Origin: Lithacetigena sp037446255 [NCBI: Coprothermobacterota bacterium]
GTDB lineage: Bacteria; Coprothermobacterota; HKB111
Direction of reading: 5' to 3'
Assembly: GCA_037446255.1 (NCBI GenBank)
Contig: JBBIIY010000009.1
Coordinates: forward strand, 9,386-55,513
Length of the DNA stretch: 46,128 bases
This document shows, one piece after another, positions 1-46,128 of this stretch; within the stretch, counting starts at the first letter, position 1, and each line of letters starts with the position of its first letter. Below the pieces are notes generated by a model. It searched no databases and had not been told where the DNA came from. It saw only the letters and a list, made by a program, of their open reading frames with translations. The position numbers and the translations under genes were made by a program.

Positions 1-140
1 ATCATAGCTTTTATTGCCTGATTTACTGATCCTGCTCCAATAGCCTGAACCTCAGTTTTTCCATCACGCCTGACAACAGCAGCGATAGCTCCAGCAACAC
101 CTTTAGGTTCTGAGTTCTTTGATACCTTTAAAATTTCCAT
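1..140 (-). CDS. spoVS: Stage V sporulation protein S (SpoVS) family, 3' part cut by window edge
   Basis: Translating the minus strand from the ATG at 140 gives MEILKVSKNSEPKGVAGAIA and continues with a QAIGAGSVNQAIKA segment. This is the start of the small nucleic-acid-binding SpoVS fold (family length about 86 residues). Only 46 codons lie in the window and the rest runs off position 1. A strong AGGAGG ribosome binding site lies 7 bases before the ATG, which fixes the start. SpoVS homologues affect sporulation and septation in Bacillus but also occur in non-sporulating bacteria, so it does not prove sporulation here. It has its own promoter and is probably separate from the nfo unit. Confidence 0.9.
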   Translation of the reverse strand, partial: MEILKVSKNSEPKGVAGAIAAVVRRDGKTEVQAIGAGSVNQAIKAM

Positions 141-199
141 TAATCGTTCCTCCTTTGCTGCATATTAGCTCTAATTTGAGTTGAAAGCCTATAAATTTC

Positions 200-228
200 A
201 TTATACATTAATATGTCAAGAGGTGCAA
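200..228 (-). promoter_or_regulatory. Sigma-A type promoter for spoVS
   Basis: On the minus strand TTGCAC (-35, 223-228) is followed after 17 bases by TATAAT (-10, 200-205), about 60 bases before the spoVS ATG. A TTGACA also lies inside the spacer but has no matching -10 at the right distance. Confidence 0.65.
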
Positions 229-237
229 CTTTATTGC

Positions 238-1080
238 TTATCTATCAGAGTTAACTATTTTTCTACCTAAAATATGCCTTAATATTTTTAGGTTATCACT
301 ATCAGCATCAAGACTATCCTTGGGAGTTTCTATAATAATTGGCAATTCATCAATACTTTTATGATGTAGAAAAGTAATTATACCCGATAATCCGATATTA
401 CCTTTTCCAATATGCGCATGCCTATCTACCCCTGAACCTAAATTTCCCCTGGAATCATTAAGGTGGATTAGTTTTACCATACCATCAGCTTCTTCAAAAA
501 TATGATTAACAGAATCATTATTTCTCAGGTTATAACCAGCAGCATATAAATGACAGGTATCCAAACATATTCCTAAACTATCTGTTTTAGATACTTTTTT
601 TATCAGATTTAGAAGGTATGATACTTTTGAAGTTTCTCCACCAGCATTGTTTTCTAATAGAAGTTGAATTCCTGGTGGCACCATATCTGCTAGTGAATCA
701 AGGTAATAAATCATCCTTTTTTCATTAAGCGGAGTTTTACTGCTACCAGAATGAAAAACTACAAATTGACCATTTACTATTTCCAGAAATCTAATTTCGT
801 TTTCCAGAGTGTAGGCTGATTTTAGAGCTACATCTTCTCTTAAACTACCCAGATTAACTAAATAAGGAGCATGAATTACCAGAGGATAAATATTTATCTC
901 ATGAAGTTTCTTTTCCAGGTATTCAAGACTTTCACTATTCATAGGAGTTGATTTCCGATAGGTTCGGGGGCTACCGCTAAATATTTGCAGGGTATTTATG
1001 TTTAGTAATTGAATTTCTTTTAACAGCGGGTCAATTCCCGAAGCAATATGCAAATGTGCTCCTATTCTATTCATATTCAT
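238..1080 (-). CDS. nfo: Deoxyribonuclease IV (AP endonuclease IV)
   Basis: A 280-residue TIM-barrel endonuclease that cuts 5' of abasic sites in base excision repair. Family motifs are clear: MNRIGAHLHIASG at the N-terminus, an FHSGS strand, LLLENNAGG, GICLDTCHLYAAGYN, HLNDSRGNLGSGVDRHAHIG and IIIETP near the C-terminus. Together these supply the His, Glu and Asp ligands for the three zinc ions. Its length matches the family. The gene starts inside the end of the pseudouridine synthase gene (14-base overlap), so it is probably translated as the last member of the ylxM-to-nfo unit. No terminator hairpin is visible after its stop codon. Confidence 0.95.
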   Translation of the reverse strand: MNMNRIGAHLHIASGIDPLLKEIQLLNINTLQIFSGSPRTYRKSTPMNSESLEYLEKKLHEINIYPLVIHAPYLVNLGSLREDVALKSAYTLENEIRFLEIVNGQFVVFHSGSSKTPLNEKRMIYYLDSLADMVPPGIQLLLENNAGGETSKVSYLLNLIKKVSKTDSLGICLDTCHLYAAGYNLRNNDSVNHIFEEADGMVKLIHLNDSRGNLGSGVDRHAHIGKGNIGLSGIITFLHHKSIDELPIIIETPKDSLDADSDNLKILRHILGRKIVNSDR

Positions 1081-1975
1081 TTTCTCCGGATGAATTATCT
1101 CTTAAAACTGAAAGTGCATACCTCAAATCCTCGGGTAATGGGCTAAAAAAGGTTTTTTGTTCTCCAGTTATGGGATGAGTAAAACATATTTTAAAGGCGT
1201 GTAAGAACTGACGCTTTAAAAAATTTACCTGACACCCATATAAGGGGTCTCCAAGAATAGGATACCCTGTATATTTAAGATGTACCCTAATTTGATGGGT
1301 TCTTCCGGTGCTCAGGGTTAGCTTTAACAATGCTGCATTCTTTAGATACTGAATCACCTGGTAATGGGTTAAAGCGGTTCTACCGGTAAAAGTTATAGCC
1401 ATTAAAGTTTTTCTTCTTCTGTCTCTACCAACTGGAGCGTTAATGATGTTTTCTTTTGGAGGTTTTCCTTTAACCAGGGCAATATAATTCCTGGAAATCA
1501 ATCTGTCTTTCATCATAGACGATAGTTGATAGTATGCGCTATCTGTTTTAGCAATTATCATTAGACCTGAAGTATCTTTATCCAGACGATGAACAATTCC
1601 TGGTCTTAAAGGCCTTCCACAAGATGGTAGATTTATACCTCTATAAATTAAGCCATCAATCAAGGTTGAACCTTTAACATTAGGAGCTTTATGGACTATA
1701 ACTCTGGCTGGTTTATCTATAACTAGCAAATACTCATCTTCAAATACAATTCTAAAGGGAATGTCAGACCCTGAACCCAAATCTATCGGTTCTGGTAATT
1801 CTACCCAGATAATCTCTCCAATCTTAGTTTTTCTTGAAGATTTAACAGTATCAACACCTTCAATTTTTACATTGCCCTCTTCAATTAACTTCTGAGCCTG
1901 TGACCGGGGAATAGATAATATTTTACCCAGAAATACATCCAAACGCAGAACTTCACAAACTACTATTTTTTCCAC
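1067..1975 (-). CDS. RluA/RluD family 23S rRNA pseudouridine synthase
   Basis: A 302-residue enzyme converting uridine to pseudouridine in RNA, most like RluD of the 23S rRNA group. It has an N-terminal S4 RNA-binding domain (RLDVFLGKIL to about residue 60) and then the catalytic domain. The catalytic Asp (about residue 132) lies in HRLDKDTSGL, followed by TGRTHQIRVHL and YPILGDPLYG. I chose the GTG at 1975 because a GGAGAG site lies just upstream and the S4 domain begins at once. The longer frame to 2047 would add 24 residues lying over lspA with no family support. It overlaps lspA by 13 bases. The exact target uridine cannot be read from sequence. Confidence 0.92.
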   Translation of the reverse strand: MEKIVVCEVLRLDVFLGKILSIPRSQAQKLIEEGNVKIEGVDTVKSSRKTKIGEIIWVELPEPIDLGSGSDIPFRIVFEDEYLLVIDKPARVIVHKAPNVKGSTLIDGLIYRGINLPSCGRPLRPGIVHRLDKDTSGLMIIAKTDSAYYQLSSMMKDRLISRNYIALVKGKPPKENIINAPVGRDRRRKTLMAITFTGRTALTHYQVIQYLKNAALLKLTLSTGRTHQIRVHLKYTGYPILGDPLYGCQVNFLKRQFLHAFKICFTHPITGEQKTFFSPLPEDLRYALSVLRDNSSGENEYE

Positions 1976-2406
1976 TTTATAACTCTCCAGAGGACTACAA
2001 TTGTACCAAAGGTTATCAGGGCATCTGACAGGTTGAAAACAGGCCAAAATCCTAAATCAATGAAATCAATAACAAAACTATGATAATATCTGTCTAACAT
2101 GTTTGATAACCCGCCTGTAAATACCATTATCGCACCATACACAAGCATTATTTCTTTCTTTTCCTGTTTAAATAAATATATTATAGATAAAAACAAAACT
2201 AATAAAACAATAATTTGCGAATAGATACCACCAGGTAAAGGTAATCCAAATATTCCTGCATGGTTCGTTACCAGATGAAACTTAACAAAACCCCAATTAA
2301 TAATTTTGTCAGGATTCATTAGAAAATAATTCTTTGTTATTCTATCCATCAGAAAATAAGCCAGAATAGTTAAAGAGTATAAATTATTTCTTATGAAATA
2401 TACCAT
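1963..2406 (-). CDS. lspA: Lipoprotein signal peptidase (signal peptidase II)
   Basis: A 147-residue membrane aspartyl protease that removes signal peptides from prolipoproteins. Four hydrophobic segments are visible. The two catalytic aspartates are D105 in GGLSNMLDR and D128 in VFNLSDALI, the conserved family motifs. Likely substrates include the BMP lipoprotein encoded at 38.4 kb. The gene overlaps dprA upstream by 23 bases and the pseudouridine synthase downstream by 13, the usual lspA-rluD pairing, which implies translational coupling. Confidence 0.95.
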   Translation of the reverse strand: MVYFIRNNLYSLTILAYFLMDRITKNYFLMNPDKIINWGFVKFHLVTNHAGIFGLPLPGGIYSQIIVLLVLFLSIIYLFKQEKKEIMLVYGAIMVFTGGLSNMLDRYYHSFVIDFIDLGFWPVFNLSDALITFGTIVVLWRVIKWKK

Positions 2407-3442
2407 TTTTTCTCTCCACTTTACCTTCTATTTCCAACATAGATAGTTTGAATAAAATTGTCTCTATTGGCTCCGAAACTATTCCTGCTAACTCTTCAGC
2501 TGATAAAGGACTACCTTCTAAATACCTTATTAATCCCTGATTATCACCGCTTAAATTGTCAGTGTCTTCCAATTTAAAATTATGAAATACTGCTAATGAT
2601 TCCAGGATATCAGAATAGTTTTGCACCAGATGAGCTCCATCTTTTAATAATGCGTTTGACCCCTGTGAGGTAGTGTTGGTAATAAGTCCAGGAACTGCAA
2701 ACACTTCCCTTCCCTCTTCCATGGCATAATTTGCTGTTATCAAAGCCCCGCTTTTAACCCCCGCTTCAATTACTACAGTTCCCTTACTTAATGCTGCTAT
2801 AATCCTATTCCTGGCAGGGAATCTCCAGGAATCGGGCTTAATGTATGGAGGGTATTCAGTTAGAATCAATCCTCCTTCAGCAATTATCTTATTAAATAGT
2901 TCTTTATTCTCTGGTGGGTAAAGGTGATGAAAACCTGAACCCAACACTGCTATTGTTTTTTTAGAACCTTTTAAAGCTCCTTTATGAGCTTCACTATCAA
3001 TCCCCTGTGCTAAACCGCTAATAATCGTAAGATAATCAGATAGATAAGCAGATAGTTCAAAGGCAATTTTCCTACCATAGGGAGTTGGTTTTCTCGTTCC
3101 TACAACAGAAATACTATCTTCTTGTAAGAGAGATCTATTCCCCTTGGTATAAATGACCAGAGGAGGATTTTTTGATTCTTTCAAAAGAACAGGATAGTCT
3201 TCATCGTATATGGTTAGCGGGTAAATGTTATCCTGTAATAAATTATCAACTACTTCCTGTGCTGAATTTTTACTTAGAAAATCTTTTATCTTGTTTTCTC
3301 TAACCTGGTCATCAAACAATGACCTGGAAGAAGCAAGTTTTAACCAGGCATTTTCATAGTTTTTAAAAATTTTTAACAGGTTTACAAGCTCTTTATAGGT
3401 GAATAATTCTGAATATTGCAGGGAGATAAGATGCTTATTCAT
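2384..3442 (-). CDS. dprA: DNA-processing protein DprA (Smf)
   Basis: A 352-residue protein that loads RecA on incoming single-stranded DNA in natural transformation. The Rossmann-like core shows SVVGTRKPTPYGR, SGLAQGIDSEAHKGAL, TIAVLGSGFHHLYPPEN, FPARNRIIAALS and EAGVKSGALITANYA, in the usual order. The last 55 residues form the winged-helix DprA domain (LIRYLEGSPLSAEELAGIV). It directly follows comM with an 8-base overlap. The comM-dprA pair is common and suggests competence-related DNA handling, though no uptake machinery beyond pilins is visible here. Confidence 0.95.
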   Translation of the reverse strand: MNKHLISLQYSELFTYKELVNLLKIFKNYENAWLKLASSRSLFDDQVRENKIKDFLSKNSAQEVVDNLLQDNIYPLTIYDEDYPVLLKESKNPPLVIYTKGNRSLLQEDSISVVGTRKPTPYGRKIAFELSAYLSDYLTIISGLAQGIDSEAHKGALKGSKKTIAVLGSGFHHLYPPENKELFNKIIAEGGLILTEYPPYIKPDSWRFPARNRIIAALSKGTVVIEAGVKSGALITANYAMEEGREVFAVPGLITNTTSQGSNALLKDGAHLVQNYSDILESLAVFHNFKLEDTDNLSGDNQGLIRYLEGSPLSAEELAGIVSEPIETILFKLSMLEIEGKVERKNGIFHKK

Positions 3443-4952
3443 ATGAAAGATTTATTCTATAACTCAAGGCTTCACCAATGTGCTCAGCCTTAATTATATT
3501 TGAACCTTCCAGGTCTGAGATAGTTGTGGCTACTTTAATTACCCTATCATAACCTCTACCACTGAGTCCTAACCGTGAAGACCCCATTTCTAATAATTTT
3601 TTAGCATCCCCTGATAAATGAATATATTTCTTTATAGCCTTGGGATTTAGTTCAGAGTTCAAGATAAAAGAATCATTTTTATACCTTTCCTGTTGAATTT
3701 CTCTTGCTGTTTGCACCCTTTGCCTGATAAGCTTTGAGCTTTCCCCTGGATTATCATTTATCAGTTCTTTATCGTTAAGAGAGGGTATCTCAAGATTGAT
3801 ATCAATGCGATCAATAATTGGACCTGATATTTTTGACCGGTGCTTTTTTATTTCCGCAGGAGTACAGTTGCAGGGTTTGTTGCTATCATTATAATAACCA
3901 CAGTTGCAAGGGTTCATAGCACAAATTAAAGTAATTCTGGAGGGATAAGTTAAACTACCCCATACTCTGGAAACAGTTACCTGTCCATCTTCTAAGGGTT
4001 GTCTCAAGGCTTCAATAGAGTCTTTTCTAAACTCAGTTAACTCGTCTAAAAATAAAATCCCCCGATGAGCCAAGGTAACTTCACCTGGTTTGGGAATAGT
4101 CCCTCCACCAATTAAGGCTACTGTAGAGGTAGTATGATGAGGAGACCTGAAAGGAGGAACCTTTATAAGGGAGCCTTTCTTTAGCAATCCTGAAACACTA
4201 TAAATCTTAGATACTTCAAGTGACTCTTCTTCTGTTAACAGAGGCATTATAGTTGGATATGCTCTACATAAAAGGGTTTTCCCACTACCCGGGCTCCCAA
4301 TAAGTAAAACATTGTGCCCACCCGCAGAAGAAATCTCCAAAGCTCTTTTTGCCAGTCTTTGTCCTTTAATATCTTCAAAATCCAATTCATTCCCTGTTGT
4401 GATTATTTCTTCCGTTTGATTATCATCCTGAAATGGCAGTATATTATCTCTGAGGTAATCTACAACCTCTTTCAAGTTGTGGAAACCCCTGGAGATGGTA
4501 TTTTTTACCAATCGTGCTTCATTTAAGTTAAAGAAGGGAACAATTAATTCTGATGCTCGTAGTTTTTCAATACTTAAAGATACCGGTAAAACTCCTTCCA
4601 CCTGCCTTAAGTTTCCTGATAAAGATAGTTCACCCAGAAACAGTTTATTAGAAATTTGCTTTTGAGTTAATACTCCTTCGTGAACAAGAATAGCCAGGGC
4701 AATAGCCAAATCCAGGTGAGGTCCTTTCTTCTTTAAATCAGCAGGAGCCATATTGACGACAATCCTACCTGAGGGAAAAGAAACTCCTAAACACTTAATT
4801 GCTGACCGTACTCTTTCAGTAGATTCCTGCACAGCCTGGTCTGGTAAACCTACAATTAAAAATACTGGTAATCCTCTACTAACTTCTACTTCTACTTCAA
4901 TGGGCATGACCTCTAAGCCCCAAATAGTAGCAGATAAAACTTTAGCTATAAT
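3435..4952 (-). CDS. comM: YifB/ComM family Mg-chelatase-like AAA+ ATPase, probable ATT start
   Basis: ComM is a hexameric helicase that promotes branch migration during integration of transforming DNA. Visible parts are the Lon-substrate-like N-terminal domain (GLPVFLIVGLPD), Walker A GSPGSGKT, Walker B ILFLDELTEF, a four-Cys cluster (CAMNPCNCGYY...CNC) and sensor IIDRIDINLEI. The first in-frame ATG (4907) would delete the conserved opening AKVLSATIWGLEV, which is encoded upstream in the same frame. The only candidates before the TGA at 4962-4964 are ATT (4952) or ATA (4949). A GAGGTG ribosome binding site sits 5 bases before the ATT, and that start gives 505 residues, the family's usual length. 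It overlaps the end of yraN, so re-initiation is another option. Confidence 0.85.
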   Translation of the reverse strand: MIAKVLSATIWGLEVMPIEVEVEVSRGLPVFLIVGLPDQAVQESTERVRSAIKCLGVSFPSGRIVVNMAPADLKKKGPHLDLAIALAILVHEGVLTQKQISNKLFLGELSLSGNLRQVEGVLPVSLSIEKLRASELIVPFFNLNEARLVKNTISRGFHNLKEVVDYLRDNILPFQDDNQTEEIITTGNELDFEDIKGQRLAKRALEISSAGGHNVLLIGSPGSGKTLLCRAYPTIMPLLTEEESLEVSKIYSVSGLLKKGSLIKVPPFRSPHHTTSTVALIGGGTIPKPGEVTLAHRGILFLDELTEFRKDSIEALRQPLEDGQVTVSRVWGSLTYPSRITLICAMNPCNCGYYNDSNKPCNCTPAEIKKHRSKISGPIIDRIDINLEIPSLNDKELINDNPGESSKLIRQRVQTAREIQQERYKNDSFILNSELNPKAIKKYIHLSGDAKKLLEMGSSRLGLSGRGYDRVIKVATTISDLEGSNIIKAEHIGEALSYRINLSYE

Positions 4953-5305
4953 TTTAACACCTCAATAGGTATAAGTTCAAAATGAAAATCACTGTCTTTC
5001 TTAATTATTTCAGCAACCATTATTTGAATATTAAGCTCTTTAGTATTACATCTACCCATAAAATATAAAACAGATTTACATATATGGTTTATCTTTTTCT
5101 GATTTACTTTTTCCCTTGGTAAACCAAAAAGAGGTGAGTGTTGAGTTTTAACTTCAATAAAATAAAGGTTGATTCCCTTTTGAAAAATCAGGTCAATTTC
5201 ACCGAACGGTGTTCGGTAATTTCTTTCAATCAATTTATAACCGGTGCTGACTAATTTATTGTATGTATAATCTTCACCCCATTTACCGAAAGCCTTATTT
5301 TTCAT
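4946..5305 (-). CDS. YraN family (UPF0102) endonuclease-fold protein
   Basis: A 119-residue protein with the restriction-endonuclease-like core KWGEDYTYNKL, GYKLIERNYRTPFGEIDLI and YFIEVKTQHS. The E, D and ExK residues correspond to the PD-(D/E)xK metal site. The family is widespread between rnhB and comM, and its role (probably nucleic acid processing) is not established. It overlaps rnhB by 11 bases and ends inside the proposed comM start. Confidence 0.9.
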   Translation of the reverse strand: MKNKAFGKWGEDYTYNKLVSTGYKLIERNYRTPFGEIDLIFQKGINLYFIEVKTQHSPLFGLPREKVNQKKINHICKSVLYFMGRCNTKELNIQIMVAEIIKKDSDFHFELIPIEVLKL

Positions 5306-5840
5306 GAATAAAAGATTTTCTATGATATTTGGACAAACCGTGCTCCCTAATCACATTGAGATGAAAATTAGTTGCATATCCTTTATTTGCGTACCATCGG
5401 TAAATGGGAAACTCAGATGATAAATCGGTCATAATCTTATCACGAGTTACTTTGGCTATGATAGAAGCTGCTGCTACTACCGAGTTTAAGAGATCGCCTT
5501 TCGGGGTAGCAATTTGCATCAACTGGGTATTTTTTATTAGATCACATCCATCAACTATTAAAATATTTATAGGAATATTTATTTTCTCTACTGCTCTTTT
5601 CATAGAAAGTAAAGTAGCTTCTTTAATATTTAAAGCATCTATTTCTTCAGCTTCAGCGATGCCAATGCTCCAATTTGCCGAGTTTTCCAGAATATATGTG
5701 TATAACCTCTCTCTTTCTTCAAGTTTCAAGGATTTAGATTCTTTAACATTGAATCCCGGAGGACTCCAGGCTACTACTGCACTTACTACAGGTCCTGCTA
5801 AAGAACCCCTTCCTGCCTCATCCACCCCAGCGATAATCAT
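5295..5840 (-). CDS. rnhB: Ribonuclease HII
   Basis: A 181-residue endonuclease that removes ribonucleotides embedded in DNA and cuts RNA in hybrids. The active site is clear: IIAGVDEAGRGSLAGPV gives the first Asp and Glu, LIVDGCD the third acid, and AAASIIAKVTRD the fourth. The GRG motif that detects the RNA-DNA junction is intact. It directly follows lepB. The window also encodes an RNase HIII-like protein (21478-22398), so the organism may carry two type 2 RNases H. Confidence 0.95.
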   Translation of the reverse strand: MIIAGVDEAGRGSLAGPVVSAVVAWSPPGFNVKESKSLKLEERERLYTYILENSANWSIGIAEAEEIDALNIKEATLLSMKRAVEKINIPINILIVDGCDLIKNTQLMQIATPKGDLLNSVVAAASIIAKVTRDKIMTDLSSEFPIYRWYANKGYATNFHLNVIREHGLSKYHRKSFIHEK

Positions 5841-6383
5841 TTAGTGCTGAGGGCTCCTATTATAAGCTAAAACCTGCCATCTAGGCCAGGGCCAGAAAAC
5901 CAGAATTACTCTACCTTTAATGTTTGCTATTTTAATAGTTCCAAAGTTTCTACTATCTAAACTATTGTCTCTATTATCACCCATTACAAAATACTCACCC
6001 TGATTTACAGTTTGAGGGACGATGGACATACTAAAATTTTGCTTTAGATAAGATTCATGCAGTAGTTCATCATTGACATAAACATGTCCTTCTCTGCTTT
6101 CTATCTTGTCACCAGATACCGCAATAACTCTTTTAACAAAGTCTTTTTTTTCACCCAGGGGAGAACGAAAAACTACAACTTCACCTTGTTTTATCGACGA
6201 AAAGCGCATAGTAATTTTTTCTACCAAAATGAAGTCATCAGGTTGAAGAGTTGGATACATAGAAGTTAAGGATACCTTGAAAGGAGAAATTACAAAACTC
6301 CTCAAGATTAGTGCAATTGTTACCGCAATGATCAAAGTTTTTAACCAATCTATTACTTCATCTAAAAAACGGGAGGTATTCAT
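5841..6383 (-). CDS. lepB: Signal peptidase I
   Basis: A 180-residue membrane serine protease that cleaves signal peptides from exported proteins. One N-terminal membrane segment (about residues 14-32) precedes the catalytic S41 in SLTSMYPTL. The general base is K84 in DFVKRVIAVSGD, and the conserved box YFVMGDNRDNSLDSRNFG follows. The single membrane anchor and short length match the Gram-positive type. It lies one base after the rplS stop, with a GGGAGG site before its ATG. Confidence 0.95.
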   Translation of the reverse strand: MNTSRFLDEVIDWLKTLIIAVTIALILRSFVISPFKVSLTSMYPTLQPDDFILVEKITMRFSSIKQGEVVVFRSPLGEKKDFVKRVIAVSGDKIESREGHVYVNDELLHESYLKQNFSMSIVPQTVNQGEYFVMGDNRDNSLDSRNFGTIKIANIKGRVILVFWPWPRWQVLAYNRSPQH

Positions 6384-6384
6384 A

Positions 6385-6738
6385 TTACTTGCGTTCTTCT
6401 TTAATCCTTGCTTTCTTTCCTATCAAACCTCTTAAATAATAAAGTTTTGCTCTCCTTACTTTTCCTCTTTTAATTACTTCAATTTTTTCTATTCTGGGCG
6501 AATGTAAGGGAAATATCAACTCAACCCCTATGTTAGAAGACCTCTTCCTAACAGTAATATTCTCACTGGGTCCACCATGTTTTCGGGCAATAACAACTCC
6601 TTCAAATATTTGCCCCCTACCCGTGCTACCTTCTCTTACTTTCAAGTGCACTTTAACCGTATCACCAACTTTAAAATCGTTATGCTTATTTTCAATTCCT
6701 AATAATTCATTTAATTCTAATGTATTACTCAAAATCAT
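6385..6738 (-). CDS. rplS: 50S ribosomal protein L19
   Basis: A 117-residue large-subunit protein lying at the 30S-50S interface. Recognised by [47 protein letters not shown] and [12 protein letters not shown]. Length matches the family. It follows trmD with a 14-base overlap, the classic trmD-rplS order. Confidence 0.97.
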
Positions 6739-7501
6739 TCCCTCCTTTGGGAATACAATTAATCAGTTCTATGAACTCATTGAAGATGGTATCTATGAGC
6801 TCCAGTTCGCTTTTAGAGAAATATCTATTTTTAATCAAATCAGGTCTCAATAATAGTGTTCTTTTTAAAGATTCTTTCAGAAGCCACTTTGAAACATCTT
6901 GATGGTTCCCGGATAATAGCGTTTTTGGCACTTCCAGTCCAGCAAATTCGGGAGGTCGGGTATATTGTGGATACTCCAAAAGATTGTTCTCAAAAGATTC
7001 TTCCTCATAGGACTCTCTTTTTATGAGTGAAGGTAAGAATCTGATTACAGCTTCAATTAAAACCAGAGCAGCTGCTTCACCTCCGCTAATAATATAATCT
7101 CCGATAGATACTTCAAACAGAGACAATTGTTCCTTAATCCTTTCATCTATACCTTCATAATGCCCGCAAATAAGAATCAAGCCATCATTATCAGATAGAT
7201 TCCTGGCAATTGAATTATTTAATTTCACTCCTGTAGAGGTAAATAATACAATTTTTGAAGTATAAGGTACAAGATTTTGAATATTATTAACAACTTCCAG
7301 AACAATGGGAGCTTTTATTATCATTCCCGGTTTTCCGCTGTAAGGATAATCATCTATTTTTCCATGTTTTTCTGAAGAAAAGTTACGGAGATTATGAAGT
7401 TCTATTTTTAATAATTCCATCTCCAAAGCTTTCCTGACTATCCCAACTTCAAGCGGGCTGTAAAAATATTCTGGAAATGCTGTAATAATATCAATTCTCA
7501 T
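6725..7501 (-). CDS. trmD: tRNA (guanine-N1-)-methyltransferase
   Basis: A 258-residue SPOUT-class enzyme that makes m1G37 in tRNA, which prevents +1 frameshifting. It shows [13 protein letters not shown], the [13 protein letters not shown] segment, the trefoil-knot motif [33 protein letters not shown] and YTRPPEFAG, all diagnostic. Its start overlaps the ylqD stop by 4 bases. In most genomes rimM lies immediately upstream; here ylqD does. Confidence 0.97.
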
Positions 7502-7908
7502 CGGTCATTAATTTCTTCTATGATTCCTTCTTTGATGATAATCTCGCAATTATTAACTTTATCCCAGAGATTATCCCCAACCTTGAGCTCTGCCAAGCCT
7601 TCAATTACCCCTATAGGATAGATACTGCCTAAATCCAGGGAATTAACTTCCTTAATTTTATTTAAAATCTGGTCTTTAAGCAATTCACCATCTCTTTTTT
7701 CTTCTTCTACCTTTTTTCTTAAAGCTATACTTTCACGAATATCCATAGGAGACTCTATTAGCAACTTATTAATTTGATAGTTAAGTCTTTCAATTTCCAG
7801 GTCAATCTTTTTCTGGTTGTCCTGTAATTGCTTCAGTAAATCATTTTTAAGTGCGTCGTCAACTACAGCTTTTAAAAGAATAGACCTTTTTACCAATGTT
7901 TTACTCAT
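7498..7908 (-). CDS. YlqD family protein
   Basis: A 136-residue protein with a long charged coiled-coil (about residues 25-85) and a C-terminal beta segment VGDNLWDKVNNCEIIIKEGI, the layout of the YlqD family known from Bacillus. Function is unknown. In Bacillus the order is ylqC-ylqD-rimM-trmD; here trmD follows directly and rimM is missing. A role around 30S maturation is plausible from position only. It starts 8 bases inside the khpA end. Confidence 0.8.
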   Translation of the reverse strand: MSKTLVKRSILLKAVVDDALKNDLLKQLQDNQKKIDLEIERLNYQINKLLIESPMDIRESIALRKKVEEEKRDGELLKDQILNKIKEVNSLDLGSIYPIGVIEGLAELKVGDNLWDKVNNCEIIIKEGIIEEINDR

Positions 7909-8146
7909 TTTCCACCTCTTTAATATTGATTATTATATCTCTTCCCAGTGAATGAGGGCTTGCTTTTAGTACTGTTTTAATCGCTTTTAAAAGGCTACCA
8001 TTTTTACCTACAAGCTGACCTACCTGAGAAGAAGGGATGGTTAATTCTAAAATAACAGTGTTATTATCAGCATTATTTTCAATAACTTCATAGTTTATTT
8101 CTTTTGAAAGCAGTTTGTTTATAAGGAATTCCATGATTTCTTTCAT
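7901..8146 (-). CDS. khpA: KH-domain RNA-binding protein KhpA (YlqC family)
   Basis: An 81-residue single KH domain with the GxxG loop in VGQLVGKNGSLLKAIKTVL. KhpA proteins partner with KhpB and bind structured RNAs, affecting cell division and translation in Firmicutes. khpB is not in this window. The gene overlaps rpsP by 4 bases (ATGA), the common rpsP-khpA coupling. Confidence 0.92.
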   Translation of the reverse strand: MKEIMEFLINKLLSKEINYEVIENNADNNTVILELTIPSSQVGQLVGKNGSLLKAIKTVLKASPHSLGRDIIINIKEVENE

Positions 8147-8391
8147 GGAAGTTCAATTCCTGCTTTCTTGATTAAAGAATAACTTGATGTTGTAGGTTTA
8201 GCTCCCATTTTATGCCAATAAAGAATCCTATCTTCCTTTAATATAATTTTAGGGGGATTTTGTCTTGGGTCATACTGACCAAGGATTTCAATAAACTTTC
8301 CATCTCTTGAGTTTCTACTGTCTGCTGCTATCATTCTAAAAATAGCTTCGTGTTTTTTCCCTACTCTACTTAATCTAATTCTAACTGCCAG
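8143..8391 (-). CDS. rpsP: 30S ribosomal protein S16, probable CTG start
   Basis: An 82-residue small-subunit assembly protein. AVRIRLSRVGKKHEAIFR, RDGKFIEILGQYDP and YWHKMGAKPT are diagnostic. Family members begin M-A-V-x-I-R. In this frame the codon before GCA-GTT-AGA is CTG (8389-8391), with no ATG nearby. A near-perfect GGAGGTGAT ribosome binding site is placed about 8 bases before this CTG. The alternative GTG at 8400 sits within the ribosome binding site itself and would add three odd residues. The CTG is therefore the likely initiator. The gene overlaps ylxM by 11 bases. Confidence 0.93.
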   Translation of the reverse strand: MAVRIRLSRVGKKHEAIFRMIAADSRNSRDGKFIEILGQYDPRQNPPKIILKEDRILYWHKMGAKPTTSSYSLIKKAGIELP

Positions 8392-8734
8392 GGTAATCAC
8401 CTCCGATTTTTAATATTATATTTTTAATCTCTTCCCTTTCCTTCTCAGGAAAGTTCTTGTTGATTGATTGTAAATAATCAAGCAACAATTTGTCTCTTTT
8501 TAAAATACCAAGCTTCCTTTCATAAGAATTCAGTTTTTTTTCGATCCTTAGCAGTGTGTCGTAAACTCCTTGCCTTGAACATTTCATATCTTCGGCAATT
8601 TCAAAAACAGACAATCCTTCTTCAACAAATTTTTCAATTACCAGGTGTTCTTTTTGTGTTAACAAAACACCATAGTAATCAAATAATTCTGCAAGGTTTT
8701 CAATTTTCTCTAAACTTCTATCATAGTTTGTCAA
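8381..8734 (-). CDS. ylxM: YlxM/p13-like DNA-binding protein
   Basis: A 117-residue helix-turn-helix protein of the YlxM family. Evidence is LAELFDYYGVLLTQKEHLVIEKF, the sigma-70 region 4-like helix-turn-helix FEIAEDMKCSRQGVYDTLLR and KLNSYERKLGIL. YlxM usually precedes ffh and can modulate SRP GTPase activity; ffh is not next to it here. The start is TTG at 8734, because no ATG or GTG lies in frame before the family core. There is no clear ribosome binding site and the predicted leader is only about 11 bases, so initiation may be nearly leaderless. It heads the 8.7-0.2 kb unit. Confidence 0.88.
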   Translation of the reverse strand: MTNYDRSLEKIENLAELFDYYGVLLTQKEHLVIEKFVEEGLSVFEIAEDMKCSRQGVYDTLLRIEKKLNSYERKLGILKRDKLLLDYLQSINKNFPEKEREEIKNIILKIGGDYPGS

Positions 8735-8752
8735 GGTATTTTACTTTACATA

Positions 8753-8782
8753 ATTATATTCTAATATAATTAAAAAAGTCAA
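8753..8782 (-). promoter_or_regulatory. Sigma-A type promoter for the ylxM-rpsP unit
   Basis: Minus-strand TTGACT (8777-8782), 18-base spacer, TATAAT (8753-8758). The -10 box ends 18 bases before the ylxM TTG. It is the only good promoter I see for the run of genes down to nfo. Confidence 0.7.
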
Positions 8783-8814
8783 TATGCATGGTAAGAAGAA
8801 TTGAAAGTATTTAT

Positions 8815-9504
8815 TTAGTTTTGATTTTTAAAATGATTGACGCCTTTGGAGGCTACTTCCTGTTCAGCATTTTTCCTGGTATTACCTATGCCATTTAAAA
8901 TTACCCCATTTAAGTTCAGAGCTGCAGAAAAAAGGCCGTTTCTCTCCTCTACTTGATATACCGGTAAAGACAAGCCTTTCTTTTGCATTATTTCCTGTAG
9001 TTCTGTTTTATAATCTCGCAATAGCAGGGAGCGAATATCAAATAACTCTTCTTTGAACCATCTTTTAACCAGTGAATAAGAAGCACTGTAACCCTGGTCA
9101 AGATAAATAGCGCCCAGTAATGACTCAAAGGCATTGCATAAGAATTTATCGCTAAGTTCCATTCCTGCAGGAGTATTAAGATATTTAATCAGACCGAAAG
9201 ACCTGAATTTATGTGCTAATATCTTTCTATTCACCAAGTTGCTTCTAGCTACAGTAAGTTCCCCTTCTTTTAGGCCAGGATGCATTTTACAAAGTAGATC
9301 AGAAATTACCAAACCAAGAACAGCATCACCAATAAATTCTAACTGCTCCTGTTTTTCAGATTTAAAGGACATCGCTTCTTTAAGTAAAGAAGGGTTTTTA
9401 AAAGTGATTTTTATTTTTTTCTCTAATTTGTAGCCCGGAACTTCAGAAACAAATTTACCAGACCATTCGCTCCAGGTGATTCTTAACTTTTGTAAGATAT
9501 TCAT
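8815..9504 (-). CDS. rnc: Ribonuclease III
   Basis: A 229-residue endonuclease for double-stranded RNA, acting in rRNA and mRNA processing. The catalytic domain has the signature EQLEFIGDAVLGLVISDLL and the second acidic cluster in FESLLGAIYLDQG. The C-terminal double-stranded-RNA-binding domain runs from DYKTELQEIMQKKGLSLP to the end. The first 49 bases overlap the plsX end, and an internal start is possible. It ends the degV-to-rnc unit. Confidence 0.95.
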   Translation of the reverse strand: MNILQKLRITWSEWSGKFVSEVPGYKLEKKIKITFKNPSLLKEAMSFKSEKQEQLEFIGDAVLGLVISDLLCKMHPGLKEGELTVARSNLVNRKILAHKFRSFGLIKYLNTPAGMELSDKFLCNAFESLLGAIYLDQGYSASYSLVKRWFKEELFDIRSLLLRDYKTELQEIMQKKGLSLPVYQVEERNGLFSAALNLNGVILNGIGNTRKNAEQEVASKGVNHFKNQN

Positions 9505-10447
9505 TTTCTAATAAACTAAAAGCTACCTCAATTGCTCGCGTTATACTCTTTGCTTTAGATCTGCCATGAGCTTTTATGCACAGGCCATTAACTCCGAATA
9601 GGGGTGTTCCTCCATATTCAGAATAATCCAATGACTTCAGGATTTTTTTAAGGTGTGGTTTTAAAAGTAATAACCCCATATTGGTTTTTATTCTACTGGC
9701 TAAATTTGAGTCAGTACTTATAAGTTTTTGTTTTATATAGTCTCCTAAACCTTCAAGTGATTTTAGAACAATATTCCCGGTGAAGCCATCGGTTAAAATG
9801 ACTTTTTCTGGGTCGCTAAAAAGGCTTAATCCTTCAATATAACCCTTAAAATTAGGTATTTTTGATAGGTATTTCAAAGCTTCTTTAGTGAAATAATTAC
9901 CTTTGTTTTCTTCTACTCCATTAGATAACAAATTAACATCCAGGTCGGTTTTACCTGTGGATATTTCCAGAAAAAGTAGGCTTAATGCTGCTATACTCGT
10001 TAAATGTTGAGGTTTTATATCAGGATTAGCTCCTACATCAATTATAAAATTCTTACCACCGCTCAAGGTAGGAAGAAAAACCCCCAGAGCTGGTCTTTCC
10101 ACATTCTTTAACCTTCCGACTATCAAGGTAGCACCCACTAACAGATTCCCGGTGTTTCCCGCTGTAATTACCGCATCTACTTTATTATCTTTAAGTAAGT
10201 CCAGAGATACGAAAAGTGAAGAACTTCTTTTTTTCCTGATAGCTTCCGTTGGGGACTCTTCTGTCGGGGGAGTATCTGAAGCAAAAAAACAATCAATGTC
10301 TTTAGCATAAGGTTTAACTATTTCTTCAGAGGCAACCATTATTACTTCCCTATCTATTGAACGGGGAAAATTTAAAACTCCCTTGATAATCTCACCAGGG
10401 GCGAAATCGCCCCCTTCAACATCGACTGCTACCTTATAAGGTTTCAA
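9455..10447 (-). CDS. plsX: Phosphate acyltransferase PlsX
   Basis: A 330-residue soluble enzyme that converts acyl-ACP to acyl-phosphate, the first step of phospholipid synthesis by the PlsX/PlsY route. Motifs: VAVDVEGGDFAPGEIIKG, AVITAGNTGNLLVGA, RPALGVFLPT, IDVGANPD, DGFTGNIVLKSLEG and YGGTPLFGVNG. The acyl-phosphate would be used by PlsY, encoded separately at 18723-19310. It directly follows rpmF, the widespread yceD-rpmF-plsX order. Confidence 0.96.
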   Translation of the reverse strand: MKPYKVAVDVEGGDFAPGEIIKGVLNFPRSIDREVIMVASEEIVKPYAKDIDCFFASDTPPTEESPTEAIRKKRSSSLFVSLDLLKDNKVDAVITAGNTGNLLVGATLIVGRLKNVERPALGVFLPTLSGGKNFIIDVGANPDIKPQHLTSIAALSLLFLEISTGKTDLDVNLLSNGVEENKGNYFTKEALKYLSKIPNFKGYIEGLSLFSDPEKVILTDGFTGNIVLKSLEGLGDYIKQKLISTDSNLASRIKTNMGLLLLKPHLKKILKSLDYSEYGGTPLFGVNGLCIKAHGRSKAKSITRAIEVAFSLLENEYLTKVKNHLERMVW

Positions 10448-10651
10448 TTATTTGGCTCCTTCTTTTTCTTTCTTTTCCTTAATTATTAAAGCCTTTTTTC
10501 CTTTATAAAAACCGCAATGCGGACAGACTGTATGTAGCGGTATAAGATTAGAGCAATTAGAACATTTAGCTAACCCGGGTCTTTTCAGCTTCTGAGTGCT
10601 TTGTCTTTGAGAAATAGTTTTCCTGGTTACTTTTTTATTGGGAACTCCCAT
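10448..10651 (-). CDS. rpmF: 50S ribosomal protein L32
   Basis: A 67-residue large-subunit protein with GVPNKKVTRKT at the start and a zinc ribbon made of CSNC and CPHC. All four Cys are kept, so this is the zinc-binding form. A strong GGAGG site precedes the ATG. It lies between yceD and plsX as in most bacteria. Confidence 0.96.
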   Translation of the reverse strand: MGVPNKKVTRKTISQRQSTQKLKRPGLAKCSNCSNLIPLHTVCPHCGFYKGKKALIIKEKKEKEGAK

Positions 10652-10656
10652 TTATT

Positions 10657-11091
10657 TCACCTCCTTTGATTTTCAGATTCATTACATATCTGGCAAACTG
10701 AATATATAGGAATAGATGTAATTAGGTAATCTCTAATAATATTTATAATATCAATTTTCCCATTAATTATCGGAAAGGTATCAATACTTTTACTGTCCAA
10801 TTCTATGTTTTTATCTAAACTATCAGAAGCCTCGGATTCTTCATAATATTCTTTCAAATGAACAATAAACTGCTCCTCATAACTTTCAGCGCATTTAGAA
10901 CAAGGTAGAGACAAAATGAAGCTTATTTCTCCCTGTAAACATACTTTTTCTTCCAAAAAAAGCTTCATCTCACCTTTGATTCTGCTTATTAAAGATACTT
11001 CCTGGTCAATATCTAAAAAATGCTCTTTCCCAATATCCAAAGTCAATATTTTTACCTGGTCTCTTTCAATATCATTTAGATTTATCATCAT
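10657..11091 (-). CDS. YceD family (DUF177) protein
   Basis: A 144-residue protein with CSKCAESYEEQF mid-sequence and C-terminal YSVCQICNE, two Cys pairs typical of the DUF177/YceD family that precedes rpmF. Homologues are linked to 23S rRNA accumulation in plants and bacteria; the mechanism is not settled. It overlaps the ackA end by one base. Confidence 0.9.
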   Translation of the reverse strand: MMINLNDIERDQVKILTLDIGKEHFLDIDQEVSLISRIKGEMKLFLEEKVCLQGEISFILSLPCSKCAESYEEQFIVHLKEYYEESEASDSLDKNIELDSKSIDTFPIINGKIDIINIIRDYLITSIPIYSVCQICNESENQRR

Positions 11092-12389
11092 TAGAGTATC
11101 GTAGGTATTTTAATTGATTTGCTTACTACTGTATAGGTATCTTCAGCAATAATATATTCTTCATTCGTGGGAATCACCAGCACCTTAACTTTAGATGAGG
11201 GTGTATTAATTCTTCCATCGCTTCTACATTGATTGTTTTTCTCTTTGTCAAGATCTATACCCATATAATCAAGACCCTCCAATATCATTTCCCTTATAAT
11301 CGGTGAGTTCTGCCCTACACCTCCTGTAAAAGCAATGACCTCAACCCCACCCAGGATAGCTGAATAAGACCCGATGTATTTTTTTATCCTATATGCATAG
11401 ACCTTCATAGACAAGTAGGATAAACTGTCTCCATCAGCTGCTGATAACTCTACATCTCTCACGTCTCCTTCAATACCGCTCAAGCCAATAATCCCGCATT
11501 GTTTATTAAGAAATTCATTAGCTTCATCCAGGGACATATCATGTCTTCTCATAAGGTATAAAGGAAGATAGGGGTCAATATCTCCACACCTGGTAGCCAT
11601 CATAATCCCTTCTAAAGGGGTATATCCCATTGAGGTATCTACAGACCATCCTTTTTTGATAGCTGCTATACTTGCTCCCCCTCCAAGATGACAGGAAATT
11701 AAATTTAACCTATCCAGGGGAATACCGGTCATTTCTGAAGCCTTCCTGGTTATATACCTATGGGAAGTCCCATGAAACCCATATTTTCTAACGCCTTCTC
11801 TTTCATAAAACTCATAAGGTAAACCATAGAGGAAAGCTTCGGCTGGAATAGAATGGTGAAAAGCGGTATCAAAAACTGCAACTTGCGGTATATCAGGAAG
11901 CAGTCTCATACAAGCATAAATACCCATCAAGTTAGGCGGGTTATGCAAAGGAGCCAGTATAGAGTTCTCTTCTAACACCTGGAGAACTTCATCATTTATC
12001 AGCACCGACTCTGAGAACTTCTCACCTCCATGAACCACTCTATGGCCTACGGCTTGAATAACCCTTGCCTCAGGAATTACACCTAAATCGGGGTCTGTAA
12101 GAACTTCAAATACCATTTCCAGGGCTGCCCGGTGATTACGTATTTCTTCCCTTTCCAGGGTTATGCTTGCTGAGTGAACTGATGAATATTGAAGAGTTGA
12201 ATCCCGGGAACCCCCGAACTTAAAACTATCTGGAGAAGGTTCACCCTTGTGAATTGCGAAATAGGTCATAAAAGGGTCAGTTAAACCTATCCTTTCTACA
12301 TTACCCTTACTCAATACTCTATAGGGAGGGGTGTCAACAAGTTGAAATTTAAGAGAGGAACTTCCACTGTTTATAACCAGGATGACCAC
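11091..12389 (-). CDS. ackA: Acetate kinase
   Basis: A 432-residue ASKHA-fold kinase making ATP from acetyl phosphate, the energy-yielding end of acetate fermentation. Evidence: ILVINSGSSSLKFQL, GHRVVHGGEKF, VAVFDTAFHH, YGFHGTSHRY, SCHLGGGASIAAIKKG, DTSMGYTPLEG and FTGGVGQNS. The length is slightly above the usual 400; an insert of about 25 residues lies near residues 50-80. It starts with GTG behind a GAGG site. No pta is adjacent, so the acetyl-phosphate source is elsewhere. Confidence 0.96.
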   Translation of the reverse strand: MVILVINSGSSSLKFQLVDTPPYRVLSKGNVERIGLTDPFMTYFAIHKGEPSPDSFKFGGSRDSTLQYSSVHSASITLEREEIRNHRAALEMVFEVLTDPDLGVIPEARVIQAVGHRVVHGGEKFSESVLINDEVLQVLEENSILAPLHNPPNLMGIYACMRLLPDIPQVAVFDTAFHHSIPAEAFLYGLPYEFYEREGVRKYGFHGTSHRYITRKASEMTGIPLDRLNLISCHLGGGASIAAIKKGWSVDTSMGYTPLEGIMMATRCGDIDPYLPLYLMRRHDMSLDEANEFLNKQCGIIGLSGIEGDVRDVELSAADGDSLSYLSMKVYAYRIKKYIGSYSAILGGVEVIAFTGGVGQNSPIIREMILEGLDYMGIDLDKEKNNQCRSDGRINTPSSKVKVLVIPTNEEYIIAEDTYTVVSKSIKIPTIL

Positions 12390-12396
12390 AAAAACC

Positions 12397-12825
12397 TCAC
12401 AAGTTTTGTTCTAATTTGTTTTTTTCTTTATCTATCTCACCAAGAAGTCTTTCTACTACACCTTTTAATTGATTTAGCACGCTAATTGCATGTTTTTTAA
12501 CTTCCTCTTCTCCTTGCTTAATTATTTCTTCTGCCCTCATTTGGGCTGCTTCAGTAATAGTTGATTCTTCTATCAACCTACTTGCTTCAGACTTGGCTAT
12601 ATCAAGAATTTTGGATGCTTCTTTCTGAGCATCTTCCAGAACTAAATATTTTTCAGAAACAATTCTCTTTGCCTGGTTAAATTCCTGAGGAAGTGATTCG
12701 CGAAGTTCTTCAATTAAACTATAAATCTTATCACGATTTATCATCACTTTACCTGAAAAAGGAAGATTACTACTGCTCATAACCGTTTTTTCTAAAAGGT
12801 CAATTATTTTTTGGGTATTATTCAT
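12397..12825 (-). CDS. Small coiled-coil protein of unknown function
   Basis: A 142-residue protein with no enzyme motif. It starts MNNTQKIIDLLEKTV, then a long Glu/Lys/Ala-rich helical stretch (about residues 45-140) that resembles the stalk b-subunit or DivIVA-like coiled coils in composition. The ATG at 12825 overlaps the coaD stop by 8 bases and is preferred. The longer frame to 12897 would add 24 residues lying over coaD. A similar short coiled-coil gene follows coaD in many Firmicutes. I do not assign a function. Confidence 0.7.
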   Translation of the reverse strand: MNNTQKIIDLLEKTVMSSSNLPFSGKVMINRDKIYSLIEELRESLPQEFNQAKRIVSEKYLVLEDAQKEASKILDIAKSEASRLIEESTITEAAQMRAEEIIKQGEEEVKKHAISVLNQLKGVVERLLGEIDKEKNKLEQNL

Positions 12826-13309
12826 GAGATTTAGACTTATGTTTTTCCTTGAGTTTTTTATCGACTGCTGAAGGAACCCATTTTTCAACAGAACCACCTA
12901 ACATAGCAACTTCTTTAACCAGAGATGAGCTTAAGAAACTATATTCAAGGGAAGTAAGTAGAAATAGTGTATCAACCTCGGGATATAAATTTTTGTTAGC
13001 ACTGGCAATCTCAAATTCATATTCAAAATCTGACAATGCTCTTAAACCACGAATTATAATTTTAGCATCCATAGATTTAACAAAGTCAACCAGCAAACCT
13101 GAAAATAAATGCACTTCAACATTTTTAAGATGGCAGGTTGTTTCCTTAACCATCTCATATCTTTCTTCAGCGCTAAATAATACCTGTTTTTTACCTTCAG
13201 CAGCTATGCCAATATATAAAAAATCAAAAATGCGAGATACTCTATCTATCACATCCAAATGACCCATGGTGATGGGATCGAAAGTTCCAGCATAAACAGC
13301 TTTTTTCAT
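12818..13309 (-). CDS. coaD: Phosphopantetheine adenylyltransferase
   Basis: A 163-residue nucleotidyltransferase catalysing the fourth step of CoA synthesis. YAGTFDPITMGHLDVI carries the T/HxGH motif, IIRGLRALSDFEYE binds pantetheine, and YSFLSSSLVKEVAMLGG is the family's C-terminal signature. It directly follows rsmD, the common rsmD-coaD pair. Confidence 0.97.
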   Translation of the reverse strand: MKKAVYAGTFDPITMGHLDVIDRVSRIFDFLYIGIAAEGKKQVLFSAEERYEMVKETTCHLKNVEVHLFSGLLVDFVKSMDAKIIIRGLRALSDFEYEFEIASANKNLYPEVDTLFLLTSLEYSFLSSSLVKEVAMLGGSVEKWVPSAVDKKLKEKHKSKSHE

Positions 13310-13315
13310 TAAATG

Positions 13316-13864
13316 CTAACCCCTGCTATATATAGTTAAAATAGTATCACCGTAATTATATGATTTTACCATAATCAGGTTAAAAATGTTATTCTGTGTA
13401 TCTTCTCTAATTGAATGTTCAGCAATAATTAATCCATTATCTGCCAGTAAATTAAAAGTACTTATTTGTGTTAGTGTCTTTACGACCAGAAATTTTTCGT
13501 AGGGCGGATCTAAAAAAATAATGTCAAATGGAATATGTTCCAAAATCATTCCAATTCCTTCTGGTAAATTTAATTTTTTCACAATACTTTTATCAGATAG
13601 TCCTGTTTTATCAAGGTTTTGCTTAATTACATTAATCACTCTAAAACTCTTATCAATAAAAACTGATTTTTCTGCTCCCCTGCTTAAAGCTTCAATTCCC
13701 AGGGCTCCACTTCCAGCAAATAGGTCTAATACCACTGCGCCTTCAATCTTTTTATCCAATATATTAAATATAGATAGTCTTACCAGTTCAGAAGTAGGTC
13801 TTACCTTTTTTACGTCGCTTCTCAGATATTGTCCTTTTAGATAACCTCCAGTAATCTTTATCAT
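13316..13864 (-). CDS. rsmD: 16S rRNA (guanine966-N2)-methyltransferase RsmD
   Basis: A 182-residue Rossmann methyltransferase acting on the 30S subunit. ITGGYLKGQYL and VRPTSELVRLSIFNIL precede the SAM motif VLDLFAGSGALGIEALSRGA. The catalytic motif is DIIFLDPPYEKF. It starts one base from recG and is co-transcribed with it. Confidence 0.95.
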   Translation of the reverse strand: MIKITGGYLKGQYLRSDVKKVRPTSELVRLSIFNILDKKIEGAVVLDLFAGSGALGIEALSRGAEKSVFIDKSFRVINVIKQNLDKTGLSDKSIVKKLNLPEGIGMILEHIPFDIIFLDPPYEKFLVVKTLTQISTFNLLADNGLIIAEHSIREDTQNNIFNLIMVKSYNYGDTILTIYSRG

Positions 13865-13865
13865 T

Positions 13866-16250
13866 TTAAACTCCTATCAAGTCAACGCTATCTTCGTTTC
13901 CGGCAAATAAACTCTTCAAAAGTTTATGTTCATCTTTTAAGAGATTTGGGTCATGTAGAAGAATGAGTTCAACTTCCTTTTTAACTTGTTCAAGTATTTT
14001 CAAGTCTCTAAGAGGATTGGCTATTTTAAAGTCAGATAAACCATGTTGCCTAAAACCTGTCAATTCACCAGTACCCCGAATCTTTAAATCCTCTTCAGCA
14101 ATTAGAAAACCATTGTCGGTAGAAACCATAGTTTTTAACCTTTTAATTGATTCTTCACCAACTGGATCGCTAATCAGAAAACAATACCCATCATTTTTCC
14201 CTCTTCCAATTCTTCCCCTGAGTTGATGAAGTTGGGATAAACCAAACCTATGAGCATCTTCAATAACTATAAAATTAGCATTTTTAACATCAATTCCTAC
14301 TTCCACCACAGAAGTGGCTACTAAAACATCAATTTTTCCAGCCTTAAAATCATTCATTTTAGCTTCTAATTCCCTGGAGGACAATCTACCATGAACCATA
14401 TCCAGACGAAGACCTATTAATAAATCAGATTTTAACTCTTCAAATAAGGTAGTTACAGCTTTAAGTTCAAGCTTATCCGATTCCTCTATTATTGGACAGA
14501 TGATATACCCCTGTCTTTCCATTAAAACTTGTTTCTTTAATAATCCATACACTTTTGCCCTACTGGCTGAGTCCACCCAATAGGTTTTTATTTTTCCTCT
14601 TTCTTTAGGGAGTTCCTTAATAGTGGAAATCTCTAAATCCCCATAAAGGGTCAGGGTTAAGGTTCTAGGTATGGGTGTAGCGCTCATAACCAATAGGTGT
14701 GGATTATCACCCTTAGCTTTAATCTTCCACCTCTGAGCAACCCCGAACCTGTGTTGCTCATCAATAACCACCAGTCCTAACCTATTGAAACTAACAGGGT
14801 CTTCCAGTAAAGCATGAGTTCCCACAATCAAGTTAATTTCTCCTGAAGCAATTTTGTCTAAAAGGGTTTTCTTTCTGGCAGCTAAAATACTACCTGTCAA
14901 AATAGCGCATTTTACTTTAGGTTCTAACATTTCGCTTAATAAGGCAAAATGTTGCATCGCCAGTACTTCGGTAGGGGCAATAATAACTGCCTGTGTATTA
15001 TTTTCTATAGCTATAAGAGCTGTAGCAATAGCCACAACAGTTTTTCCTGAACCTACTTCCCCGTGCAATAAGCGATTCATAGGAATATTTTTTTCTAAAT
15101 CATTTTTAATAGTTTCAATAACACTGACTTGATCCTCGGTTAGAACAAAAGGTAAATTTTCTATAAAGGGTTTTAAAATCATACCAGTTGATTTTAAGGG
15201 AAGGGAGGAGGATTTTTTTATTTGCTCTTTTCTTAGTAAAATCTGAAGTTGAAGGTTAAAAAGCTCCTGAAATATTAACCGATAACGCGCTAATTCTTTG
15301 GTAACTTCACTTTCAGGAAAATGTATCTCAGTTATAGCTTTGCTTAACTCTAAAAGATGGTTTTTGGAAATAACTCTATCAGGCAAATATTCCTTTAGTA
15401 ATCCGCTGTATTTCTCAAGACAATCATGGATTAATTTTCTTAAAAACCTCTGATTTATTCCTGAAGTAAGATTATATACTGGAACTAACCTTCCATGTTC
15501 TAATGATTCAGCATTGGAATATAACTCATAATCAGGCGAGGAAATTTCCCAACGATTCTTATAAAAATCCACTTTTCCACTCAGGAACAGTTTATCGCCG
15601 GATTTAAGATTTTTTTTGATAAATGCTTGATTAAACCAAACTCCATATATATATCCAGTTTCATCTCTAAAAATTGCCTTACTGATAGTTAAACTTCGAA
15701 TTTTTTGGTCTCTTTCCCAGTTTACCAGTTCAACTAATAAGGTTTGTTCTTTACCTATATCTAAATCATTTACCTTTTTAATTTTAGTTCTATCGATGAA
15801 GTACTTTGGAATATACCACAAGACATCATACACAGTTCTAAGGTTTAGCCTGTTAAGAGCTTTTAGCTTATTGGGACCAATTCCTTTGATAGAATCAAGA
15901 AGAGAATTTATGTTTAAGGATATATTTTCCACCTTTTTAGGTTTCGGGCACTCATAGTTTGTTTCTTTTTTACGGTCAAGATTTTTTATTATTACAACTA
16001 TTTCTTTAAGATACTTTTGTTTATCTTTTAAATCCGCTTCTATATATTTTTTAATTTTATAGTTGAGGGTTTCCAGGTATTCAAGTTGATTAATATCGCT
16101 GAGTTTTAATCTTAAAGAGGATATTATTTTTTCAGTATTTTCCGAAAAAGACGAATATATACCGGGAAAGGTATTCTTCCCTTTTTTTATTTCCCTGGCA
16201 ACCAGACTTTTTAATTTTCTTATTTCATTGTCAACTTGTTGAGGGAACAA
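13866..16250 (-). CDS. recG: ATP-dependent DNA helicase RecG, long N-terminal form
   Basis: A 794-residue branch-migration helicase that remodels stalled forks. The wedge/OB domain begins near SIKGIGPNKLKALNRL. Helicase motifs are LLHGEVGSGKT, GTHALL, VVIDEQHRFG, LVMSATPIPRTL, VEVGIDVKNA and HQLRGRIGRG, followed by the TRG segment. Most RecG proteins are near 680-700 residues. Here about 110 extra Lys- and Glu-rich helical residues lie before the wedge domain, a layout also known in Thermotoga RecG. It overlaps the degV end by 20 bases. Confidence 0.96.
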   Translation of the reverse strand: MFPQQVDNEIRKLKSLVAREIKKGKNTFPGIYSSFSENTEKIISSLRLKLSDINQLEYLETLNYKIKKYIEADLKDKQKYLKEIVVIIKNLDRKKETNYECPKPKKVENISLNINSLLDSIKGIGPNKLKALNRLNLRTVYDVLWYIPKYFIDRTKIKKVNDLDIGKEQTLLVELVNWERDQKIRSLTISKAIFRDETGYIYGVWFNQAFIKKNLKSGDKLFLSGKVDFYKNRWEISSPDYELYSNAESLEHGRLVPVYNLTSGINQRFLRKLIHDCLEKYSGLLKEYLPDRVISKNHLLELSKAITEIHFPESEVTKELARYRLIFQELFNLQLQILLRKEQIKKSSSLPLKSTGMILKPFIENLPFVLTEDQVSVIETIKNDLEKNIPMNRLLHGEVGSGKTVVAIATALIAIENNTQAVIIAPTEVLAMQHFALLSEMLEPKVKCAILTGSILAARKKTLLDKIASGEINLIVGTHALLEDPVSFNRLGLVVIDEQHRFGVAQRWKIKAKGDNPHLLVMSATPIPRTLTLTLYGDLEISTIKELPKERGKIKTYWVDSASRAKVYGLLKKQVLMERQGYIICPIIEESDKLELKAVTTLFEELKSDLLIGLRLDMVHGRLSSRELEAKMNDFKAGKIDVLVATSVVEVGIDVKNANFIVIEDAHRFGLSQLHQLRGRIGRGKNDGYCFLISDPVGEESIKRLKTMVSTDNGFLIAEEDLKIRGTGELTGFRQHGLSDFKIANPLRDLKILEQVKKEVELILLHDPNLLKDEHKLLKSLFAGNEDSVDLIGV

Positions 16251-17088
16251 GGAATAAACCTACAGCATTAGGTCCTGCATGGGTACCCAGTACCGGTCCA
16301 GCATATGTTTCTATAATATCAAGTTCTGGATTAATAGAAAGAATTTTCTCTTTTATCTGTTTAACAGCTTCATGAGCATCAGCATGAGCTAACCCCACTC
16401 TAACCCCTGGCCATTCTTTAAGTGACTTTTCAATATCAATCTTCAGGATGTTAAATGCCTTATCCAAGGCTTTTTTCCTTCCTTGAAGCGTTTCTAAAAC
16501 CATGGGTATACCGTTATTAAAATGGATGATTGGTTTTAAATTTAGAAGGCTCCCTATAAACAACTTAAGACCATCTACCCTGCCACCTTTAAGGGCAAAC
16601 TCAAGTATGTCTAATACTGCATAAGTTTTAATTCGCGGTATAAGGGTGTTAATTATTTCAATGATTTCCTCTTTTTTCTTTCCCAGGTTGATATGTTTCA
16701 TGGCTTCTAAAACCAGCATTCCAAGACCCAGAGAGGTGCTTTTAGAATCAATGATCGATATGTCTACTCCAGGAAAAGTTTCTTTGGCCATCATTGCTGA
16801 CTGAAAAGTTCCGCTTCGCACTGCAGTAAGATGTATGGAGATAATAGAAGAACAAATTTTAGAAAGTTTTTCATAAGCAGTTATAAATTGGCCTACCGAG
16901 GGTTGTGAGGTAAAGAGCTTCTTTTTGAAAGATCTTAAGAACTCATAAAATAATTTATCTCTTAATAAAATAGGTTCTCCCTCTTCGGTGTTGACATGAA
17001 CAGCTACTACCTCAATCCCTAATTTTTCAGTTAATTCTGAAGGTAAATCGCATGAACCATCAGTCACTAAACCAATTTTGCCTTCCAT
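16231..17088 (-). CDS. DegV family fatty-acid-binding protein
   Basis: A 285-residue DegV-fold protein: LVTDGSCDLPSEL, FTSQPSVGQF, IHLTAVRSGTFQSA, IIDSKSTSLGLGMLV and C-terminal YAGPVLGTHAGPNAVGLFL. Members bind fatty acids, and Gram-positive homologues (FakB) deliver them to the kinase FakA. No fakA/DAK2 gene is adjacent. It leads the degV-recG-rsmD-coaD-ackA run and has a GGAGG site before its ATG. Confidence 0.9.
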   Translation of the reverse strand: MEGKIGLVTDGSCDLPSELTEKLGIEVVAVHVNTEEGEPILLRDKLFYEFLRSFKKKLFTSQPSVGQFITAYEKLSKICSSIISIHLTAVRSGTFQSAMMAKETFPGVDISIIDSKSTSLGLGMLVLEAMKHINLGKKKEEIIEIINTLIPRIKTYAVLDILEFALKGGRVDGLKLFIGSLLNLKPIIHFNNGIPMVLETLQGRKKALDKAFNILKIDIEKSLKEWPGVRVGLAHADAHEAVKQIKEKILSINPELDIIETYAGPVLGTHAGPNAVGLFLVPSTS

Positions 17089-17119
17089 ATATCCTCCTTT
17101 TCTTTATTATATAATATAA

Positions 17120-17140
17120 AACCATCTATATTATATGGTT
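17120..17140. repeat. Short inverted repeat upstream of degV
   Basis: AACCAT (17120-17125) and ATGGTT (17135-17140) flank an AT-only core that contains TATAAT-like boxes. It lies 32-52 bases before the degV ATG, where a promoter is expected. It could be an operator, but no clear -35 box is present. Confidence 0.3.
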
Positions 17141-17160
17141 GTTTCTATACTTTGCTCGTT

Positions 17161-18192
17161 CTATTCTAAAATGTTATTACCCGATTTTAGTTTACTTACG
17201 GTTTTATTTACAGCTTTTCCAGTTTCGTAAAACCAAGATACTGTATCTTTAAGGGTTTCCTTGATAGGTCGTGGTTGGTAACCGAAAGCTTTCTTTGCTT
17301 TACTATAGGTGACCAGCGAATTGCTGGATAGGGTTATAAGCGAGTAAGGGGTAAAGCGGGGTTTGTTCTTAGTAACCAGGTACCACAAAACTGCCAGTGG
17401 GGCAACAGCTCTGGCAACTACTATGGGTATTTTCAAATCAGGAGATTTAATATGGGTAATCTCCTCTAATAAATCAAACATTTCTTTAACGGTAACCTGT
17501 TTCCCTGATAAAATATACCCTTCTCCACTTGTCCCTTCCATTGCTAACCTGTAAAGACCTTCAGCTACATCTCTTACATCAACAAAATCATAAGCTCCAT
17601 CTATATAATATTTTACTTTTCCCTTTAAATAATCAAGTATCACATGACCAATCTCGGAAATACGAAAATCATAGGGCCCGATAACCCCTGTGGGGAATAC
17701 TATAACAGCATCCAGGCCATTTTGTATGCCTTTTTTAACTTCCATGGTTGCCAGAGCTTTACTCTTAGCGTAATCCCCGTATATGCTTTCAGGATGGATA
17801 ACACAATCTTCATCTATGTAACAACCTTTGGGTGGTTCTACAATAGCATGAATTGAGCTGGTAAATACCAATCTTTTGATACCAGTTTCCTGACATGCCT
17901 GAACTACATTCCTGGTACCATCCACATTTACTTCATCTAATATTTTTTTATAGCCCGGGAGTATGGAAATAATTCCTGCCAGATGAAATACATAGTCAAA
18001 ACCTTGAAAGGCCTGGATAAGGTCATCTTTATTGCGAATATCACCTTTAATTATTTCTAACTCTAAACCTTCAAGAGATTCCAGAGATTCACCAGGTAAG
18101 GCAATGACTCTTATAACAAATCCTTTCTCAAATAACAACCTTACCAGAACATTGCCAATGTGTCCTGTAGCGCCAGTAACAATAACTTTCAT
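17161..18192 (-). CDS. NAD(P)-dependent epimerase/dehydratase (extended SDR, dihydroflavonol-reductase-like)
   Basis: A 343-residue extended short-chain dehydrogenase. The nucleotide site is VTGATGHIGNVLVRLL, the substrate region shows VFHLAGI, and VNVDGTRNVVQAC is typical. The catalytic Ser lies in LVFTSSIHA and the Tyr/Lys pair in YGDYAKSKA. The closest pattern is the hopanoid-associated/dihydroflavonol-4-reductase-like group, so the substrate may be a sugar nucleotide, sterol-like or polyketide compound. Its neighbour upstream is an unusual acyl carrier protein, but 91 bases separate them. Substrate unknown. Confidence 0.85.
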   Translation of the reverse strand: MKVIVTGATGHIGNVLVRLLFEKGFVIRVIALPGESLESLEGLELEIIKGDIRNKDDLIQAFQGFDYVFHLAGIISILPGYKKILDEVNVDGTRNVVQACQETGIKRLVFTSSIHAIVEPPKGCYIDEDCVIHPESIYGDYAKSKALATMEVKKGIQNGLDAVIVFPTGVIGPYDFRISEIGHVILDYLKGKVKYYIDGAYDFVDVRDVAEGLYRLAMEGTSGEGYILSGKQVTVKEMFDLLEEITHIKSPDLKIPIVVARAVAPLAVLWYLVTKNKPRFTPYSLITLSSNSLVTYSKAKKAFGYQPRPIKETLKDTVSWFYETGKAVNKTVSKLKSGNNILE

Positions 18193-18283
18193 CTGTTTAT
18201 CTCCCTTTGCAAAAATTATTACTTACTTTCTTGAACTAACCTGATAGAAAACATCTGATACCTGAATCATAATTAATGATATT

Positions 18284-18661
18284 TCATTTTGAAGTTTTAT
18301 TAAAGATTTTTAACTCACTATAAATATAGTCAACTGTATTTCCTACTGTTTTAATCTTTTCCAGGTCTTCATCTTCCACACGTATGTTAAAAACAGTTTC
18401 TAATTCCATTATGATATCCACCAGATACAGTGAATCTGCCCCTAAGCCTGGAGGGTTAGCCTCTGGATCTCCAATAAAGACTGCTTCTTCGGTTACTTTA
18501 TCAGTTTCAACTCCCAGTTTATCAATTACTACTTCTTTTACGATGTTAAAAACATCATTTCTCTCAAAACTTTCCAGCTTAAATACCTGATGTTTAGATT
18601 CGTCTTGGGCTAACATTTCTTCCAGTTTTTCATTACCTAACTCATCCATTTCACTTTGCAT
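18284..18661 (-). CDS. Atypical acyl carrier protein with N-terminal extension and loop insert
   Basis: A 125-residue protein whose last 85 residues are an acyl carrier domain. The phosphopantetheine Ser is S77 in LGADSLYLVDIIMELE, followed by FNIRVEDEDLEKIKTVGNTVDYI. Two things are odd. About 35 acidic residues precede helix 1. The loop before the DSL motif carries an insert (GDPEANPPG, about residues 64-72), where ordinary AcpP reads DLGADSL. It has a good AGGAGG site and no fab genes nearby. It may be a specialised carrier rather than the fatty acid AcpP. Confidence 0.8.
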   Translation of the reverse strand: MQSEMDELGNEKLEEMLAQDESKHQVFKLESFERNDVFNIVKEVVIDKLGVETDKVTEEAVFIGDPEANPPGLGADSLYLVDIIMELETVFNIRVEDEDLEKIKTVGNTVDYIYSELKIFNKTSK

Positions 18662-18722
18662 TTGCTTTCCTGCCTCCTGATTAATGAAGGAATAAGATTT
18701 ATTATTATTAAAGTATGAAAAT

Positions 18723-19310
18723 CTATTTCCTTTTAAAAATACGGTTTTCTCTACCTTCTAATAACCTTACAATATTTTCTTTATGCCTTAATAAAGCTAT
18801 TAAGAAAAAAATAATACTCAGTATAACCAAATAGTTAGGAGATTTATATAAATAAACGATAAAGGGAATAGAAAGTAAAGATATTAATGAGGCTAAAGAA
18901 GGAAAACCAGTCACCAGTAAAATGAATATATAAATTGGCACTGCCCAGATTAAAGCTGTTGGGTAAAGTGCTAAATAAATGCCCATAGAGGTAGCTACAC
19001 CCTTTCCACCCTTAAAATTAAGAAAAGGTGAGTAATCGTGTCCAAGCACCAGAAGAAGAGAAAATAAAAATAAGTAGTGATCTTGTATTAAATACCCTTT
19101 AAAAAGAGTTAAGGCTAAAAAACTCTTGGAAAGGTCCAGGAATAAAACCAGTATTCCCCACCTGATACCCAGGCTTCTAACGACATTGATTGCCCCAATA
19201 TTACCACTGCCCATTTGCCTGATATCTACTTTATAAATATATTTACCTACTAAATAACCAAAAGGAAGGCCACCGATAAAGAAAGCCAGACCGATGATTA
19301 TATATATCAT
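18723..19310 (-). CDS. plsY: Glycerol-3-phosphate acyltransferase PlsY
   Basis: A 195-residue integral membrane enzyme that transfers the acyl group from acyl-phosphate to glycerol-3-phosphate. Motifs are GLPFGYLVGK with MGSGNIGAINVVRSLG, the glycine-rich KGGKGVATSMG, and a C-terminal RHKENIVRLLEGRENR. Five or more membrane segments are visible. It pairs functionally with PlsX (9455-10447). The ribosome binding site is weak. Confidence 0.95.
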   Translation of the reverse strand: MIYIIIGLAFFIGGLPFGYLVGKYIYKVDIRQMGSGNIGAINVVRSLGIRWGILVLFLDLSKSFLALTLFKGYLIQDHYLFLFSLLLVLGHDYSPFLNFKGGKGVATSMGIYLALYPTALIWAVPIYIFILLVTGFPSLASLISLLSIPFIVYLYKSPNYLVILSIIFFLIALLRHKENIVRLLEGRENRIFKRK

Positions 19311-19439
19311 TTATACCACCACAAAGTAATTGTTTTCAGAAAATCAAGGTCATGTTTCATATATTTTTCTAATTAAATTATACTACAGTAAACATAAACA
19401 CATTAAATTGGTATTTTATAGTTAATATTATTTTTTTTC

Positions 19440-21020
19440 TTAATCGCTTTTACTTCTGAGAACTTTACCAGCTAAAACTCCTTTGTGTTCTCCTTTTTCA
19501 ACAGTAACTGCTCCATTTACCAGCACATAATCTATGCCAACTGGATATTGATGGGGATTTACATAGGTTGCTTTATCTATAATAATATTAGTGTTAAATA
19601 TTACTAAATCTGCATAATTGCCTTTTTTGATTACCCCCCTTCTGGATAATCCCAGGGTTTTCGCTGGCAAGCAGGTCATTTTGTGGATTGCTTCTTCTAA
19701 AGATATAACTTTTTCTTCGCGAGAGTATTTTCCTAAAACACGAGGGAAGGTTCCATAAGCCCGAGGATGAGGTTTTCCTTCAGAAAGTGGGCCATAAGTA
19801 GCTTTTGCGCCAGCATCGGACCCAATCATAACAAAAGAAGCTCTCATTACTCTCTTTACGTCTTCTTCACACATACCAAAGCTTACAATATCAACCAGTC
19901 CTTCGTTCTCAATTAATAATTTAACTATTACCTCGTGGGGAGGCAAATTTTGCTTTTCTGATATTTGCCAGAGATTAAGTCCTTCCAGGCTTTTATCGTT
20001 CGGACAATTGGCAATTAAAACAGCTTCATAGTTATATCTATTCGGCATTTTTTGCTTAATACTATCTAATATCCGTGCAGAGGTTTCTGGAGTTTTCAAG
20101 CGCTCAACCATCTTATCTACTCCACCATCGTGAGCCCAATTAGGAATACGGCTGGATAGACCTGTTGAAGCTGCTATATAGGGATATTGGTCACAGGTAA
20201 CATCAATGCCTGAATTACGAGCTTTTTCTATCATGGAAAGGCTTTGCTCAACCTTGCCCCAATTACTCTTTTCTGCAGCCTTGTGGTGAGCAATTTCTAC
20301 CTTAACACTTGATTCTCTTCCAATGTTAAGGGTTTCTTCAATAGCTTCCAGAAGTTTATCAGTTTCATTTCGCATATGTGTAGCATAAATCCCATCATAC
20401 CTGGTTACTACTTTGGCTAACTCAATGATTTCCCTGGTTTCAGCATAACTTGAAGGTGGATATATAAGCCCCGTAGTTAGCCCGAAGGAACCTTCCGCAA
20501 GCGTAGATTCCAAAACTTTTTTCATGTTTTTCATTTCTTCAATAGTAGGCGCACGCATCCCAAAACCCATAACACTACCCCTTAGATTTCCGTGGCCTGT
20601 CAGGGCGATAATATTGGTGGAGGAACCTCCCCTTTGCACCAGGTCTAAATATTCACCCATACTTTTCCAATTAAGAGGAAACCCGTGTAATGAGAGCATT
20701 TTTTCAGCTTGTTTGAGAGCTTCTCCCAAAAGAGGAGCAGCTGATGAACCACAATTACCAATAACTTCAGTAGTCACACCCTGCCTTATCTTACTCTCCA
20801 TCAATGGATTTATTAAAACAGCTTCATCAGAATGGGTGTGCATGTCGATGAAACCAGGTGTTACGCACAAGTCCGATGCATCAATTATTCTATTAGCTTC
20901 TACTTCGGATAAATCACCAACTTCAACAATTTTGTCCTTTACAATACCTACATCTTTGAATACACCCCTGGTGTTTAATCCATCTATTACCAAACCATTT
21001 TTAATCAAAATATCCAGCAC
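19440..21020 (-). CDS. N-acyl-D-amino-acid deacylase (D-aminoacylase, amidohydrolase family)
   Basis: A 526-residue metal-dependent amidohydrolase. The HxH metal motif is in CVTPGFIDMHTHSDEAV, followed by GVTTEVIGNCGSSAAPL (family Cys ligand), YATHMRNE, VEIAHHKAA, MIGSDAGA with the catalytic Asp, and HPRAYGTFPRVLGKY. It removes acyl groups from N-acyl-D-amino acids or related dipeptides. It starts with GTG behind AGGTGA, 17 bases after the TSUP gene, and they look co-transcribed. A short AT-rich gap follows with no clear terminator. Confidence 0.9.
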   Translation of the reverse strand: MLDILIKNGLVIDGLNTRGVFKDVGIVKDKIVEVGDLSEVEANRIIDASDLCVTPGFIDMHTHSDEAVLINPLMESKIRQGVTTEVIGNCGSSAAPLLGEALKQAEKMLSLHGFPLNWKSMGEYLDLVQRGGSSTNIIALTGHGNLRGSVMGFGMRAPTIEEMKNMKKVLESTLAEGSFGLTTGLIYPPSSYAETREIIELAKVVTRYDGIYATHMRNETDKLLEAIEETLNIGRESSVKVEIAHHKAAEKSNWGKVEQSLSMIEKARNSGIDVTCDQYPYIAASTGLSSRIPNWAHDGGVDKMVERLKTPETSARILDSIKQKMPNRYNYEAVLIANCPNDKSLEGLNLWQISEKQNLPPHEVIVKLLIENEGLVDIVSFGMCEEDVKRVMRASFVMIGSDAGAKATYGPLSEGKPHPRAYGTFPRVLGKYSREEKVISLEEAIHKMTCLPAKTLGLSRRGVIKKGNYADLVIFNTNIIIDKATYVNPHQYPVGIDYVLVNGAVTVEKGEHKGVLAGKVLRSKSD

Positions 21021-21037
21021 ATTTCACCTAACCTTTC

Positions 21038-21394
21038 TTACTTAAAAAACAACATTCTCATTGATATCAACAGGAAGCCAAACCCAAATACCTTTTTTAA
21101 TACTGGGGCTGGAAGCAGGTTAGCTATTTTTGCCCCAAAAAGCATGCCTAAAAATACTCCTATACAAATTAAAGCTGCCGCTTTAATATCCAGATTCCCG
21201 TGTTTAAAATAAGTATAAGCAGCTAATATTCCTACAGGTAAAACAAAAACAGCTAATGAAGTTCCCTGTGCTTGATGTTGGGTAAACCCAAAAAGAAGCA
21301 CCAAAGCTGGAACTATTATCACACCACCTCCCACCCCAATAAGTCCACCTACTGTTCCTGCTACCAAGCCTAATAAAATAAATAATGGATTCAT
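21038..21394 (-). CDS. Half-size TSUP (TauE/SafE) family membrane protein
   Basis: A 118-residue membrane protein with four hydrophobic segments and the TSUP motif GLIGVGGGVIIVPALVLLFG near its N-terminus. Full-length TSUP anion permeases are about 250 residues with two such halves. Here only one half is encoded, with normal start and stop, and no second half lies next to it. Half-size members are known and may work as dimers. It is followed by the D-amino-acid deacylase gene. The substrate is unknown. Confidence 0.85.
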   Translation of the reverse strand: MNPLFILLGLVAGTVGGLIGVGGGVIIVPALVLLFGFTQHQAQGTSLAVFVLPVGILAAYTYFKHGNLDIKAAALICIGVFLGMLFGAKIANLLPAPVLKKVFGFGFLLISMRMLFFK

Positions 21395-21477
21395 ATTACT
21401 TACCTCTATGCTTTAATAAATTTTAAAGATTCATGATTAAAGATTCAAAAAAAATGGAAGATACCGTATTTCAATTA

Positions 21478-22398
21478 TCAATTTCTGCCTTCTATCTCTT
21501 TAATTGTTTTGAAGGTTTTTTTAACAAACCAGGGCCATTCTTTGCCTGAACTATACCACTTTTCTAACCATTCCCGGGTTTGTTTATTAGACACATTACC
21601 TGTCCCTGGTTTCAACAAACCAAACTGATATAAAACATCATTGTTTATGTCAAGTATCTCTTCCGACCTATATTTTTTGGAGATGAGAGAAGCAACTTTG
21701 GTTTCCAAAAACTTATTTTCACTGTGGCTGGTGATAACTATTTCCAGGTTAGCCCTGTTAAAAAATGACAATTCCTCTTTAAAGTTACTACCTACTCCGT
21801 AATCATCAATTACCATCCGGCATTTACATGAACTGTACTTGTTTAGAAAGTATTCACATAGACTAAGATATTTCCTATCAAATAGTTTATTTAAATTCTT
21901 TGGCTTAATTTCTTCAGGGGTTATCTGTAGTACTTTATAAACTAACCCTTCATTCTGAAAACTTTCTATTTGCTGAAAAACTTTAAGCCAGTATTCATCT
22001 GATTGAGCCTTTTTGGAATCTATAGAACTTAAAAATGAAGACAGGTTACCAGCTTTACTATAAGGAAAAGCTACTCCAGTTAAATAGATGCTGCCAAAAA
22101 TTTCTCCTTTTCCGGTCTCATCAAAGCCAATCAGATAATCATAAATTCCAGAGGTTTTCGCGGTAAATAAAGTTTCTATTTCCGATAAACATTTAGACAC
22201 CACGGGGTGGGACGAATTTGATGGAGTGGCATAGAGAGTACCATTATTATAAAAAATATAAGTAGAATCTACTAAAGACAACCTCCATTTTTCCGTTGGG
22301 TTTGTTAAAGGTTTTTCAATTCCACCATTTTTTATTATCAAAGACCATATTTCTTTTTCTTTGTTCTCTGAAACACTCCTCCAGGTTCGACCTTGCAA
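21478..22398 (-). CDS. RNase HIII-like protein (type 2 RNase H fold)
   Basis: A 306-residue protein. After about 88 residues resembling the TBP-like substrate-binding domain of RNase HIII (TYIFYNNGTLYATPS), the catalytic core begins YLIGFDETGKGEIFGSIYL. The Asp-Glu pair is kept, but the usual GxG is altered to GKGE. CRMVIDDYG supplies another acid, and ENKFLETKVASLISKKY matches the helix that carries the last part of the site. It starts with TTG behind an AGGA site, 18 bases after sucD. Its place at the end of a carbon-metabolism operon is odd. It could be an active RNase HIII or a divergent paralogue. Confidence 0.75.
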   Translation of the reverse strand: MQGRTWRSVSENKEKEIWSLIIKNGGIEKPLTNPTEKWRLSLVDSTYIFYNNGTLYATPSNSSHPVVSKCLSEIETLFTAKTSGIYDYLIGFDETGKGEIFGSIYLTGVAFPYSKAGNLSSFLSSIDSKKAQSDEYWLKVFQQIESFQNEGLVYKVLQITPEEIKPKNLNKLFDRKYLSLCEYFLNKYSSCKCRMVIDDYGVGSNFKEELSFFNRANLEIVITSHSENKFLETKVASLISKKYRSEEILDINNDVLYQFGLLKPGTGNVSNKQTREWLEKWYSSGKEWPWFVKKTFKTIKEIEGRN

Positions 22399-22416
22399 TG
22401 TTTTATCCTGAACTCA

Positions 22417-23283
22417 TCATTTTAATAGGTCAGCAATATAGTCAGCAACCTGTGAAGGTATTTCTGCTACCTTAACTCCAGCTTGTTTGAGAGACTCCAC
22501 CTTGCTTTCAAAACCACCTGCTCCACGCTCAATAATTGCTCCAGCATGCCCCATTCTCTTACCAGGAGGTGCGCTTTTTCCTGCAATATAACCTATAACT
22601 GGTTTAGTCATAGACTTTATATAAATAGCAGCTTCTTCCTCCTGCCTTCCACCTATCTCTCCAACCAGAACAACTGCACGCGTTTCATTATCTTTTTCAA
22701 ACAGTCTTAAGATATCAACAAAGCTTAGCCCCACTACCCTATCTCCACCTAAACCCAAACAGGTAGTTTGCCCGATGCCCCTGGTGGATAGGTTGGAAAC
22801 TATTTCGTAGGTAAGTGTACCACTCCTGCTAACTACACCAACTGGACCGGGGGTAAAAATGGAATTTGGAGGTATGCCAATCTTAGCTTGTCCAGCGCTG
22901 CAAATACCAAAAGTATTCGGACCTATTTGAATAACTCCATTTTTTTGGGTATAACCAACAATTTGCAGAGCATCGTGAAGAGGAATGTGTTCGGTAACTA
23001 TTACCAGTAGCTTGATCCCGGCACTAATGGCTTCAAAAGCCGCTTCTTTAGCCAAGGGAGCAGGTACAAAAATAACAGAGGCATCAGCTTGATGTTGTTC
23101 AACTGCTTCAGCAACTGTATCATATACAGTTATACCTTCAATCTCCATCCCTCCCCTGCCTGGGGTAACTCCAGCAACGATATTAGTTCCATAATTCAGC
23201 ATCTCCCTGGTGTGAAAGTTTCCCTGTTTCCCGGTTATTCCCTGTACTACAACCCTGGTATCTTTATTAATCAATATTGCCAT
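22417..23283 (-). CDS. sucD: Succinyl-CoA synthetase alpha subunit
   Basis: A 288-residue CoA-binding subunit of succinate-CoA ligase. VVQGITGKQGNFHTREML is the CoA-binding Rossmann start. IGPNTFGICSAGQAKIG and GPVGVVSRSGTLTYEIV follow. The phosphorylated His lies in GKRMGHAGAIIERGAGG. The reaction is succinate + CoA + NTP to succinyl-CoA, reversible. It follows sucC without a gap. With the fumarate reductase-like pair upstream it extends the operon's C4 chemistry to succinyl-CoA. Confidence 0.96.
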   Translation of the reverse strand: MAILINKDTRVVVQGITGKQGNFHTREMLNYGTNIVAGVTPGRGGMEIEGITVYDTVAEAVEQHQADASVIFVPAPLAKEAAFEAISAGIKLLVIVTEHIPLHDALQIVGYTQKNGVIQIGPNTFGICSAGQAKIGIPPNSIFTPGPVGVVSRSGTLTYEIVSNLSTRGIGQTTCLGLGGDRVVGLSFVDILRLFEKDNETRAVVLVGEIGGRQEEEAAIYIKSMTKPVIGYIAGKSAPPGKRMGHAGAIIERGAGGFESKVESLKQAGVKVAEIPSQVADYIADLLK

Positions 23284-24417
23284 TTAACGACCTCCAAAAC
23301 AGCAAGAAGATGGTTTTGTTAGTGCTACTGCTTTCAAGGCAGCTTTTTCCATGGAATTATATGCTGAAAGGTTGTTCTCAAGAAGAATCTTAATTGCTTC
23401 CTCTTCTCTTGTCCCGGTCAGCCTTATTACCAGAGGAGCACAGAAATCAGTGGTTTTTTTAACTTCTAAAATAGCCAGAGCAACATCGTCACAGCGGGTT
23501 ATGCCACCGAAAATATTAATAAAAATTACTTTTGGTTTGGTGTCGTTCAATAGAGATAAAGCCCTGGCCATAGGTCCAACAGCTGCTCCACCTCCAGCAT
23601 CCAGAAAATTAGCCGGTTTACCACCAAAAATAGCTAATAAATCAAGGGTAGCCATAGTTATTCCCGCACCATTCGCCATAACAGCTATGTCACCATCTAA
23701 CTGGACATAAGAGAGTCCCAATGCTTTTGCTTTTAACTCCCAGCCTTCACCTTCAGCTACGAGGGGTAAATCCTGGTGACGGTAAAGAGCATCGTCATCA
23801 ACATTTAATCTGGCATCAAGTGCTATAAGTGTATCCCCAGATCTCACCAGGGGGTTAATTTCCACCAATTCTGCATCATATTTGCGAAAGAGATTGTACA
23901 TTTTAATGACTAAAGATGAGAACTCGTTCATTAACTCCCCCTGCATTCCCAATTTTCGGGCGATTTCCCTGCCAAGGTAAGGGTACACTCCTACTTCCAT
24001 ATCAATAACTTTCTTTACAATATATTCCTCGGAGACATCTTCTATATTCACACCTCCTTGCGAAGAGGCCAGAATGATAGGTTTTTTTAAGAAATTATCA
24101 ACTGTTATGGAAATATAATATTCCTTATCAAATATTGATTTTTCTTCAACTAACACCTGCCCTACTCTAATTCCTTTTAACTCAGACCCCAGGATTCGCT
24201 TAGATTCATTAATAACCTCTATTTCAGTGTTGGCAAAAGCAATACCACCTGCCTTACCCCTACCTCCGGTTAATACCTGAGATTTTATTGCTACAGGGAA
24301 TCCAATATCTTTAGCAATGGTCAGGGCTTCTTCTGGTGTTTGGGCAACCCCTCCTTTAGGTAGAAGTATTCCTTCAGTTCGGAAAATACTTTTAGCTATA
24401 TATTCATATAACTTCAT
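23284..24417 (-). CDS. sucC: Succinyl-CoA synthetase beta subunit
   Basis: A 377-residue ATP-grasp subunit that binds the nucleotide and forms succinyl phosphate. KLYEYIAKSIFRTEGILLPKG, the lysine-rich IKSQVLTGGRGKAGGI, VEINPLV, LDARLNVDDDAL, GAGITMATLDLL and FINIFGGITRCD are all present. It starts four bases inside the flavoprotein gene (ATGA), showing translational coupling to the fumarate reductase-like subunits. Confidence 0.96.
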   Translation of the reverse strand: MKLYEYIAKSIFRTEGILLPKGGVAQTPEEALTIAKDIGFPVAIKSQVLTGGRGKAGGIAFANTEIEVINESKRILGSELKGIRVGQVLVEEKSIFDKEYYISITVDNFLKKPIILASSQGGVNIEDVSEEYIVKKVIDMEVGVYPYLGREIARKLGMQGELMNEFSSLVIKMYNLFRKYDAELVEINPLVRSGDTLIALDARLNVDDDALYRHQDLPLVAEGEGWELKAKALGLSYVQLDGDIAVMANGAGITMATLDLLAIFGGKPANFLDAGGGAAVGPMARALSLLNDTKPKVIFINIFGGITRCDDVALAILEVKKTTDFCAPLVIRLTGTREEEAIKILLENNLSAYNSMEKAALKAVALTKPSSCCFGGR

Positions 24418-26036
24418 TCCATCCCTCCACCCTGTTTAATATCAGGAGAGTAATCAGGAAGTAATAAAGGTGAAACACATCCTGTTTTCACCTTTGCCAA
24501 TTCCAATTCTTTTTCATACAAACGCAAGTGGTTAAGATTTAAAGATCCAATTTTTATTCCTTTAGATTTCCGGGCAGCAACCGATCCTGCTATTCTGCCA
24601 AAAACCAGGACATCCATCAGTGAATTGCCCATTAACCTGTTTCTACCATGAAGTCCGCCCGATACTTCTCCTGAAGCATATAAATTTGGTATATCAGTTT
24701 CACAAGCTGGATTAATTTCAATTCCACCATTTTGATAATGTAAAGTTGGATAAATAAGGATTGGCTCCTTGGCTATATCAATTCCATACCTCTCATACTG
24801 TCTTACCATGGCGGGAAGTTCTTTGGCTACTGTTCCAGGACCGTGTATAAAATCAATTAAAGGAGAATCAAGCCATACGCCTTTCATTCCAGTGGGGGTG
24901 GTAACTCCTCTGTCTCTATCATAACATTCTCTAATGACTCCCGAAGAAACAACATCCCTGGTTTCCAGGGGGTAGATAAATTGCTCTCCTAGAGCATTAA
25001 CCAGTTGAGCTCCTACTCCTCTTACTTTTTCGGTTACCAGTAATCCTACAATTTGTTCGGGGAAAGCTGCTCCTGTGGGATGAAACTGGGTTGCTTCCAG
25101 AAAAACTAATTTAGCACCTAACCTATAAGCCATTACTAATCCATCTGCTGTTGCTCCATAGTGGTTTGAGGTGGGGAATCCTCCTACGTGTAATCTGCCA
25201 AACCCTCCGGTAGATAAAATAGTAGTTTTAGCTTTTACCACCTGATAAGTTCCTCTTTCCAGATTCATAAGAACTGCACCAGCACATTGACCTTCATCAT
25301 CTGAAAGAAGCTCTACAGCTGGAGCAAACTCTATAACCTTGATCCCCCTGTTAATAACCTCATCTCTCAGGGTTCTCATTATTTCTGCTCCAGTGTAGTC
25401 CCGAGCGAAATGCATCCTCTTTCTACTGGTCCCTCCACCATGAATAGTTGCAAATGTTCCTTCTTTATCTTTATCAAACATACACCCCAGGTTTTCTAAC
25501 CAGGACATTACCAGGGGGGCTTCTTTAACCAATACTTCAACCAGATCAGGGTTATTCTGAAAACCACCACCACCGAGGATATCAAGGTAATGTAACAAAG
25601 GAGAGTCATTATCTTTAGTAGCTGCTTGAATGCCACCCTGAGCCATCATGGTATTGGCATCTCCCAACCTTAACTTAGTAGTTATTATTACCGATGCTCC
25701 CTCAGCTTGAGCCATCAAAGCTGAAGCTGCACCTGCCCCTCCACCTCCAATAATTAATACATCTACCTCGTAATCAGGAGAATTAAGGTTTACCTCCGCT
25801 GGATTTAACCTGCTCGTGGATTCCAATATATTAGCCAACTCGTGAGGAACCCTTGAACCCTTACTGGCACCAACTTTCAAAGCTCTCAGGGTATCCTCCC
25901 GGAAATCAGGGTGAAAACTCTTTAAAAGGCTCTGCTTTTCATCGGGAGATAGTAAGGGGAATTTCTCTTTAGCCCTGACAGACCGCGTTTTTTCTACCAT
26001 TTTCATTGATTCAATCATATTTTCAAGATAACTCAT
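24414..26036 (-). CDS. Fumarate reductase/succinate dehydrogenase-like flavoprotein, soluble type
   Basis: A 540-residue FAD protein of the FrdA/SdhA/L-aspartate oxidase family. The FAD site is DVLIIGGGGAGAASALMA (from about residue 92). The catalytic site is kept: FHPTG, TEKVRGVGAQLVN, LHYQNGGIEI and HGRNRLMGNSLMDVLVFG. The His that carries covalent FAD in membrane enzymes is Asn128 (ANTMMAQGGI), so FAD should be non-covalent. About 90 N-terminal residues precede the FAD domain. No membrane anchor gene is adjacent. The ATG at 26036 is preferred over the TTG at 26039 by spacing to GGGAGG. L-aspartate oxidase is the main alternative, but the iron-sulfur partner and operon favour fumarate/succinate. 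Confidence 0.85.
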   Translation of the reverse strand: MSYLENMIESMKMVEKTRSVRAKEKFPLLSPDEKQSLLKSFHPDFREDTLRALKVGASKGSRVPHELANILESTSRLNPAEVNLNSPDYEVDVLIIGGGGAGAASALMAQAEGASVIITTKLRLGDANTMMAQGGIQAATKDNDSPLLHYLDILGGGGFQNNPDLVEVLVKEAPLVMSWLENLGCMFDKDKEGTFATIHGGGTSRKRMHFARDYTGAEIMRTLRDEVINRGIKVIEFAPAVELLSDDEGQCAGAVLMNLERGTYQVVKAKTTILSTGGFGRLHVGGFPTSNHYGATADGLVMAYRLGAKLVFLEATQFHPTGAAFPEQIVGLLVTEKVRGVGAQLVNALGEQFIYPLETRDVVSSGVIRECYDRDRGVTTPTGMKGVWLDSPLIDFIHGPGTVAKELPAMVRQYERYGIDIAKEPILIYPTLHYQNGGIEINPACETDIPNLYASGEVSGGLHGRNRLMGNSLMDVLVFGRIAGSVAARKSKGIKIGSLNLNHLRLYEKELELAKVKTGCVSPLLLPDYSPDIKQGGGME

Positions 26037-26050
26037 CAATACCTCCCTTA

Positions 26051-26725
26051 CTACTCAATAACCCTGGAGTTATACAGGGATTTAATATCATTAATATCTT
26101 TTTCTTTCATTTCCTGCAATTCAGCATCATATTTCCCAATAACTATCTCTTCTACTCTTCTCGCCAGATGAGATGATTTTGGAGCTATATATTTCCCATA
26201 TAACCTTCTGGATAAAATAGATACATAGTACTGGACTATTTCCGCTGGACACCTGGAAGCACATAATCCACACATTATACAGTCAAAAGAAAGGTCAGCA
26301 ACTTTAGCGATGTCCCCTCTCATGGAGGCTGCCATCATATCCATAACTTTCAGGTTCTGAGGACATACTTTATCGCAGGTACGACACCCAAGACAACGGC
26401 TTAGTTCGGGATATAATTTAACTAAATCTGAAAGTGTAGGTTTAACCTTTTCTATATCATATAACGCTTTATTGGCAGGGTAAAACGGTATCATAGTCAG
26501 GTACATTCCATCTTCAGCTACCATCTGACAGGCTAACCCTACTTTCAATTTATAATCACCTGGTATCCTGTAAACAGTACCGCAAGCTCCGCAGAATCCT
26601 CCCCTACAACCGCATCCCCTGACGAATTTGTATCCAGTAAACTCCATGGCTTTCATTACGGTTAAACCATCAGGAACTTCATAAGGTTTTCCCATGATAT
26701 AAATAGTAATCATTCTTTGATTCAT
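26051..26725 (-). CDS. Fumarate reductase-like iron-sulfur subunit (2Fe-2S plus two 4Fe-4S)
   Basis: A 224-residue electron-transfer protein. Residues 1-70 form a plant-type ferredoxin domain with RGCGCRGGFCGAC and a later C66 (2Fe-2S). Two 4Fe-4S sites follow: CLGCRTCDKVCP (from C111) and CIMCGLCASRCP (from C149). Ordinary FrdB has one 4Fe-4S and one 3Fe-4S site. The present pattern matches the N-terminal part of thiol:fumarate reductase TfrB but lacks its CCG domain. A separate CCG protein, HdrB, is encoded 5 kb upstream in the same operon. It should pass electrons between the flavoprotein and Flox/Hdr partners. Confidence 0.85.
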   Translation of the reverse strand: MNQRMITIYIMGKPYEVPDGLTVMKAMEFTGYKFVRGCGCRGGFCGACGTVYRIPGDYKLKVGLACQMVAEDGMYLTMIPFYPANKALYDIEKVKPTLSDLVKLYPELSRCLGCRTCDKVCPQNLKVMDMMAASMRGDIAKVADLSFDCIMCGLCASRCPAEIVQYYVSILSRRLYGKYIAPKSSHLARRVEEIVIGKYDAELQEMKEKDINDIKSLYNSRVIE

Positions 26726-26737
26726 TCTATCTCCTCC

Positions 26738-27574
26738 TCAATACTCCTTAGGTAATGTTTTTAACTCTTTTAGGGTAAACACTGGTCCATCAAGGCAAAT
26801 GTATTTGTCGCCAATATTGCATCTACCACACTTACCAATACCACATTTCATTTTCATTTCCAGAGTAGTAACCGTATCTTCCTCAGGGAAATTTAAATCT
26901 TTTAAGACATCAAGTGTATATTTAATCATTATCGGTGGTCCGCAGGTGAAAGCTACCGTGTTTTCAGGAGAGGGATTTAACTCTTTAAGAATTTTCGGTA
27001 CCACCCCTACTTTCCCCTGCCAACTATTAGTGGCTAAATCAACAGTTATATGTACTTCAGTGTTTTTCAAGCCTGGCCAGATATTGAATAATTCTTCTTT
27101 AAATACCAGGTCTTCTGGAGTTCTCGCACCATAAATAATTGTAATTTTTCCAAAATCGTCCCGTTTAAGCAATGAGTAGTGAATGAGAGATCTCAAGGGT
27201 GCAAGCCCTATGCCACCGCCAATGAAAAGAAGATTTTGTCCTTTTATTCTTTCCACAGGAAAAGTATTGCCATAAGGACCCCTGAGCCCAACCTTATCTC
27301 CTATACGCAAGGAATGTATATACGAAGTAACTTTACCCATCTTTTTTATACTAAGTTCAAGATAGTTCTCGCCAAAGAAATAAGAGGATATGGAAATGGG
27401 AGCCTCGCCGCTTCCAAAAACCGACAATTCTACAAATTGACCTGGTAGGTGACTGAAGTCTTTTTCTAAAAAAGTCAGGCGAAAAGTTTTAATATCCCCT
27501 GTTTCCTGGATTATTTTTTCAATGGAGGCTAACCTTGGTAGGTAAGGATTTTGCAGATGGTATAGATTATTCAT
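26738..27574 (-). CDS. floxA: FloxA-like NAD(P)H/FAD oxidoreductase subunit
   Basis: A 278-residue ferredoxin-NADP reductase-type flavoprotein. The FAD domain shows DFSHLPGQFVELSVFG and PISISS. The nucleotide domain has LLFIGGGIGLAPLRSLI, IIYGARTPEDLVF and AFTCGPPIMIKYTL. A C-terminal cluster motif, KMKCGIGKCGRCNIG followed by YICLDGP, binds 2Fe-2S as in PyrK and sulfhydrogenase gamma. In Flox-Hdr systems this subunit exchanges electrons with NAD(H). It overlaps floxB by 8 bases. Sulfhydrogenase gamma or AsrB are homologous alternatives, but no hydrogenase or sulfite reductase catalytic gene is here. Confidence 0.85.
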   Translation of the reverse strand: MNNLYHLQNPYLPRLASIEKIIQETGDIKTFRLTFLEKDFSHLPGQFVELSVFGSGEAPISISSYFFGENYLELSIKKMGKVTSYIHSLRIGDKVGLRGPYGNTFPVERIKGQNLLFIGGGIGLAPLRSLIHYSLLKRDDFGKITIIYGARTPEDLVFKEELFNIWPGLKNTEVHITVDLATNSWQGKVGVVPKILKELNPSPENTVAFTCGPPIMIKYTLDVLKDLNFPEEDTVTTLEMKMKCGIGKCGRCNIGDKYICLDGPVFTLKELKTLPKEY

Positions 27575-28610
27575 GGTTTAAAGTTCCAATAACCCTGGTG
27601 ATATCAATATCCACCGGGCAATATTTCAAGCATCGCCCACACCCTACACAAGCAATGCAACCATAACGGTTGACGAAGTAGTTGAGTTTGTGCATAAACC
27701 TTTGTCTGACTCTTTCTTTCCTATCAGGTCTGGGATTGTGACCCGAGGCCATGTTAGTAAAGGAGAAAAACTGGCAGGAATCCCAACATCTGAATCTTCG
27801 GCCTTCATTTTTCGTTAACTCATCAGCAATGTCAAAGCAGTGACAGGTGGAGCAAAGATAGGTGCAAATCCCACATCCTATGCATGTTTCAGCGAGTTCT
27901 TCCCAGGCTGGATGCTCAAATATTTTTTCAACATCTAAAAACACCTCAGCATCTTTCTTATCAAAACCTGCTGAAAAACCTTCCCGTGCTTGAGATTGAA
28001 TTTCTAAAGCCCTAATTATTTCCTCCTCTTCTGCTTTCTCAAAATATTCAGGTAAATCATTGATTAACTGCTGACCCCTCTTGGTGTTAAGAGACACAAG
28101 ATAGTTATTCCCAAGGTCAGTTAAGAATATATCTACCAAAGTATCTTCTCCAGGATTCACTTCCAACGAAGAACAAAAACAGTATATTTGAGGATTAGTA
28201 CATCCCAGACCTATCAACAGGGTATTATTCCTTTTACGTAGATAATAGACATCTTCATTTTTTTCTTTAAACACTTCATCCAATATAGTTATACTTCTGG
28301 AGTCGCAAGGTCTAATCCCGAAAATAATTCTCCTGGAGGTTTCAATATTCTCTTTAATAGACACATCATTTCTATAATTGAAGTTGAACAATGTTTCCTG
28401 TTGAGGAAGAAACAAACCTTTGGGGGGTAGCAGGGTGTTAGTAAATTCAAGAGTTAAATTGCTATTTAACTCGTATCTCTTGAAATCAACTACTCCCTCC
28501 TCTTCGACAGGAACAAATATCTCGTATTCATTATACAGAGTACTTAATAAATTTTGAACCTTTGATTTTTTTAATAGGAAGTAAGATCTCTCAGGATTAT
28601 TTGAATTCAT
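27567..28610 (-). CDS. floxB: FloxB-like 4Fe-4S protein (HydB/AsrA-type)
   Basis: A 347-residue iron-sulfur protein of the sulfhydrogenase beta/AsrA type. The C-terminal third has CIGCGICTYLCSTCHCFDI and CVGCGRCLKYCPVDIDI, two 4Fe-4S sites, with a conserved RFRCWDSCQFFSFT between them. The ATG at 28610, behind GAGGATTCCG, is preferred to the upstream frame start at 28652, which lies over floxC. It sits between FloxA and FloxC and should wire the NAD(H) flavin to the MvhD-like subunit. Confidence 0.85.
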   Translation of the reverse strand: MNSNNPERSYFLLKKSKVQNLLSTLYNEYEIFVPVEEEGVVDFKRYELNSNLTLEFTNTLLPPKGLFLPQQETLFNFNYRNDVSIKENIETSRRIIFGIRPCDSRSITILDEVFKEKNEDVYYLRKRNNTLLIGLGCTNPQIYCFCSSLEVNPGEDTLVDIFLTDLGNNYLVSLNTKRGQQLINDLPEYFEKAEEEEIIRALEIQSQAREGFSAGFDKKDAEVFLDVEKIFEHPAWEELAETCIGCGICTYLCSTCHCFDIADELTKNEGRRFRCWDSCQFFSFTNMASGHNPRPDRKERVRQRFMHKLNYFVNRYGCIACVGCGRCLKYCPVDIDITRVIGTLNHE

Positions 28611-29580
28611 CGGAATCCTCCTGGCAGTAAGTCTTGAAGGGTGAAACTTCATCCACCTTTAGTCCAGCCTGATAGCCAAATATTTCGCTAACTTCCTTAG
28701 CAAGCTTATTGTTTAATTTCATTAAAGGTATATTAACCGGACAGACTCTCTCACATTCACCACATTCCACGCAGAGGGTTGCGGTATGAAACGCTCTGGT
28801 GAGGTGATAAACATAGTTTTCTGAAGTCTTGGATTCTTTACTAATCCATAAACCTTCCTGACTATCAAACATACAAGTAGGACAGTAGCAAACAGGACAA
28901 ACATTCCTGCAGGCGTAACACCTCATACACCTTGAGAAATGTTTAAGCCAATATTCAAGTCTTTCTTCGTAGGACATATTTTCCAGAATTTCCAGAGAGG
29001 GAAGGAATTGGTTCTTGATTTCCTCAACTTTCTCCTCAGAAGTAATTAGAAATTCATCAGCATAAAAAGACTGTTGATAATCACAAATCAGGCATTTATC
29101 CAGTAAGTAATCATTTTTAAGTACTTCAATGTTGGTCTCTGGCATTTTAATTACAAAATTTAGAGCATTTTCCTCAACTTCTATAACTTTAGAGACTGTT
29201 GCCCCTAAAAGATTCTCCAATTTTTGCCAGTTAATAATACCATCGCAAGCAACCTGTATAATATAGAGATTATCTTTGTTTATCTGGTTATTCTTGATCA
29301 ACTCTACAACACTTCTAATGTCGCATTTTTTAGTAATAATTCCTATTTTTTCCCCTTTGCGACTGCCTGGCTTTAAAAAAGTAGATAGGTTAAACTGACA
29401 AAACCTGTTCCAGATGACCTTTTCAATTTCAGTTTGTTTCCGAATCAATAATGGACGAGTTTTAAACCAAAAACTCCCCTTTCCATAGACAATCAAATAA
29501 TCAACTTTATTTTCGCTTAATAACTGGTTTATCTTTTGTTCAAGCATAGCAGTAAGTTCTATATAACTCTGATTTTTCAT
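28597..29580 (-). CDS. floxC: FloxC-like iron-sulfur protein with FrhB/FdhB-type N-domain
   Basis: A 327-residue protein. The N-terminal half resembles the F420-hydrogenase/dehydrogenase beta family (IGIITKKCDIRSVVELI, then an IIQVACDG strand). The C-terminal half has CMRCYACRNVCPVCYCPTC and CVECGECERVCPVNIP, two 4Fe-4S sites. Together with the A and B genes this is the FloxABC arrangement. It starts in an ATGA overlap with floxD and has a GGAGAG site. Confidence 0.82.
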   Translation of the reverse strand: MKNQSYIELTAMLEQKINQLLSENKVDYLIVYGKGSFWFKTRPLLIRKQTEIEKVIWNRFCQFNLSTFLKPGSRKGEKIGIITKKCDIRSVVELIKNNQINKDNLYIIQVACDGIINWQKLENLLGATVSKVIEVEENALNFVIKMPETNIEVLKNDYLLDKCLICDYQQSFYADEFLITSEEKVEEIKNQFLPSLEILENMSYEERLEYWLKHFSRCMRCYACRNVCPVCYCPTCMFDSQEGLWISKESKTSENYVYHLTRAFHTATLCVECGECERVCPVNIPLMKLNNKLAKEVSEIFGYQAGLKVDEVSPFKTYCQEDSDEFK

Positions 29581-29990
29581 GGGCTACTCTCCGGGTTTTT
29601 GGGAAAAGGTTTATCCTGTATTTTTTCCAACTTGCTTATTATATCCTTGACCGATTCGGCAAACTTTCCACCCTCAGCAGCAGATATCCAGTAAAGCTGG
29701 AGCCTTTCAGGATTGATCCCGCTAAATTCCAGTAATCTTTTTAATACCATCAATCTCCTTCGGGTAAAATAATTACCGGTAGAATAGTGACAATCACCTG
29801 GATGGCATCCAGCAACCATTACTCCATCTACACCTTTGGATAAGGCTCTCATGATGAAAGTAGGGTTAATTCTACTAGAACAGGGTATCTTGATAATTCG
29901 GATATTAGCAGGATACTTCAACCTGCTGGTACCAGCTAAATCCGCTCCGGCATAACTACACCATTGACAGCAAAAAGCTACTATTTCCAT
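29577..29990 (-). CDS. floxD: FloxD/MvhD-like 2Fe-2S electron-transfer subunit
   Basis: A 137-residue protein of the MvhD/HdrA-linked delta subunit family. The five cysteines are visible: FCCQWCSYAGADLAG, IKIPCSSR and VAGCHPGDCHY. MvhD docks on HdrA and delivers electrons from an oxidoreductase to the bifurcating flavin. The gene overlaps hdrA by 10 bases, which supports a stable contact. No F420-non-reducing hydrogenase MvhAG is encoded here; the Flox genes replace it. Confidence 0.9.
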   Translation of the reverse strand: MEIVAFCCQWCSYAGADLAGTSRLKYPANIRIIKIPCSSRINPTFIMRALSKGVDGVMVAGCHPGDCHYSTGNYFTRRRLMVLKRLLEFSGINPERLQLYWISAAEGGKFAESVKDIISKLEKIQDKPFPKNPESSP

Positions 29991-31939
29991 AGTAATGCCT
30001 CCAGTTCTGCCATAATCTGCTGGTTGGTATAACCTCTAAGGTCAATGGCTCCACTTCTGCAGGCTACCGTGCAGGAACCGCAACCCTGACAGAGAGCTGA
30101 ATTCACTTTGGCAATTACTTTCCCCCGGTAATTCTCTTTTTCAATCGCTTGATAGGGGCAAACAGTTTCACATGATAAACAACCAGAACATTCATCTTTA
30201 TTAACTATAGAAACCGTTGGTTCAGCCAATACGCTATTTCGTGAAAACAAAGAAAACACTTTAGAAGCAGTTGCGCTTCCCTGGGCTACTGATTCAGCAA
30301 TATCTTTAGGCGCATGACCGCATCCGGCAAGATACACTCCTCGGGTCATACATTCAATTGGTTTTAACTTGGGGTGAGCTTCTTGAATAAAACCATGTTC
30401 ATCTGTAGTGATTTTTAAGATATTAGCGAGTTCCTTCACTCCGTTTGAAGGAACTATCGCGGAGGCTAACACAACCATATCAGCATTAATCTCTATTTTT
30501 TTTCCGCTCAAGGTGTCCATTCCCCAAACAATTAATTTACCATCTTCCTCAAACACTCTGGATACCTGACCACGAAGATAGAGCATCCCTGACTCTTCAA
30601 CGCTTCTGTAGATGAACTCTTCATAACCCTTACCCCCAGCCCTGATATCCATATAAAAAACATAAACCTGCCCATCAGGTACTTTATGTTTATATAATCT
30701 TGCCTGTTTAGCAGTGTACATACAACAAATCTTGGAACAGTAAGGCTTGCCTTTCTCTCTGTCCCTGGACCCAGCACATTGGATGAAAACTATCTCTTTG
30801 GGTATTTTCCCATCGGAAGGGCGTCTGATTACTCCAGAAAAAGGACCTGAAGATGAATTTATACGCTCAAATTGCATACCATCAATAACATCTTTATATT
30901 TTCCATACCCAAATTCAGCTAATTCCGATTTATCTATTAAGTCATAACCTGTGGCTACAATTATTGCGCCTATCTTTTCTTTGACTAATTGGTCCTGTTG
31001 CTGGAAATCTATAGCTTCTTCCGGGCATAGTTTTGCGCACACTCCGCATTTCCCCTGGTTTAGAAAAATACAGCTTTCTTTATTTATGAAAACTTTATAG
31101 GGAACTGCCTGTGGAAAAGCCATATCTATGGATTTTCCTTCTTTCAAGCCGCATTCAAATTCAGGATAAATTTTCTTTGGGCATTTCTCAATGCAAATAG
31201 CACAACCAGTACACTTATTCCAATCCACAAAAGTAGCTTTTCTCCTGATAACTGCTTCAAAATTCCCTACATAACCCTTAACTTCTTCAACTTCACTATA
31301 GGGCATCAATGTTATTCTGGGATGCCGGGCAACTTCGGCAGTTTTAGGAGTAAGGATACACTGGGCGCAATCAAGGGTGGGAAAAGTCTCAGATAATTGG
31401 GTCATATGACCACCGATAAAAGGTCGTTTTTCCACTAATAATACTTCATAACCGGCATCAGCAATATCCAGAGCAGCCTGCATTCCTGCCACTCCAGCTC
31501 CTATAACCATAGCTCTTTTGTTTAGAGGAAAGGATTCGGGGTAGAGAGGTTCATTATGTAGAACTTTTTCTATTGCCATATTTACCAGCTTTATGGCTTT
31601 TCCCGTAGCTTCCTCCCTGTCTTCATGGACCCAGCTGCATTGCTCACGTATATTAGCCATTTCACAAAGATAGGGGTTTATTTCGCACCTGGAGGCTAAT
31701 TCTCTAAAGGTGGTTTCATGCATACCAGGAGAACAGGCTGCTATTACATAACCCTCCAATCCTTTTTCTTTAACTATCTCTTTAATCAGCTTTTGTCCAG
31801 GCTCGGAACAAAGATATTTGTAATCGGTAGAGCATATCACTTGAGGATGGCTGGAAGTTTCTTCTACAACCCGTTTTATATCAACGGTACGGGAAATATT
31901 CAAACCGCACCAACAGACAAATACACCAATATTTCTCAT
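29981..31939 (-). CDS. hdrA: Heterodisulfide reductase subunit A (bifurcating flavoprotein)
   Basis: A 652-residue HdrA. The N-terminal cluster region starts IGVFVCWCGLNIS. The FAD-binding domain is AMVIGAGVAGMQAALDIA, followed by the family cluster motif FPTLDCAQCILTPKTAEV. Ferredoxin-type sites are CTGCAICIEKCP, CGVCAKLCPEEAI, CSGCLSCETVCP and CQGCGSCTVACRSGAI. HdrA carries the flavin that splits electron pairs between ferredoxin and the HdrB disulfide site. All expected cofactor sites appear intact. The ATGA overlap with hdrB shows coupling. Confidence 0.95.
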   Translation of the reverse strand: MRNIGVFVCWCGLNISRTVDIKRVVEETSSHPQVICSTDYKYLCSEPGQKLIKEIVKEKGLEGYVIAACSPGMHETTFRELASRCEINPYLCEMANIREQCSWVHEDREEATGKAIKLVNMAIEKVLHNEPLYPESFPLNKRAMVIGAGVAGMQAALDIADAGYEVLLVEKRPFIGGHMTQLSETFPTLDCAQCILTPKTAEVARHPRITLMPYSEVEEVKGYVGNFEAVIRRKATFVDWNKCTGCAICIEKCPKKIYPEFECGLKEGKSIDMAFPQAVPYKVFINKESCIFLNQGKCGVCAKLCPEEAIDFQQQDQLVKEKIGAIIVATGYDLIDKSELAEFGYGKYKDVIDGMQFERINSSSGPFSGVIRRPSDGKIPKEIVFIQCAGSRDREKGKPYCSKICCMYTAKQARLYKHKVPDGQVYVFYMDIRAGGKGYEEFIYRSVEESGMLYLRGQVSRVFEEDGKLIVWGMDTLSGKKIEINADMVVLASAIVPSNGVKELANILKITTDEHGFIQEAHPKLKPIECMTRGVYLAGCGHAPKDIAESVAQGSATASKVFSLFSRNSVLAEPTVSIVNKDECSGCLSCETVCPYQAIEKENYRGKVIAKVNSALCQGCGSCTVACRSGAIDLRGYTNQQIMAELEALLWK

Positions 31940-32799
31940 TTTAATCGCTCCAATACAGGCAAGGGATTTATCTGGTGTTCTTCAAAATGACAAACATCCA
32001 CTCCCAAGCCAAGCGCTAGAGCTAACAGCTGGGTAAAGTATAAAACTGGAACAGGTTTTGATATATGCCCTGATTTCATCAGCTCTTTTTGCCCAGCCTC
32101 CAGATTATACAGGCATAGAGGACAACTGGTGATTAAAACTTCAATACCTCTCTTGTTAGCTCCCTGTATTATCTTTAATACTGCACTGTTTATAACTTTT
32201 TCTTCTGTTATACCTAAATATGCTCCGCAACATTCAGTTTTATAGGGAAAATCAACTATATCACATCCAAGACTCTGGAGGAAATTTTCAAAGATGGTAG
32301 GGTTTTCCGGGTGGTCAAAAACCAGTTCTTTCTGAGGTCTTAACAGTAAACACCCATAATAAGGAGCTGCCTTTAAACCAGTCAGAGAAGTTTTAACTTT
32401 ACTTTTTAATTCCTCCCATCCTACATCTTTCCTGATAACTTCCAGGAAATGGAGAACTTTTGTGGAACCATCGTACTTTTCTTCCAAATAATTATTTAAC
32501 TTTTCCCTTTTATCAGCATCATTCAGGATAAGATAATTGGTTCTTTTTAAAACCTGATAACAGGCAGAACAAAGAGTAACCAGTTCTTTTCCTTCTTTTT
32601 TTGCTCCCATCAGATTCCTGGTGGGAGATAAAAGGGAGATTAAATCTTCTGACCGTAAAGGATATACAGCTCCACAACAATACCAATCAGGTAGTTCTTC
32701 TAACTCAATTTCCAACTCACGGGCTGTGGAAATAGTTGAATCTCTGAAACTTTGGCTTTGATTATGCAAGGTGCATCCTGGAAAATATGAATATTTCAA
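31936..32799 (-). CDS. hdrB: Heterodisulfide reductase subunit B (CCG protein)
   Basis: A 287-residue protein with two complete CCG cluster sites. The first is C9, C41-C42, C77 and C80. The second is C150, C190-C191, C226 and C229. In characterised HdrB these hold two non-cubane 4Fe-4S clusters that cleave a disulfide. The natural disulfide here is unknown: neither methanogen cofactor genes nor dsrC are in the window. It may act on a protein disulfide or pass electrons to the fumarate reductase-like pair encoded downstream. Confidence 0.94.
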   Translation of the reverse strand: MKYSYFPGCTLHNQSQSFRDSTISTARELEIELEELPDWYCCGAVYPLRSEDLISLLSPTRNLMGAKKEGKELVTLCSACYQVLKRTNYLILNDADKREKLNNYLEEKYDGSTKVLHFLEVIRKDVGWEELKSKVKTSLTGLKAAPYYGCLLLRPQKELVFDHPENPTIFENFLQSLGCDIVDFPYKTECCGAYLGITEEKVINSAVLKIIQGANKRGIEVLITSCPLCLYNLEAGQKELMKSGHISKPVPVLYFTQLLALALGLGVDVCHFEEHQINPLPVLERLK

Positions 32800-32812
32800 C
32801 TATACACCACCT

Positions 32813-33211
32813 TCAGGTTCCTTTTCGCCACAAACTAACCAATGCTTGTTGTGGTAACCGCGTTTTAACTTCATCTGAAAGGACATTGGGGTCAAAAGGC
32901 TGGAAGACATCATTTAAATTATAATACCGAAGAGCTTCCATTATTCTGGCAATGTCAATTGCGCGCGGACAACGCGATAAACAGGTGAAGCAAGAAGTGC
33001 AAAACCAGGGGCTATTCACTTCAAGAGCTTCGTCTATTAAACCAAGTTGAAGCATTCTTACTATCTCATGGGGTGGAACATCCATAAGATTCTCAGAAGG
33101 ACATCCAGCGGAACACTTGCCGCATTGGTAACAGTTTATTATTTTTTGGTTACTTCTTTCCTCAATAGCTTCTCTGAGTTCATAGTTAATTTTTTCAATA
33201 CTTATTTCCAT
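32813..33211 (-). CDS. hdrC: Heterodisulfide reductase subunit C
   Basis: A 132-residue ferredoxin-like subunit with CYQCGKCSAGCPSENLMDVPP and CTSCFTCLSRCPRAIDIARI, two 4Fe-4S sites that link HdrA to HdrB. VPPHEIVRMLQLGL between them is typical of HdrC. It is the first hdr gene after malic enzyme, 20 bases away. Confidence 0.94.
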   Translation of the reverse strand: MEISIEKINYELREAIEERSNQKIINCYQCGKCSAGCPSENLMDVPPHEIVRMLQLGLIDEALEVNSPWFCTSCFTCLSRCPRAIDIARIMEALRYYNLNDVFQPFDPNVLSDEVKTRLPQQALVSLWRKGT

Positions 33212-33231
33212 GCTGATTAAACCAAAAAAGC

Positions 33232-34569
33232 TTATTCAGCGGGAGCTTCTGGAATAAAGCCCTCTTTCATCAGAAGAGCTGTCATATCCTGAGAACCCTT
33301 TATCATCTTCACCGCTTTGTCATAAAGGACTTCCTTACTTAACTCTATTCTATGAAGACCTTGTTCAATAGCTTTAAGGGCCACAGCCACTGCTACTCTG
33401 GGAAACACTTCAGGGTCATCCATGCGGGGTAGAATACAGGTATCAGTTAATCCTTTTTCTTCTGCGAACTTAGATAATTCAAAAGCTGCTGCTAAACACA
33501 TTTCATCACTAATTGTCTTTGCTCGGACATCCAGGGCTCCTCTAAAAATAGCCGGGAATCCGAGGGAATTATTAACCTGGTTGTCAAAATCAGACCTACC
33601 AGTGGATACAACACGAGCACCTGCCTCTTTGGCTTCCCAGGGCCAGATTTCTGGAATAGGGTTGGCACAGGCAAAAACAATGGCATCTTTGGCCATGGTA
33701 GCCACCCACTCTTTTTTAATGACGCCAGGTCCTGGACGAGAAAGACCTACCACTGCATCCATTCCTACCAAAGCTGCAGCAAGATCTCCGGTTCTTCCTT
33801 CTTTATTTGTTTTCAGGCACATTTCCCATTTTTCTTTATAATCTTCCTGTAAATTTTCTCTACCAGGATGCAAAATCCCCTGACTGTCTAACATTATTAT
33901 ATTTCCAGGATCAACTCCAGCCAATATTAAAACCCGTGCAGTACAAATCCCGGAAGCTCCTGCTCCCAGAATTACTACTTTAGCTTGTTTAATATCTTTA
34001 CCAACAAACTTCAAAGCGTTAATTAAACCTGCAACTACTACGGTGGCTGTTCCCTGCTGGTCATCATGCCAGACTGGAATATCCATCTCATTTCTAAGCC
34101 TTTCCAGAATGTAAAAACATTTTGGTTGAGAAATGTCTTCCAGATTGATACCTCCGAAATTAGGTTGTAAGTATTTTACTACCTTGATTATTTCTTCTGG
34201 GTCTTTTGTATCCAGGCAGATAGGAATAGCGTCAACTCCACCAAGATATTTAAATAAAAGTGATTTCCCTTCCATAACGGGCATACCAGCTTCGGGACCG
34301 ATATCACCCAGACCCAAAACCCTGGTCCCATCGGACACCACAGCAATAGTATTAGCCCTGTTAGTATATTCGTATGATAATTCTTTATTGGTTTTAATGG
34401 CTTTACAGGGCTCAGCTACGCCTGGAGTGTACCAGATAGCAAAATCGTCAAAACTCCTGATGGCACACTTAAGGGCAATCTGAATTTTTCCCTGATAAAA
34501 AGGATGCAACTTCATCGCATCCAACGTAGGTTTTTTGGCTTTTGCCAGTAATTCTTCTACCACATCCAT
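33232..34569 (-). CDS. NAD(P)-dependent malic enzyme
   Basis: A 445-residue enzyme interconverting malate and pyruvate plus CO2 with NAD(P)H. Conserved blocks: AIWYTPGVAEPCKAI, VVSDGTRVLGLGDIGPEAGMPVMEGK, the metal-binding IPVWHDDQQGTATVVVAG, the Rossmann start VVILGAGASGICTARVL, VVGLSRPG and FACANPIPE. The length is the short bacterial form without the phosphotransacetylase-like domain. It links the operon's fumarase product, malate, to pyruvate. Cofactor choice cannot be read reliably. Confidence 0.95.
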   Translation of the reverse strand: MDVVEELLAKAKKPTLDAMKLHPFYQGKIQIALKCAIRSFDDFAIWYTPGVAEPCKAIKTNKELSYEYTNRANTIAVVSDGTRVLGLGDIGPEAGMPVMEGKSLLFKYLGGVDAIPICLDTKDPEEIIKVVKYLQPNFGGINLEDISQPKCFYILERLRNEMDIPVWHDDQQGTATVVVAGLINALKFVGKDIKQAKVVILGAGASGICTARVLILAGVDPGNIIMLDSQGILHPGRENLQEDYKEKWEMCLKTNKEGRTGDLAAALVGMDAVVGLSRPGPGVIKKEWVATMAKDAIVFACANPIPEIWPWEAKEAGARVVSTGRSDFDNQVNNSLGFPAIFRGALDVRAKTISDEMCLAAAFELSKFAEEKGLTDTCILPRMDDPEVFPRVAVAVALKAIEQGLHRIELSKEVLYDKAVKMIKGSQDMTALLMKEGFIPEAPAE

Positions 34570-34594
34570 CTTAATATATCCTCCTGTTATGATT

Positions 34595-35146
34595 TTATTT
34601 TTTGTACTTATTTACTCCCTCTTCGTAGAGGTCTCCTCCATAAATATCGTTTATCACTATCGCTGGGAAATCTTCAACTATTAATTCTCTGATGGCTTCA
34701 GGACCTAACTCCTCGTAAGCAATAACTCTTGAGCCCTTAATGGCCTTAGCCAATAATGCTCCAGCACCGCCAATAGCGGCAAAATATACTCCTTTCTCTT
34801 TTACGAGAGATTCTTTCACTTCCTTAGACCTGAAGCCTTTGCCAATCATTCCTTTTAAACCATTTTCCAAAAGTAGAGGTGTGTATGCATCCATTCTTTC
34901 ACTTGTTGTAGGTCCAGCAGAACCGATAGGTTGCCCGGGTTTAGCCGGTGAAGGGCCAACATAATAGACTATCTGACCCTTGATATCAAATGGTAAATTT
35001 TTTCCTTCTTTAATTAAATCAAACAGTTTTTTATGAGCCGCATCGCGAGCTGCATAAATAATACCGGTAATAAATACTTCATCACCAGCTTTTAAAAGTG
35101 AAGCTACCTCATCGGTTAAGGGAGGTGTTATCTTTCGTATTGCCAT
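34595..35146 (-). CDS. Class I fumarase beta subunit (C-terminal domain type)
   Basis: A 183-residue protein matching the beta half of two-subunit iron-sulfur hydro-lyases: ISGI-like FITGIIYAARDAAHKKL, VYYVGPSPAKPGQPIGSAGPTT, RMDAYTPLLLENGLKGMIGKG and VIVNDI-like AIVINDIYGGDLYEE. It forms fumarase with the upstream alpha subunit. L(+)-tartrate dehydratase beta is homologous, but the malic enzyme and fumarate reductase neighbours favour fumarase. Confidence 0.92.
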   Translation of the reverse strand: MAIRKITPPLTDEVASLLKAGDEVFITGIIYAARDAAHKKLFDLIKEGKNLPFDIKGQIVYYVGPSPAKPGQPIGSAGPTTSERMDAYTPLLLENGLKGMIGKGFRSKEVKESLVKEKGVYFAAIGGAGALLAKAIKGSRVIAYEELGPEAIRELIVEDFPAIVINDIYGGDLYEEGVNKYKK

Positions 35147-35161
35147 TATTTTGCCTCCTGA

Positions 35162-36004
35162 TTATAGAATAATTTCTTTATGCCTACAAACATGGCAGTT
35201 AATATTTATAGCTACTGGAAGCGAAGCAATATGAGCAGGAAAAGTTTCCACGCTTACCCATAAAGCAGTAGTCCTGCCTCCCAATCCCTGAGGTCCAATA
35301 CCTGTATTATTAATGCTCTCCAGAAGTTCCTTTTCTAATTTAGCATTGTCAGGGTTGCTGCTATGTTCAAAAATAGGCCTTATTAGTGCTTTTTTGGCTA
35401 AAAGAGCTACTTGCTCAAAAGTTCCACCTATTCCCACTCCTACTACAATAGGGGGGCAGGGGTTTGAACCTGCTTGTTTGACTGCTTCAATCACAAAATT
35501 CTTAACACCTTCAGCACCATCAGATGGTTTCAGCATTTTCAAAGAGCTCATGTTCTCGCCTCCTCCACCCTTAGGAACCAATGTTATTTTAATATTGTCA
35601 CCGGGGACAATTTCGGTATAAATAATTGCTGGAGTGTTGTTGCCGGTGTTCTTACGAATTAAAGGATGGCTTAGCATGGAAGCTCTTAAAAAACCCTCGG
35701 TATAACCCTTTGCCACACCAGCATCAATAGCATCTCTGAGCAAACCATCCACAATATGTACATCCTGACCAACCTCCACAAATACTACTGCTGAGCCAGT
35801 ATCCTGGCAAATGGGTACAGCTTCCTCGCGGGCTATTCGGGCATTTTCAAGTAATTGCTGGAGCACGCTTTTCCCCAGAGGAGATTCTTCTTTAGATATT
35901 GACTCTTCAAAAGACTTTATAACATCTTCACCAAGATAGTAGTTAGCATCCTGGCATAACTTAGCAACTGATTCGGTAATTATTTTTGCACTTATTTCCC
36001 TCAT
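35162..36004 (-). CDS. Class I fumarase alpha subunit (4Fe-4S)
   Basis: A 280-residue iron-sulfur lyase subunit. Cluster cysteines lie in VPICQDTGSAVVF, GSNPCPPIVVGVGIGG and ININCHVCRHKE. SHPLIRKNTGNNTPAIIY and LVPKGGGGENMSSLKML are family motifs. It interconverts malate and fumarate and is oxygen-sensitive, fitting an anaerobe. It is the first gene of the 15-gene operon, with GGAGG 9 bases before the ATG and a strong promoter upstream. Confidence 0.94.
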   Translation of the reverse strand: MREISAKIITESVAKLCQDANYYLGEDVIKSFEESISKEESPLGKSVLQQLLENARIAREEAVPICQDTGSAVVFVEVGQDVHIVDGLLRDAIDAGVAKGYTEGFLRASMLSHPLIRKNTGNNTPAIIYTEIVPGDNIKITLVPKGGGGENMSSLKMLKPSDGAEGVKNFVIEAVKQAGSNPCPPIVVGVGIGGTFEQVALLAKKALIRPIFEHSSNPDNAKLEKELLESINNTGIGPQGLGGRTTALWVSVETFPAHIASLPVAININCHVCRHKEIIL

Positions 36005-36083
36005 AAATTCATGCCTCCAAAATATAATATCATTCTCTGAAATGACTAATTATTCATGTTGTTTTATTGTTAGTAACCGAAAA

Positions 36084-36112
36084 ATAATACTCTAAATATT
36101 TGAGGTAGTCAA
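36084..36112 (-). promoter_or_regulatory. Promoter of the fumarase-Hdr-Flox-Frd-Suc operon
   Basis: Minus-strand TTGACT (36107-36112), 17-base spacer, TATTAT (36084-36089), about 80 bases before the fumarase alpha ATG. No other equally good promoter is visible between here and 21.5 kb. Confidence 0.7.
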
Positions 36113-36234
36113 GCATTTTTTACCACCATCATCGCGAACAACCCTGCCTATCACAGTCCTCGCCATCCCCCGCACCTTTTTGTTAATCACCAATAGGTGA
36201 GAGAAGCGGTAATATCCTTTTTTTCACTTCTCAT

Positions 36235-36326
36235 CATCGCGAGAACTTGTAAGGCTCGTGATGTTCTCATGTTTCAAGCGTTAAATCAAAAGATGAGGCT
36301 GCCACAGTTGCTTTCAGCAACCTCAT
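36235..36326. repeat. Two intergenic hairpins, possible relic of a dispersed repeat
   Basis: Hairpin one: CATCGCGAG (36235-36243) pairs with CTCGTGATG (36255-36263), with one G-U pair. Hairpin two: ATGAG (36293-36297) with CTCAT (36322-36326), enclosing GTTGC (36307-36311) and GCAAC (36317-36321). The block is richer in GC than its surroundings and lies far upstream of both starts. Neither hairpin is followed by a T-run, so they are not intrinsic terminators. Confidence 0.45.
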
Positions 36327-36424
36327 AGAAACAAGAAAGGGCAAAACTCTATCAAGGCATCTTAGGGGTTAATAATGTTATAATTTAAATTAATAATTTT
36401 GTATGGCGAGGTTACTCTTTATGC

Positions 36425-36455
36425 TTTACATATTTATAAATTCCCTTGTTATAAG
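36425..36455 (+). promoter_or_regulatory. Probable promoter of the nucleoside operon
   Basis: TTTACA (36425-36430) and an extended -10, TGTTATAAG (36447-36455), with 19 bases between the boxes. A small CCCTT/AAGGG inverted repeat spans the -10. The start site would lie about 30 bases before the ATG at 36491. An upstream TATAAT (36379-36384 region) lacks a matching -35. Confidence 0.45.
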
Positions 36456-36490
36456 GGTAAAGATTTCACTTAACTCAAAAAAGTGCCAAT

Positions 36491-37381
36491 ATGATATTCT
36501 CTCTCGGTAGTATAAATGCTGACTTGGTAATATACTCCCCGGAGTTTCCAGAATCAGGGGAAACTGTCGTTGGAGAATCTTTTTTTATTAACCAGGGTGG
36601 GAAAGGTGCTAATCAAGCAGTAGCAGCCTTTAAGGCCGGGGTTCCCACAACTTTCATAGGCAGGATTGGTAAGGATTATTTTGGCGAATATGTTATTTCA
36701 GAAATCAAAAAATACGGGGTAAATTCCAGAGTTATTATAGATGAAACTACCACCACAGGAATTGCCCTTATAAATGTAGATAATCAAGGAAAAAATAAAA
36801 TTGTTATAGTTAAGGGAGCTAATGAAAAAGTAGGAGAGGAAGAACTTAAACTGTTTCAGGAATCCGCAAGAGAAGGAGACATCTTGTTGATGCAGGGAGA
36901 GATACCGGTAGTTACTATCATTTTAGCTGCTAAAATTGCTTTAGAAAGAAAAGTCACTACCATTTTTGACCCTTCTCCTGTTAATGATGAATTAAAATTT
37001 GTGCTGCCATATGTTGACTATGTAACCCCCAATGAGATAGAAATCAAGAAATTAAGCGGTTCGGAAAACCTTAAAGAGGGTTTGGAAATATTAAGGCAGA
37101 TGGGTGTCAAGAAGATAATAATAAAACAAGGGGACCGCGGTATTCATTATATTGATTCCTACCAGGAATTTACTCTACCTTCCTATTTGGTAAAAGCCAT
37201 AGACACCACTGGTGCTGGAGATAGTTTTAATGGAGCATTAGCCGCGTCTCTTTCTTTTGGCTTATCCTTGATAGATTCATTGAAATTTGCAATTGCTGGA
37301 GCTGCCATTTCAGTAACCCGCAAGGGAGCTGCTGTCTCATCCCCTACCCTGAAAGAAATCCAGACATTATTGGAGGAATAG
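36491..37381 (+). CDS. PfkB family carbohydrate kinase, ribokinase-like
   Basis: A 296-residue ribokinase-fold kinase. IFSLGSINADLVIYSPEFPESGETV and FINQGGKGANQAVAAFKAG form the sugar site. IIIKQGDRG precedes the C-terminal AIDTTGAGDSFNGALAASL with the catalytic Asp and anion hole. The operon partner is a nucleoside hydrolase, so ribose released from nucleosides is the likely substrate. No strong ribosome binding site precedes the ATG. Confidence 0.9.
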   Translation: MIFSLGSINADLVIYSPEFPESGETVVGESFFINQGGKGANQAVAAFKAGVPTTFIGRIGKDYFGEYVISEIKKYGVNSRVIIDETTTTGIALINVDNQGKNKIVIVKGANEKVGEEELKLFQESAREGDILLMQGEIPVVTIILAAKIALERKVTTIFDPSPVNDELKFVLPYVDYVTPNEIEIKKLSGSENLKEGLEILRQMGVKKIIIKQGDRGIHYIDSYQEFTLPSYLVKAIDTTGAGDSFNGALAASLSFGLSLIDSLKFAIAGAAISVTRKGAAVSSPTLKEIQTLLEE

Positions 37382-37382
37382 A

Positions 37383-38288
37383 TTGAAAAAAGTATTAATT
37401 GACACAGATTGTGGAATTGACGATGCCGTTGCTATCCTCATGGCATTAGCCTGTAAATATTTTGAAGTAGTTGGTATTACCACTGTATCAGGAAATGTCT
37501 ATGTTGATAAGGTGAACCATAATGTTCTTCGCCTGCTTTCCTTTTTAAACCGCGAAGATATCCCGGTTTTCCGGGGAGCCTCGGGACCTCTTTCCCAGAA
37601 ACCGGTCAGGGCTGAAAGTATTCATGGAAAAGATGGTTTAGGTGGTGTATTTTTACCAGAAACCCATAAAACCTTAGAGCCTCAAAATGCTGCTGAAGGT
37701 ATTTACTTATTAGCAAAACAGAATCCCGGACTCACCATCGTAGCCCTGGGTCCTCTTACCAACATTGCTATGGCAGTAAATCTCTACCCTGAACTGAATC
37801 ACTTGATTGGAAACATTATAGCCATGGGTGGTGCTATTGATAGGGGTAATGTAACTCGCTATGCTGAATTCAATTTTTACGCTGACCCGGAATCAGTCCA
37901 GTATGTGGTAAATACACCTATCCCGATGGAGATAATTCCCTGGGACCCCTGTGCTGAGCATATGTTCACTGAGGAAGAAATCAAGGCTTTGATTCCCGAA
38001 AATAATAGAATTGGAGAATTATTTTTATCATTACAACAATTACCTTTCAATTTCGTGGAAAAATATTACGGAGTTAGAAGCACCATGTTGCCCGACCCCT
38101 TCGCTATGGCTTATGCTATAGATGAAACTGTGGCTTTACGTAAGTTGGTCGGAGATATAAGAATGGAATTAAATTGTAATACTCATCGCGGAGAAAGTGT
38201 TCAATACGAAGGCGATAGATTGAACATTATTCTTAAAATTGACCGAATCAAGTTTCTAAATATTCTTGAAACTATTTTAACATTATGA
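37383..38288 (+). CDS. Inosine/uridine-preferring nucleoside hydrolase
   Basis: A 301-residue enzyme that hydrolyses ribonucleosides to base and ribose. The calcium-binding start VLIDTDCGIDDAVAILMAL, HGKDGLGG, VALGPLTNIAMAV and AEFNFYADPESVQYV are diagnostic. It starts with TTG one base after the kinase stop codon, behind GGAGG at a 6-base spacing. It has no signal peptide, so it acts on imported nucleosides in the cytoplasm. Confidence 0.93.
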   Translation: MKKVLIDTDCGIDDAVAILMALACKYFEVVGITTVSGNVYVDKVNHNVLRLLSFLNREDIPVFRGASGPLSQKPVRAESIHGKDGLGGVFLPETHKTLEPQNAAEGIYLLAKQNPGLTIVALGPLTNIAMAVNLYPELNHLIGNIIAMGGAIDRGNVTRYAEFNFYADPESVQYVVNTPIPMEIIPWDPCAEHMFTEEEIKALIPENNRIGELFLSLQQLPFNFVEKYYGVRSTMLPDPFAMAYAIDETVALRKLVGDIRMELNCNTHRGESVQYEGDRLNIILKIDRIKFLNILETILTL

Positions 38289-38358
38289 AGGAGGTGATGA
38301 ATAAGTAATAAATAAGTAATATAATATTAGTTGAAAGTAATTTTATAAGGAGGTAGAA

Positions 38359-39435
38359 TTGAAAAAAATATTTATCAGTGTTTTAGTAGTAGCTTTAGTT
38401 GCAGGCTTGCTTTTTTCCATTGTTGGTTGCCGTAAAAAAACTGTTGAGCCTGAAGAAACAAAATTAAAGGTGGTCCTTTATATCAACGGAAATCTCGGAG
38501 ACAAATCTTTCTTTGACTCAGCTAACCGTGGGTTACAGCAGGCTATTGCCGAATTAGGAATAGAAGGTAAAACCATAGAAGGCGGAGGAGCCGATACTAC
38601 TCGTTGGGAACCGGATGTTGACCAACTTTCTCAGCAGGATTGGGATATAATCATCGTAGGTACCTGGCAGATGACCGAAAACCTGGAAAAGATTGCCATG
38701 AAATATCCTAATAAAAAGTATTTCATTTTTGATACCGCGGTTGACTACACCAAAGGAGACCTTAGCAATGTTTATTCTATTCTTTATAAACAAAACGAAG
38801 GTTCATTTTTAGTTGGCGCTCTGGCTGCTCTGATTACCACCTCGGATTTACCCCAGGCAAACAAGGAAAAGGTTGTTGGTTTTCTGGGTGGAATGGATAT
38901 TCCCGTAATCAACGATTTCAAAGTCGGTTATGAACAGGGAGTAAAATATATTGACTCAACCATCAATGTTCTCGTATCCTATGCTGGAACCTTCATTGAC
39001 CCAGCCAAAGGTAAGGAACTGATGCTCGCCCAGTATGACCAGGGTACCGACATTGCCTTCAATGTAGCAGGTCTAACTGGTTTAGGTCTTCTTGATGCTG
39101 CCAAGGAAAAAAATAAATATGCTATCGGTGTTGATTCAGACCAATATCTGGCTCTCAAAGATACCGACCCGGAAAAGGCTTCTTTGATCCTCGTTTCTAT
39201 GATGAAAAATGTTGATGTTTCTCTTTTCCGAGCTATTAAACTTCATAAAGAGGGTAAATTAGAATACGGAAAATCTGAAGCTCTCGGTATTAAAGAAGGT
39301 GGAGTTGGCATTTCTAATAACGATTATTACAAACAAGTTGTACCTGAAGCCTTCAGGAATAAAATTGCTGAACTTGAGCAGAAAATTCTAAATGGTGAAA
39401 TCATTGTAAACTCAGCTTTTGTTCTGCCTAAGTAA
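38359..39435 (+). CDS. BMP family (PnrA-like) nucleoside-binding lipoprotein
   Basis: A 358-residue substrate-binding protein of the basic membrane protein family. A lipoprotein signal ends at C24 (SIVGC). KVVLYINGNLGDKSFFDSANRG is the usual first strand with the Asp/Phe ligand region. GSFLVGALAALIT, KVVGFLGGMDIPVINDF and YAIGVDSDQY are family motifs. BMP proteins of this type bind purine nucleosides. It starts with TTG behind AAGGAGG. A terminator follows directly, so this gene should be made in excess of the transporter genes. Confidence 0.93.
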   Translation: MKKIFISVLVVALVAGLLFSIVGCRKKTVEPEETKLKVVLYINGNLGDKSFFDSANRGLQQAIAELGIEGKTIEGGGADTTRWEPDVDQLSQQDWDIIIVGTWQMTENLEKIAMKYPNKKYFIFDTAVDYTKGDLSNVYSILYKQNEGSFLVGALAALITTSDLPQANKEKVVGFLGGMDIPVINDFKVGYEQGVKYIDSTINVLVSYAGTFIDPAKGKELMLAQYDQGTDIAFNVAGLTGLGLLDAAKEKNKYAIGVDSDQYLALKDTDPEKASLILVSMMKNVDVSLFRAIKLHKEGKLEYGKSEALGIKEGGVGISNNDYYKQVVPEAFRNKIAELEQKILNGEIIVNSAFVLPK

Positions 39436-39443
39436 TCCGATCA

Positions 39444-39479
39444 AGGGGGTATCCTCTCGTGGATACCCCCTCTTTTTTT
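39444..39479 (+). terminator. Intrinsic terminator/attenuator after the BMP gene
   Basis: AGGGGGTATCC (39444-39454) and GGATACCCCCT (39461-39471) form an 11-pair stem with a 6-base loop, followed by C and seven T. It lies between the binding-protein gene and the ATPase gene of the same transporter, only 14 bases before the next ATG. Partial read-through is expected. Confidence 0.9.
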
Positions 39480-39492
39480 ATTTGGAGGATTG

Positions 39493-41019
39493 ATGGTCCC
39501 AATTCTGGAAGCAAAAAATATTGTAAAAGTATATCCAAATGGGGTGGTTGCTAATAAAAGCATAAGTATCAGTGTTGAAGAAAATACCATTCATGCCATA
39601 GTTGGTGAAAATGGTTCCGGGAAAACTACCCTGATGAAAGTGATTTTTGGTATTGAAAAGCCCCAGGAAGGCGATGTATTTTATCATGGCAAGAAGGTAC
39701 AGGTGAAGAATCCACACGATGCCATAGCTCTTGGTATAGGTATGGTTCACCAGCACTTTATGTTGGCCCCAGACCTTACAGTAGCTGAAAACCTGGTTCT
39801 GGGTCATGAGCCTCTTATAAACAGATTTGTTCTCGATACCAGGAAATCTCAACAAATAACTCAGGAAATATCAGAAAAATATAAGTTACCCGTACCTATA
39901 AACCAAAAAATTAAAGACCTTCCTTTAGGCATTAAACAAAGAGTGGAAATTTTAAAAGCCCTTTTAAGGAATGCTGAATTGTTAATTCTTGACGAACCCA
40001 CCTCGGTTTTAACTCCTCAAGAAACTGAGGTCCTTTTCCAAACCTTGAAAGAACTAAAAAAATATGGCAAAACCATAATATTTATTTCCCATAAATTAAA
40101 AGAGATTAAAGAAATTGCTGATAAAGTTACCGTGATGCGAGATGGCAGGATTATTGATACCCGAAATGTTGAAGAACTTTCCGAACATGATATCTCCTTT
40201 CTTATGGTAGGAAGAGATATAAGTTTTGAAAGAATTCCTGCTTCAGAAACTATTGGTGAACCACTTCTGAAGGTGAGCAACATTTCATTCACTAATGAAG
40301 AAAATATGCCCGTACTGAAAAATGTTTCTTTTGAAATAAATGCAGGAGAAATACTCGGGTTAGCCGGTATTGAAGGGAATGGACAGAATGAACTGGTGGA
40401 GATTCTAACCGGTCTGAGAAAAATGGAGAAGGGTGAAGTTTTCAAGAAACAGGAAGATTTAAAAAACCTTTCACCCCGTCAGTTACGAGAAAAAAACATC
40501 TGCTATATTCCAGCAGATAGAATGAAAAACGGCGTAGCAGAAACAACCACCCTTGAAGAAAATTTCATCGTAGATAGATACTATAAACCCCCATTTTCAC
40601 GAGGATTCAGATTAGATTGGAAATATATTGAAAAATACAGCAAAGAATTAATCAATAAATTCCAGATACTGGCTCATTCCTCAAAAACTCCTGTCAATTC
40701 TCTCTCGGGGGGAAATATTCAGAAAGTAGTGGTTGCTCGAGAACTCTCTGCTAACCCCACAATCATAATCGCTGACCAACCAACCAGGGGTATTGATGTA
40801 GGCTCAGAAGAGTTGGTTCATAATCTACTTAAAGATGCTCGTGACAAAGGAAGTGCAGTTTTCTTGATTTCTGCCAACCTTGACGAAATAATAAAACTTT
40901 CCAGTAAAATAATAGTGATTTACCAGGGAGAAATAGTAGCACGATTTGATAAAGTTGATGGTATCAGAGATGTTGATTTGGGTCACTATATGTTGGGTCT
41001 AAAACGAGGTGAAGCCTGA
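39493..41019 (+). CDS. Nucleoside ABC transporter ATP-binding protein (two NBDs)
   Basis: A 508-residue double ATPase of the BMP/YufO type. Domain one has Walker A VGENGSGKTTLMKVIFG, Q-loop HQHFMLAPDLTV and Walker B LLILDEPTSVLTPQE. Domain two has a degenerate Walker A (LAGIEGNGQNELVEIL), signature NSLSGGNIQKVVVARE and Walker B IIIADQPTRGIDVGSE. One active and one altered site is usual for this group. The ATG at 39493 is preferred over the TTG at 39490 by spacing to GGAGG. Confidence 0.93.
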   Translation: MVPILEAKNIVKVYPNGVVANKSISISVEENTIHAIVGENGSGKTTLMKVIFGIEKPQEGDVFYHGKKVQVKNPHDAIALGIGMVHQHFMLAPDLTVAENLVLGHEPLINRFVLDTRKSQQITQEISEKYKLPVPINQKIKDLPLGIKQRVEILKALLRNAELLILDEPTSVLTPQETEVLFQTLKELKKYGKTIIFISHKLKEIKEIADKVTVMRDGRIIDTRNVEELSEHDISFLMVGRDISFERIPASETIGEPLLKVSNISFTNEENMPVLKNVSFEINAGEILGLAGIEGNGQNELVEILTGLRKMEKGEVFKKQEDLKNLSPRQLREKNICYIPADRMKNGVAETTTLEENFIVDRYYKPPFSRGFRLDWKYIEKYSKELINKFQILAHSSKTPVNSLSGGNIQKVVVARELSANPTIIIADQPTRGIDVGSEELVHNLLKDARDKGSAVFLISANLDEIIKLSSKIIVIYQGEIVARFDKVDGIRDVDLGHYMLGLKRGEA

Positions 41020-41020
41020 G

Positions 41021-42097
41021 ATGGATAAATTCATTCTAAAGTATTTTAATGCCATCAGGATTTCTATTGCTATTACCATTGGAGTTGTAATCAGTTTTTT
41101 CCTTATTTTCTTGATAAGTAAAAATCCAGGTGCTTCTCTGAGTTATCTTTTTCTGAGCCCTTTTCTTTCCAGCATTAGAATGGAAAATCTCATCTCCGCT
41201 GCCTCTCCAATCATATTTTGTGGACTGGCTATTGCTATTCCCTTTCAGGCAAGAATATTTAACGTAGGTGCTGAAGGAGCGTTGTTTATTGGCTCGGTAA
41301 CCGGTGTAGTTTTCGCCATTGTCACCAAAATGCCACCCCTTATTCATATTCCATTAACCTTGTTGGTAGCTGGACTGGCTGGTGGTATTTGGGGTTTAAT
41401 ACCCGGTTTTCTGAAAGCAAAGTGGAACACCAGTGAATTGGTAGTATCCTTGATGATGAATTATGTAGCATATTTTTTCGGTTTATATATTATTAACTAT
41501 TATTTCCGCGATAAAGCTGCTGGTGCCCTGGTTTCTCTTAAAATTTCCACCTCGGTCTGGATTCCCACCCTTCCTTTTTTTTCCAGAACTTCCTGGACAA
41601 TTGTAATCGCACTGGCTTTTGCTTTCCTGGTTTATTTCCTTCTTTACCACACCACCCTCGGTTATGAAATCAGAACCACCGGGTTTAACCAGCATTTTGC
41701 CAAATTTGGGGGTATCAATGTTTTCAAAATTATCATTTTAGCACAGATAATCGGCGGTTTTATTGCTGGAGTTGGCGGGATGACTGAAATGATGGGAATT
41801 CATCATAGATTCAACTGGCAGATAAGCCCGGGTTATGGTTGGGATGGAGTAGTGGTGGCTATTATAGGCAGAAATCACCCAATTCTTATTATATTTGCCT
41901 CATTATTTCTTGCCTATCTAAGAATTGGAGGGCAATACCTTAACCTGATGTCTGATGTCCCCTACGAGATGGTTTCTGTTATTCAATCTGTAATCATCCT
42001 TCTCATCACCGCTGAAGCTTTCCTGGTGCAATGGAAAGAAAGAATAACCGTTAAAGAAGCTGAAAGAAAGGAGATTTCCCATGGGACCACTTCTTGA
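41021..42097 (+). CDS. Nucleoside ABC transporter permease (YufP-like)
   Basis: A 358-residue permease of the branched-chain amino acid/BMP type with eight or more membrane segments. ARIFNVGAEGALFIGSVTG, WGLIPGFLKAKWNTSELVVSLMMNYVA and TLGYEIRTTGFN, the cytoplasmic EAA-like region, are typical. The start at ATG 41021 is one base after the ATPase stop codon and behind an AGGTG site; the frame's earlier GTG at 41009 lies inside the ATPase gene. It ends 17 bases inside the second permease. Confidence 0.92.
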   Translation: MDKFILKYFNAIRISIAITIGVVISFFLIFLISKNPGASLSYLFLSPFLSSIRMENLISAASPIIFCGLAIAIPFQARIFNVGAEGALFIGSVTGVVFAIVTKMPPLIHIPLTLLVAGLAGGIWGLIPGFLKAKWNTSELVVSLMMNYVAYFFGLYIINYYFRDKAAGALVSLKISTSVWIPTLPFFSRTSWTIVIALAFAFLVYFLLYHTTLGYEIRTTGFNQHFAKFGGINVFKIIILAQIIGGFIAGVGGMTEMMGIHHRFNWQISPGYGWDGVVVAIIGRNHPILIIFASLFLAYLRIGGQYLNLMSDVPYEMVSVIQSVIILLITAEAFLVQWKERITVKEAERKEISHGTTS

Positions 42098-43010
42098 TAG
42101 TATATTATCACCAGAATTCGGTTTTGCTATTTTTAGGGTTATGACCCCGATTCTGTTCCCGGCTATAGGGGTGGCTATCTCCTCTCTGGCAGGGTCTATA
42201 AATATTGCCATGGAAGGTACGATGTTAATATCAGCCTTCACCGGGGTCATGGTCAGTTATTTTACCAAAAACCTGTACCTGGCATTGTTAGCTGGACTGT
42301 TAGCCGGGGTAATCATGGGTTTCCTTCTGGGTTACTTTCATCTGAAGCTGAAAGCGGACATTATTTTGGCAGCCATTGCTCTAAATATGTTTGCTTCGGG
42401 GTCTACCATCTTTATGCTTTTTCTTATTGCTAAAGATAAAGGTACTTCTATCTCCCTCAGGAGCCTCGTTTTCCCCAAAGTTCATCTTCCTTTGATTAAA
42501 GAGATTCCCATTATTGGTGAAATAATAAGTGGTCATAATATCCTTACTTATGTTGCAATACTATCAATAATATTTGTGTATTTTTTGATTTATAAAACAC
42601 CTCTCGGTTTAAGAATAAGGGCAGTAGGTCAGAATCCAGATGCAGCTGAATCAGTAGGTGTGGATGTAAAAAGAATTAAATTGTATTCCCTTCTAATATC
42701 AGGGTTTTTCGGTGCTCTCGGCGGTCTGTATCTGTCTATGGGTTATGTTTCCTGGTTTGGCAGAGATATGACTGCTGGAAGGGGTTTTATTGCGGTAGCT
42801 GCATCTAACCTTGGTGGACATTTACCCCTGGGAGTGTTTATTTCCTCTATATTCTTCGGTTTAATCAATGCTACTGCCATTTATTTAGCACCCCTCAGGG
42901 TACCTTCAGAGTTCACCCAATTGATTCCTTATGTAACTACCATTATTGCTTTAACCCTTTATTCAATAAGGGTCTCCCGGAAAAAGAAAACTTCCAAAAG
43001 TGAAGTTTAA
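42081..43010 (+). CDS. Nucleoside ABC transporter permease (YufQ-like)
   Basis: A 309-residue second permease with about eight membrane segments. SSLAGSINIAMEGTMLISAFTG, KADIILAAIALNMFASG and TPLGLRIRAVGQNPDAAESVG are family blocks. It pairs with the first permease to form the channel. It ends eight bases before the convergent pilin gene, and I see no terminator hairpin between them. Confidence 0.92.
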   Translation: MGPLLDSILSPEFGFAIFRVMTPILFPAIGVAISSLAGSINIAMEGTMLISAFTGVMVSYFTKNLYLALLAGLLAGVIMGFLLGYFHLKLKADIILAAIALNMFASGSTIFMLFLIAKDKGTSISLRSLVFPKVHLPLIKEIPIIGEIISGHNILTYVAILSIIFVYFLIYKTPLGLRIRAVGQNPDAAESVGVDVKRIKLYSLLISGFFGALGGLYLSMGYVSWFGRDMTAGRGFIAVAASNLGGHLPLGVFISSIFFGLINATAIYLAPLRVPSEFTQLIPYVTTIIALTLYSIRVSRKKKTSKSEV

Positions 43011-43018
43011 GAGGTTAT

Positions 43019-43477
43019 TTACGGCTCAATCGGTAGGAAGTGCACTCCCCTTTCAGGAGTAAGAGCAATTCTTTCCAAACCTGAATAACCTGACATTAAG
43101 CCGGCAATTCCCTGGATTTGTGATGGAAGAGTTTTTTCTATGAGATAGGTATTACTACCTGGGATATATTCATATTCAAGTAACAATCCAGCATCGGCTA
43201 CCAGTATTTTGTCATTTTTATCCCAGGGCCATACAGGCTCTTTACCTCCAAGATAATTAGTTTTAAATTCAGTTAATTTAGCTGGCTCAGGATAATTACC
43301 CTGGTCTATGGCGTATTGTTCAAGAGCAGTAGCTATGGACCTTAATTCTACAATTGCCACAGCTATCTGGGCTCTAAGTTTTGCTCCTATCAACCTGGGA
43401 ATTAGAATACCTATCAAGGCAACTAAAATAGCCGTAACCACAATCAACTCTATCAAGGTAAAGCCTTTGGATTTCAT
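43019..43477 (-). CDS. Type II/IV pseudopilin, paralogue 1 (GspG-like)
   Basis: A 152-residue prepilin. MKSKG is followed at once by the class III cleavage site and the hydrophobic helix FTLIELIVVTAILVALIGIL with the conserved Glu at mature position 5. The C-terminal part has DQGNYPEPAKLTEFKTNYLG, WPWDKNDKILV and LTPERGVHFLPIEP, close to the second pilin here. The ATG at 43477 lies behind AGGGAG, and the frame's upstream ATGs are not needed. No secretin, ATPase or prepilin peptidase gene is adjacent. Confidence 0.9.
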   Translation of the reverse strand: MKSKGFTLIELIVVTAILVALIGILIPRLIGAKLRAQIAVAIVELRSIATALEQYAIDQGNYPEPAKLTEFKTNYLGGKEPVWPWDKNDKILVADAGLLLEYEYIPGSNTYLIEKTLPSQIQGIAGLMSGYSGLERIALTPERGVHFLPIEP

Positions 43478-43497
43478 AATTAAACTCCCTTTCATAT

Positions 43498-43526
43498 ATT
43501 CTATATAAAAGTGATGCTTGATGCAA
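43498..43526 (-). promoter_or_regulatory. Possible promoter of pilin paralogue 1
   Basis: TTGCAT (43521-43526), 17 bases, TAGAAT (43498-43503) on the minus strand. The leader would be only about 14 bases, just enough for the ribosome binding site. Confidence 0.35.
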
Positions 43527-43581
43527 CTCAACTAATCTTATATTATATCTCTTTTTACATAAAACTTTATTTTCCCTTAGA

Positions 43582-43618
43582 TTTGCTCCGCGAAATAGCC
43601 TCTACGCTAGTAAGCAAA
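43582..43618. repeat. Inverted repeat next to the hairpin element
   Basis: TTTGCT (43582-43587) and AGCAAA (43613-43618) enclose a GC-richer 25-base loop. It adjoins the 117-base element that follows and is probably part of the same intergenic repeat block. Confidence 0.4.
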
Positions 43619-43624
43619 GCATTC

Positions 43625-43741
43625 TGTCACTCCGTACTGGATACGGGGTCTACTCTTTTAGTGCATAAAGCCAAGGACTCTGGATCATTATCCAGGGTGA
43701 TAAAAGGTAGGTTAGATGCTGGATTTAAGTCCAGCATGACA
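43625..43741. repeat. Intergenic palindromic element of about 117 bases
   Basis: The block has terminal inverted TGTCA (43625-43629) and TGACA (43737-43741) and three internal hairpins. These are CCGTA/TACGG (43632-43646), CTGGAT/ATCCAG (43680-43695) and ATGCTGGA/TCCAGCAT (43716-43737). It is open in one frame on the plus strand, with an SVLDTGS-like and a LDAGFKSSMT-like segment. That is the form taken by GTCATTCC-type dispersed repeats seen in many bacterial genomes. It is therefore probably a non-autonomous repeat, not a gene. Confidence 0.6.
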
Positions 43742-43892
43742 AAAATCGCTAATGTTCCAATAGATACCTCTTGGGGACTGTCTCCAACTGCATTTCATTC
43801 TACTAAGGGAAATTACCAGGTTCCACTCCTTGCTCGCTGGTTAATATAAGGTGTAATGGTTCAAAGTCAAATATTTTAAGTTTGGCTGTAGT

Positions 43893-44021
43893 TTAAGATA
43901 TTAAACCCCTCCCCCGAGCTTTAAATAGTACTGGAATAATGGACATACCTCTTGAAATAACAATTATAGGCACCACAATTGGAATTTCAATTATAGTGAA
44001 ACCTTCTGATCTGTTTAATAT
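43893..44021 (-). pseudogene. Decayed third pilin gene (N-terminal remnant)
   Basis: The minus-strand frame reads ILNRSEGFTIIEIPIVVPII and then VISRGMSIIPVLFKARGRGL before a TAA at 43893-43895. Aligned to the intact pilin (MLVRGNKGFTLIELLIVIAI, LIPNLLGARARAQI), it keeps the GF cleavage site, Glu5, the hydrophobic helix, and the IPxLxxARxR turn. The initiator is ATA instead of ATG, two prolines break the helix, and the frame stops after about 42 codons. I see no continuing C-terminal part beyond the stop. It is a relic of a pilin duplication. Confidence 0.7.
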
Positions 44022-44158
44022 CCTTGAACCCTTTCAGGATTCAAAAAAAATGTAAAACTCTTTGAGGATTTGATTGCACATTGAACTTATCAGTATAAAA
44101 CATATTTATTTGGTATATGTTGATTTTGATAAAAATTATAAAAATCATCGGGAAGTCC

Positions 44159-44191
44159 AAAAAAAAAGAGGGTCTAAAAAGACCCTCTTTT
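44159..44191 (-). terminator. Intrinsic terminator of pilin paralogue 2
   Basis: AAAAGAGGGTC (44164-44174) pairs with GACCCTCTTTT (44181-44191), an 11-pair stem with a 6-base loop. On the minus strand it is followed by a run of nine T. It begins 22 bases after the pilin stop codon. Confidence 0.92.
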
Positions 44192-44212
44192 AGTTTATGC
44201 CTTTAAAACAGA

Positions 44213-44662
44213 TTATGGTAAGTCAACAAATTCAACACCCTGTTCATGAGTTAACCGTATTGCATCTGTACCATTCACACCAGATTGTAAAACTGCAGCA
44301 GGTCGAAGACCTGTTGGAATAGGTAGTACTAAAAGATATCCCTGTCCATCTAATGTTTGATTATAGGCATCGGCAGTAAGTATATCTGCTGTTCTATTCC
44401 AGGGTACCCTGGGAGTTTTGTTTCCAAGGTACTGCGCTGTAAGATTACCTAAATCACCATCTGCAGGGTAACTTCCCCTATCAAGCGACCAAGTTTCCAT
44501 TCCTGTAGCAATGCTTCTCATCTCTGCCACAGCCGAGGTTATCTGCGCTCTGGCTCTGGCTCCCAATAGATTCGGTATCAAAACAGCAGCAAGAATAACG
44601 ATGATGGCAATAACAATTAACAATTCAATCAAAGTAAAACCTTTGTTTCCTCTCACCAACAT
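44213..44662 (-). CDS. Type II/IV pseudopilin, paralogue 2, under a riboswitch-like leader
   Basis: A 149-residue prepilin: MLVRGNKG, then FTLIELLIVIAIIVILAAVL with Glu5, then IPNLLGARARAQITSAVAEM. The globular part has DRGSYPADGDLGNLTAQYLG, PWNRTADIL and IRLTHEQGVEFVDLP. Identity with paralogue 1 runs along the whole length, so they are duplicates. It is a single-gene unit with a strong promoter, a structured leader, an ideal AAAGGAGG site and a strong terminator. It could be a major pilin or a secretion pseudopilin. Assembly genes are not in view. Confidence 0.92.
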   Translation of the reverse strand: MLVRGNKGFTLIELLIVIAIIVILAAVLIPNLLGARARAQITSAVAEMRSIATGMETWSLDRGSYPADGDLGNLTAQYLGNKTPRVPWNRTADILTADAYNQTLDGQGYLLVLPIPTGLRPAAVLQSGVNGTDAIRLTHEQGVEFVDLP

Positions 44663-44728
44663 TTTTTAAAACCTCCTTTAAAATATTTTTTTCTTGTAAC
44701 AAGTTAACCTATAACCTGTTTTAATTCA

Positions 44729-44754
44729 GGGGTTTTGAGTTTACATAAAACCCC
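44729..44754 (-). promoter_or_regulatory. Leader hairpin between aptamer and pilin start
   Basis: GGGGTTTT (44729-44736) and AAAACCCC (44747-44754) can form an 8-pair stem in the leader, between the riboswitch-like domain and the ribosome binding site. It has no T-run after it on the minus strand, so it is not a standard terminator. It may be part of the expression platform. Confidence 0.4.
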
Positions 44755-44807
44755 AAAAACATTATAACATAATCTGCTTACAATTTTCCGAGCTTTTTAA
44801 AAAAACA

Positions 44808-44896
44808 TAAGCCGGTTACGCTACTTGCTTCAGAGTTCCCATAGCGTCCATTTTCGGGAATCACCCTTCATAGCATCTCACATCTCCTACCACTTA
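44808..44896 (-). promoter_or_regulatory. Probable c-di-GMP-II riboswitch aptamer
   Basis: The minus-strand leader has the layout of the class II c-di-GMP aptamer. P1 is UAAGU (44892-44896) with GCUUA (44808-44812). P2 is CUAU (44870-44873) with AUGG (44848-44851), around an AUGAAGGGU segment. P3 is a 6-pair ACGCUA (44842-44847) / UAGCGU (44818-44823). The conserved AACCG (44813-44817) follows P3 and can pair with GGU of AUGAAGGGU as a pseudoknot. The known Clostridium aptamer, as I recall it, has AUGAAUGGGUU, a P3 stem and AGUGCAACCG in the same order. P1 here is weak and 5' spacing is longer. Confidence 0.6.
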
Positions 44897-44905
44897 AACT
44901 ATTCT

Positions 44906-44935
44906 TTTATACCATAGCGTTTGTTATTTTGTCAA
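44906..44935 (-). promoter_or_regulatory. Strong promoter of the pilin paralogue 2 leader
   Basis: Consensus TTGACA (44930-44935), 18 bases, TATAAA (44906-44911) on the minus strand. The start site would be near 44899, placing the aptamer right at the 5' end of a leader of about 237 bases. Confidence 0.75.
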
Positions 44936-45012
44936 GTGAATTGATGCACGTTCATTTCTTAATAACACACTAAAACATAATAAATATATGTTTATATCTA
45001 TATTTATAATGA

Positions 45013-46023
45013 TTATTCGAACCCTGCAATTCTTTTTATTTTCACCAAAATTACAGATGCCTGTGCTCGAGTTAAAGAGCTTGCTGGAGCAAATGTATTT
45101 TCATTATACCCTTTCATAATGCCTGCTTTTACCACCCTGTTTATATACACATATGCCCAGTGAGGGGAAGGTACATCGCTAAAATTAAGTTTAATCTCTT
45201 CTTTCAGATTCAAGGAAAGGGAAATTAAAACTGTTGTTTCTGCTCTACTTAAATTTGTATCAGGCCTGAGCGTGCCATCAGGATAACCTTTGATTATCCC
45301 CTTGGCATGTAGGGCCAATATTTCATTGATACAGGGGTGATCAGTAGGAACATCCATGTAAGGAGAATATGGGGTGGTGGTATAAGGTAGTTTCAATATT
45401 TTAGCCAGAGCATACAAGAAATCTATCCTCTTGATGGGAGATTCGGGATTAAATCTATTGGAATTATCTAATTTCAATAATCCGGTTGCCAGCATTTCCC
45501 TGATTTCTTTCTCTCCCCAATGGCTTTTGATATCAGAAACACCACCATAAGGAGGTAAAAGTTTTATATATATGGCACCTTCAGGTCTTATCCCGATTGC
45601 TTTAGCCCAACCTTTAACCAATAGCCCGAGAGGCTTATCATAAGGCAGGCTGAGAACACCAGTATTCCAATTTACAGTTAGAAGGGTTTTTGACTCACCT
45701 GGTTCAAGGGAAAGTGGGGTAATAACCTGTAAAAAGGCTTTTCCATGAGACCAGTGGTAAATTAAATCCTTCGGCTGGCTGTCAATGACCGTGTATATCT
45801 GGCAGTCTGCGATTTGAGAAGTGGGGAACTCAATTCTTGCAGGTTTATCTCCGATATTTTTTAGTTTGATTTCTATATTTATAGTTTCTCCGAAAAAGTA
45901 GGTGTTAAAGGAGCTTTCCACTTTTAATTCCAGGTTAGAAGTAAAACCTGTGGTAGTATAAACAGAAGGTAAGGATAAAATAATTATCTGGATTAAAAGT
46001 ACAGTTACTATTTGTCTTAACAT
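45013..46023 (-). CDS. Exported SLH-domain protein with BsuPI-like domain
   Basis: A 336-residue secreted protein. A signal peptide covers about residues 1-26. Residues about 30-130 resemble the BsuPI intracellular-protease-inhibitor-like beta domain (FPTSQIADCQIYTVID, IYHWSHGKAFLQVITPLSLEPGESKTL). Three S-layer homology repeats follow, from about residue 165: SHWGEKEIREMLATGLL, HPCINEILALHAKGIIKGYP and SPHWAYVYINRVVKAGIMKG, each with the RxxF/RAE-type end. It should anchor non-covalently to the cell-wall polymer or envelope. The protein ends with the third SLH repeat and has no membrane anchor. Function beyond surface attachment is unknown. Confidence 0.9.
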   Translation of the reverse strand: MLRQIVTVLLIQIIILSLPSVYTTTGFTSNLELKVESSFNTYFFGETINIEIKLKNIGDKPARIEFPTSQIADCQIYTVIDSQPKDLIYHWSHGKAFLQVITPLSLEPGESKTLLTVNWNTGVLSLPYDKPLGLLVKGWAKAIGIRPEGAIYIKLLPPYGGVSDIKSHWGEKEIREMLATGLLKLDNSNRFNPESPIKRIDFLYALAKILKLPYTTTPYSPYMDVPTDHPCINEILALHAKGIIKGYPDGTLRPDTNLSRAETTVLISLSLNLKEEIKLNFSDVPSPHWAYVYINRVVKAGIMKGYNENTFAPASSLTRAQASVILVKIKRIAGFE

Positions 46024-46128
46024 AATAATACCTTCGCTAATATAGACGAAATAAAACCGTTTTCAGTTCAATTATACAATAAAAAGTCCCTTCCTGGCTT
46101 CAACCTGCTCTCCCGAAGAACGGCTCCT
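46024..46128 (-). other. Upstream region of the SLH gene, unresolved
   Basis: A TATAAT (46071-46076) lies about 48 bases before the ATG but has no good -35; TTGAAG is 21 bases away. Before it lies a GC-richer 45-base block with a possible UUCG-type hairpin (CCGTTCT/AGAGCAGG). The window ends inside it. It may be the 3' end of a structured RNA or a neighbouring element. Confidence 0.3.

What the first reader, a model, noticed from the sequence alone, without database searches (positions are those of the whole stretch)
21478..36004. Complete C4-dicarboxylate route fused in one operon with a FloxABCD-HdrABC electron-bifurcation module
Fifteen genes behind one promoter, mostly overlapping or under 30 bases apart, encode fumarase, malic enzyme, HdrCBA, FloxDCBA, a fumarate reductase-like pair, SucCD and an RNase H-like protein. 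In known Flox-Hdr systems NADH is oxidised, ferredoxin is reduced and a disulfide takes the high-potential electrons. Here the co-encoded high-potential couple is fumarate/succinate (about +30 mV), and no dsrC or methanogen cofactor gene is present. The inference is a soluble system in which fumarate reduction drives ferredoxin reduction from NADH. In reverse, succinate oxidation would be paid for by reduced ferredoxin, as a syntroph would need. I do not know of a described enzyme with this composition.
Basis: partly seen in the sequence, partly recalled or inferred. Interest (0 to 1): 0.9.

Follow-up and report, generated by a model that had tools for sequence, protein, structure and literature searches.

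The report
Operon for electron-bifurcating soluble fumarate reductase
A run of fifteen bacterial genes probably makes a soluble enzyme complex that uses NADH to reduce fumarate and saves part of the energy as strongly reduced ferredoxin; such a complex has already been proposed in print for other bacteria, and here it is supported by gene comparisons but not by any experiment.

Summary
In detail: fifteen minus-strand genes (36004 to 21478), junctions between a 56-base overlap and a 25-base gap, encode fumarase, malic enzyme, HdrCBA, FloxDCBA, a fumarate-reductase-type pair (FrdBA), SucCD and an RNase H-like protein. The window is close to Candidatus Lithacetigenota (FrdA 91% and 89% identical). 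The FrdA subfamily occurs in Bacillota, Chloroflexota, archaea and others, nearly always with FrdB and often with Hdr genes; complete FloxABCD-HdrA sets lie in six separate parts of its tree. Eleven FrdA-superfamily paralogs outside the subfamily, from the same genomes, have no Hdr nearby. Catalytic residues are kept; aspartate oxidase is excluded. The two nearest genomes lack DsrC, the menaquinone genes searched and Si-type citrate synthase but have RnfC and a KorA-like protein, so reductive use is likelier than syntrophic succinate oxidation. Added here: breadth, repeated module exchange, a control, the Lithacetigenota setting. Against: in an even draw from one phylum only 20 of 39 subfamily loci have Hdr nearby.

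The parts
35162..36004 (-). fumA: fumarate hydratase alpha subunit (Fe-S type), 280 aa
   Evidence: NCBIfam NF004885 415.8 bits, over cut-off 276
34595..35146 (-). fumB: fumarate hydratase beta subunit, 183 aa
   Evidence: NF005310 268.2 bits over cut-off 238; TIGR00723 over cut-off
33232..34569 (-). mae: malic enzyme, 445 aa
   Evidence: NF009501 319.9 bits over the malic-enzyme part, below that model's cut-off of 1178 for a 764-position protein
32813..33211 (-). hdrC: [4Fe-4S] dicluster relay subunit, 132 aa
   Evidence: TIGR03290 72 bits, below cut-off 160; Fer4 dicluster
31936..32799 (-). hdrB: subunit with two CCG motifs, 287 aa
   Evidence: TIGR03288 172.4 bits (cut-off 345) and SdhE anchor model NF042965 168.8 bits (cut-off 500); C9 C41 C42 C77 C80 and C150 C190 C191 C226 C229 invariant in 20 of 20 aligned sequences, window included
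29981..31939 (-). hdrA: flavin/Fe-S subunit of the HdrA2 kind, 652 aa; K411 aligns with K409 of 5odc_A
   Evidence: NF040770 772.9 bits (cut-off 1100, a 777-position model); 5odc_A 653.7 bits; K411 present in 40 of 40 HdrA matches (at least 50% identity over 420 residues) from FrdA loci, duplicates included
29577..29990 (-). floxD: MvhD/FlpD-type [2Fe-2S] subunit, 137 aa
   Evidence: PF02662 181.9 bits
28597..29580 (-). floxC: Fe-S subunit, 327 aa
   Evidence: Fer4 dicluster; stands between floxD and floxB in complete sets elsewhere
27567..28652 (-). floxB: HydB/AsrA-like Fe-S subunit, 361 aa (start codon may lie further downstream)
   Evidence: PF17179 113.8 bits; NF040829 213.4 bits, below cut-off 690
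26738..27574 (-). floxA: FAD/NAD(P)-binding subunit, 278 aa, the NADH entry
   Evidence: PF00175, PF00970, PF10418; NF006220 238.7 bits, below cut-off 395
26051..26725 (-). frdB-like relay: [2Fe-2S] plus two [4Fe-4S], no CCG domain, 224 aa
   Evidence: invariant C40 C45 C48 C66, C111 C114 C117 C121, C149 C152 C155 C159 in 31 of 31; directly upstream of frdA in 69 of 72 loci with at least 900 bases upstream
24414..26039 (-). frdA-like flavoprotein of a distinct subfamily with a ~90-residue N-terminal extension and no PF02910 match, 541 aa; H320, E337, R340, R361, H434, R468 at the fumarate/succinate site
   Evidence: PF00890 252.2 bits; these residues in 121 of 121 relatives, 11 of them duplicates; model pLDDT 87.8 matches fumarate reductases
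23284..24417 (-). sucC: succinate-CoA ligase beta, 377 aa
   Evidence: TIGR01016 393.2 bits over cut-off
22417..23283 (-). sucD: succinate-CoA ligase alpha, 288 aa
   Evidence: TIGR01019 410 bits over cut-off
21478..22398 (-). divergent RNase HII/HIII-type protein, 306 aa; probably a passenger
   Evidence: PF01351 45.1 bits; TIGR00729 and TIGR00716 below cut-off; among the 80 loci found beside sucD only in L001 and L002

Best explanation
The operon encodes a soluble, flavin-based electron-bifurcating NADH:ferredoxin/fumarate reductase together with its carbon route. NADH is oxidised at FloxA; electrons pass through FloxB, FloxC and FloxD to the FAD of HdrA; one electron of each pair goes down to ferredoxin, the other goes through HdrC and HdrB to the FrdB-like relay and the FAD of FrdA, where fumarate becomes succinate. 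Malic enzyme and fumarase supply fumarate from pyruvate and CO2; SucCD makes succinyl-CoA. In Lithacetigenota the likeliest use is the reductive branch pyruvate-malate-fumarate-succinate-succinyl-CoA-2-oxoglutarate, with the reduced ferredoxin going to a Kor-type enzyme or Rnf. Shown by computation: gene identities, intact ligand and catalytic residues, a gene association that is conserved and has changed partners repeatedly, absence of the tested alternatives in the two nearest draft genomes. Inferred: complex formation, electron path, bifurcation, direction.
For: Operon and identities. FrdA subfamily: 232 tblastn-confirmed places, best 80 kept; frdB directly upstream in 69 of 72 loci with enough sequence; an Hdr gene on the same strand in 39 of 45 loci with 7 kb or more upstream and in 60 of all 80; complete FloxABCD+HdrA in 8 of 80, and also in L192, L193, L194, L197, L198. 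L056 has fumA, fumB, mae, hdrCBA, floxDCBA, frdBA in the window's order; L073 has the same set rearranged. On a tree of 71 chosen rows, loci with floxA or floxB need 7 gains or losses, at least 6 forced by starred branches, and complete sets lie in six separate parts. Control: 0 of 11 out-of-subfamily paralogs in the same genomes have hdr, flox or frdB matches near. The TfrB model, one protein in methanogens, matches FrdB (positions 19-163) and HdrB (263-484) in separate parts, weakly and below its cut-off. HdrA K411 40 of 40, HdrB cysteines 20 of 20, FrdA catalytic residues 121 of 121. DsrC 0 of 10 genomes, MqnA-type 0 of 10, MenD over cut-off 0 of 10. G001 and G002: no mutase, no PF00285 citrate synthase; RnfC and a KorA-like protein over cut-off. 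Redox arithmetic with about +30 mV for fumarate and -320 mV for NADH: 2 NADH + fumarate + ferredoxin is about -48 kJ/mol with ferredoxin at -420 mV and -33 at -500 mV (ferredoxin values recalled).
Against: No activity, complex or expression data for this organism. In an even draw from one phylum 20 of 39 fetched subfamily places have Hdr genes within about 9 kb, and 10 of the 28 not already among the 80; of these 28, 6 of 7 above 61% identity and 4 of 21 at or below it, some with short flanks. Even in genomes with Flox sets, single members stand without Hdr (L079, L121). Some members sit beside NapC/NirT-type cytochromes or a cytochrome b561-FeS protein, so FrdBA can evidently work with other donors. 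HdrB keeps both CCG motifs, so a disulfide substrate is not excluded. In the Riftia symbiont tfrAB is told to be the exception to the shared expression pattern of its Hdr-Flx cluster (PMC11636981). The FrdB model gave only weak, low-TM matches. The window's genome is not held; G001 and G002 are drafts without a stated completeness.
Confidence: 0.6

Rival explanations
1. HdrB reduces a still unknown disulfide, and FrdBA uses the thiols as a split thiol:fumarate reductase; the two units are coupled by a diffusible or protein thiol rather than by direct contact.
For: Both CCG motifs of HdrB invariant in 20 of 20; TfrA is the best NCBIfam match of FrdA, 368.8 bits; in loci of Ammonifex, Desulfovirgula, Desulfofundulus and relatives HdrBC without HdrA sits with FrdBA.
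Against: No DsrC in 10 of 10 genomes; the TfrA score is about half the cut-off of 718; no thiol-carrier gene was named in the operon; the SdhE anchor of 8-methylmenaquinol:fumarate reductases has the same HdrB-like build (168.8 bits) and needs no disulfide (recalled).
Confidence: 0.15
2. The complex runs backwards: succinate oxidation is paid for by reduced ferredoxin (confurcation), as the first reader proposed for a syntroph.
For: A Dethiobacter cluster carries methylmalonyl-CoA mutase (764 bits), a B12-binding subunit, epimerase, SucCD, fumarase, malic enzyme, FrdBA, HdrBCA and FloxDCBA together (L073); bifurcating enzymes are in principle reversible (recalled).
Against: No mutase in G001, G002; no PF00285 citrate synthase there, so 2-oxoglutarate would have to come another way and the reductive branch would give it (a Re-type enzyme was not tested); redox arithmetic favours reduction by 33-48 kJ/mol under standard conditions.
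Confidence: 0.13
3. Co-transcription only: Flox-Hdr serves another acceptor and FrdBA takes electrons from ferredoxin or another carrier.
For: About half of the subfamily places in an even draw lack local Hdr genes (20 of 39 have them); other donors stand beside FrdBA elsewhere; tfrAB differs in expression from its cluster in the Riftia symbiont.
Against: Flox association changed at least six times on the tree yet recurs with the same set in different orders; 0 of 11 in the paralog control.
Confidence: 0.1
4. The flavoprotein is not a fumarate reductase or succinate dehydrogenase (for example an L-aspartate oxidase or another alkene reductase).
For: Superfamily matches to NadB (283 bits, below cut-off); a glycine where E. 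coli FrdA has a phenylalanine in the alignment (its place near the substrate is recalled); Asn at the place of the FAD-binding His (role recalled).
Against: Catalytic residues 121 of 121; H200/G201, not Glu, at the NadB-specific place in either alignment; no NadA in G001 and G002, while three genomes have a separate 31-37% paralog directly beside nadA; neighbours are C4-dicarboxylate genes.
Confidence: 0.02

Closest known systems
'Succinate operon' of Pseudoclostridium thermosuccinogenes (PMC7282089, passages read; [quoted passage not shown]
   Same: Fumarase, Flx-Hdr complex (seven locus tags by my count), fumarate reductase (two) in one operon; the same coupling is assumed there.
   Different: No malic enzyme or SucCD named in that operon, a hypothetical protein instead; sequences not compared here; there it serves succinate formation from sugar.
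tfrAB - flxABCD-hdrABC - korABCD clusters of tubeworm symbionts and Thioflavicoccus mobilis (PMC6315080, PMC11636981, passages read)
   Same: Fumarate reductase and 2-oxoglutarate:ferredoxin oxidoreductase interspersed with Flx-Hdr; a shared complex was suggested.
   Different: Called TfrAB there; whole reverse TCA cycle; tfrAB expressed unlike the rest in Riftia symbionts; sequences not compared here.
FlxABCD-HdrABC of Desulfovibrio (Ramos et al. 2015, seen as citation only)
   Same: All seven subunits.
   Different: DsrC interacts with the complex there (PMC10504309 passage); here no DsrC was found in related genomes and FrdBA is co-encoded.
Thiol:fumarate reductase TfrAB of methanogens (described in a PMC11223495 passage)
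   Same: Flavoprotein plus [2Fe-2S]/two [4Fe-4S] relay plus a thiol-oxidising (HdrB-like) part.
   Different: TfrB is one protein; FrdA is far below the TfrA cut-off.
Soluble five-subunit NADH-dependent fumarate reductase of Hydrogenobacter thermophilus (recalled; paper not held)
   Same: Soluble, NADH-dependent, multi-subunit (recalled).
   Different: Genes scattered (recalled); not compared here.

Membership tests
FlxABCD-HdrABC (Flox-Hdr) complex | four Flox and three Hdr subunits co-encoded | tested here: met
FlxABCD-HdrABC (Flox-Hdr) complex | NAD(P)H-binding FAD subunit and MvhD-type link | tested here: met
   PF00175/PF00970/PF10418 in FloxA, PF02662 in FloxD
FlxABCD-HdrABC (Flox-Hdr) complex | HdrA lysine at the bifurcating flavin (role recalled) | tested here: met
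   K411 aligned with K409 of 5odc_A; 40 of 40
FlxABCD-HdrABC (Flox-Hdr) complex | DsrC as redox partner (Desulfovibrio type) | tested here: inconclusive
   0 of 10 related genomes, but the window's own genome is not held
FlxABCD-HdrABC (Flox-Hdr) complex | electron bifurcation in vitro | not testable with these tools
   needs purified enzyme
Fumarate reductase / succinate dehydrogenase flavoprotein | catalytic His/Glu/Arg/Arg/His/Arg set (roles recalled) | tested here: met
   H320 E337 R340 R361 H434 R468 in the window and 121 of 121 relatives
Fumarate reductase / succinate dehydrogenase flavoprotein | fold | tested here: met
   best Foldseek match 1kf6_A, E 8.3e-34; flavocytochrome c fumarate reductase 1d4c_B Z 39.8 (2.0 A over 387), E. 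coli FrdA 1kf6_A Z 36.3 (3.7 A over 427)
Complex II type (quinone-linked) fumarate reductase / succinate dehydrogenase | C-terminal PF02910 domain, His for covalent FAD, [3Fe-4S] in subunit B, membrane anchor | tested here: not met
   no PF02910 match; N129 in 121 of 121; a second four-Cys motif instead of the [3Fe-4S] pattern; no anchor named in the operon
Thiol:fumarate reductase (TfrAB) | TfrA equivalog score | tested here: not met
   368.8 bits, cut-off 718
Thiol:fumarate reductase (TfrAB) | TfrB fused relay + CCG part | tested here: not met
   separate FrdB and HdrB genes
L-aspartate oxidase (NadB) | active-site Glu in the REGxH motif (recalled) and a nadA partner | tested here: not met
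   H200/G201 at that place; no NadA in G001, G002
Pseudoclostridium-type bifurcating fumarate reductase operon | fumarase + Flx-Hdr genes + two fumarate reductase genes in one operon | tested here: met
   gene set as told in PMC7282089 and in the window
Pseudoclostridium-type bifurcating fumarate reductase operon | sequence kinship of the fumarate reductase subunits | not tested

The most novel reading that the evidence does not exclude
FrdBA plus HdrBC is a widespread plug-in terminal unit that makes fumarate the high-potential acceptor of soluble HdrA-type electron bifurcation in bacteria and archaea, with exchangeable input modules (FloxABCD for NADH; a long HdrA with MvhD and a 370-residue Fe-S protein, often with korAB; HdrBC alone), and in Lithacetigenota, where no menaquinone genes were found, it powers the reductive branch to 2-oxoglutarate.
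Probability: 0.45. Interest if true: 0.75.

Novelty: new member of a known kind. Interest (0 to 1): 0.5.

Why it matters
If true, fumarate reduction in organisms without quinones conserves energy as reduced ferredoxin instead of a membrane gradient, which changes the energy budget of reductive-branch carbon assimilation, of succinate-forming fermenters and possibly of propionate oxidisers. The recurrent, exchangeable gene modules give many independent test systems.

Tried and rejected
L-aspartate oxidase: rejected. DsrC as hidden disulfide partner: not found in 10 of 10 related genomes. Classical propionate oxidation for this organism: no methylmalonyl-CoA mutase in G001 or G002. 'One promoter': consensus scan uninformative. 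Fold search with the FrdB model: weak matches to complex I-like and other oxidoreductase proteins, query TM-score at most 0.31 in the 50 rows shown; nothing concluded. A literature search for 'bifurcating fumarate reductase' and five variants found 0 papers in the held library, although the idea is in print under other words. The main text of the paper describing Ca. Lithacetigenota (PMC9751293, term search and one passage) has no occurrence of fumarate, succinate, Flox or Hdr. A chance explanation of the neighbourhood was rejected by the paralog control. A strict HdrBC-FrdBA partnership for the whole subfamily was rejected: in the even draw many members, chiefly those at or below about 61% identity, have no Hdr nearby, while among the 80 best loci several at 60-61% do have it.

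Rows dropped and limits: L046 was left out of alignment A1 because its frame holds a stop, and A1 used 37 of the 80 loci. The tree used 71 chosen rows: the window, L001, all 16 loci with floxA or floxB, 18 randomly sampled long-HdrA loci, all 5 HdrABC and 4 HdrA loci, the first 9 HdrBC and first 14 Hdr-less loci, 3 NadB-type outgroups, after removing 11 duplicates and unlabelled loci. 16 of 121 loci had too little flank for a label. The 121 loci include those 11 duplicates. Two subfamily places of G007 were not re-fetched among 41. In the control four weak partial superfamily matches (L107-L110) were not fetched, one contig is 4.4 kb and some flanks are short; the eleven come from six of the ten genomes. 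Labels rest on tblastn matches with E up to 1e-8 on the strand of frdA, not on curated gene calls.

Full report
What is there. The operon is real and complete: fifteen genes on the minus strand, 36004 to 21478, with junctions between a 56-base overlap and a 25-base gap. Family searches name fumarase alpha and beta, malic enzyme, HdrC, HdrB, HdrA, an MvhD-type FloxD, FloxC, FloxB, FloxA, a [2Fe-2S]/two-[4Fe-4S] relay, a fumarate-reductase-type flavoprotein, SucC, SucD and an RNase HII/HIII-type protein. A single promoter is not shown. The window's genome is not held, but its FrdA is 91% and 89% identical to contigs of Candidatus Lithacetigena glycinireducens and Candidatus Psychracetigena formicireducens, so it comes from or near Candidatus Lithacetigenota, named from serpentinite-hosted systems (PMC9751293, one passage).

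The flavoprotein. FrdA has a roughly 90-residue N-terminal extension, no PF02910 match and an AlphaFold2 model of good confidence (pLDDT 87.8, pTM 0.90) whose best matches are E. coli fumarate reductase (Foldseek) and flavocytochrome c fumarate reductases (Z 39.8, 2.0 A over 387 residues); aspartate oxidases also match, lower (Z about 32). Aligned with 121 relatives (11 of them duplicates) it keeps H320, E337, R340, R361, H434 and R468 in 121 of 121, the positions of the catalytic residues of fumarate reductase (roles recalled). The Glu typical of L-aspartate oxidase (recalled) is not there (H200/G201). In three of ten related genomes a separate 31-37% paralog sits directly beside nadA, and the two Lithacetigenota genomes have no NadA and one match to the TfrA model. 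Aspartate oxidase is excluded.

The relay and the Hdr side. FrdB keeps twelve cysteines for one [2Fe-2S] and two [4Fe-4S] clusters in 31 of 31 sequences, without the [3Fe-4S] pattern of complex II and without a CCG domain; its kinship to known FrdB is weak by sequence and its model (pLDDT 82.1, pTM 0.57) found no close fold, so the name rests mostly on its place beside FrdA. HdrB keeps both CCG motifs in 20 of 20. HdrA is close to methanogen HdrA (653.7 bits to 5odc_A), and the lysine aligned with K409 of that structure is present in 40 of 40 HdrA matches from FrdA loci (its role at the bifurcating flavin is recalled). The TfrB model of methanogens weakly matches window FrdB in its first third and window HdrB in its second half (30.6 and 34.7 bits), that is, in methanogens the two are one protein.

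Conservation. A scan of the genome collection with FrdA gave 232 confirmed places, of which the tool keeps 80. frdB is directly upstream in 69 of 72 loci with enough sequence; an Hdr gene lies on the same strand in 39 of 45 loci with at least 7 kb upstream and in 60 of all 80; complete FloxABCD+HdrA sets are in 8 of 80. Orders vary: L056 has fumA, fumB, mae, hdrCBA, floxDCBA, frdBA as in the window; L073 has sucCD, mutase, B12 subunit, epimerase, fumAB, mae, frdBA, hdrBCA, floxDCBA; L053 and L057 are rearranged again. Of 121 loci, 48 carry matches to a long HdrA or to a 370-residue Fe-S protein without floxA or floxB, and 19 of these 48 also have a korA match; 13 have HdrB/HdrC without HdrA on that strand (several from Ammonifex, Desulfovirgula and Desulfofundulus; L069 has an hdrA on the other strand; L058 ends just after hdrC). 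On a tree of 71 chosen rows the floxA/floxB label needs 7 changes, at least 6 forced by starred branches: gains or losses cannot be told apart, but the NADH module has joined or left FrdBA repeatedly, and complete sets lie in six separate parts of the tree.

Control and counter-evidence. Eleven superfamily paralogs outside the subfamily (26-37% identity to window FrdA) from six of the ten genomes were looked at with their surroundings: 0 of 11 have hdr, flox or frdB matches nearby, although one contig is only 4.4 kb and some flanks are short. Against the idea: in an even draw from the phylum of G007, 39 of 398 genomes hold the subfamily, and of the 39 places fetched 20 have Hdr genes within about 9 kb; of the 28 not already among the 80, 10 do, namely 6 of 7 above 61% identity and 4 of 21 at or below it. 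L079 and L121, in genomes that also have Flox sets, stand without Hdr. Some members sit beside NapC/NirT-type cytochromes, a cytochrome b561-FeS protein with aconitase, pyruvate carboxylase or acetyl-CoA synthetase. FrdBA is therefore not tied to Hdr in the whole subfamily. The subfamily was in 21 of 400 genomes of the phylum of G008 and, at over 900 bits, in 2 of 9 of the phylum of G002.

Physiology. In G001 and G002 (Lithacetigenota) there is no match to DsrC, methylmalonyl-CoA mutase, PF00285 citrate synthase (a Re-type enzyme was not tested), the MqnA-type family PF02621 or MenD; RnfC and a 2-oxoacid:acceptor oxidoreductase alpha subunit of the KorA kind are present over cut-off. These are drafts without stated completeness. 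The simplest reading is a reductive branch from pyruvate to 2-oxoglutarate with a soluble, energy-saving fumarate reductase. Standard redox arithmetic gives about -48 to -33 kJ/mol for 2 NADH + fumarate + ferredoxin, depending on the ferredoxin potential.

What is known. PMC7282089 (passages read) describes a 'succinate operon' in P. [quoted passage not shown] it assumes that fumarate reductase is linked to ferredoxin reduction, 'as proposed previously', citing the 2019 preprint, which is not held. PMC6315080 (passages) and PMC11636981 (passages) report tfrAB, korABCD and flxABCD-hdrABC in one cluster; the first suggests a complex, the second finds shared expression for the cluster except tfrAB. 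So the window is a new member of a kind already proposed; what these calls add is breadth, repeated module exchange, a same-genome control, exclusion of aspartate oxidase and a Lithacetigenota setting. I did not compare the window with those published sequences.

Noticed in passing
L073:1699-18214: Dethiobacter sp. SURF_39: one cluster holds SucCD, methylmalonyl-CoA mutase, epimerase, fumarase, malic enzyme, FrdBA, HdrBCA and FloxDCBA, a candidate for propionate or succinate metabolism by electron con- or bifurcation. Its floxA falls into two reading frames, cause not looked into.
   Followed up: partly
L022:4359-16572 and similar Bacillota loci: A ~1050-residue HdrA with two FAD/Fe-S parts, MvhD and a ~370-residue Fe-S protein without an NCBIfam match stand before FrdBA, followed by korAB-type genes and SucCD: a half reverse TCA cycle with its own electron module.
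   Followed up: partly
L191:5363-10632, L205:11376-11795: In Candidatus Frackibacter (L191 repeats L023) and a relative the same FrdBA pair stands beside NapC/NirT-type cytochrome c genes, in L191 also FMN-binding/Fe-S genes, instead of Hdr genes, suggesting a membrane-fed version.
   Followed up: partly
window 21478-22398: A divergent RNase HII/HIII-type protein ends the operon, also in L001 and L002, although the window has what looks like an ordinary RNase HII at 5295-5840 (recognised by eye); reason unknown.
   Followed up: no
window 36491-43010: Plus-strand cluster of a ribokinase-like protein (by eye), nucleoside hydrolase and a BMP/PnrA-type ABC transporter: nucleoside uptake and use.
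   Followed up: no
window 18284-18661: Acyl carrier protein-like gene with a ~40-residue N-terminal extension before the PP-binding domain.
   Followed up: no
window 43019-44662: Two pseudopilin-like proteins with N-terminal methylation-type starts; one of the two matches PF07963.
   Followed up: no
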